34,606 bases of DNA, taken from Bacillota bacterium. Lineage in GTDB: Bacteria; Bacillota; SHA-98; Ch115; JABLXJ01. Every line of letters begins with the position of its first letter. Position 1 is the first letter of the stretch. Below are positions 1 through 34,606 of this stretch, piece by piece. The stretch covers positions 1 to 34,606 of the forward strand of contig DUMQ01000065.1 in assembly GCA_012839815.1 (NCBI GenBank), written 5' to 3'. A program made the translations under genes and the position numbers. The notes below the pieces were generated by a model. The model was not told where the DNA came from and did no database searches. It saw only the letters and a list, made by a program, of their open reading frames with translations.

Positions 1-105
1 CTCCCTCTCCGGGGTACCTCCCGCTCCAGCGGGTACTACCCTCCCGAGCTACCTTTATGCAGAAGGGAGATGACTATAGCTTAAACTTACCCTAAATTGT
101 GTCTT

Positions 106-261
106 GACGTCGGGGTCCACCTCGCCGACTCAGTCGATGACCTTATCGGAAAGATCATCGGGTTTCAAAACCTATACAGCCGAGTTGCCAAGCCATTTAA
201 CTGGCGGTTCACACGAAATGACCTATACCGCTATCTTAAATCACTGGAGTTGGTAGCTTGA
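106..261 (+). pseudogene. IS630-family transposase, C-terminal remnant
   Basis: This frame, closed upstream by a stop at 82-84, ends in a typical IS630-family transposase tail: a helix of the form DDLIGKIIGFQNLYSRVAKP followed by FNWRFTRNDL and a stop TGA at 259-261. IS630 transposases are DDE enzymes of about 340 residues that insert at TA. Only the last 50 or so residues are left here, and none of the catalytic DDE residues are present, so the copy is dead. It marks past insertion activity at the left end of the window. From 262 to 418 I see no gene, only a good Shine-Dalgarno-like AAGGAGGTG near 330 that leads into a 13-codon frame and nothing recognisable. Confidence 0.75.
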
Positions 262-418
262 TACCCTATCAAAACTTATGAAATAGAGTACTAGTCGAAT
301 ACGAATAGCGATGGGAGTCTACCATTATGCAAGGAGGTGTGATTATATTCGTCGAGAAACCCTGGTGAAACATGAATCCTAGCATCTAGGGACTATGAAA
401 GATGACATCATCTAGCAA

Positions 419-1567
419 TTGCCGCATAGTGAGGACTTTTCACCATTCGAATTGGAATGCTATGAAGGCTATCTCGGTAGTGAGGTGAGTCGTCCAACCA
501 TGGAAGAACAGGAAACGATTAGCATTTGTGTGCGGACGCTATTGGCTAATGGATTCATGTTAAAGAAAGCTTTTAGAACTCCTCTATATGTTAGAACTCC
601 TCTATATGTAAGCCTGGACCTCGAACGGTGCGATGAATTTGGGGTTTTGGTTCCATACCAGGTAATTATCTGCCTTGACAACTTGTCGCCTAAAGTACTC
701 GATCGAGTGGTATACGAAGCTGAAAAAAGAGGATGTAGGCCCATTTTTGTTGTCGATGGTCATATGCCTGGACAGATTAGCTTCTCCAGAGATGATTTCC
801 TTCAGCGCCTTGGGGGGCCGATTCTTTGTTGGTCAGTCCTCGAACCTGGTTTTGCAGAGCTTCTCTCTAGTTTGGGCCAAAATCAGTTACCAGCAGGGCT
901 CCAGGGGAAGCCGGATAAGCTATTTGAAGATGCAGTTAGAGATGCACTTCAGTTTATCTTCTGCAGCCGGGTGGCCCAATATGGCCACCAGAGGCTCTTC
1001 GAGGCATTACCCGATGGAGTAGCCTTTCCTCAGAGAGATACTATGGTCTTATATGACTGCAAGGCATGTGAAGGAGGGTACTTTATATCTCTCGATGATG
1101 TCCGACAATTTGGTTCATATGTGAAAGACTTTGAGCAGCGCTATGAGTCCCTTATTGGTTCACCCTACGCCTTTCTGGTACTCTCCCACTCCTTTACTAA
1201 TTCTCCAGAATCTTTGCAAACCCGCGCCAAGCAGATGTTCCGTGAGTGTAAGGTTCAACTTGTTGCTGTAACAACTTCTGAACTCGTGGCAACAATCGGT
1301 TTGTTTGCTGAGTTCCCAAACCATATGCCGCAAGTTGCGGCTTTCTTGTCAAGGGCGAGGGGTTCTATAATGGCCTCCATGCCTTCGAGCGGTAGAGAAG
1401 GCGATGTGCGGTCCACCTCTAGCTTGAGAAGGCTGGGAAAGGGTTCCCTCCTTTATGAAGAATATCGGAATCTGGACCCCATCTCCATCGACTATGGTAT
1501 TCTTGAGAAAGCACGCCAGATTGCTGTGATCCCCTGCGGCTTCGGCTGGGACGACGTCAGGACCTGA
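419..1567 (+). CDS. FokI-like PD-(D/E)XK nuclease domain protein
   Basis: A soluble protein of 382 residues. Around residues 195-225 it has PDGVAF, a 14-residue step, then YDCKACEGGY, which resembles the cleavage domain of FokI (PDGAIY ... VDTKAYSGGY); the candidate metal and catalytic residues are D199, D213 and K215. Downstream, an alternating strand-helix pattern (QFGSYVKDFEQRY, YAFLVLSH) fits the rest of that fold. The N-terminal half (1-170) is unknown and may hold the target-sensing part. The TTG at 419 lies just after an in-frame stop and lacks a clear ribosome site; an in-frame ATG at 500, with GAGGTG 12 bases upstream, is a plausible shorter start. The stop overlaps the start of the next gene (TGATG), so the two are probably co-expressed. 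I infer DNA cleavage in defence; the domain assignment is fairly secure, the role is not. Confidence 0.7.
   Translation: MPHSEDFSPFELECYEGYLGSEVSRPTMEEQETISICVRTLLANGFMLKKAFRTPLYVRTPLYVSLDLERCDEFGVLVPYQVIICLDNLSPKVLDRVVYEAEKRGCRPIFVVDGHMPGQISFSRDDFLQRLGGPILCWSVLEPGFAELLSSLGQNQLPAGLQGKPDKLFEDAVRDALQFIFCSRVAQYGHQRLFEALPDGVAFPQRDTMVLYDCKACEGGYFISLDDVRQFGSYVKDFEQRYESLIGSPYAFLVLSHSFTNSPESLQTRAKQMFRECKVQLVAVTTSELVATIGLFAEFPNHMPQVAAFLSRARGSIMASMPSSGREGDVRSTSSLRRLGKGSLLYEEYRNLDPISIDYGILEKARQIAVIPCGFGWDDVRT
573..608 (+). repeat. 18-bp perfect tandem duplication inside the FokI-like gene
   Basis: The unit TTAGAACTCCTCTATATG occurs twice head to tail (573-590 and 591-608). It keeps the frame and duplicates the six residues RTPLYV, giving FRTPLYVRTPLYVS near residues 53-66. 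It looks like recent replication slippage and could be a phase- or length-variable site. Confidence 0.9.
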
Positions 1568-2739
1568 TGGTCCAAGCAGGATATATCCGATTTCTTTACT
1601 ATATTATCACTTTTAGCTATGGGGGAATTGGAATGCTTGTGATAGTTATACTCATTATAGTTTATTTGTTATTCTTCAAGGATTGGGTCCCGACCAGTCA
1701 CTCTACATATCATGAGATTCAACAGCCAGAGAGTAGGGATAACAAGAGTCCGAAGCAAGATTTTGTCGAATTCCGATTAAGTCAGAGTTCCGTGAAGGCT
1801 GAGCCGTATCCACCGCCAGCTCCCTCTGTAACAAATAACTCTGGTGGATCACTCGGTCGAATGGGTCAGTGGAGTTATGTGGAAAAGGTAGTAGGAGTAA
1901 CTTATGAAGGCAGGCAGCAAGTGATAGCTCATCTTAAATTGGGAGAGACGATTGTTTTGAAACGTGAGCCGAATAACCCTTACGATTCGAATGCAATCCG
2001 AGTTGAACGTCTTTCGGACGGAAAGCAGATAGGTTATCTAAAGAGAGAGAAGGCAGCACTTTTGGCGCCGATGTTCGATCGGGCAGGTGGCTCGATAGTC
2101 GGAAAGGTCTATGAACTGATAGGCGGTACAGACCGCTTTCCAACTCGTGGAGTTAAAGTTAGTTTTAGTCTCGCAAGCGAAAACCTACCGGATACTGTGC
2201 GGGAAGAAGCAAAACCATCTAAGGTTACTCGTCTGGTGAGTGATATAACTTTCGAGGAGGAGGTAGTGGGCTTGCGTAGTAAACCGAAACAAGCTATGTT
2301 GGCTGAACTTAGGGAGGGGGATAGGATAATTCTACGTAGAGAAAACAATAAAGATGGGAAGCGCATTAGGGTCATTACTGAGGATTCCCGGACTGTCGGG
2401 TATCTAAGTCGAGAACGGGAAGCTATACTCGCGCCATTGTTTGACGAAGCTGGAGTCTACCGTTCAGAAGGGGTAATTTCCAGGATCATCAGGGGTACTC
2501 CGGAGGATCCGTATAGTAGGTTAATAGTGAGGTTCTCAATAGTACAATCGGATCCCGTATATGGTAAGGCTAGCTATAGATATACCCATTCGGCCTACGA
2601 TTCAGGGATGGATTATGTAAACGATGTTGATCTTGACTATTACGGTCAATCTAAGGAAGAATATTGGCGGGATGAGCAGGAAGAATTAGGGAGTGAGCTT
2701 GAAGACAGTATTGATTGGAGCTCGGTTGATTATGAATGA
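1567..2739 (+). CDS. Membrane-anchored protein with two HIRAN domains
   Basis: The protein starts with one strong hydrophobic segment (residues about 12-37, MLVIVILIIVYLLFF), then a polar, proline-rich linker, then two HIRAN-like domains at about 103-205 and 219-330. Both show the hallmark pattern: a GV or GL strand, LKLGETIVLKREPNNPYDSN with AIRV and IGYLKRE in the first copy; LREGDRIILRRENN, RIRV and VGYLSRE in the second. The tail (335-390) is acidic and tyrosine-rich. HIRAN domains bind DNA ends or 3'-OH ends in HLTF and are found in bacterial loci with nucleases and helicases. A membrane-tethered tandem version is unusual. The start overlaps the nuclease stop (TGATG). An in-frame ATG at 1633 with GGGGGA 7 bases upstream would still keep the membrane segment and may be the true start. 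Confidence 0.75.
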   Translation: MVQAGYIRFLYYIITFSYGGIGMLVIVILIIVYLLFFKDWVPTSHSTYHEIQQPESRDNKSPKQDFVEFRLSQSSVKAEPYPPPAPSVTNNSGGSLGRMGQWSYVEKVVGVTYEGRQQVIAHLKLGETIVLKREPNNPYDSNAIRVERLSDGKQIGYLKREKAALLAPMFDRAGGSIVGKVYELIGGTDRFPTRGVKVSFSLASENLPDTVREEAKPSKVTRLVSDITFEEEVVGLRSKPKQAMLAELREGDRIILRRENNKDGKRIRVITEDSRTVGYLSREREAILAPLFDEAGVYRSEGVISRIIRGTPEDPYSRLIVRFSIVQSDPVYGKASYRYTHSAYDSGMDYVNDVDLDYYGQSKEEYWRDEQEELGSELEDSIDWSSVDYE

Positions 2740-3044
2740 GTTCCATCTCCGCATTTAGGCTCAGGGATTTTGTGCTTCCTGGTTTCGCAAGAACGGATAG
2801 GCTCTTATGAGACCGTTTAAAAACCCCCTGAGTATATCAGTCATATGCTTATATATAGTAGATTTCAAAATGGATGGGGCATTATCGCTAATATATTCGA
2901 CAAGAATTTTAGATAATGCTTAATACTACTCTGTTAGATACGAAATACCTGATAAAGGCTCTGCTCATGTTTGTATAGCATCCAGGCAGCTGCGGCCAGG
3001 GCCAATTTGGCGAGAACTTTCTCCTGACCTCAGAAATGCTCAGC
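2740..3044. other. Gene-free stretch after the HIRAN gene
   Basis: No credible gene, RNA or clear terminator was seen. It is A+T-rich up to about 2930. On the minus strand, 2932-3027 continues the frame of the IS701 remnant (KVLAKLALAAAAWMLYKHE and so on) after two more stops, so it may be the worn end of that element. Confidence 0.5.
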
Positions 3045-3755
3045 CTAACAAGCCTGTAGGGGGGAAAAGCCCCCCTCTACAGGTCGGTCGCTCGACGTTA
3101 TCCTGTCGTCCACCTTATTAGCTTCGTATTCCACCTTTGGTCTCCGTCTTAGCGCAAGCCATGAGTACGCCCACATCACCAGGCTAAGATGCCGGTGTAG
3201 CCCGTGCCAGAGCCTCCCTTCCTAGTGGTCAAGTCCCAGCTCATCCTTTGCATCCTCGTAATACCGTTCGATTTCATGGCGCCTGGGCGCAAGCGGGACC
3301 AGCCGCTCATGAGACGTATCCCCCGGTAAATTGCTAAAATACCACTTCCAGTCACCCTCATGACCAGGCAGGGGACGCTCGCATATAAGCCATCCAATGG
3401 GCCCCGTGCCCCTGCGATCGGTGGTCCTTTGAACTCTCATGAAAGCGAACTGCTTCGTTAACAGACCCTTGCTGCCCTCGCGCCAGGTTATCGTCTCCCA
3501 TGCACTCTCCGGTAGATCCTTCGCGATATTGTCTACCCTGTGACGCGGCGCAAGCTGATTGGGATACGGCTCCTTCCTGGGACGGCCCAACTTCCGGTGC
3601 GCCGATCTTAATCGGCGCACCGGAAAATGGGCTAAGAGCTCCCTTTTCCTGCCGGCGGGAATGGTGGCCGACTCGGAACGGAAGTATCCCGAGATCTCGC
3701 CTTTGAGCACGTAGAAATAAGGGTAATCAGCGCTGCCAAAAAATATAATAGGCAA
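3045..3755 (-). pseudogene. IS701-family DDE transposase remnant
   Basis: The reading frame carries the IS701-type block: WETITWREGSKGLL, then RGTGPIGWLICERPLPG, WYFSNLPGDTSHERLV, and HEIERYYEDAKDELGLDH, which includes the last acidic catalytic position of the DDE fold. The frame is broken by TAG at 3222-3224 where the family has an aromatic residue; past it the same frame reads on as EGRLWHGLHRHLSLVMWAYS, typical of the family, to a further TAG at 3045-3047. The N-terminal half of the transposase is missing, and the preserved part starts about 3715, abutting or overlapping the tail of the upstream membrane protein gene. The copy is inactive and probably inserted into, or was rearranged next to, that gene. 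Confidence 0.85.
3053..3083. repeat. Perfect-stem hairpin inside the IS701 remnant
   Basis: CCTGTAG plus a G-run pairs with a C-run plus CTACAGG around an AAAA loop, with one unpaired T on the right arm. The stem is about 12 bp. No T-run follows on either strand, so it is not a standard terminator. It may be part of the element's 3' end or a small independent insertion. Confidence 0.6.
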
Positions 3756-4099
3756 GCCTGTAATACTCTAATCATATGTGGCCCGAGGAACAGATAGCGA
3801 CTATATTCCCTAACAGTCGTCCACGGCGATATCACCAGGAAAGGAGCTATAGCGGCAGCCAACTGAATCCATCCCAGGAACCGTGACCGCCGGTGCGTAG
3901 GGTTCCCCAGAGCTAGATACCCGCTAATCAGTATCCAACCGACGAATAGGACGAGCAGATTATACGCAGGTCCAAGAATATCCTCCCCATCCACCCACCT
4001 CATCAGTACCTCGTCCCGTACCTCTATAATGGAGACACTTTGGGATATACCGATCAGCCCGCCTATAACTCCTAAAAGAGCGCTTACCAAGCTAGCCAT
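3632..4099 (-). CDS. Small multi-pass membrane protein, unknown function
   Basis: The ATG at 4099 (MASLVSALLGVIGGLIGI) has AAAGGGGG upstream and is a better start than the more distal ones. About 155 residues with four likely membrane segments: LVSALLGVIGGLIGISQSV, NLLVLFVGWILISGYLAL, WIQLAAAIAPFLVI and VLQACLLYFLAALITLI. The glycine-rich first segment recalls small DUF4064-like membrane proteins, but I would not assign a family. The basic tail after the last segment (TCSKARSRDTSV...) overlaps the IS701 remnant and is probably not native, so the original C-terminus may have been replaced. It lies 131 bases downstream of the TPR gene on the same strand and could belong to that transcript. Confidence 0.6.
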   Translation of the reverse strand: MASLVSALLGVIGGLIGISQSVSIIEVRDEVLMRWVDGEDILGPAYNLLVLFVGWILISGYLALGNPTHRRSRFLGWIQLAAAIAPFLVISPWTTVREYSRYLFLGPHMIRVLQACLLYFLAALITLISTCSKARSRDTSVPSRPPFPPAGKGSS

Positions 4100-4230
4100 A
4101 ACATGATTTACCCCCTTTAGTATAGATTTACAACATTTCCAGATATAAAAGGCACGGAGACCTTTGATGAACACTGCATTTAACATTTAATGAGAAAGGT
4201 CGCGACAGGCTCAAATGCCCGCATGACGTC

Positions 4231-5664
4231 TCAACTGATCTTCAAGGCAACATCGCGGAAACGGACGTCAGTCGCGAAGATTTCTTCCCAGCATGTCCTT
4301 GCATTTCTATTGTCTCCGGCGCGTTCAAACTCTTTCCCGAGGTCGTATAATAGATCTAGCGTTTCTTCGGAACGATTAGCCTGGAGATACAACTTTAAGG
4401 CGGTTTCCAGCATACCTTTCTTGGCAAAGCAGCGTCCCAAAAGACGGAGAATATCATCCTTTGATTTATAGCTTTCAAAATCCTCTATCCTCATGATCGC
4501 CTGCAACTCGGCGATAGCGTCATCGAGTCGATTTGCAACCATATTGGTTAAAGCCAGATGATACCGTAACTGAATGTTATCAGGATCATGCTCGAGCCCT
4601 ACACGATATGTTTGTATGGCCATGGCAAACTGACGTTGCCTGATATATGCCTGGGCCAGGCGCAATCTGCTATCAGTATCTAAAGGCTCGCTAGCCAGGT
4701 GGCGTTCATAGACCTGGATGGCCTGTTCTCCATATTCATTAAGTGCGGTAAGGACACGGGCATATTGCTTGATGCTATAATCATTGTGTTCCTCTACTGA
4801 TAGAGAGTGACAATACTCATATGCTAAATGAGCATCATTTCTCGCAAGTAGCAATTCCGCTATTGCACCCCTATGAACCGGAGCCTTCGGGTCCAGCTCT
4901 ATAGCCTCGAGGATTATGCTCTTCGCTGTATCGTCATAGGCATGGGTCTCTTCGAAATGTTTCGCAAGATTCATTACTATAGCATTTCTTAATTTTGGGC
5001 CAGACTTACCCATGAAATCTAAAAGGTAACGTGTCTGTTCCTCGTTTGATATACCGGCACCCATATATGACCTCGCCAGCAATTCTGGCACTAAAGCCAG
5101 ATTTCTGTATTCCTGGCTGCTTTCTTGCGCGTGATTCAACTCTTCAAATATAGGAATCGCAGAGGCATATTGGCCAGCGTTATAATAGCTGACAGCAAGC
5201 ATAAACCGCGTGTATGGGTTAGTCTTACCAAGCTGTACGGCATCTTCAAGGTGGCTCAGTGCGTCGGCGAATCGGCCAGACCGGACGGCTTCCATACCCT
5301 TTGATTCTGCCTGCGTGGCAGCCTCCAGTTGGGCTCCGGTAGTTGATTCAAATAGTGCTATTGCCTGTTTTTTTAGCTCATTTTCCAGGATCTTAACCTT
5401 ATTGCCCTCGTAATTTGAGATCCCGGAACCAATCAGCAGTATGGCGATTCCTAGCATGGATAAAGGGAATGAGCCGGTAAAGCCAATAAAAAGCAAGATA
5501 ATGCCGAATATCATTATAAGGCAACCGGCAGTGCCACCGGGCTTCAAATCGGAGATGGGCTTCATAGCCACCTCCTTACCGCAACTGCGACACACAGCAG
5601 CTTCCTTTAGGTTAACTGTCTTGCATAACGGGCAAAAGCCGTAATCTCCAAAGTCAACCTCCAT
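4231..5664 (-). CDS. TPR-repeat protein with zinc ribbon and membrane hairpin
   Basis: About 477 residues from the ATG at 5664, which has GGGAGA upstream; a GTG at 5682, directly after the previous stop, is the alternative. Near the start is a zinc ribbon, CPLCKTVNLKEAAVCRSCG, then two adjacent hydrophobic stretches (GCLIMIFGIILLFIGF and LSMLGIAILLIGSGI), then a short helix and a long array of TPR-type helix pairs to the C-terminus (for example RFADALSHLEDAVQLGKTNP, QFAMAIQTYRVGLEHDPDN, RLDDAIAELQAIM). TPR arrays bind partner proteins; here the array would be held at the membrane, probably facing the cytoplasm. Gene order with the two upstream zinc-ribbon genes suggests one operon. No catalytic motif is visible, and the exact role is unknown. 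Confidence 0.8.
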   Translation of the reverse strand: MEVDFGDYGFCPLCKTVNLKEAAVCRSCGKEVAMKPISDLKPGGTAGCLIMIFGIILLFIGFTGSFPLSMLGIAILLIGSGISNYEGNKVKILENELKKQAIALFESTTGAQLEAATQAESKGMEAVRSGRFADALSHLEDAVQLGKTNPYTRFMLAVSYYNAGQYASAIPIFEELNHAQESSQEYRNLALVPELLARSYMGAGISNEEQTRYLLDFMGKSGPKLRNAIVMNLAKHFEETHAYDDTAKSIILEAIELDPKAPVHRGAIAELLLARNDAHLAYEYCHSLSVEEHNDYSIKQYARVLTALNEYGEQAIQVYERHLASEPLDTDSRLRLAQAYIRQRQFAMAIQTYRVGLEHDPDNIQLRYHLALTNMVANRLDDAIAELQAIMRIEDFESYKSKDDILRLLGRCFAKKGMLETALKLYLQANRSEETLDLLYDLGKEFERAGDNRNARTCWEEIFATDVRFRDVALKIS

Positions 5665-5682
5665 GCCAAAATCATCTCCCAC

Positions 5683-5970
5683 TTAAGTAGTTAGAGTGCC
5701 GCCGCATCTAAGGCAGGTCCCAGTCCTGCAAATGTTGACAAAACCGCAGTCTTGGCAGATCTGCATGCTCCAGTCTAGAGCATTAGGCACTCCTGCGAAC
5801 TCTATCTCTCTTTGAGTCACCTTAGCCTCATATTGACGACTTATGTCTTTTTCTTCCGCATCCAGCTCCTCACTCTTCTTGGATTCAGCATATGGCATAA
5901 TAAATGTAAGCCAGATCAAACTCATAATTATAAGAACGCCGACGAGTATAACTGATCCGAATGAATCCAC
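5683..5970 (-). CDS. Small one-pass membrane protein with C-terminal zinc ribbon
   Basis: About 95 residues from a GTG at 5970, placed 6 bases after the protease stop and 5 bases after GAGGTGA, which decides this start over the longer frame that overlaps the protease gene. It has one N-terminal membrane segment (VILVGVLIIMSLIWLTFIM), a charged helix (residues about 30-55, KKSEELDAEEKDISRQYEAK), and a zinc ribbon CQDCGFVNICRTGTCLRCGG at the end. The next gene begins at or within 20 bases of its stop. The shared zinc-ribbon theme of the three genes suggests that their products work together at the membrane. No known family is recognised. Confidence 0.7.
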   Translation of the reverse strand: MDSFGSVILVGVLIIMSLIWLTFIMPYAESKKSEELDAEEKDISRQYEAKVTQREIEFAGVPNALDWSMQICQDCGFVNICRTGTCLRCGGTLTT

Positions 5971-5975
5971 AAAAC

Positions 5976-7094
5976 TCACCTCACATCCGACCCACAGACA
6001 GGGCATTTCTGACCACCGGAAAGGCCAATTTCGAATCCGCAATGCCTGCAGAACCGAGCCCGTCGCTCAGTCTGCTTTCGAGCACCCGCTTTTTCTATAG
6101 GTTTTTCCATAAGTTTTTTTGTGGGGGCAGGCCCCAAGGTACCAGCAGGCATAGCCCTTGTCAAGATCTGGGACTTCCTTGACAAGGCTTGGCCGACGTC
6201 ACTATAGGCAAATTCAATCAGCCTCTTAACCCTCTGAACAAGGTAAGGGTGATCGTAGCCAAAGCCGCCTTTTCCAAACCATAAGTTTAATTTCCCATAG
6301 AATCCCTCCACCCCGTTTTCTTGCCACAAGTAATCTGAAAGATTTATCTCATTCAAGTATTTTCTGCTTCCAAGGGCCAACAGGAGCAAAGCCCGGAGCC
6401 CGGGCTCAACATCCCCTCTGCAACACAGGTAGCCCGCCCGATCGGCAGTCAATTCTGCTTCACGGCTCCAGGCATTAAGGGTTGCAGCGAGTGGGGTGAA
6501 AAGTGGTCTCACCAGTATGCCTAACCCCTATGCCATCAACCGCGCCATGGTCATATAGGTAACGTGTCTACTCGCGATATGTCCTACCTCGTGGCCGATG
6601 ATAAATGCCAGTTCTTCCGGCTCAAACATGTTTAGGACACCCGAATGGATGACTACAATATGGTCTTGATTGGTGCCCATGGTGTAAGCATTTAGGGTGG
6701 GATCCTGCTTTATGAAAAGATCTGGACATGGAGCCTTGAGCATATTGCATGCCGACATAACGATCGTGTGTAAAGTGGGTAGTTGGGTGGTACTGACTCG
6801 AACCCCGTCGCCAAGCAGCTCTGCCCTTCTCAGCGGATTTGTCCAGTGTTCTATGAATGCATCCACTGCCTGGCGGAGAATGGGAATACCCTCTAGATTC
6901 CGGCAGACCTCGAGGTCAACTGATATAGCATAATCCCCAGCAACCAACGATATGGGGGAATCCGTGGAAGATAACGAGTGCCTGTTGTCGACGGATTTAA
7001 CGATGGCACTGGGTAAGAACAATCCGCAATTACCGCAGAACTTTGCCTTTCTATCGACTGCCGCACCACATTTAGGGCAATGATATTCACCCAT
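5976..7094 (-). pseudogene. M48-type zinc metalloprotease with one in-frame TAG
   Basis: The whole frame would give about 372 residues. It has an N-terminal zinc ribbon (CPKCGAAVDRKAKFCGNCG), an M48 peptidase core with FIIGHEVGHIASRHV (HExxH, near residue 167), the third-ligand helix SREAELTADRAG, and a C-terminal zinc ribbon (CRHCGFEIGLSGGQKCPVCG). The core is split by a single TAG at 6528-6530 (ARLMA stop GLGILVRPLF); the frame is otherwise intact on both sides. M48 enzymes such as HtpX and Ste24 cut membrane or misfolded proteins. This one lacks the usual membrane helices and would be soluble or peripheral. The first part (6528-7094) ends after HExxH, so it lacks the third ligand and should be inactive unless the stop is read through. 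It heads the zinc-ribbon cluster; the start ATG at 7094 has CAGGGA 10 bases upstream. Confidence 0.8.
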
Positions 7095-7151
7095 CGGTAA
7101 ATGTTCCCTGCCTATTTTTCTGAAGTCCGAATGCTTCGTCTAACTAAATCC

Positions 7152-7180
7152 CTAATACTGCTACTACATTGCAATGTCAT
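7152..7180 (-). promoter_or_regulatory. Candidate sigma-A promoter for the M48 cluster
   Basis: On the minus strand ATGACA (7180-7175), a 17-base spacer and TATTAG (7157-7152) fit the -35 and -10 pattern, about 50 bases before the M48 start. The rest of 7095-7377 holds no gene that I can see and is A+T-rich. Confidence 0.4.
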
Positions 7181-7377
7181 TGCTGTTCGACATTTTTGAA
7201 ATAAAATTCCAACATCTGTAATGCGGTACTATTTTTTTCGAATTAAATCACCAAGTTTCTCTAATAGAGGTAGTAGCAACCATTGTTTCGACAAAAAAAT
7301 GAAGTTTCCTCCAGGTTTATCGATAAAGTCTATCGATCAACCCGTCTACAGCACAAGGCCTCGTTTGCACTACACAG

Positions 7378-7722
7378 GGAACGACCTGGGCCTCTGGGAT
7401 GATGGACAGGTAGAGTCGCTTAAGCGGCTGGTGGACTTTGTATATGGTGCGGGTGCGAGGATGACGGTTACCGACCGAGTTGACCCAGAAAGGGATCGAC
7501 AAAATCATTGCCGCCTTCGGCCGCGCGGCGCGGCGGGCCGTGGCAGCCGGTTACGATGTTGTGGAAGTACACGCCGCCCACGGGTACTTAATCCACGAGT
7601 TCCTGTCGCCCCTCTCCAACCAGAGGGTAGACCAGTACGGTGGCACACGGGAAAACAGAGCGGGGCTGCTGCGGGAGGTGTTGACCGAGTTGCGGGCCAA
7701 CATCCCAGCCAAAATGCCGTGA
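7378..7722 (+). pseudogene. Old-yellow-enzyme (NADH:flavin oxidoreductase) remnant
   Basis: Two pieces of an OYE/YqjM-type flavin oxidoreductase are recognisable in different frames. The first (about 7378-7455) reads NDLGLWDDGQVESLKRLVDF, a surface helix in the first third of the barrel. The second (about 7474-7722) reads GIDKIIAAFGRAARRAVAAG, then DVVEVHAAHGYLIHEFLSPL and NQRVDQYGG, the middle of the barrel, including the substrate-binding HAAHGYL segment. The stretch between them, and both ends of the roughly 340-residue enzyme, are missing, so this is a deleted, inactive copy. It shows that the DNA left of the defence array is worn chromosome or older island. Confidence 0.85.
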
Positions 7723-7749
7723 TGGAAAGATAATCGGCCAAACAAGATA

Positions 7750-7780
7750 TTTACAATGCCGCGGCAAAATGGAATAATAT
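7750..7780 (+). promoter_or_regulatory. Candidate promoter of the antitoxin-toxin pair
   Basis: TTTACA (7750-7755), an 18-base spacer and ATAATA (7774-7779), 35 bases upstream of the antitoxin ATG, which itself follows GAGGTG. Toxin-antitoxin operons of this type usually repress their own promoter, but no clear operator is seen. Confidence 0.3.
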
Positions 7781-7812
7781 AGCCGGACTAGGTAGATTTG
7801 AGGTGTATCTAA

Positions 7813-8054
7813 ATGAGCGATGTCTCTTTTGGAATTTGGCAATCGCAAACCGCAAAGAATAGGCTCAGCGAGGTGGTTGACAGGGCTCTCAAAGGAAGTC
7901 CTCAATTGATTACAAGAAACGGCAAACCTGCTGTCTATGTCTTTCGGCCAGTGAATATGAGAGACTAACCCGAGAAAAGGGCTTTAAAGGGAGCCTTAAG
8001 GAAATACTACTATCTTCTCCCCATAAGGATCTCGAAATTCCTACCCAACGGTAG
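7813..8054 (+). pseudogene. Phd/YefM-type antitoxin, frameshifted
   Basis: It starts MSDVSFGIWQSQTAKNRLSE and continues through VVDRALKGSPQLITRNGKPAVYV, the DNA-binding fold of Phd/YefM antitoxins. Near 7940-7945 the frame shifts by one base: frame 0 stops at 7966-7968 after 51 residues, whereas the neighbouring frame continues with SASEYERLTREKGFKGSLKE and ends at TAG 8052-8054, just as a full antitoxin would. The C-terminal part normally binds and blocks the toxin, so the shifted product should not neutralise VapC. The start has GAGGTG 8 bases upstream. The toxin gene follows after 26 bases. Confidence 0.75.
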
Positions 8055-8080
8055 AAAGACTCGGGAAGAGACATCTGCAT

Positions 8081-8240
8081 ATGAATTACCTTATTGACAC
8101 GTGTGTGATATCTGAGCTGCGTAAGCAAACTCCCCAAGAATCTATCCCGTCCTGGTTTGACTCCTGCAAGGAAGAGCAGCTGTATACAAGCTCATTGTGT
8201 ATTGGGGAGCTGCATTATGGGATCTCCCTCCTTCCGAGTC
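8081..8240 (+). pseudogene. vapC: VapC-type PIN-domain toxin, 3'-truncated
   Basis: It starts MNYLIDTCVISELRK and continues with SWFDSCKEEQLYTSSLCIGE, matching the N-terminal third of PIN-domain RNases, including the first catalytic Asp (D6) and the conserved Glu of the IGEL motif. Similarity stops at about GISLLP (near 8235); beyond it the frame runs antisense into the end of the large helicase gene and has no PIN features. The second and third acidic residues of the active site are lost, so the toxin is dead. The break at 8235-8258 probably marks the left edge of the defence array. Confidence 0.8.
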
Positions 8241-8255
8241 ACGGATTGTCTCCCA

Positions 8256-11200
8256 TCAATCTCCAAACCACCCCCGGTCCTCCCGTATCTCCCGTGCGCG
8301 CTCCTTGCCGAGGAGGATCCTGGCCAGGCCAAAGAAATGCCTTGCCATAGCATCCCGGTCGTCCAGGTCGCTTGCCGGAATCTCGCGGACTTCGTAACCT
8401 CGCGCGCGCAATTCGTCGCGGATAGCCCGGTCTCTCGCCGCAGTCGCGGGGTTCCCGTGGATGTGCTCACTGAGGCCGTCAAGATACACGCATATTCCTG
8501 GATCATCGTCATCATCGCCCGGGAAGAAGCAATCCGGCGTAGTTGATCCAAGCGGCTTCCCGAGCTGGATCTGGTGCTGCCACTGGGGCTCCGGGAATCC
8601 CGCACGCCGCAGCATCTGGCGCAACTTTTCCTCGGCCTCGTTCACAGGCATGGTACTCCCTTTGGGCGCCTGGTTAGGGAGCCTGGGCGGGATATCATGG
8701 AGAAATCCCAGAGCCGTCCCCCAGGTCTTGAAACGCTCAAGGGCGATGTGGCGGTCAAGGTGTTTATGGTAGAATGCGTTGCGGAAAGTTTGTAAGCAGT
8801 CTATGCAAGAATGCTGGCAGGCCGAAGGGCACTTTTCTACTACTTCAGTCGCGGCCCCTACAACCTCCCCCCAGCGTTCGCACGCCTGCTCGAGAAGTCC
8901 TGAACCTCCAGGCATGGGATCATAAAGAATCCCGTCGACTTCATCCTGGCCCGGGTGTCCGATCACGAGAATCTCAAGGTCATCGCGCTCCATCTCCAGC
9001 ACATGGCTCATCCCGGTGCGAAGAGCCTCGAGCACCGAATAGGCCTCCTTCCTGTCAGGAAGGCCTGGCAAGCATAGGGCGTCAGCGATAATATCTGCAA
9101 AGAACCCGACAGGTTCAACCGGCTGCCCATAACGCTCCTGCTGATTGTTTGAAAACTCCTCCAGTTCTCGGTCAGACGCCAGAGGTGAGCGACTCTGGCC
9201 ACTAACAAGGCAAAGCGGGTATCCAAGCTCACCGGAGGCAACCTTTGGCGCCGCGCCGACATTAACAAGTCTCATATGGACGCCGCGCCTTAGGGTTACA
9301 TCACGTCCTCCCCAGGAAAAGCGCTTGCCCGGGCCATGCCTTCCCGTCTCGTAACCATAGACGGCAACAGGGAGCTGAAACCGATATTCTTCCTCGTCGC
9401 TGATGTGAGATACATGGGCAAGCTCAACGTCACAGACGGGAACAGCCTTGAGCGCCACCTGTCCGAGCACAGAGACGGCCCCAGGCATGGCACTTCCGAC
9501 TTCTATGACTGATTCATGTCCTGTATCCACCTGAAAGAGCACGGGCTGCACCGGCTCCAGGTGAAAATACCTGGCGACGAATCGGTGGCCATTGGCATAG
9601 ATCAAATTACCGGGTACGTATTCCCTCAAAGCTATCGCCAGGGGGCGTGGCAGGTCAAAATCCGCATTCCCCTCAGCATACCTCGGCATCATCGCCGTTC
9701 CGACAATAGAACCCACTTCCAATCCATAGCCGGGGAGAAAACCTTCCGCGGCAAGCACGGAATAGGTACTCGTGTCATCGTATCCTTCAGCCTCGCGGCG
9801 CCGGCGATTATGAATCCCCTTGAGTTTCTTTATTAAGCGATCACATCGCCCATAAAGCGCATCTTCATCAGGGTCGAGAGTCCCCTTTTGCCGTCGTACC
9901 TGATCAAGGCGTTCCATCTGACCACGTGCCCAATCAAGGCGTTTTCTGAGGGCGCGAAGCACATCGGCGAGCCTTTCGGGCATGGCCAAGACCATATTGC
10001 CAAGCGTCTCTTCCGTAACAACTTCCGTATCCTCCTTAGGCCAACTCTCTCTGAATATGGTCAGGATATGCTGCACCAGTATTTCCGCATGTTTCGCTAT
10101 CACCGTGTGAAGCGGGCCTACATCAAGTACTTCGCCGCGAACATGTCCGTTATCATCAAAAAGGTAACTCCGGATGCGTGGCGGGAAAACCGTTCGCAGC
10201 ACCTCCGCTATTTCCTCGCGATCACTTTCATTGAGGGGGCTGCCATCCCGACAGAGCTGGTGAAGATGTGTGATCACCGCAGCATGCACATGCTTTGCAA
10301 TCATGAATTCATTCCGGAGATTAAACCTGGGCGGCTCGACCAGGCCTTCAAGGAGCTTAAGGGGCTCGGCAAAATAGGCACGGTCATGGTCCACCGCACG
10401 AGCGTAAGTGATATTTACCGCAAGGCGATGCTGCCGGCCGGCACGCCCGACTCGCTGCCAGTAATTCGATGGGAGAGGCGGGACGTTACGCATGAGCACA
10501 GTATCCAACGACCCTATATTAATCCCAAGTTCGAGCGTCGGCGTACAGACCAGTGTATTCACTGTTTCACCTTCGCTCTTAAATAGGCTCTCAAGGCGCT
10601 CACGTTCGCGGTCAGGCACTTGAGCCGAATGCTCTGCCGGACGTACCATTGCAAACCTTTGATCAAGGGCCGTAAGGTCATAGTTGTCCGGGTCAGGAGG
10701 TTCGAAAGTGAGTGTGCCGTCGCAATGAAAGGCAAGACACCGGTTACCAGGAGTCGGCCGTACCTGTGCGCGACGGCACTTCTGACATCGCCAGAGACCT
10801 TGGTTAGGCGTAATTCGCAGGATATCCGCATCGATCTGTCGCACCCCTGCGCAATGGGGTAGTGCATTACCTTTTGAACCTATAAGCGTGACCGGCACAA
10901 GGATCTCAAGATCCTCAGCTAGAAACCCCCAGAGTCCTTCCAGGAATTCCACTATCTCATCTCTTGGTACACCCCAGGCGCGCGCCGCCTGGCGAACGAG
11001 AGTATCTCCGGCCTGGCTGAGCCATTGGGCTACGCGTTTGGAATCGTCATCCAGCGAGCGTGAAAGTTTAAGACCTTTAGGAATCCCTGGAAATAGAGGC
11101 AGGTAACCCCGCTGAACTTCCCGGTCCCCCTCCGACCAGAAACGGGAAAAAATCCTGCCGTCGCGATCAAAAAGGACCATCTGGCGGCGGTAAAGATCAA

Positions 11201-13649
11201 GAATGGCTCCAATGCCTTCGGTAAGAAGAACTGGATCCAGGTTGAGCCGGCTGGCCCACTCTCTGATGAAAGCATGCTCGGGCGTAAGGCCGCGATATTC
11301 GATTTTTATCTTACCCCAAGGCTCAAGACCTACCTGTTGTCTTATACCGGTCGCAATCTCCCTCAAGACCTGGATGCGGAGAAAATACCTGCGTTCTTCC
11401 GCGTGCCTTACCCCTTCCGCCTCTTTTCGTGCTACGCGCCATACCTCGGGGATAAGGCTGCGGGAGAGGTCGTCATCGGCATCAAGCCGTTCGTCCATGT
11501 AGGCGACCAGATCTCCTATGGAGATTGAACCCCTTTCTATATACTCGGCCATAAGGCTCCGAAGCCTGAAACGGCGGGCATGATCCCTCATCCAGCCAGC
11601 CTGAAACGCGGCATCCTGGCGATTATCAGCGAACACAAGAAGGCGACGCCGGTCTGAATAGTGAATCATGTTCTGAGCGAGGACATGGACATCGGAAACG
11701 TTTATAGCGCGAACCGGGCGGGCAGGCTCGCGGTAACCAGCCCCTCTGGGACGGCCCCGGGATCTGCAGGCAAGGCATGAAGTGAGGTACCCTGGATACT
11801 TCTCATCATGCTCGACAGCAAAAAGGCGAACAAGAGACGCCTCGCGCCCGCAGGCATCGCACCTATCAAGGGATTGCGGGTGAAGAGCTCCGCAGTAACG
11901 GCAAAAGAAAACCTCATGCGTGCGAGCAGGCTCCTCTTCCTCGTCATCCGCGAACGCAAGGTGATCTAGAAGCACCACCCTGACCCCCCCTTGTTCGGGG
12001 TCGAGAGCAGGCCATACCCTGCGACCGCCTATCGCATCACCCCCACCGAGGCCGCGTGCGGTTACAGTCAGATCCTTTACATGATGTACAAAATAGTGCT
12101 GGCCGCAAGTATTACAGGTCAGGACGGGCAGGCGAAAGAGGCTATCCTTTCCCTGGACGGCGATCTGGTCCTCGGCCGAGAGCCAGAGACACGGGCCTGT
12201 GCCACCTCCGGGAAAAGTCACCACCGCTCCGCTGACGCCCCGGACGAATACATGAACTACAGGACGCAGGAGCGGGCGGCCTCCTTTCATTGAAGCTGCG
12301 CCAAGGGCAAGCCATACCAGGACCTCCTCCTCGGGCACGGGGCGGCCGATGCGATCCTCGAGTTCTTTCACCAGGTCACCGAGCGCCCGCGGACGGGACA
12401 GGATTTGCGAGAGTTGGTAGCAAAGCTCATTCCGGGCCATAAGGTCATAAAGGCCTTCTTGCCAGTGAACAGGGTCGAGCCGCGTGCCGGTCATGGCCTG
12501 GACTACGGGTCGGATCATACTACCGGCCCGCTCGCCTGCATCTAAAGCCTCCAGGATAGTCTGCAGGTGAACCGCCGGATCCCCTGGGAGCGCAGGCGGG
12601 AGCTCCCTTACAGGCGCCCATTCATCAGGCTCATATTCTTCTCCCACCAGGACCACATCACTTTCCGGCATACCGAAAAACCGCGCTGCAAATGCCTGAG
12701 CACCTTCAGTGCCATGCCTGGGATCTGCCAGCGTCGCGGAGGTGGCGATACATACTGTATCTTTTGCGCCTTTTCCACAGAATGCCCGGAACCTACGGAT
12801 AAGGCATGCAGTCTCTGCGCCGATTGCCCCACCGTAGGTGTGGGCCTCATCGAAAACGAGGAAATCAAATTGCGCATTATCAAAAAGCTCTATGTCTATC
12901 TGCCGTGTCAGAAGGAATTCCAGTTGTTTGACATTGGTGAGAAGGATCCTGGGTTGCTTCCCGGGAGTCCGCATCTCCTCTCGAGAGACGCGTTCCTCAG
13001 GAGGATGAATGGCGGTCTCGCGACGTTCTTCTCTAGCTTCTGCAAGAGCAGCCAGATAATCAGCGCGCGAGGAGCCTGCCGGAAGGCGAGTGCCACTCAC
13101 TTCAGCAGCACTCTCAGGTGTCTTGCCCACATACATCCCGAATGGAATTCCGGTTCCCGCCAGTATCTCGCGTAGCCGTTCGAGCTGGTCTTCGGCCAGG
13201 GCATTCATTGGGTAAACAATGACAGCCACGATGCCGGAAGGGGCCCCCTGGTCCCGTAATTCCAAGCAACGGCTGATAATGGGGTAGAGGAAACACTCTG
13301 TCTTGCCAGACCCGGTCCCGGTAGAGATCAGCGTTGTCTTGCCAGCGCGGATTGCACGGATTGCCCTCTCCTGGTGTCCATAAAGGCGTTTATAAGGGAT
13401 CAGGTTTTGCATGAAAGGATGGAAGATCCCCTCGTCTATGAGGGTTCTCACCTCCGCTCCGGCCCGAAATGAGCGTGAAAGGCTGATGTAAGGCCCCTTC
13501 ATGAGAGGGGTTTGGCGCGTTTTCTCAAGCGACAGGAGGTCCCGCAGCTGCGCATGGAGAGCCGGGTCAGCAAAGGCATAAGCTGTCACCTGATATCTGA
13601 GAAAATCCCCTACGACTTTTTCAGTGAAGTTAATGGGGTTAATGGCCAT
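8256..13649 (-). CDS. Giant DEAD/DEAH helicase with DUF1998 and C-terminal Vsr-like nuclease
   Basis: 1797 residues. The helicase core has Walker A STGTGSGKTE (about residue 108), FDEAH (about 266), ATSAT (about 305), and motif VI WQRVGRAGR (about 1065), with a long insert holding paired-cysteine knuckles (CNTCGQ; CRYCG...CDACG; CQKCRRAQ). Near residue 1616 is the cysteine cluster of DUF1998 (CPSACQHSCIDCL...YHKHLDR). The last 140 residues look like a Vsr/DUF559-type nuclease: TTPDCFF, YLDGLSEHIHG, RDRAIRDELRARGYEV. DISARM has a helicase (DrmA) and a DUF1998 protein (DrmB) encoded by adjacent genes; here both are in one chain, and its length is close to the sum of the two. Druantia DruE is the other close parallel in size and layout. 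The ATG at 13649 has AAGGAAGGT upstream. It is the last gene of the operon and converges on the truncated vapC. Confidence 0.85.
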   Translation of the reverse strand: MAINPINFTEKVVGDFLRYQVTAYAFADPALHAQLRDLLSLEKTRQTPLMKGPYISLSRSFRAGAEVRTLIDEGIFHPFMQNLIPYKRLYGHQERAIRAIRAGKTTLISTGTGSGKTECFLYPIISRCLELRDQGAPSGIVAVIVYPMNALAEDQLERLREILAGTGIPFGMYVGKTPESAAEVSGTRLPAGSSRADYLAALAEAREERRETAIHPPEERVSREEMRTPGKQPRILLTNVKQLEFLLTRQIDIELFDNAQFDFLVFDEAHTYGGAIGAETACLIRRFRAFCGKGAKDTVCIATSATLADPRHGTEGAQAFAARFFGMPESDVVLVGEEYEPDEWAPVRELPPALPGDPAVHLQTILEALDAGERAGSMIRPVVQAMTGTRLDPVHWQEGLYDLMARNELCYQLSQILSRPRALGDLVKELEDRIGRPVPEEEVLVWLALGAASMKGGRPLLRPVVHVFVRGVSGAVVTFPGGGTGPCLWLSAEDQIAVQGKDSLFRLPVLTCNTCGQHYFVHHVKDLTVTARGLGGGDAIGGRRVWPALDPEQGGVRVVLLDHLAFADDEEEEPARTHEVFFCRYCGALHPQSLDRCDACGREASLVRLFAVEHDEKYPGYLTSCLACRSRGRPRGAGYREPARPVRAINVSDVHVLAQNMIHYSDRRRLLVFADNRQDAAFQAGWMRDHARRFRLRSLMAEYIERGSISIGDLVAYMDERLDADDDLSRSLIPEVWRVARKEAEGVRHAEERRYFLRIQVLREIATGIRQQVGLEPWGKIKIEYRGLTPEHAFIREWASRLNLDPVLLTEGIGAILDLYRRQMVLFDRDGRIFSRFWSEGDREVQRGYLPLFPGIPKGLKLSRSLDDDSKRVAQWLSQAGDTLVRQAARAWGVPRDEIVEFLEGLWGFLAEDLEILVPVTLIGSKGNALPHCAGVRQIDADILRITPNQGLWRCQKCRRAQVRPTPGNRCLAFHCDGTLTFEPPDPDNYDLTALDQRFAMVRPAEHSAQVPDRERERLESLFKSEGETVNTLVCTPTLELGINIGSLDTVLMRNVPPLPSNYWQRVGRAGRQHRLAVNITYARAVDHDRAYFAEPLKLLEGLVEPPRFNLRNEFMIAKHVHAAVITHLHQLCRDGSPLNESDREEIAEVLRTVFPPRIRSYLFDDNGHVRGEVLDVGPLHTVIAKHAEILVQHILTIFRESWPKEDTEVVTEETLGNMVLAMPERLADVLRALRKRLDWARGQMERLDQVRRQKGTLDPDEDALYGRCDRLIKKLKGIHNRRRREAEGYDDTSTYSVLAAEGFLPGYGLEVGSIVGTAMMPRYAEGNADFDLPRPLAIALREYVPGNLIYANGHRFVARYFHLEPVQPVLFQVDTGHESVIEVGSAMPGAVSVLGQVALKAVPVCDVELAHVSHISDEEEYRFQLPVAVYGYETGRHGPGKRFSWGGRDVTLRRGVHMRLVNVGAAPKVASGELGYPLCLVSGQSRSPLASDRELEEFSNNQQERYGQPVEPVGFFADIIADALCLPGLPDRKEAYSVLEALRTGMSHVLEMERDDLEILVIGHPGQDEVDGILYDPMPGGSGLLEQACERWGEVVGAATEVVEKCPSACQHSCIDCLQTFRNAFYHKHLDRHIALERFKTWGTALGFLHDIPPRLPNQAPKGSTMPVNEAEEKLRQMLRRAGFPEPQWQHQIQLGKPLGSTTPDCFFPGDDDDDPGICVYLDGLSEHIHGNPATAARDRAIRDELRARGYEVREIPASDLDDRDAMARHFFGLARILLGKERAREIREDRGWFGD

Positions 13650-13749
13650 CTCATATCAACCTTCCTTCAACCCAACCGCATATCGTTCCGGCCACGTGTC
13701 CTTGATCGTTCTAGCCGCATATCCTTGCTGGAAATCTCTTGCCTCCACA

Positions 13750-16700
13750 TCATCGCCGGCGCCTTCTTTTGGGCTTGGGATATATTACATCTTCTCCGAA
13801 GAGGTTCTTCTCCCCGGACGGGAATAGCGCTAACTGAGTGCCAGGTAGTCTCCTGGCATCGGTATCCGGCGATTCGGCTACCTGCATGAGCCCTGGCGTC
13901 TCGCCGGAGAATTGAGGGTAGATGGCGGTTCCATGGACCCCTCTGATACCTTGGTCTGTGCTGGACCACTCTGCAGTTAGCCCGGCCATAAGAGTCCTGA
14001 ATCTCTCCTCGCCCAGTAAGTTGCGGGCATGGAGTTCACACTCTTTCCATGACTCTTCTGGCGAGCCTTCCAGCTGCCACCGCAGGAAACGATCGCCCAT
14101 GCGTTCGCGGACAGGCTGGGCCCGCTTTGCCCGTTCATCATGCCCAAGGCCAAGGTCGGCCAGCCTCAGAGTCTCGGGGAGCATCCAGCCCTCCCCGTTG
14201 TTCAGAGCGCAGAACGCCTCAATACCCTTGTCCCGGTCACCTTCGGATTTGATGATGCTCTTCAAGTCCTGGAAAGCTGCAAGAGTAAGGACCGTATGCC
14301 GGAGCTCTGGGTCCCTCTCTTTATCCACACGCCAGAACCCCTTTGGGTCAAGATTTCGCGTGAAGGCATCGTCACGCAGCTGCTCCGCAGGATAGTCACA
14401 ATCGCGCAGTATCCAGGCCAGGTCATCCCAGTCCAGCCCATAGAGCTCAGCCACAATAGCATCGAGGATACACCGGAGGCGCAGGCGCTCGTGGGGGGTG
14501 AGGGCCCAGAGGCGGTGCCAGGGTATCGAGTCTCTGCGCACGGTGGATGAATGCTTGTGTGCTAATATCATCCAGGAAGGCGCAAACAACCGATGGACCC
14601 ATGATAGGCTTGCAGCATAAAGGATAGCTGGTCTTCGCGCATGCCAGTTTTGCGGGGATTGAACTGGTGTCTCAGCAATAACGAAGCAATTGAGATTGAT
14701 GCCGCCCAAACGCGCACGAAGTGCGTAATCGTAGCAAAAGCTGTTTAGGATCGCCGGTAGGCAGGTTTTCTCCGAAAGTCCGACTACTGGTCGGAGTATT
14801 GGTATCGCATTTCCACACGGAACACTTTGAAGCAAAGTGCAGAACATAGAACGTGTATTAGTAGCGGAACCGACACCCATGAAGCCAACCTTCAGATAAA
14901 AAGGCCAGTTATTCCCTACCGATTCTTCAATAAATGAAACAAAATCTGAGGCAGACATAATGTATTGGGGTTCTATTACCTTCGTCTCCCACGGTATCTC
15001 ACGCCACTTCGCCCCGCGGCCCTTCCCGCTGACCCAGCCTTTCTGGCTGAAGTCGAATTGGCCGATCATGCGGCCTTCATATAGAGGCAGGGCAATATCC
15101 TCCACCTCATCCTCATGGATCCATGCAGTGCCGTCCTGCGAGAGTATGACGCCGGGCTCCATCTCCCACCGAGGGCCAGCAGGACGGCCTTCATGCCAGC
15201 GGCCCTTGAGCCAGCGGCCATATTCATCCGGCCGGTAGCCGCGTTCCTCCCACCAGGGTCGTGGGTGGAAAAGGTGCGAGTCGTTGGTCATATCAAATTC
15301 CCTGGTATACTGTATCTGCCACCCCTCCGATGAATCGTCGCCGAGGAGCACCGAATTTGCATAAATCTTCTCCAGGATCTGGAGGTCGTACTTATCCCGG
15401 ATCTCCAGGATGGCCCTGGTACCGGGGCTGAATCGCTCAACCTGTTCCCTCGCATACGGCGTGACGTAACGTTCCCCGCTTTCCCAATCCGCCAGGTCCC
15501 GGCGCATAAAGGCAGCATGAATCGCCTTCGTCTCTCCTCCTTTTTGGACGACAATGGGACAGAACTTGAAGCTTCTGTGAATATCGAAAATCCCCTCCCG
15601 GTTCTCAAACCCAAAGAGCCAACGCCAGCGGCACCGGGCGAGGAAAAGCTTACGCAAGGCCGTCGTTCCTTTGTCTGTGTAAATTCCGGAAGGAACGATG
15701 AGCCCCATCTGGCCTCCCTCGGATAGGAGCGCATGGGCCTGTTCGAGGAACATCTTGTAGGTGTTGATATCTGCCGAGCCCTGGTGCCGGAAAGGATGTC
15801 GGGGATCTGTGTAACCTTTCCGACCCGCCCGGCGGGAAGTCCACCTGGAGTGCAAGGAGTCGCTACCCTTGCCCAGGCTGAACCTGTCACTATCTTCCGC
15901 GCCATCGCCAAATGGGAAACCCGCCCGCTTCACCCAGTTAGAAAGCGCCTTGAATCTTGCGCAGTAGGACAGCCAGGCGTGCTCGTCATCAGCGCTCCGA
16001 CTGAAATACTCCCCTTGCTTTTCTAAAGCTTCCTGTTTGCCGTAAGTCCGGTAAAGAGGGTCGATATTCGAGAAAAACTCTTTGGAATTCGGCTTTTGAA
16101 TATCCCACGGTGGATTGCCCACAATAGCGTCAAACCCGCTCCCAGGCGCCCTGAAGACATCGGGAAACTCGAGTTCCCAGTGGAAAAACCGGTATTCGCC
16201 GGCGAGCTCCCTGACAAGTGCCTGCGTTGCCTCGGGTGGATTCATGAAGTTTAGCGGGGTCGGCGCTTCCTCAAGGCGATCCGCCGGCCAGAACCAGATG
16301 GCGCACCAGGTGTCAAAGGCTTCTTTCAACCGCTGGAATGCAGGGTTTCTGAGGATCCTCTCACGATAAAAGGCAGCCCGCTCCTCTGACTCATGGACAC
16401 CGAGAGCATGTATTTCCTCAAGGGCTTTCATGGCTTCACTATGTAATTCCTCTGGAGCCTTGCCCAGGTCTGGAAATAGAAGTACAGATTGACCTGCTTC
16501 GGTCTCCAGCCAGTTCCTGAGCTCCGATTTGATCCTCTTATTGCGAAAAGCCCTGATTGCCTTTGTCCACCCTTCCTTCGGGAAATGCACACCATGCGAG
16601 TGGCTCTTATCCCCTCCCTCCCGTTCCCAGGCGAGGGCCGGATAGTCCCGGAAACGGTCAAACCAGCATCCTACCAGAGAATTCCCGACTTTTATCTTGT

Positions 16701-19197
16701 GATCCAGGAAACCAAATGGCAGCATGCGATCCATGGTCTCGATCCAGAGCGCCAGGCGAGCAAGTTCCACAGCAAGCGGGTCGATATCTACCCCGTAGAT
16801 ACAGCGTTCCACTACATAGCGCTTCAACCGGGCGCGGAGCCTCGGCTCGAAGTCACCTGAATCAGGCGGGCAAGGCAGGAGTTCCTCGGAAAGGCGCCCG
16901 GTCTCCGGACGCCCCTCAGCGAGGGTTACTACGCTTTCATTCCCGTCACTGCGGATGCGACCGTGATGGTGCAGGCTTTGAACAAGCGCATCTGTAAGAA
17001 ACCTCAGGGCTGCTATGAGAAATGAACCCGAACCACAAGCCGGGTCGCAAACCTTGAGGGCGAGGATCTCTTCGGGAGTCTTGGGACTCCATTCCGCAGC
17101 CGGCGCGTCCTCATCTGGCAGGCTGTCGCTATCCGCAGGCGGATTGTAGGCAAGTGGATAAAGAGTTCGCCGGACTGTAGGGACTGCAAGCTGCGGGCGC
17201 GTGTAGAAAGTGCCGGCGCCCTTGCGCGTGCCTCCCCAGCGTACGAGAAACCATTCTCCGGGGAGCACTACCCGTGCAATGAACTTCGCTGCAGCCTGCT
17301 CACAGGCTTCCTCATATTCGCGAAGCGCAGTAGCACTCTTAGAACGGGGTCGTGGAACCTGCCTGGCAACCTTGACGGCGCGGAGCGCCCAATTTCGTGC
17401 CCGCTCGAAAGCGATGCGGCGAGTATCATCCTGCTCCTCATCGCCTCCTGGCGCGAATCCAATCATTCCTGCATCATTTTCATCCAGGCCTCCAGCATCT
17501 TCATCGCTGGCCCCGGCCAGGTTTTCGTCGGTCTCATTATCAACATCAGATTCATCGTCAGCCTCGGAATCACCAGCTTCTTCCTCCCCACCATTTTCCT
17601 CCGTAGCTAGCTGAGGTTTCGTTTTCTGCTTAAACTTCTCTACCAGCACTGCTACTGCATCATCATCCAGAGCCTCAAGCCTCGAAAGAGGTAGGGCAGG
17701 CTGATCACCCAGGTTCAGGAAGACGATAGGCTCCCCGGCGGGCGCCTGGCGTAACTCGAAGTCGAGGAGCCCTTCGTAAAGCATTCCTACATATTCCGAG
17801 GAGAGGTCTGAAAAATCCACCGGCGCGTCCATCCACGTTGAACCCCGGCCCTGTCGCACTTTGACACGGCTCCTGCACAGAAGATTCAAAATCCAGTAGA
17901 CTGCCGCGTCACTTGGGGAATTCTCAGGATCCTCGAAAACACTGAGTACGCGACGGACGGGATCATCGGAATCCTCATCCCCGGGCTCAAAGAGGTCGCC
18001 CCCATAGCGCGGTATTGGTAGGGCCTCATGAGGTGACCCCTCGTGGACAAGTCTGAAAAGGCCCAGTATCCGTGGCCAAGCGCTGAAACGATGATGTAAC
18101 CTATCGAAGCTCGCGCTGTTCATGCCGCCTCCGGCACGTTCGAGGGACTCCCGGAGGCCCCCAAGTCCGTAGGAGGAATGATAGATTGGGTTGTCGCGGG
18201 GCAAAAGATCTCTTGCCTCGGCAAATAAAATGATGACCATACGCATGACCATACGCGTTGCGGCAAGGTATATATCGCCGGGCTTTATACTGGAATCAAG
18301 GGCCTCGAGGGCTAACGTATGCTCCCGGATAAGAAGCTCCACTGCCTGCCGGACACGCTCGCCCAGCGTGACGGAAAGCTCCGCCTGCCCCTTGCGGGAA
18401 GCCTCGATGGCCGCAAGAAGCGGGGAGAGGCTGCCTTTACCTGGCGGAGTCAAGGCGGCGCGCCCGAGCAGGGCCCGGAGCGCGGTGACCTGCGGTCCCG
18501 GTTTCCCTTCTTCGAACCACAATGCGACGTCCCATTCAGCAAAGGCATCATAATCAAGCCCGGCATATATGAGACGCAACTGGTGCCCGTTAGTCAAGAG
18601 GGCGATTTTTTCGCCGGCGCTGCGTAACCATTCAATCACACGAGAGGTCATCCGTCGTCCCCGGCCGATCCCAAGGCGTATGCCTGTTCCGGATTCCACG
18701 AATACCGGGAGCACTGCTCCATGCGGCCCCTGCCAGATACGGCGAGGTTTCACTATCTCTCCCGTCATCGCCCGGTAGGACCATCTCGCGGACACCTGAG
18801 TACCTTTAAACCAAACTCCCTTATTGCCGGCATTAGAGGTTTCGATGGAGCCAGGGGGTTCGCCGCCGCCGGCGTAAGGGAGCTCGTCGGCGTCAAAAGG
18901 CTTATCGGCATCAGAAGGCTTGCCGGAGCTGGAGGAGCCACTAGACGCGAGCCCGAGAACCCCCTCAAGGATTGTGTCAAGAAAGTCTGCCAGAGCCTCG
19001 CGCTGGCCAGACAGTATGCGCATCACATCCCGGCGAAGGCGATCCTCAAGGTAACGCGGGAGGGGTGGAAGGTCTTCTGGGAAATACTCAGCCAGGCGCG
19101 AGGGCGCTATCAAGAGTCCTCCGTGTTTTAGCGACGCCCACCAACTATAGTCACCTTGGCTGCCGGATTCCGGATTGATATATTTACCAGGGGCCAT
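13750..19197 (-). CDS. Very large Eco57I/PglX-like adenine-N6 DNA methyltransferase (DrmMI-like)
   Basis: 1815 residues. SAM-binding motif I is VCDPACGSGSFLIAAL (about residue 719) and the catalytic motif IV is IVGNPPWDIQKP (about 1027), the gamma-type adenine methyltransferase order. A later AELYGLDWDDLAWIL is the usual Eco57I/PglX helix before the specificity region. The N-terminal 700 residues precede the methyltransferase and contain a strongly acidic linker at about 530-600 (Glu/Asp/Asn-rich), beyond the roughly 1200 residues usual in PglX. No PD-(D/E)XK motif is evident in the N-terminal part, but I cannot exclude one. Methylation probably protects host DNA, as DrmMI does. The start at 19197 follows GGGGAGGTAAG, 5 bases after the SNF2 stop. 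The tail ends in a basic run (KPKRRRRR). Confidence 0.85.
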   Translation of the reverse strand: MAPGKYINPESGSQGDYSWWASLKHGGLLIAPSRLAEYFPEDLPPLPRYLEDRLRRDVMRILSGQREALADFLDTILEGVLGLASSGSSSSGKPSDADKPFDADELPYAGGGEPPGSIETSNAGNKGVWFKGTQVSARWSYRAMTGEIVKPRRIWQGPHGAVLPVFVESGTGIRLGIGRGRRMTSRVIEWLRSAGEKIALLTNGHQLRLIYAGLDYDAFAEWDVALWFEEGKPGPQVTALRALLGRAALTPPGKGSLSPLLAAIEASRKGQAELSVTLGERVRQAVELLIREHTLALEALDSSIKPGDIYLAATRMVMRMVIILFAEARDLLPRDNPIYHSSYGLGGLRESLERAGGGMNSASFDRLHHRFSAWPRILGLFRLVHEGSPHEALPIPRYGGDLFEPGDEDSDDPVRRVLSVFEDPENSPSDAAVYWILNLLCRSRVKVRQGRGSTWMDAPVDFSDLSSEYVGMLYEGLLDFELRQAPAGEPIVFLNLGDQPALPLSRLEALDDDAVAVLVEKFKQKTKPQLATEENGGEEEAGDSEADDESDVDNETDENLAGASDEDAGGLDENDAGMIGFAPGGDEEQDDTRRIAFERARNWALRAVKVARQVPRPRSKSATALREYEEACEQAAAKFIARVVLPGEWFLVRWGGTRKGAGTFYTRPQLAVPTVRRTLYPLAYNPPADSDSLPDEDAPAAEWSPKTPEEILALKVCDPACGSGSFLIAALRFLTDALVQSLHHHGRIRSDGNESVVTLAEGRPETGRLSEELLPCPPDSGDFEPRLRARLKRYVVERCIYGVDIDPLAVELARLALWIETMDRMLPFGFLDHKIKVGNSLVGCWFDRFRDYPALAWEREGGDKSHSHGVHFPKEGWTKAIRAFRNKRIKSELRNWLETEAGQSVLLFPDLGKAPEELHSEAMKALEEIHALGVHESEERAAFYRERILRNPAFQRLKEAFDTWCAIWFWPADRLEEAPTPLNFMNPPEATQALVRELAGEYRFFHWELEFPDVFRAPGSGFDAIVGNPPWDIQKPNSKEFFSNIDPLYRTYGKQEALEKQGEYFSRSADDEHAWLSYCARFKALSNWVKRAGFPFGDGAEDSDRFSLGKGSDSLHSRWTSRRAGRKGYTDPRHPFRHQGSADINTYKMFLEQAHALLSEGGQMGLIVPSGIYTDKGTTALRKLFLARCRWRWLFGFENREGIFDIHRSFKFCPIVVQKGGETKAIHAAFMRRDLADWESGERYVTPYAREQVERFSPGTRAILEIRDKYDLQILEKIYANSVLLGDDSSEGWQIQYTREFDMTNDSHLFHPRPWWEERGYRPDEYGRWLKGRWHEGRPAGPRWEMEPGVILSQDGTAWIHEDEVEDIALPLYEGRMIGQFDFSQKGWVSGKGRGAKWREIPWETKVIEPQYIMSASDFVSFIEESVGNNWPFYLKVGFMGVGSATNTRSMFCTLLQSVPCGNAIPILRPVVGLSEKTCLPAILNSFCYDYALRARLGGINLNCFVIAETPVQSPQNWHARRPAILYAASLSWVHRLFAPSWMILAHKHSSTVRRDSIPWHRLWALTPHERLRLRCILDAIVAELYGLDWDDLAWILRDCDYPAEQLRDDAFTRNLDPKGFWRVDKERDPELRHTVLTLAAFQDLKSIIKSEGDRDKGIEAFCALNNGEGWMLPETLRLADLGLGHDERAKRAQPVRERMGDRFLRWQLEGSPEESWKECELHARNLLGEERFRTLMAGLTAEWSSTDQGIRGVHGTAIYPQFSGETPGLMQVAESPDTDARRLPGTQLALFPSGEKNLFGEDVIYPKPKRRRRR

Positions 19198-19202
19198 GCA
19201 CC

Positions 19203-22200
19203 TTACCTCCCCTCTCCTGGAAGTCTTATTTCTACCGCGACAGGGAATACCAGGGCCTTCCCTCGCAGCGCATAACGTTTAGGAATAATACCTCGAATGA
19301 CGCGTTCGCGCTCTCTTTGAAGTTGTTCCCGTAACTCCTCATAGTGGACCCGACGCCTCCGGAGTTCCTCTTCCTTTTCAGCAATGGAACGGTCTATCTC
19401 CTCTAACCGGCGATCTGCATCAAAGAGCACTCCCTGGAGGCGATCGGTCTTCAGCTCCGCGATTTCCTGTTCCAGGTGAGCGATTGAAAGCTGTTCCATA
19501 AGGGCCGAGATCTCGCCTTGTCTGCTCTGGAAGCGTTCGTTTTCTCGATTGAGCGCCGGAATCCTTTCCCGTTCGAGGAGCTCCGCAAGCTGTCTGGTTA
19601 ACTTGTTTGAAAGGTCTGATATGAGGCTGCGAATGTCACGTGAGACCTCATCCCAAATATCCCTAGCTTTTTCTATATCAGCCGGGTTAGGTATACCGCT
19701 AGGGGCGCGCAAAGCCGCCGCTGGCAAATGGGGGAGAGGTGTATCGATAGACCCGTCTCGCACAGGTATCTGAAGAGTCCGGACCCAGTGGTGAAAAGCC
19801 TCACGAAGCTCATTTACCGCAAGCTCCTCAACGGTAAGGAGGATAAGAGCATCGGCGCCATCGGGTACATCACCTCTCCGCACGGTCCAGCGCGTCACTC
19901 GCCCGCCAGCGCCAGGGAACCGCGCCCGGGCAAGCATAACCACCGCACGGCTTATAAGGGGATGGCCAAGATGGAGGAGTACTACCTCTTTTTCAGGCCT
20001 GAAAACCCGGCGCCCTCCGATATCCCGGATGAATCTGGAAGGGTCAAATATGATAGCTGGCAATGGGCCCTTCGCAGACTCTATACCCCCTCGACCTGCG
20101 CGAGAGCCGCCTATATCAAGCCGAAGGGCATCATCTATCAGGGCCTCCCACTCGTGGGGAATTGGCGATTTCAAGCGGAAACGTCCACCTGCATCGGGAC
20201 CCTCCAACCTCGGCCGCCCTGCGTTCAGTCCCAGGGCTGCATCCAGTGTCTCCCGCATGGTCTCAGGATCGAGATCTACCTCCCTTGCAAGGCCGCGGAG
20301 AGCCATAAGAGCTTCCCTGCCAGTCTCCTCTTCTCTAACCCTTGGCACATCGCCCCGGCCTCTTACGGCATTTAGCTGTGCCTCCAGGCTAGCGCGCACC
20401 AGGCTTGCCTCCTCACCAGCTACAAGCCTGCGCTCGATGGCGGAATCAAATACCTGGCCGGTCGAGCCCAGGTCCTCCCTGATCGTATGCACTTTCCCGA
20501 TAACATAGGCAAGAAATGAAAGATCAGCATCATCGTCCGTCGCAAAGTGATATACTACAACATCGCGTGCCTGGCCGTGCCTGTCGAGACGCCCATTTCG
20601 CTGTTCAAGGCGGGCCGGATTCCATGGGATATCATAATGTAGTATATAGCGCGCGGTCTCCTGGAGGTTTAGCCCTTCAGCAGCGGCATCGGTAGCGATA
20701 AGGATTCGTACAGGATCTCCCGGGTCGTTGAAGGCGGCCTTGATGGCTTCCCGTTCGCCTTCGTCCATACCGCCAAAGAGCACTCTGATAACACCTTCAT
20801 CAGGATAGCGAGTCGCAAGGCGGCTTTCTAGATAGTCGAGAGTGGTCTTGTACTCGGTAAAGATCACCAGCCGCTCGTCAGGCCGCCAACCGGCGCGGGT
20901 ACCGGCTTTCGCATGAGGGCTGTTTTCCACCTGCTCACTGGTCTGGTTGTTGGCGTCAGTGCTGGCGGCGGGAGGACCGGCGGTCACATCACTTGGGCTT
21001 GTCCTGAGTTTGTCCTCGATGAGGCTACAAAGCGCATCGAATCGGGCATCTTTGCGCGGGATGAGCTCGCACGAGCCCTCGCGCGGGATAGATTCGCATG
21101 AGCCCCTGCGCGAGATACTACCACATGAGGCGACGTTTCGCACAGAAACCGCATTATCCGGTCTCAACCCGAGAGCCTTCAGGGCATCATCAATTGCAGC
21201 CATCTCGCCGGTAATGTGGTGGGCAAATGGCCTCAACCACGCGCCGACAGTCAGCGCGGCATGGGCACCACGCGCTTCCGCCTCACGGTCATCGTGGGTT
21301 TCCTCCCGAACTGACTTCCTGGCAGCCTGCACCTCGTCCACACTGGCTTCACGTATCTCCCTGAGTCCATCACAATAGCGTCTCCACGAATCGGCAAATG
21401 TAACCGGACAGGAAAGGAGGCGCTTACCCAGCACTTCCACGGCAAATGAACCGGCAAGTTGCTCGTTTCTTCCGAGCGAGGAGACCAGAGAGCGTACTTT
21501 TTGCCGGAATGCCTCGAAAGCCCTGGATAACGCCCGTTCCTCTTGGCTCAGGTGCAAAGGCAAGGCCACAAGCGAACGTTCACAAAACAGCGGAGGATTT
21601 GCCCTGGCGTTTACCTCGCTTTTCAGCCGGCGGACAACTACTTGTTCGACCCGGCGCCTGTCGGCTTCCGTCAGTTCATTTTTTTGTGTGAACCGGACAG
21701 GGTCAAGGCATTCAAGGAGTCCAGTGAAGCTGCGGGTATGGCCATTATGAGGCGTCGCAGTGAGAAATAGCTTGTGTTCGAAATATGGGCTGATGGCACG
21801 GAGCATACGCGTAAGATCACTTTCCTCGCCCAACGGGGCCGGCGCTAAATTGTGGGCCTCATCGACGATCAAAAGGTCCCAGGGGAGGTGAGGCGAACCC
21901 TCAGGAACGCGGCAAGCCGCACGAAATTGTTCCAAAATATCGGGCTGTTTCAGATAATCATAAGAGGTTATGATCCGAGAAAAAGTCCTCCATGGATTTG
22001 CATCAAACCCCAGGCGCTTCTGCAGAGCGAAAGTGGCTGCGCGATCCACGATATCGAAGGGGATGGAGAACTTGTCCCTCATTTCCTGCTTCCACTGGAG
22101 TCGCAGGGATGCAGGGCATAGCACGAGGACCCGGCGCACACGCCGGCGGATCAAGAGTTCGGTGAGGATAAGCCCTGCTTCAATGGTCTTGCCAAGACCT

Positions 22201-22670
22201 ACGTCATCAGCCAGCAATAGCGCCACGCGTGGCATGCGTAACGCTTTAAGGAGCGGGACGAGTTGAAAATCCTCAATTTGAATTGCGCCGTGAAAAGGGG
22301 CAGTTAAAGGGCAAGAAGGGAACGAAGTCCCAGAAAATGGCAAGAGTGCAGTCCAGCGCACGGCACGCACCAGGACATCAAAATCATCTGGAAGCATCGG
22401 GTCTTCATTGATGATGCTGGGGAGCGCTGTGGGCTCGAGTAGACGTGCTCCAACCTCGCGTTCCCATATTACCTGCTCTTCCTGCGGGAATTCAGCGTCA
22501 AGATACTCGACCGTGACCAGGTGGAATCGCCCCTCAGATGAGCCGTCGAAGGGTTCCACCGCTGATATTATCCCGCGCCGGTTGCGTAGAGTTGCCAGCA
22601 TGCCTACGCGGGGCGGGGCGCCTGTTTTATCTGCGACCGGCGGGTCCCCGTGTCGCCCGGGAGTCGCCAT
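19203..22670 (-). CDS. SNF2-family helicase (DrmD-like)
   Basis: 1155 residues from the ATG at 22670 (MATPGRHGDPP), 16 bases after the preceding methyltransferase stop; the longer frame would overlap that gene by 140 bases and has no better ribosome site. It shows LADDVGLGKTIEAGLIL (Walker A, about residue 157), IVDEAHNLAP (about 268), LTATPHNG, and helicase C-terminal motifs RLVIFTEYKTTLDYLESRL, ATDAAAEGLNLQ and RNGRLDRHGQ (about 692). Residues about 1000-1150 form a long coiled coil (EELRRRRVHYEELREQLQRE). SNF2 enzymes translocate on double-stranded DNA without full unwinding. SNF2 next to a PglX-like methyltransferase is the mark of class 1 DISARM, in which DrmD has this place. Confidence 0.9.
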   Translation of the reverse strand: MATPGRHGDPPVADKTGAPPRVGMLATLRNRRGIISAVEPFDGSSEGRFHLVTVEYLDAEFPQEEQVIWEREVGARLLEPTALPSIINEDPMLPDDFDVLVRAVRWTALLPFSGTSFPSCPLTAPFHGAIQIEDFQLVPLLKALRMPRVALLLADDVGLGKTIEAGLILTELLIRRRVRRVLVLCPASLRLQWKQEMRDKFSIPFDIVDRAATFALQKRLGFDANPWRTFSRIITSYDYLKQPDILEQFRAACRVPEGSPHLPWDLLIVDEAHNLAPAPLGEESDLTRMLRAISPYFEHKLFLTATPHNGHTRSFTGLLECLDPVRFTQKNELTEADRRRVEQVVVRRLKSEVNARANPPLFCERSLVALPLHLSQEERALSRAFEAFRQKVRSLVSSLGRNEQLAGSFAVEVLGKRLLSCPVTFADSWRRYCDGLREIREASVDEVQAARKSVREETHDDREAEARGAHAALTVGAWLRPFAHHITGEMAAIDDALKALGLRPDNAVSVRNVASCGSISRRGSCESIPREGSCELIPRKDARFDALCSLIEDKLRTSPSDVTAGPPAASTDANNQTSEQVENSPHAKAGTRAGWRPDERLVIFTEYKTTLDYLESRLATRYPDEGVIRVLFGGMDEGEREAIKAAFNDPGDPVRILIATDAAAEGLNLQETARYILHYDIPWNPARLEQRNGRLDRHGQARDVVVYHFATDDDADLSFLAYVIGKVHTIREDLGSTGQVFDSAIERRLVAGEEASLVRASLEAQLNAVRGRGDVPRVREEETGREALMALRGLAREVDLDPETMRETLDAALGLNAGRPRLEGPDAGGRFRLKSPIPHEWEALIDDALRLDIGGSRAGRGGIESAKGPLPAIIFDPSRFIRDIGGRRVFRPEKEVVLLHLGHPLISRAVVMLARARFPGAGGRVTRWTVRRGDVPDGADALILLTVEELAVNELREAFHHWVRTLQIPVRDGSIDTPLPHLPAAALRAPSGIPNPADIEKARDIWDEVSRDIRSLISDLSNKLTRQLAELLERERIPALNRENERFQSRQGEISALMEQLSIAHLEQEIAELKTDRLQGVLFDADRRLEEIDRSIAEKEEELRRRRVHYEELREQLQRERERVIRGIIPKRYALRGKALVFPVAVEIRLPGEGR
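21054..21134. repeat. Three degenerate 27-bp tandem repeats in the SNF2 gene
   Basis: Units at 21054-21080, 21081-21107 and 21108-21134, each starting GCGCGGGAT or GCGCGAGAT, encode on the minus strand the 9-residue pattern (R)GSCESIPRE in about three copies, in the linker between the two RecA lobes. It is a plain expansion of a flexible linker. Confidence 0.75.
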
Positions 22671-22686
22671 ATTCCCTGACCTTGAA

Positions 22687-23871
22687 TCAAATCCACCCAA
22701 CTGGATTCCGCCTCCTATCTTCCTCCCACATCGCATAAACATCAATCTCGAGCGGAGGGCCAGGTGCAGCTCGCAAGAAATGATCGGCCTGCCTTTTCCC
22801 TCGTTTAGGAGAACCTGCAGCAACAACTCTATGAACCGCCCATCCTGTCTCAGCCAAAGACCTCTCCATAATCTCCAGAGGGTCTATTTTCCTGGAATTG
22901 ATGCAGCCAAACCTGATAGCCATTGTTGCCCCTGGAGTACATAGAGCTCCTACATTTTTCCAGGTTTCATGTAGCTCGTCGCAGAACTTTTCTGGGTTTG
23001 TGTGGCTCATCTGGCCATCAACTGAATAATCTACGACGGGCGGCCCGCCGAGGAACCAGTTTCTCACCCATTGGTCTGGGACGTAAGTCTTCATCCCGAA
23101 ATATGGCGGAGAAGTGATCACCCAGGAAAACCCGCGCACCTGCCCGTCAAAGAGCTGCCGGATACGGGCTATGATGCCGGGGTTCCTGCTATCCCCGGAT
23201 AGAATTTGACCCGGGACGGAGGGCAACGCTTCACCATAATATCTCTCAGCTCTTATACGTATCACTTCCAGGACGTCTACCTTTCTCGGCAATAACGAGT
23301 TCTCTCGCCAGAAACGCACACTGTATGCAGGCTTAGGCGCATATGTCCTGGGGGCCTGGTTGGAGAAATACGACGGGTATGACCTGCTCTGCGGGCCATG
23401 CAAAGCCCCCAGAATTATTGCTCTGAGGGCAATTCTTGCAGGAGACCGGCAGTCTGCGAGTAGTGCCTCCCGCAGACGACAGAGATCCTTCAAAACACTC
23501 TGGTGATAAGCCAGTTCCCAAAACTCGCCGCATGGGACATCCTCAGGTTCCGCCCGCTCATCGAGGGCTCGCCTCGCAGCATCCATTATTTCCTCAACAG
23601 ATGGGCTTACCAGCTTCGCCTGGGATAACGCCACGGCGACTGGGCTGCTATCTACCCCGATTGTCGGGAGTCCGAGGAGCCTTGCAGCGAAATTCGTAGT
23701 CCCACGGCCGCAAAAGGGGTCCAGCACCCACTCACCAGCTTGCGCGGCAGAACCTAGAATGCCGAGCGGAAAGTCGAGGGGGAACATAGTGAAATAGGGG
23801 CAAATCGCATTTAGGCGCGCTTCTGGCGCTCTGCTCCCGTTATTGAGAGGGTTTTGGACCGGCTTTGACAT
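22687..23871 (-). CDS. TSPPY-type DNA methyltransferase
   Basis: 394 residues from the ATG at 23871 (MSKPVQNP), chosen because AGGGGGAC lies just upstream; this start overlaps the HerA 3' end by 32 bases. Motif I is VLDPFCGRGTTNFAARLLG (about residue 51) and catalytic motif IV is ITSPPYFGMKTYV (about 254). DPFCGxGTT with TSPPY is typical of N4-cytosine or N6-adenine enzymes of the N6_N4_Mtase group, with motif I placed before motif IV, opposite to the usual beta order. Between them is a region of about 150 residues that may recognise the target. It is distinct in class from the giant enzyme in the same operon, so two marks may be laid. Cytosine N4 or adenine N6 cannot be decided from the motif alone. 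Confidence 0.85.
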   Translation of the reverse strand: MSKPVQNPLNNGSRAPEARLNAICPYFTMFPLDFPLGILGSAAQAGEWVLDPFCGRGTTNFAARLLGLPTIGVDSSPVAVALSQAKLVSPSVEEIMDAARRALDERAEPEDVPCGEFWELAYHQSVLKDLCRLREALLADCRSPARIALRAIILGALHGPQSRSYPSYFSNQAPRTYAPKPAYSVRFWRENSLLPRKVDVLEVIRIRAERYYGEALPSVPGQILSGDSRNPGIIARIRQLFDGQVRGFSWVITSPPYFGMKTYVPDQWVRNWFLGGPPVVDYSVDGQMSHTNPEKFCDELHETWKNVGALCTPGATMAIRFGCINSRKIDPLEIMERSLAETGWAVHRVVAAGSPKRGKRQADHFLRAAPGPPLEIDVYAMWEEDRRRNPVGWI

Positions 23872-25960
23872 ATGTTGTCCCCCTCTCATTCCTGAAAGAA
23901 TGCCACTCCTTATTCTGTTCACCGAATACCTCACTAAGAAGTCTGGGCACGAGATTATATGCAAGGCTATCCCGATCGTCAAGATTCTCCGGCAAAAAAC
24001 CGAACAGAACTGCCTTCAGCTGGCCCCATGCGACGCCGTCCTCACGCATTCGACTCACTAGGTCAGCTCTCTCCTCCCTGAATCGGTGTATAGCTTTTCG
24101 CTTATAAGTCTCGAGCACGTCGATGGGTTCCCCGCTTTCAGGGCCATCACCGGGTTCGTGTCCGGCCTTGGAGGTCAGCGAGACTGTTCTCTCCCCTGTT
24201 CCTTCCTCCGCTGGCCTCAGAGCCTCCTCGAACTCCCGCCGGAGCCTGCGCGCATATATATCAATGGCCGGGCGGTTGTACTTCGGATCCTGGGTACTTA
24301 CCTCTGATTCGAATGACAGGGCGCGTATCGAGACAGGATATGCGCGGCCACCCGCTGAACTCCAGAAAATCCCATGTCCGGGGATTGGCTCGTTCAAGAG
24401 TGAACTAAGCAGGTCCTCACTAAAGTGAGCGTTTGCCTTCCTCACATTTTGCAAATCCACTGCCGATAAGAGGTGGAAGACAAACCAATTATCTCCCTGG
24501 CTCAATATCTCTACTGGGATACTCCCGGGTTGCTGCGTGATCAGCACTGCGCCAAGGTCGTATTTTCTGCCCTCCTTAACCCAGGCGATGTATGGCTCAG
24601 CCCCAGACTTTTCTTCAATCAGGACAGACTGGGCTTCTTCCACAACAGCGATGGTGGGGATGGTCCTGGGTTCTGCGGCGGTAAATTCTTCCTGGTTTCT
24701 ATCAAATATCCGCCTGAGAATGAGTCCGCTCAAGACCAGCGCCTGCTCACCCCGCATCTGTGATACATCTACTATGCACAGCTTCCCCTCTGATAGAGCT
24801 TTGAGTAGCATATCCATCAGTTGGCTGCTCCTATCGTGCAGCATGCGCACAATCGCCGTCATGTTGCTGCGAGCTGCTATTGCTTCTGCCTCCTGCCTTG
24901 ATTCATCCAGGCTGAGCAGGCCGGCTATCTCTTCAAGAGCTGCATCATTTCCATGCCGGTCGATCAGGTCGACAAGAGCCGTCCAGCGATCCTGGCTCAA
25001 TCCACGTAGCTTTCTGACGTTTTGCTGATCCTGCTTCTCCGGAGATAAGGCAATCGAAATCACATCCGACGGGCGTAACCTCCGGATATCGAGTCTTACG
25101 CTTCCCGCCACAAAAGATTGGTAAAAGTCGCTGGGAGCCTTTCTAGAGGTGAAAACCACAAGCCTCTCCTGCAAGGCCGGGACATCGCATAAGCCAGGCC
25201 TGTTCTTGTCATCAGGCCAGAAATATTCCCCATCCCGGTCAAATAGGACCGTACCGACCGGGACTAACTTGCCGCCTCGCTTTTCCACCATAGGAGTTGT
25301 TGAGTATAGCTTGCTAAACAATAACTTATTGAGGTTGGATTTACCGAAGCCTGCCCGCGCAAAGATGAAGGTCCTTCTTGAGACAAGTTTCGTAACAGGG
25401 AATTTGACGAGCACCTCGGGTGTTAGAACCTGCATCCATGCTTCCGGGTTAAAGTCTGGGTGGTCTCCGGCAAAAACATATTCACCAAGAGAAAAATACC
25501 CTATTGGAACTCCTTCGTCATTATGGCCTGCAATTTCCCGGAGGACTTCATCAGAAGGGAAAGCAACAGGGCTCCCGACATGAGGCAGGCGCCTGTGTGA
25601 AGGGACGAATGTAAGTTTCTCGCCATTATGTCGCAGGACGCCCAGCACGCGAATATTTACCCTGTACTTAAGGTATTGTTCCCGGAGATCCTCCGGCACC
25701 GGGCGATCTTCCCGCACAGCCCGGATGTTGAATTCCTCACCGGCTCCGGTTGACAGGCGCCCTTCCGCAGATAACGAGCTTATCCTGCCCAGGACTGCCT
25801 CCTCCGGAGTCTCCAGTTGTACAAGCAGGAATTGCCCGTGCATGGGGAGGTTCTGGAACTCATTTCGATACGGAAGAACCAGATCAGCATGAAATTCCAG
25901 CCCGCCCTCAGTGAAACCACGGAATACCCCCACGATCTTATCCCTGGGGAAGAGAGTCAT
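23840..25960 (-). CDS. herA: HerA-family DNA-translocating ATPase
   Basis: About 706 residues from the ATG at 25960 (MTLFPRDKIVGVF), with a run of G residues about 11 bases upstream; a GTG at 25972 adds four residues. The N-terminal 170 residues look like a HAS beta-barrel (DKIVGVFRGF, PMHGQFLLVQL, EAVLGRISSL). Walker A is ARAGFGKSNLNKLL (about 200), Walker B VVEEAQSVL (about 440), and GAVLITQQPGSIP is the sensor region typical of HerA/FtsK-type pumps. The C-terminal 150 residues are unlike standard HerA and end in EVFGEQNKEWHSFRNERGTT. HerA forms a hexamer and drives NurA along DNA; its nuclease partner is directly upstream, 30 bases away. In archaea the pair works with Mre11-Rad50 in end resection; in bacteria it also occurs in antiviral loci such as this one. 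Confidence 0.88.
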   Translation of the reverse strand: MTLFPRDKIVGVFRGFTEGGLEFHADLVLPYRNEFQNLPMHGQFLLVQLETPEEAVLGRISSLSAEGRLSTGAGEEFNIRAVREDRPVPEDLREQYLKYRVNIRVLGVLRHNGEKLTFVPSHRRLPHVGSPVAFPSDEVLREIAGHNDEGVPIGYFSLGEYVFAGDHPDFNPEAWMQVLTPEVLVKFPVTKLVSRRTFIFARAGFGKSNLNKLLFSKLYSTTPMVEKRGGKLVPVGTVLFDRDGEYFWPDDKNRPGLCDVPALQERLVVFTSRKAPSDFYQSFVAGSVRLDIRRLRPSDVISIALSPEKQDQQNVRKLRGLSQDRWTALVDLIDRHGNDAALEEIAGLLSLDESRQEAEAIAARSNMTAIVRMLHDRSSQLMDMLLKALSEGKLCIVDVSQMRGEQALVLSGLILRRIFDRNQEEFTAAEPRTIPTIAVVEEAQSVLIEEKSGAEPYIAWVKEGRKYDLGAVLITQQPGSIPVEILSQGDNWFVFHLLSAVDLQNVRKANAHFSEDLLSSLLNEPIPGHGIFWSSAGGRAYPVSIRALSFESEVSTQDPKYNRPAIDIYARRLRREFEEALRPAEEGTGERTVSLTSKAGHEPGDGPESGEPIDVLETYKRKAIHRFREERADLVSRMREDGVAWGQLKAVLFGFLPENLDDRDSLAYNLVPRLLSEVFGEQNKEWHSFRNERGTTYVKAGPKPSQ

Positions 25961-25990
25961 AGCCAGAACCACCCCCTGATGCTCATAGCT

Positions 25991-27142
25991 TCACTCCCGG
26001 TATCGCCTGCTGGCGGGATCGACCTCACCCAGGCGGAATATATCCAGTTCCTGCGCTTCAGGCCCCAAGATATCGCGAATTCTCTCAAAAATCTGGTTCT
26101 GTAGTACGTCGAGATCGAAATCTACCAGAGCAGCATTCTCGTGAGCTTTCTGCAGGCACCGTGGATAGAAGGGCACGGGAAACCCATTCAGCGCATCGGC
26201 TAGCATGTAGCCTAGGATCTTCTGCGCCTCGCCGGTCTGACTTAAGAGAATATCGACAGGCCAGATCGGATCTGCCGGCCGATTCCCAAATTTGACGAAG
26301 AACATCTTCCCGGCAACAAACTTGTTAACCTCGGTGATATTCTCGAAACCTCGATCATCACCTCTGGCATATTCTGACCACACATATGCGTTTATCTCTA
26401 TCACACGTGGGACCTCCACATAACAGGGATAGTTGTTACGAAGCACTCCCTCGAGGCTCATCGCGAGGCGATAACGCGCCAGGACCTTGCTACGCTTCGC
26501 TACGCCCGCCACGTATACTCTCCGGTGGTTTTGCTTGAACTGGCGCTCGATTGCATCATCAAGACCTCTCTTATATCGTGCAAAGAGGTCTCTTGCAAAG
26601 ACTTTACTACGAAGGAGGCCGTCACGTATTATGAGCGTATCTGTGCCGAAGTCCTTCCCGCGGACCAGCTTAAATAAAATAGCCCATTCCACCAGTTCCC
26701 TGTACACCTGGATCCAGCTCGGGCTCTTTGGATGGCCGGCCTTATCCGGCCTTATCATGTGGCTTAGCTCTGGAAGTTCACTGACCCCGAGGAACTCCAT
26801 CATCTCGCCAAGAGGAGTTACAGGGTTCCCTGAGGTGTCAAACTGATGCCTTGATAATCCGAAAATGTCGGTTGTTGGAGTAATGACCTCCAGACAGTAT
26901 TCATTGTCGCTGGAGTCAACCACACGTATGAGTTGGATCAAAAAAGGGTCGAACTGGAGCTGATTGTTGCCACCATCAGCAGCAACAAGTGAAATCGAGG
27001 TAGCACTCCTCGGTTGAATCCGCCGAGTCTGCGCACGGAGCGGGCGAATATCATTGCGGAGTTGGTCAAGGACCCATCTGTCTGCTCTAATCAACTCCGT
27101 AAGCTCTACCTTAAGTTGCTCGTGGGTCCTGGGGTCAAACAT
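25991..27142 (-). CDS. nurA: NurA-domain nuclease
   Basis: 383 residues; ATG at 27142 preceded by GGAG. NurA features are seen in order: the first acidic motif LVAADGGNN (D56), the second acidic motif TLIIRDGLLRSKVF (Asp about residue 172), a Lys/Arg-rich helix pair around FARYKRGLDDAIERQFKQNH, and the late conserved strand FFVKFGNRP with DPIWPVDI. NurA is a metal-dependent RNase H-like nuclease that acts as a dimer on single- and double-stranded DNA when coupled to HerA, and HerA is the next gene. The N-terminal helix (1-45) is probably the HerA-contact part. No sign of damage. The stop lies 30 bases before the HerA start, so the pair is likely translated together. Confidence 0.85.
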   Translation of the reverse strand: MFDPRTHEQLKVELTELIRADRWVLDQLRNDIRPLRAQTRRIQPRSATSISLVAADGGNNQLQFDPFLIQLIRVVDSSDNEYCLEVITPTTDIFGLSRHQFDTSGNPVTPLGEMMEFLGVSELPELSHMIRPDKAGHPKSPSWIQVYRELVEWAILFKLVRGKDFGTDTLIIRDGLLRSKVFARDLFARYKRGLDDAIERQFKQNHRRVYVAGVAKRSKVLARYRLAMSLEGVLRNNYPCYVEVPRVIEINAYVWSEYARGDDRGFENITEVNKFVAGKMFFVKFGNRPADPIWPVDILLSQTGEAQKILGYMLADALNGFPVPFYPRCLQKAHENAALVDFDLDVLQNQIFERIRDILGPEAQELDIFRLGEVDPASRRYRE

Positions 27143-27235
27143 GAAACCATCTCCAGGTGCGCATAAAAATCCAGCTATTCGATATTCTTCTGCGATTATT
27201 TCCGACTTCCTGCCTTAATCTTAATCTAGCGGGGT

Positions 27236-27255
27236 GGTCACGGTGATTGGTGACC
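27236..27255. repeat. Short inverted repeat in the 134-base gap before nurA
   Basis: GGTCAC and GTGACC are separated by 8 bases. It could be an operator or weak hairpin between the first two genes and the rest of the operon. No T-run follows, so it is not a clear terminator. Confidence 0.35.
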
Positions 27256-27276
27256 GATCGCCGCCGGCAGACTATT

Positions 27277-27888
27277 TCATCTCAATAGTACCAGAGCACT
27301 AATAGCCAGTGCTGCAACGGAAACACCCAGGGTTACAAATACGAGGGTTCGCACTCCATTAACTGCCCCGAGTATCGAGGAATGCTCACCTGACTTCTCT
27401 TTCGACTCGCCGCTTAGTTGGGACCCTATTTCGGCAACAGCCTCACGGATCGCGGAATGTTCATTCGATGTCCTTTCCGCCTCGCCCCCCAACTCGGATT
27501 CCACCCTGGTTACGGCTTCAAGAATCCCTGAATGCTCACCTGAATTGACTTGCGACTGGCTTTTGAGTTGCGATCCTATCTCAGCTTCCATCTTGGCAAT
27601 GGCCGCGAGAACTATGGAAAACTGATTCGTTTGCTCCTTTTTCAAAGCATCCAGCCGCGATAGGATCTCGGGGCTGCCAATTGACTTCAGGAGCTCAATG
27701 GACTCATGTATGCCAACGGCCGTCCTTTCAGATGATGTAATGAATTGTAATAGTCGCTGTCGCACAGCCTCCAGCTCTCTTGTTGCCGTCTGGTAGGTTA
27801 GCACTTCCTTCTGTAGTGCAGTGAGGGTAGACACCAGCTCTTCGGCCCGTTTCTCGGCGTCAAGGAATCGTTCGGTCTCCTGGCTCAT
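27277..27888 (-). CDS. Coiled-coil protein with C-terminal membrane anchor
   Basis: 203 residues. The ATG overlaps the RecQ stop (ATGA), with a GGGGGAGAGGAAA ribosome site inside the RecQ gene. Residues 1-110 form a long helix rich in Gln, Glu and Leu (FLDAEKRAEELVSTLTALQ). Residues about 116-180 carry 25-residue repeats, each starting SGEHSGILEAV, SNEHSAIREAV or SGEHSSILGAV, an extended coiled-coil rod. The last 25 residues are one hydrophobic helix (VFVTLGVSVAALAISALVLL) with nothing behind it but Arg, so the protein is a tail-anchored rod facing the cytoplasm. It has no enzymatic motif. It may tether the system to the membrane, where phage DNA enters. I know of no named family for it. Confidence 0.75.
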   Translation of the reverse strand: MSQETERFLDAEKRAEELVSTLTALQKEVLTYQTATRELEAVRQRLLQFITSSERTAVGIHESIELLKSIGSPEILSRLDALKKEQTNQFSIVLAAIAKMEAEIGSQLKSQSQVNSGEHSGILEAVTRVESELGGEAERTSNEHSAIREAVAEIGSQLSGESKEKSGEHSSILGAVNGVRTLVFVTLGVSVAALAISALVLLR

Positions 27889-30800
27889 AATTTCCTCTCC
27901 CCCCTGTTAATCAATAATTGCTGAGATAGGTGAGTAAGCCTATCCAAGAGAAACCACGCTGGTTCGGTCCCCAGAGTCTGCGGTAAGTTACCTACGAGAA
28001 ATCTTGCAAGCCCGGGGTCATTAAACCTGAGAAGGATTTTGCTCTCAAGTTCGATGGCCAGCTCCATATCCTGCCTGGACAGCTGTTCTAGCCCCCATGA
28101 TATCAAGTCAAAGAGTTTTTGGCCCTTGGCTGAGTAGTTCTCGCTCGCCGAAAGAATGGATGCCATAAAGTTTTGCGCTGAGATCTCGCGGCTTGCGTCA
28201 CGGCACATGATTTCGGATAACGCCCGCAACATCAGCAGGCCGGGGTGATCAGGATAGGATTCGAGATAGCGGGACACCTGGCCTCTCAGTTCCGCAGCAT
28301 CGTTCAGCGAGACAATAGATTCGAATATCTCTTTTGCCTGTCCAATTCCTCCGCCAGGGTCCTCGACCATCGAATCGAGGCGCTCCGAATATTCCGTAGT
28401 TCCCAGGTATTTCACAATACGCTGGCGTACCCCGCTATCAGAAGGATCTACAGTGGCAGCCAGTAACATTTCATAGAGCGCCCTGCGCCTTCCCTTCTCA
28501 ATAACCTCATAGATAAAACGCAGAAGGAGCTCCGCCATTTTTAAGACAAAATCCTTATAGGGAAGATCTAGGAGTCTAGCAGCCTTTTCCAACTCTGTCT
28601 GGCGCCTTCCTTCACTGTAGCCTGCTACATATGCCCCATAGGAATCAATTATCGTACTCTTATCCGCTCCGGACAAATATACCGTAAATTCGTTAGAGGA
28701 GTAGTCTATGGTGTAGTCGGACACGACCCCAAGTATAACGAGCCGGTGAAGGGATCTTTCCGCCGTGTTCCTGTTAAGCGACGGAAATACCACCTTCCTG
28801 GTACTCCTGTGAGAAAAGTCGGACAAGGCCTCAAGGACGCTTAATATGTCCCTATATTCGGAGTCTATCCCCCGGAAGGAATTCGTATGAAGGAATAAGG
28901 CCCGTGTAATATCGTCATTTTCATCCCAGGATATGTCTCTCACCATCGCGGCTACTTCCTCAGCGTCAACATTTGGGTCGAGCAACCTCTTTGTCCGCTC
29001 GGGGTCGTCGTCTGAGACGATAATGCAGCAGTGTGCGACTCTCCTATCTCTTCCTGCTCTCCCTGCCTCCTGGTAGAACGCCTCTATAGAAGGCGGGAGA
29101 CAGTAATGTACTGTATATCGTATATTCGCCTTGTCTATCCCCATCCCGAAAGCCTTGGTAGAGACCAAAAGAGGAATCCTATTACGTTTGAAATCTCGTG
29201 CCGTAGCTTCCTTAGTCCGGTTCCAATTGTCAGCTGATGAATACTTGGGCTGTCTCCCTGAGTAGAAGGAGGTATTGATGCCAAGCTCGCTTCGCAGTCT
29301 ACCAGCTACTTCGACAACACCATACTGTCCGTCTACGTTTGGGCAGAACACCAGCCCAGAATAGGTTCCGTGCCCCCGAGTTTGATAGAATGAAGAGCCT
29401 GAGACACCAAATAAACCTGGCAACATCTGCCCCAGGTACCCCTTGAGCTTACTCATCTTTTCTTTCGATGGGGCCGACAGGATGTGAAACTTAAGCTCCG
29501 GCCTATCGAACGAATCTGGGGTAATAATTGCATCAATGTCTTGAATCTGGAGTTCGCGCCGGACATCCTTCAAAACAGATCTTGAGGCAGTGCCTGTCAG
29601 TGCCACCAAAGGCGGGATATGGCCGCCAGACTGGCAGTATTCCCGCGCTATCCTGGCGATGTTAAGATACGATGTGCGGAAATCGTGGCCCCACTCAGAT
29701 ACACAATGGGCCTCATCTATGACAACCAGGGCAACAGGCGTATGGACCGTCAGGGCCCGCAATGATTCTCTAAATTCCTGCATTTGAAATCGCTCGGGCG
29801 CAACGTATGTAAGCAGGTACTCCCCTTGCCCAAATAGCTCGATGATATCCGACCGTTCCTCGGCGTCAGATATCATGCTAGTTATCCCCATACAACGGTG
29901 AATCCCATAAGAGGAGAGGTTATCAAGCTGATCTTGAATTAGCGAAATGATAGGTTCAACGACTACCGATACGCCTGGCAAAAGTAGGGATGCTAGCTGG
30001 AAGATCAATGATTTACCCGAGCCCGTAGGTAGCAGCACTATAGTGTCTTTACCTTCGAGTGCCCTGACTATGGAGGCATATTGTCCATCCCAGAAATATG
30101 GTTTTCTAAAGATGTACTTCAGAAAATAGGAGAGCGTCTCCTCCGACGGGGGGGAGAGTCGTGCCGGTTCGGCGGGAAACGATTCACAGGCAATATCAAA
30201 AGGAACATAGATATCTTGAATATAGAAAGTGTTTACACTCCGGTACTGGTTCCGGGTGTACGCGATGTGAATGGCATTATATCGATCGCCCCTGGGTTCA
30301 CTAATGGAACAGACAGGTACGCCATCATTTATGTTGACCGAATAGAGGTTTGAAATCTTGCCTAAAAGCTCGACCAGATCTGCAACTGCTATCCTTAGGA
30401 TCTGGTCTGCCTCTTCCCTTGAATAGAGGCCAATACCATCCAGGTCAGCAGTAATGCTCCATGCCCCCGGATCAAGGAGGTTCAGGCAACCCATCTTAAT
30501 GGCCTGTAGCAGCGTGAGCTGGATCTGATGGCATATCTTAGTAGCATAAATGAAAAGCAAGGCACTGTCACGATTGGGTCCGCCGGACGAATTCCGGCAG
30601 GCAGGCTGCAGGATCCTTGTCAGCTCACCGAGTCCTTTTCCAGATAGGGTCTCACATTCGCACGCGGGGATTCTGATAACGCGAAAGCCGGCACGCGTAA
30701 GAATGGAGTCCCTTAGCTGATCCACCCCGGCGTGTATCTCATGTTGCTCTCCATCTATTTCGATTAGTATGGGATCTGGCAAGGATGGGTGGCTTATCAG

Positions 30801-31535
30801 GAAATCGGCCCTGCCATCAACAGGAGACTGAAGGCTCCGCGGCAGGAGACTACTCAGGCTCACCTGGGGCAGCACCCACTTTGCGAATGATGGGCCGAGA
30901 GTCAATGGTAGGAACCTATCGTAAAAGGCCCTTTCACTCGGGCTGTCAAACCAGGAAAAATCTATTTCCCTTTGAGGCGTCATTGAAAATATATCAGGTG
31001 AAATATGTACTGAATCCATTATACCGGGTTGGCCCAGCAGTAACCTGGAGAGGCTCTCTTCTACGAATGGGGAGCAAATGGTGATTCGCCCTCTTGTCAA
31101 TATCTTCTCTGCTACCGCGAGAATCTGGCGGGTGGTCGTGCTCAATTCACATGTCCGTTCGAAATCAGGGAAATCTAATCTCCATTGAGAAAACGCGCGC
31201 ATATTTGCTTCGGGAAGTTCAATGTCGGGGATTTCCTCCATAATGGGAAAAGGTACAGCTACAGACTCGAAAAAGCGCACCTGGCACCCTTCATACCTAC
31301 TTCGCGCAACGAGCCTGTGCGGAATGGAAACCCCGGAGCTTTGAAGATTTGCAACCTGTTCATTCTGGGCAGGGCTTATATCATTCCCGGCCCCTTCACC
31401 TACCGGGAAAGGCAAGGTACCCCTACACCCTGGATACCTGGAGCAACCATAGAATTTATCGCCCGCGTTCGGTCCCTTTCGCGCTGTCCTCAACACCATT
31501 GGAGAACCGCATACCGGGCACCTCGGTTCCGACAT
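27885..31535 (-). CDS. Zinc finger - Vsr/DUF559-like nuclease - RecQ helicase fusion
   Basis: 1216 residues, first gene of the operon; ATG preceded by GGAGGA at 9 bases. Residues 6-37 are a topoisomerase-type zinc finger (CPVC...FYGCSRYPGC; C6, C9, C31, C37). Residues about 200-310 form an endonuclease-like domain: VDGRADFLISHP, IEIDGEQHEIHAG (about 258), QLRDSILTRAGFRVIRIPA, the acid-DG-QH and RD-L-AGFRV pattern of Vsr/DUF559. The RecQ core follows, with LLPTGSGKSL (about 501), VIDEAHCVSEWGHDFR (about 607), ALTGTAS, FGMGIDKANIR and YQEAGRAGRD (about 825), that is RecQ-type DEAH, not DEAD or SNF2. The last 300 residues are helical and unknown; no HRDC is seen. RecQ enzymes unwind 3' to 5'. 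The fused nuclease suggests unwinding joined to strand cutting. Confidence 0.85.
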   Translation of the reverse strand: MSEPRCPVCGSPMVLRTARKGPNAGDKFYGCSRYPGCRGTLPFPVGEGAGNDISPAQNEQVANLQSSGVSIPHRLVARSRYEGCQVRFFESVAVPFPIMEEIPDIELPEANMRAFSQWRLDFPDFERTCELSTTTRQILAVAEKILTRGRITICSPFVEESLSRLLLGQPGIMDSVHISPDIFSMTPQREIDFSWFDSPSERAFYDRFLPLTLGPSFAKWVLPQVSLSSLLPRSLQSPVDGRADFLISHPSLPDPILIEIDGEQHEIHAGVDQLRDSILTRAGFRVIRIPACECETLSGKGLGELTRILQPACRNSSGGPNRDSALLFIYATKICHQIQLTLLQAIKMGCLNLLDPGAWSITADLDGIGLYSREEADQILRIAVADLVELLGKISNLYSVNINDGVPVCSISEPRGDRYNAIHIAYTRNQYRSVNTFYIQDIYVPFDIACESFPAEPARLSPPSEETLSYFLKYIFRKPYFWDGQYASIVRALEGKDTIVLLPTGSGKSLIFQLASLLLPGVSVVVEPIISLIQDQLDNLSSYGIHRCMGITSMISDAEERSDIIELFGQGEYLLTYVAPERFQMQEFRESLRALTVHTPVALVVIDEAHCVSEWGHDFRTSYLNIARIAREYCQSGGHIPPLVALTGTASRSVLKDVRRELQIQDIDAIITPDSFDRPELKFHILSAPSKEKMSKLKGYLGQMLPGLFGVSGSSFYQTRGHGTYSGLVFCPNVDGQYGVVEVAGRLRSELGINTSFYSGRQPKYSSADNWNRTKEATARDFKRNRIPLLVSTKAFGMGIDKANIRYTVHYCLPPSIEAFYQEAGRAGRDRRVAHCCIIVSDDDPERTKRLLDPNVDAEEVAAMVRDISWDENDDITRALFLHTNSFRGIDSEYRDILSVLEALSDFSHRSTRKVVFPSLNRNTAERSLHRLVILGVVSDYTIDYSSNEFTVYLSGADKSTIIDSYGAYVAGYSEGRRQTELEKAARLLDLPYKDFVLKMAELLLRFIYEVIEKGRRRALYEMLLAATVDPSDSGVRQRIVKYLGTTEYSERLDSMVEDPGGGIGQAKEIFESIVSLNDAAELRGQVSRYLESYPDHPGLLMLRALSEIMCRDASREISAQNFMASILSASENYSAKGQKLFDLISWGLEQLSRQDMELAIELESKILLRFNDPGLARFLVGNLPQTLGTEPAWFLLDRLTHLSQQLLINRGERKL

Positions 31536-31662
31536 GTCTGCAGTTCCTCCATTATAGCCAAACGATTCATTCTATAGTTTTCTTCAACTGGTATATGCTG
31601 CTTATAAGCTATTCGATGATAATGTTTAAAAGTCCTCCTAGGCCTATCCTTTCTTGGCGTTA

Positions 31663-31693
31663 AGTATGGTCTCCCCCTTGTGAGAATTGTCAA
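31663..31693 (-). promoter_or_regulatory. Weak promoter candidate for the defence operon
   Basis: TTGACA on the minus strand (31693-31688) is followed, after 19 bases, by CATACT (31668-31663), a 4-of-6 match to the -10 element. It lies 128 bases before the RecQ start. A TATAAT just before the ribosome site is too near the ATG to serve as a -10. Confidence 0.25.
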
Positions 31694-31919
31694 TTAGCTG
31701 GAATATCTCTTGGCGTCAATAGATGACGTAATGAGGGTGGCGTCGGTACCTCGATAGGGGTAAGGTCGTTTTCCTACCTCTCACGTTTAATGTCTACTTC
31801 ACTTATACCGGTTGGGGTATGGAACGGGGTTGATCTCCAGTTTAAGTTGTTCGCCGTATTTAAGTTGGACTTCCAAATATGCGTTCGCCGGCAGGGAAAT
31901 ACTGAATAGAGCAGAATAA

Positions 31920-31949
31920 TTGGTATAGGGTTCCATATTGTGATTATAT
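31920..31949 (+). promoter_or_regulatory. Weak promoter candidate for mrr
   Basis: TTGGTA (31920-31925), 18 bases, then TTATAT (31944-31949), 33 bases before the mrr start; a modest match to the sigma-A consensus. Confidence 0.25.
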
Positions 31950-31982
31950 CAAGTGATTTACAGCCGCTAGTGGGGGATTAAC

Positions 31983-32897
31983 ATGGGGGTACCGAACTTC
32001 CAGGCGATGATGCTTCCCTTACTTCGGTTCCTATCTGATGGTAAGGAGCATTCAGTTGCAGAACTAGTGGAGGTTTTGGCTAAGGAATTAGGATTAACTG
32101 GAGCTGATTTAGAGGAGAGATTACCGAGCGGAAACCGAAGGTTTCGAAATCGCATAAACTGGGCTTGCGTCTACCTTCGAAAGGCGGGACTAATTGAGAA
32201 TACTGCAAGAGGCATATTAAGAATTACTCATCGAGGGCTTGGAGTACTGAGGCAAGCCCCTGAAGTTATTGATGTCAAATTCCTCTCCCAGTTTCCCGAG
32301 TTTGTAGAGTTTCATATGTCATCGCGGAATTCCACTAAAGAGGCCAAGGAAGATGATGTTTCTTCAGAAGAAACCCCAGAGGAGGCATTGGAAAGAAGTT
32401 ACCAAGCTTTAAGAAAAACCCTTGCTCAGGAACTGCTTGAGCAAATAAAGAGTAAGAGCCCTGATTTCTTTGAGCGACTTGTGGTTGACTTATTGCTACA
32501 GATGGGGTACGGTGGATCTTTTAAAGATGCTGGGCAGGCGATTGGCAAAACTGGGGACGGTGGAGTCGACGGTATTATCAAGGAAGATAAGCTCGGGTTG
32601 GATGTTATTTATATCCAGGCTAAACGCTGGGAGGGCACAGTTGGAAGGTCAGAGGTTCAAGCTTTTGCTGGGAGCCTGGAAGGCCACCGTGCTAAAAAGG
32701 GGGTTTTTATTACAACCTCCCGGTTTTCTAATGATGCCCATGAATATGTGGAGAAGATAGAAAAAAGGATTGTCCTGATTGATGGGGAGACACTCGCGCA
32801 ACTCATGATCGACTATAACGTAGGGGTTTCCACGGTTGCCTCATATGAGATAAAGAGAATTGATTTGGATTACTTTGCTGACGATAGCATAACCTAG
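31983..32897 (+). CDS. mrr: Mrr-type (type IV) restriction endonuclease
   Basis: 304 residues; ATG with GGGGGA 6 bases upstream. The N-terminal third (1-100) is the Mrr_N winged-helix fold (MLPLLRFLSDGKEHSVAELV, NRINWACVYLRKAGLIENT), a linker follows at 115-150, and the C-terminal third is the PD-(D/E)XK Mrr_cat domain: FERLVVDLLLQMGYGG, then GDGGVDGII with D196, and IYIQAKRW with Q212 and K214, the Mrr-type form of the catalytic site, then GVFITTSRFSNDA. Length matches the family (about 300). Mrr cuts methylated DNA. It stands alone, divergent from the defence operon. As two methyltransferases are encoded next door, the host must avoid self-cutting, so its specificity should not match the marks these enzymes lay. 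Its codon use is more A+T-rich than the operon. Confidence 0.93.
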   Translation: MGVPNFQAMMLPLLRFLSDGKEHSVAELVEVLAKELGLTGADLEERLPSGNRRFRNRINWACVYLRKAGLIENTARGILRITHRGLGVLRQAPEVIDVKFLSQFPEFVEFHMSSRNSTKEAKEDDVSSEETPEEALERSYQALRKTLAQELLEQIKSKSPDFFERLVVDLLLQMGYGGSFKDAGQAIGKTGDGGVDGIIKEDKLGLDVIYIQAKRWEGTVGRSEVQAFAGSLEGHRAKKGVFITTSRFSNDAHEYVEKIEKRIVLIDGETLAQLMIDYNVGVSTVASYEIKRIDLDYFADDSIT

Positions 32898-33262
32898 GCG
32901 GGGTAAGGCATGAACCCAGATACTCTGTCTATTAAAGCCAAGATAGCCCCTTTGGGACTCTCCGACGGAATCAGCAATGACCTTTGCTCTACCACTACAC
33001 ACCTTCATGTGGTAATGGAGAAAAACCCTTATTTCTGCATGATTTAATGAATCAAGGAGAAGGCACTGGACGGCAATTTCGTCGCCGTATAAAGTATGCT
33101 TTCTCCAGTCTAGCGGCGCTCATTGCCGTCCAACTTGCCGTCCCAGAGGATAGAAAACCATAACAAAAGGAGGAAACCCCTGATAATTCGAAGGTTCCTT
33201 TTGCCCAGGTAAATGGCACAGTATAGTACATAGAAACTAATAATGGTAAAGACAACACGCAG
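32898..33262. other. Gene-poor stretch between mrr and the attachment site
   Basis: No convincing gene. A 38-codon frame at 33047-33163 (MNQGEGTGRQFRRRIKYAFS...) has no good ribosome site. An orphan AAAGGAGG near 33165 leads into no frame of note. The inverted repeat described separately lies here. It may be the eroded end of an integrated element. Confidence 0.5.
33068..33131. repeat. Long-span inverted repeat
   Basis: GGACGGCAAT (33068-33077) is the exact complement of ATTGCCGTCC (33122-33131). A shorter inner pair (CGTCGCCG with CGGCGCT) could extend the fold. It could be a structured RNA, a transposon-like end or a recombination site. Confidence 0.5.
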
Positions 33263-33319
33263 TTCAGGGTCTAGTGGCCATTAACGGCCGTCCGGGTTCA
33301 AATCCCGGCTTCGGCACCA
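33263..33319 (+). other. tRNA-Leu-like 3' segment (attachment-site scar)
   Basis: From an anticodon-loop-like TTCAGGG, the sequence runs through a variable arm (GTGGCC...GGCC), T arm (CCGGG TTCAAAT CCCGG), acceptor 3' strand (CTTCGGC), the discriminator A, and CCA. The 5' half (acceptor GCCGAAG, D arm, 5' anticodon stem) is absent upstream, so this is not a working tRNA. The size and long variable arm match tRNA-Leu with anticodon CAG. Tyrosine integrases commonly use just such a 3' part of a tRNA gene, from the anticodon loop on, as the crossover site. An integrase gene starts 145 bases to the right. Confidence 0.8.
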
Positions 33320-33379
33320 AGTTTTTCAAGGGGTTGAGGGCTTTCTGGAAACCGGATACATCTCCTAAAAAATAGGGAT

Positions 33380-33448
33380 TTGGTGGAACTTTTGGTGGAA
33401 TATTCACTCCAGTATATTCCAAAAGGGGCCCCTGAATTCTTGGTGGAA
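33380..33448 (+). repeat. Three TTGGTGGAA direct repeats, likely integrase arm sites
   Basis: TTGGTGGAA occurs at 33380-33388, 33392-33400 and 33440-33448, in the short gap between the att core and the integrase stop. The first two are spaced 12 bases apart, about one helical turn. Arm-type sites of tyrosine integrases look like this. In addition, GGAATAT (33397-33403) is matched in inverse by ATATTCC (33414-33420). Confidence 0.65.
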
Positions 33449-33464
33449 TCATCGAGTCTAGTGA

Positions 33465-34606
33465 TTACTCTGCCATTGAGAGATAATCTTTCTTCCCAGC
33501 TTTTGCTTTATTGAGTATTTCTTCGAAAGTGTCAGCGGCTTCCCTGTCCATATCGCTGAAAACATGCGAATAGATGTCCCCGGTCATTACAACAGACGAG
33601 TGACCCAGGCGAGCAGAGACGGATTTGAGCGGCACCCCCGCTGCTCCCAGCAGAGTTGCATGGGTGTGCCTTAGTGCGTGGAATTTAATGCTCCTTACCC
33701 CCGCCTTTTTGACAAGTCTGTTGAAGTAGCCGGTCACGTAGCAAGGCTCCAACGGCCCGCCTTCCGGCTTCGTGAACACATAACCGGTGTTTACGTAATC
33801 CTCACCGAATAGGAGCCTTTCCTTGTTTTGAATCACTTTATAGGCCTTCAAGACGTCTACCACGTCACGCGTAATCTGAATCCTTCTCCTGCTCTTCTCA
33901 GTCTTTGGCTCCTTTACAACAGTACCCCTATAACGTCTTACAATTGCCCGCCTGACGCTTATAAACCCATTCTCAAGGTCCACATCCTCCCACATCAGGC
34001 CGAGAATCTCACCGCGTCTCATTCCAGTGTGGAGGGCAAGATAAAACAGGGCATAAAGCCGGTCACCGCGGATCGCGTCAAGAAATCTTATTACTTCATC
34101 TGGCGTCCAGAAGTCAATATCTGCCTTCTTTGGCTTTGGGGGCTCAACCGCATCGCATGGATTGTTGGCTATCAGATGCAGCTTCACGGCCTGGTTCAAT
34201 GCCCTATGCAGGACCTTATGTATATGGTCAATGCTTGAGGCGGAAAGCACCCCCCTGCCGTTAAGAGCCGGACTCCCCAGCTTCTTGTTGTAGAACTCCT
34301 GAACCATCAATGGAGTAAGCTGTTGAAGCCGGATATGTCCGAGTACAGGAATAATATGCCGCTCGCAGACCATCTTGTACCAGTCATAACTAGTTTCGGC
34401 GATCTTGTTCTTGTGGGTTTCGAGCCAGCTTTGTAGATACTCGGCCACGGTCATTCTTGTTGGCTCCCTGAGTTCCCCATCATCCAGTTTCTTCAAGAGG
34501 TCTCTCAGGACCTTTTCCGCGTCTTTCTTCGACCCGTGGACTGTCTTGGTGATGCGCTTCTTCTCGTTCGTGAGCGGATCCACCCCGAGGAATAGATCAA
34601 TCCTCC
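33465..34606 (-). CDS. int: Tyrosine recombinase (phage/island integrase), 5' end beyond window
   Basis: The C-terminal 380 or so residues are present; the frame continues past the window edge (RIDLFLGVDPLTNEKK just before it), so the start is not here. It has an arm-binding-like start, SAM-like core-binding domain (TVAEYLQSWLETHKNKIAET), and the catalytic domain: HTGMRRGEILGL (Arg of box I), HALRHTHATLL (H-x-x-R of box II), LGHSS, and the nucleophile Tyr in GDIYSHVF. All five catalytic residue types seem kept, so it should be active. The stop lies 145 bases from the tRNA-Leu 3' segment, the usual layout of an element integrated in a tRNA gene. It reads towards the att core. Confidence 0.93.
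   Translation of the reverse strand, partial: RIDLFLGVDPLTNEKKRITKTVHGSKKDAEKVLRDLLKKLDDGELREPTRMTVAEYLQSWLETHKNKIAETSYDWYKMVCERHIIPVLGHIRLQQLTPLMVQEFYNKKLGSPALNGRGVLSASSIDHIHKVLHRALNQAVKLHLIANNPCDAVEPPKPKKADIDFWTPDEVIRFLDAIRGDRLYALFYLALHTGMRRGEILGLMWEDVDLENGFISVRRAIVRRYRGTVVKEPKTEKSRRRIQITRDVVDVLKAYKVIQNKERLLFGEDYVNTGYVFTKPEGGPLEPCYVTGYFNRLVKKAGVRSIKFHALRHTHATLLGAAGVPLKSVSARLGHSSVVMTGDIYSHVFSDMDREAADTFEEILNKAKAGKKDYLSMAE

What the first reader, a model, noticed from the sequence alone, without database searches (positions are those of the whole stretch)
8256..31535. Composite DISARM-related array with HerA-NurA, RecQ-nuclease and two methyltransferases
One co-directional operon of eight genes joins a class 1 DISARM-like trio (SNF2, PglX-like methyltransferase, helicase-DUF1998) to HerA-NurA, a second methyltransferase, a RecQ-nuclease fusion and a membrane-anchored rod. 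DISARM is known to need DrmA, DrmB and a methyltransferase, but this set does not match the textbook DISARM or Druantia gene lists. I recall that DISARM-related arrays with extra helicases have been reported, and cannot check whether this layout is among them. I see no DrmC-type phospholipase D gene.
Basis: partly seen in the sequence, partly recalled or inferred. Interest (0 to 1): 0.92.

Follow-up and report, generated by a model that had tools for sequence, protein, structure and literature searches.

The report
Three stacked phage-defence gene modules
Eight genes that look like one giant anti-virus system are three separate, independently recurring modules placed end to end on one strand; one of them is an uncommon hybrid of the known DISARM and ARMADA systems, and the other two are recurring helicase-nuclease modules that our searches did not find described as defence systems.

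Summary
The eight co-directional genes are real, but they are not one conserved system. In 399 genomes of the phylum, relatives of the second methyltransferase, the RecQ protein and the DUF1998 helicase occur in 9, 3 and 3 genomes, and only the window's own genome has more than one of them. Each block recurs alone. (A) SNF2-PglX-helicase/DUF1998/Vsr nuclease: same three genes only in two genomes of the same class and, in broken form, on a Synechocystis plasmid. Its SNF2 passes the DISARM DrmD cut-off, which tested ARMADA SNF2s do not, while the helicase is one fused ARMADA/Druantia-type chain in place of DrmA+DrmB, with a Vsr-like nuclease in place of DrmC. It is a DISARM/ARMADA intermediate, close to published ARMADA type I. 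(B) NurA-HerA-methyltransferase: at least 51 of 80 loci over many phyla, none with RecQ. Nearest solved structures are TdpB and TdpA; same order as the Thermus ICETh1 transjugation operon. Most likely a translocase-nuclease restriction system marked by methylation. (C) RecQ-nuclease plus membrane coiled coil: a two-gene unit found alone in two genomes, and with other N-terminal domains on two plasmids. The eight-gene set is a defence stack; blocks A and B are the interesting parts.

The parts
8256..13649 (-). Module A, gene 3: YprA-family DEAD helicase with fused MZB/DUF1998 region and C-terminal Vsr/DUF559-like nuclease motif (1797 aa); DEAH at residue 267
   Evidence: Pfam DEAD, Helicase_C, MZB; PADLOC best DruE 352 bits, DrmA only 56 bits; TPDC...YLDG...RD motif conserved in G367 and G049; tree
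13750..19197 (-). Module A, gene 2: PglX/DrmMI/type IIG-like adenine methyltransferase (1815 aa), DPACGSG at 718, NPPW at 1028
   Evidence: Pfam Eco57I; PADLOC IIG PDLC03622 1541 bits, DrmMI 430 bits; motifs
19203..22670 (-). Module A, gene 1: SNF2/BrxHII/DrmD helicase; likely start ATG at 22670 (ORF open to 22826)
   Evidence: NCBIfam DISARM_DrmD 685 bits against cut-off 610; DDVGLGKT at 207 and DEAH at 322 of the long ORF
22687..23871 (-). Module B, gene 3: DNA methyltransferase, DPFCGRGTT then TSPPY (N4-cytosine-like); likely start ATG at 23871, overlapping HerA
   Evidence: Pfam N6_N4_Mtase; invariant FCGRGTT and TSPPY in all 17 aligned rows
23840..25960 (-). Module B, gene 2: HerA-family DNA translocase (AGFGKSN at 207, VVEEAQ at 443 of the long ORF); likely start ATG at 25960 (ORF opens GTG at 25972)
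   Evidence: Pfam DUF87; best PDB sequence match TdpA 6.6e-22; best fold match TdpA
25991..27142 (-). Module B, gene 1: NurA-family RNase H-fold nuclease (383 aa)
   Evidence: 31-row alignment with invariant D56, E152, D174, D297, H334; model pLDDT 86; Foldseek TdpB 3.5e-13, S. solfataricus NurA 1.8e-6
27277..27888 (-). Module C, gene 2: coiled-coil protein with C-terminal transmembrane segment (203 aa), overlaps RecQ stop by 4 bp
   Evidence: sequence; relatives directly after RecQ in four other records
27885..31535 (-). Module C, gene 1: zinc ribbon, DUF559/Vsr-like nuclease (EIDGxQH...D..RD), RecQ helicase (1216 aa)
   Evidence: Pfam DEAD, Helicase_C, Zn_ribbon_Top1, DUF559; recQ_fam above cut-off; alignment with four relatives
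31983..32897 (+). Divergent Mrr-type (type IV) restriction enzyme, neighbour of the stack
   Evidence: Pfam Mrr_cat and Mrr_N, PADLOC mREase_IV
33465..34583 (-). Tyrosine integrase near the contig end; possible mobile-element gene
   Evidence: Pfam Phage_integrase; 82% relative in a genome of the same order

Best explanation
The locus is a defence island in which three independently mobile anti-phage modules are stacked in one orientation. Module A (DrmD - PglX - fused helicase/DUF1998/Vsr) works like class 1 DISARM/ARMADA: the methyltransferase marks self DNA, the fused helicase loads on unmodified or exposed single-stranded phage DNA with help from the SNF2 motor, and its own C-terminal nuclease takes the place of DrmC. 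Module B (NurA - HerA - methyltransferase) works like the TdpAB restriction complex: a HerA hexamer pumps duplex DNA into a NurA dimer that cuts it, and the partner methyltransferase (probably N4-cytosine) marks host DNA so that the motor-nuclease spares it. Module C (nuclease-RecQ plus membrane coiled coil) is a two-gene helicase-nuclease held at the membrane that acts on incoming or unwound DNA. Shown here: domains, module boundaries, recurrence and fold relatives. Inferred: all activities, the self-marking roles and any co-transcription.
For: In 399 phylum genomes the markers of B, C and A occur in 9, 3 and 3 genomes, overlapping only in the window's own. Module B: 107 relatives of NurA in one genome scan; of the 80 kept loci 42 read NurA-HerA-MTase and 9 MTase-NurA-HerA, with no RecQ or coiled-coil hit in any. 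Module A alone in G367 and G049 at 67-76% identity, flanked by unrelated genes, and on a Synechocystis plasmid. Module C alone in G172 and G134; a RecQ then coiled-coil pair, with a different N-terminus on the E. coli one, on plasmids NC_015970 and NZ_OP242248. Both NurA and HerA have the two chains of TdpAB as best solved relatives. G+C steps from 0.57 (A) to 0.52-0.54 (B) to 0.50-0.52 (C) to 0.46 in the Mrr gene beside the stack. Genes next to module B elsewhere include type I methyltransferase, BrxC and DrmD.
Against: No activity is tested. DUF1998-helicase, PglX or DrmD-like genes lie near module B in three of 80 loci (L038, L043, L087), so A and B may cooperate at times. Short gaps permit one transcript. 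Thirteen of 80 loci have NurA-HerA with no methyltransferase found nearby, so the mark may come from elsewhere or the methyltransferase may be optional. The Thermus NurA-TdtA-methylase operon has a demonstrated role in DNA donation, not defence (PMC5365140). The HerA model is of moderate confidence (pLDDT 69.5). Module C rests on two genomes and two plasmids.
Confidence: 0.62

Rival explanations
1. The eight genes are one composite system: modules B and C were recruited as extra nucleases and a second self-mark for a DISARM/ARMADA core and are co-transcribed with it.
For: One strand, short gaps, 16 bp between the module B methyltransferase and SNF2; helicase/PglX/DrmD-like genes beside module B in three of 80 loci.
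Against: No second genome with the eight; each module is found alone; the three layouts near module B elsewhere differ in order and strand; closest relatives of module A lack B and C.
Confidence: 0.12
2. Module B is a DNA-donation (transjugation-like) machine rather than a restriction system, as for TdtA in Thermus, and the region is an integrative element.
For: Same order and types of genes (NurA, HerA-like, PF01555 methylase) as TTC1878-TTC1880 of ICETh1, where the HerA-like and NurA-like genes are needed for donation and the methylase has only minor effect; a tyrosine integrase lies 2 kb from the stack.
Confidence: 0.17
3. Modules B and C serve chromosome repair (HerA-NurA and RecQ end resection) and lie beside module A by chance.
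For: HerA-NurA and RecQ families act in repair in archaea, Deinococcus and many bacteria (established knowledge; papers listed).
Against: Sporadic presence, 9 and 3 of 399 genomes; linked methyltransferase; RecQ relatives on plasmids, one next to DprA on a plasmid with a site-specific integrase; HerA is far below the cut-off of repair HerA models.
Confidence: 0.08

Closest known systems
ARMADA type I (Bell et al. 2025, PMC12458937)
   Same: SNF2, PglX-like and YprA-like genes; YprA homolog with C-terminal Vsr-type nuclease; the order SNF2-PglX-YprA is reported for many archaea and cyanobacteria; no GajB-like gene
   Different: SNF2 is DrmD-like above cut-off while four ARMADA I SNF2s score 296-345 bits; the helicase forms its own clade with a Synechocystis plasmid, place against ARMADA I, II and Druantia unresolved
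DISARM class 1 (drmD-drmMI-drmA-drmB-drmC)
   Same: DrmD equivalog, PglX/DrmMI-like enzyme, gene order
   Different: No separate DrmA, DrmB or DrmC; one fused helicase-DUF1998-Vsr chain that matches DruE, not DrmA
Druantia (DruE)
   Same: Helicase-DUF1998 fusion is DruE-like by PADLOC
   Different: No other Druantia gene; nuclease is Vsr-like; methyltransferase and SNF2 present
TdpAB (PDB 8wet, 8wfd)
   Same: Best solved relative of both NurA and HerA
   Different: Partner modification enzyme here is a DNA methyltransferase; from memory, TdpAB goes with a phosphorothioate hypermodification enzyme TdpC. Sequence identity about 20%
Thermus ICETh1 nurA-tdtA-methylase operon (PMC5365140, PMC7767461)
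   Same: Gene types and order
   Different: HerA homolog longer here; no Tth111II-type gene directly upstream; role there is DNA donation
PsyrTA and DpdF RecQ-type defence helicases
   Same: RecQ core matches PADLOC DpdF and PsyrT models; a plasmid relative sits behind a DprA gene
   Different: N-terminal zinc ribbon and DUF559/Vsr nuclease here; membrane coiled-coil partner; no antitoxin-like gene

Membership tests
DISARM class 1 | SNF2 helicase DrmD | tested here: met
   NF038317 685 bits, cut-off 610
DISARM class 1 | DrmMI-type methyltransferase | tested here: inconclusive
   DrmMI 430 bits against 1547-1668 for two DISARM reference enzymes and 697 for an ARMADA I one
DISARM class 1 | separate DrmA helicase and DrmB DUF1998 protein | tested here: not met
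   one fused chain; DrmA 56 bits against DruE 352 bits; no other such ORF
DISARM class 1 | DrmC phospholipase D nuclease | tested here: not met
   no PLD hit in any of the ten proteins scanned; the literature calls DrmC non-essential
ARMADA type I | BrxHII-like helicase, PglX-like methyltransferase and YprA-like helicase in one operon | tested here: met
ARMADA type I | C-terminal Vsr-type nuclease on the YprA homolog | tested here: met
   motif in window, G367 and G049; Pfam gives no separate hit, so by motif only
ARMADA type I | YprA homolog inside the type I clade | tested here: inconclusive
   separate clade 100/100; joining with four type I rows not rejected, p-AU 0.31
ARMADA type II | GajB-like helicase with RelE-like domain after the YprA gene | tested here: not met
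   no such ORF after the helicase gene; a helicase gene sits there in the E. coli reference L139
TdpAB | HerA-like TdpA with NurA-like TdpB | tested here: met
   as fold relatives, not shown to be orthologs
TdpAB | phosphorothioate-based modification gene | tested here: not met
   partner is a PF01555 methyltransferase
Thermus transjugation (Tdt) operon | nurA - herA-like - N4/N6 methylase in this order | tested here: met
   window and 42 of 80 loci
Thermus transjugation (Tdt) operon | orthology of the HerA protein with TdtA and role in DNA donation | not testable with these tools
   TdtA sequence not held; function needs mating assays
PsyrTA | RecQ toxin with DprA-like antitoxin gene | tested here: not met
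   RecQ core matches, no DprA gene in window

The most novel reading that the evidence does not exclude
Module B is a widespread, unnamed restriction-modification type in which self and non-self are told apart not at a cleavage site by a restriction enzyme but by a HerA-NurA translocase-nuclease that is halted or not loaded by N4-cytosine methylation; and module A is a separate DISARM/ARMADA intermediate in which DrmA, DrmB and the nuclease are one chain behind a true DrmD.
Probability: 0.35. Interest if true: 0.72.

Novelty: new variant of a known kind. Interest (0 to 1): 0.52.

Why it matters
It prevents a false claim of an eight-gene system and replaces it with three testable units. Module A gives a living intermediate between DISARM and ARMADA with gene order kept and three functions fused, which bears on how these systems arose. 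Module B links an experimentally known DNA-donation operon of Thermus and a solved restriction complex to a gene trio seen across many phyla, so the open question of whether TdtA-like operons are export machines or restriction systems becomes directly testable.

Tried and rejected
The eight-gene unit (no second genome). Plasmid spread of module B: no NurA match in 72,556 plasmids. Empty-site comparison through flank genes: TPR and integrase relatives were too common or too diverged to place the insertion. att repeats, tRNA, Rfam: none. Promoter and terminator scans were at chance level. Paper searches for HerA-NurA defence and for TdpAB found nothing usable. Unrooted SNF2 and methyltransferase trees without ARMADA II cannot tell DISARM from ARMADA kinship by clade tests, so bit scores and the tree with ARMADA II (89/94 for window with DISARM DrmD and L038) are used instead, with long branches as a caution.

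Full report
Observation. The window is the whole of one contig (34606 bases) of a 2.8 Mb, 163-contig, 99.7% complete genome. Likely true starts are 25960 for HerA, 23871 for the second methyltransferase and 22670 for SNF2; with these the genes are packed with gaps from an overlap to 134 bp. Chance is not an issue: each large ORF matches curated families or, for NurA, a solved fold.

Do the eight belong together? In 399 genomes spread over the phylum, the module B methyltransferase has relatives in nine genomes, the RecQ protein in three and the DUF1998 helicase in three, the window's own genome counted each time, and the three lists share nothing else (E limits 1e-20, 1e-80 and 1e-100). A scan of 84,980 species genomes with a NurA alignment found 107 relatives; of the 80 kept loci 42 have NurA-HerA-methyltransferase in a row, 9 have methyltransferase-NurA-HerA, 9 have the methyltransferase apart or inverted, 13 have none found, and 7 are cut by a contig end. 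None has a RecQ or coiled-coil match, and in three of them (L038, L043, L087) helicase-DUF1998, PglX-like or DrmD-like genes lie near by, in differing layouts. The closest relatives of the SNF2-PglX-helicase trio, G367 and G049 at 67-76% identity, have that trio among unrelated genes. The RecQ-coiled coil pair stands alone in G172 and G134, and a RecQ followed by a coiled-coil protein is on a Rhodothermus and an E. coli plasmid. The G+C content steps down from module A to B to C to the flank. The array is therefore three stacked modules.

Module A. The SNF2 protein passes the NCBIfam DISARM DrmD cut-off, 685 against 610 bits, while SNF2s of four ARMADA I loci and one ARMADA II locus score 296-350. 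These reference loci were assigned to ARMADA I or II here by gene content and order, not by the authors' table. By BLAST the window SNF2 scores 231-288 bits with four DISARM DrmDs and 98-137 with the ARMADA proteins. The methyltransferase is distant from both. The helicase is one chain with helicase core, MZB/DUF1998 region and a Vsr/DUF559-like C-terminal motif, matches DruE rather than DrmA, and forms with G367, G049 and a Synechocystis plasmid helicase a clade of its own; joining it to ARMADA I is not rejected, p-AU 0.31. Class 1 DISARM reference loci read drmD-drmMI-drmA-drmB-drmC, so the window keeps that order with the last three functions in one gene. Bell et al. (PMC12458937) describe ARMADA type I with this order in many archaea and cyanobacteria, so module A is best called ARMADA type I-like with a DISARM-type front end. 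By analogy with DrmAB, which is activated by unmethylated DNA with a 5' overhang (PMC9142583), and with ARMADA II, which protects directly and non-abortively with all four genes needed (PMC12458937), module A should act on phage DNA with its own nuclease. This is inference.

Module B. NurA is confirmed by a model of pLDDT 86 whose best solved relatives are TdpB and S. solfataricus NurA, and an alignment profile finds TdpB alone in the PDB. HerA finds TdpA first by sequence and fold; its own model is of moderate confidence. The methyltransferase has invariant FCGRGTT and TSPPY motifs in that order; SPPY is typical of N4-cytosine enzymes (established knowledge). The same three gene types in the same order form part of the tdtA operon of Thermus ICETh1, where TdtA and the NurA-like protein are needed for DNA donation (PMC5365140) and the methylase matters little (PMC7767461). 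Genes beside module B elsewhere include BrxC, type I methyltransferases and DrmD, which favours defence, without a background control. The proposed mechanism is a DNA-pumping nuclease restrained by methylation of host DNA.

Module C. A zinc ribbon, a DUF559/Vsr-like nuclease and a RecQ core in one chain, followed by a coiled-coil protein with a C-terminal membrane segment. The E. coli plasmid relative has HAD- and phosphoribosyltransferase-like N-terminal sequence instead and a DprA gene upstream, recalling PsyrTA (the domain reading is by eye). A membrane-held helicase-nuclease acting on entering DNA is a guess from anatomy.

Limits. No function is tested. Public annotation of the window's species was not available. 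The supplement of Bell et al. and the TdtA sequence were not held. Statements on TdpAB function beyond the PDB titles are from memory.

Noticed in passing
31983-32897: Mrr-type IV restriction enzyme divergent from the stack; a 56% relative also lies about 10 kb from module B in genome G058.
   Followed up: partly
5976-7094: M48-type peptidase with zinc ribbons split over two ORFs, probably a broken gene.
   Followed up: no
419-2739: Protein with a restriction-endonuclease-like DCK motif but no Pfam hit, followed by a protein with two HIRAN domains.
   Followed up: no
573-608: Exact 18-bp tandem duplication inside the 419-1567 ORF.
   Followed up: no
27362-27585: Internal 74-nt repeat at 72% identity in the coiled-coil gene, a repeated rod segment.
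   Followed up: no
L123:4708-10852: E. coli plasmid pLAO18: DprA, long RecQ with HAD and phosphoribosyltransferase-like N-terminus, small coiled-coil membrane protein; looks like PsyrTA with a third gene.
   Followed up: partly
L043:1-14388: Acidobacteria contig with PglX, YprA helicase and then NurA-HerA-methyltransferase on one strand, order reversed against the window.
   Followed up: partly
L139:1-21414: E. coli plasmid with an ARMADA type II-like operon directly after a DEAD/DEAH helicase that resembles Druantia III DruE.
   Followed up: no
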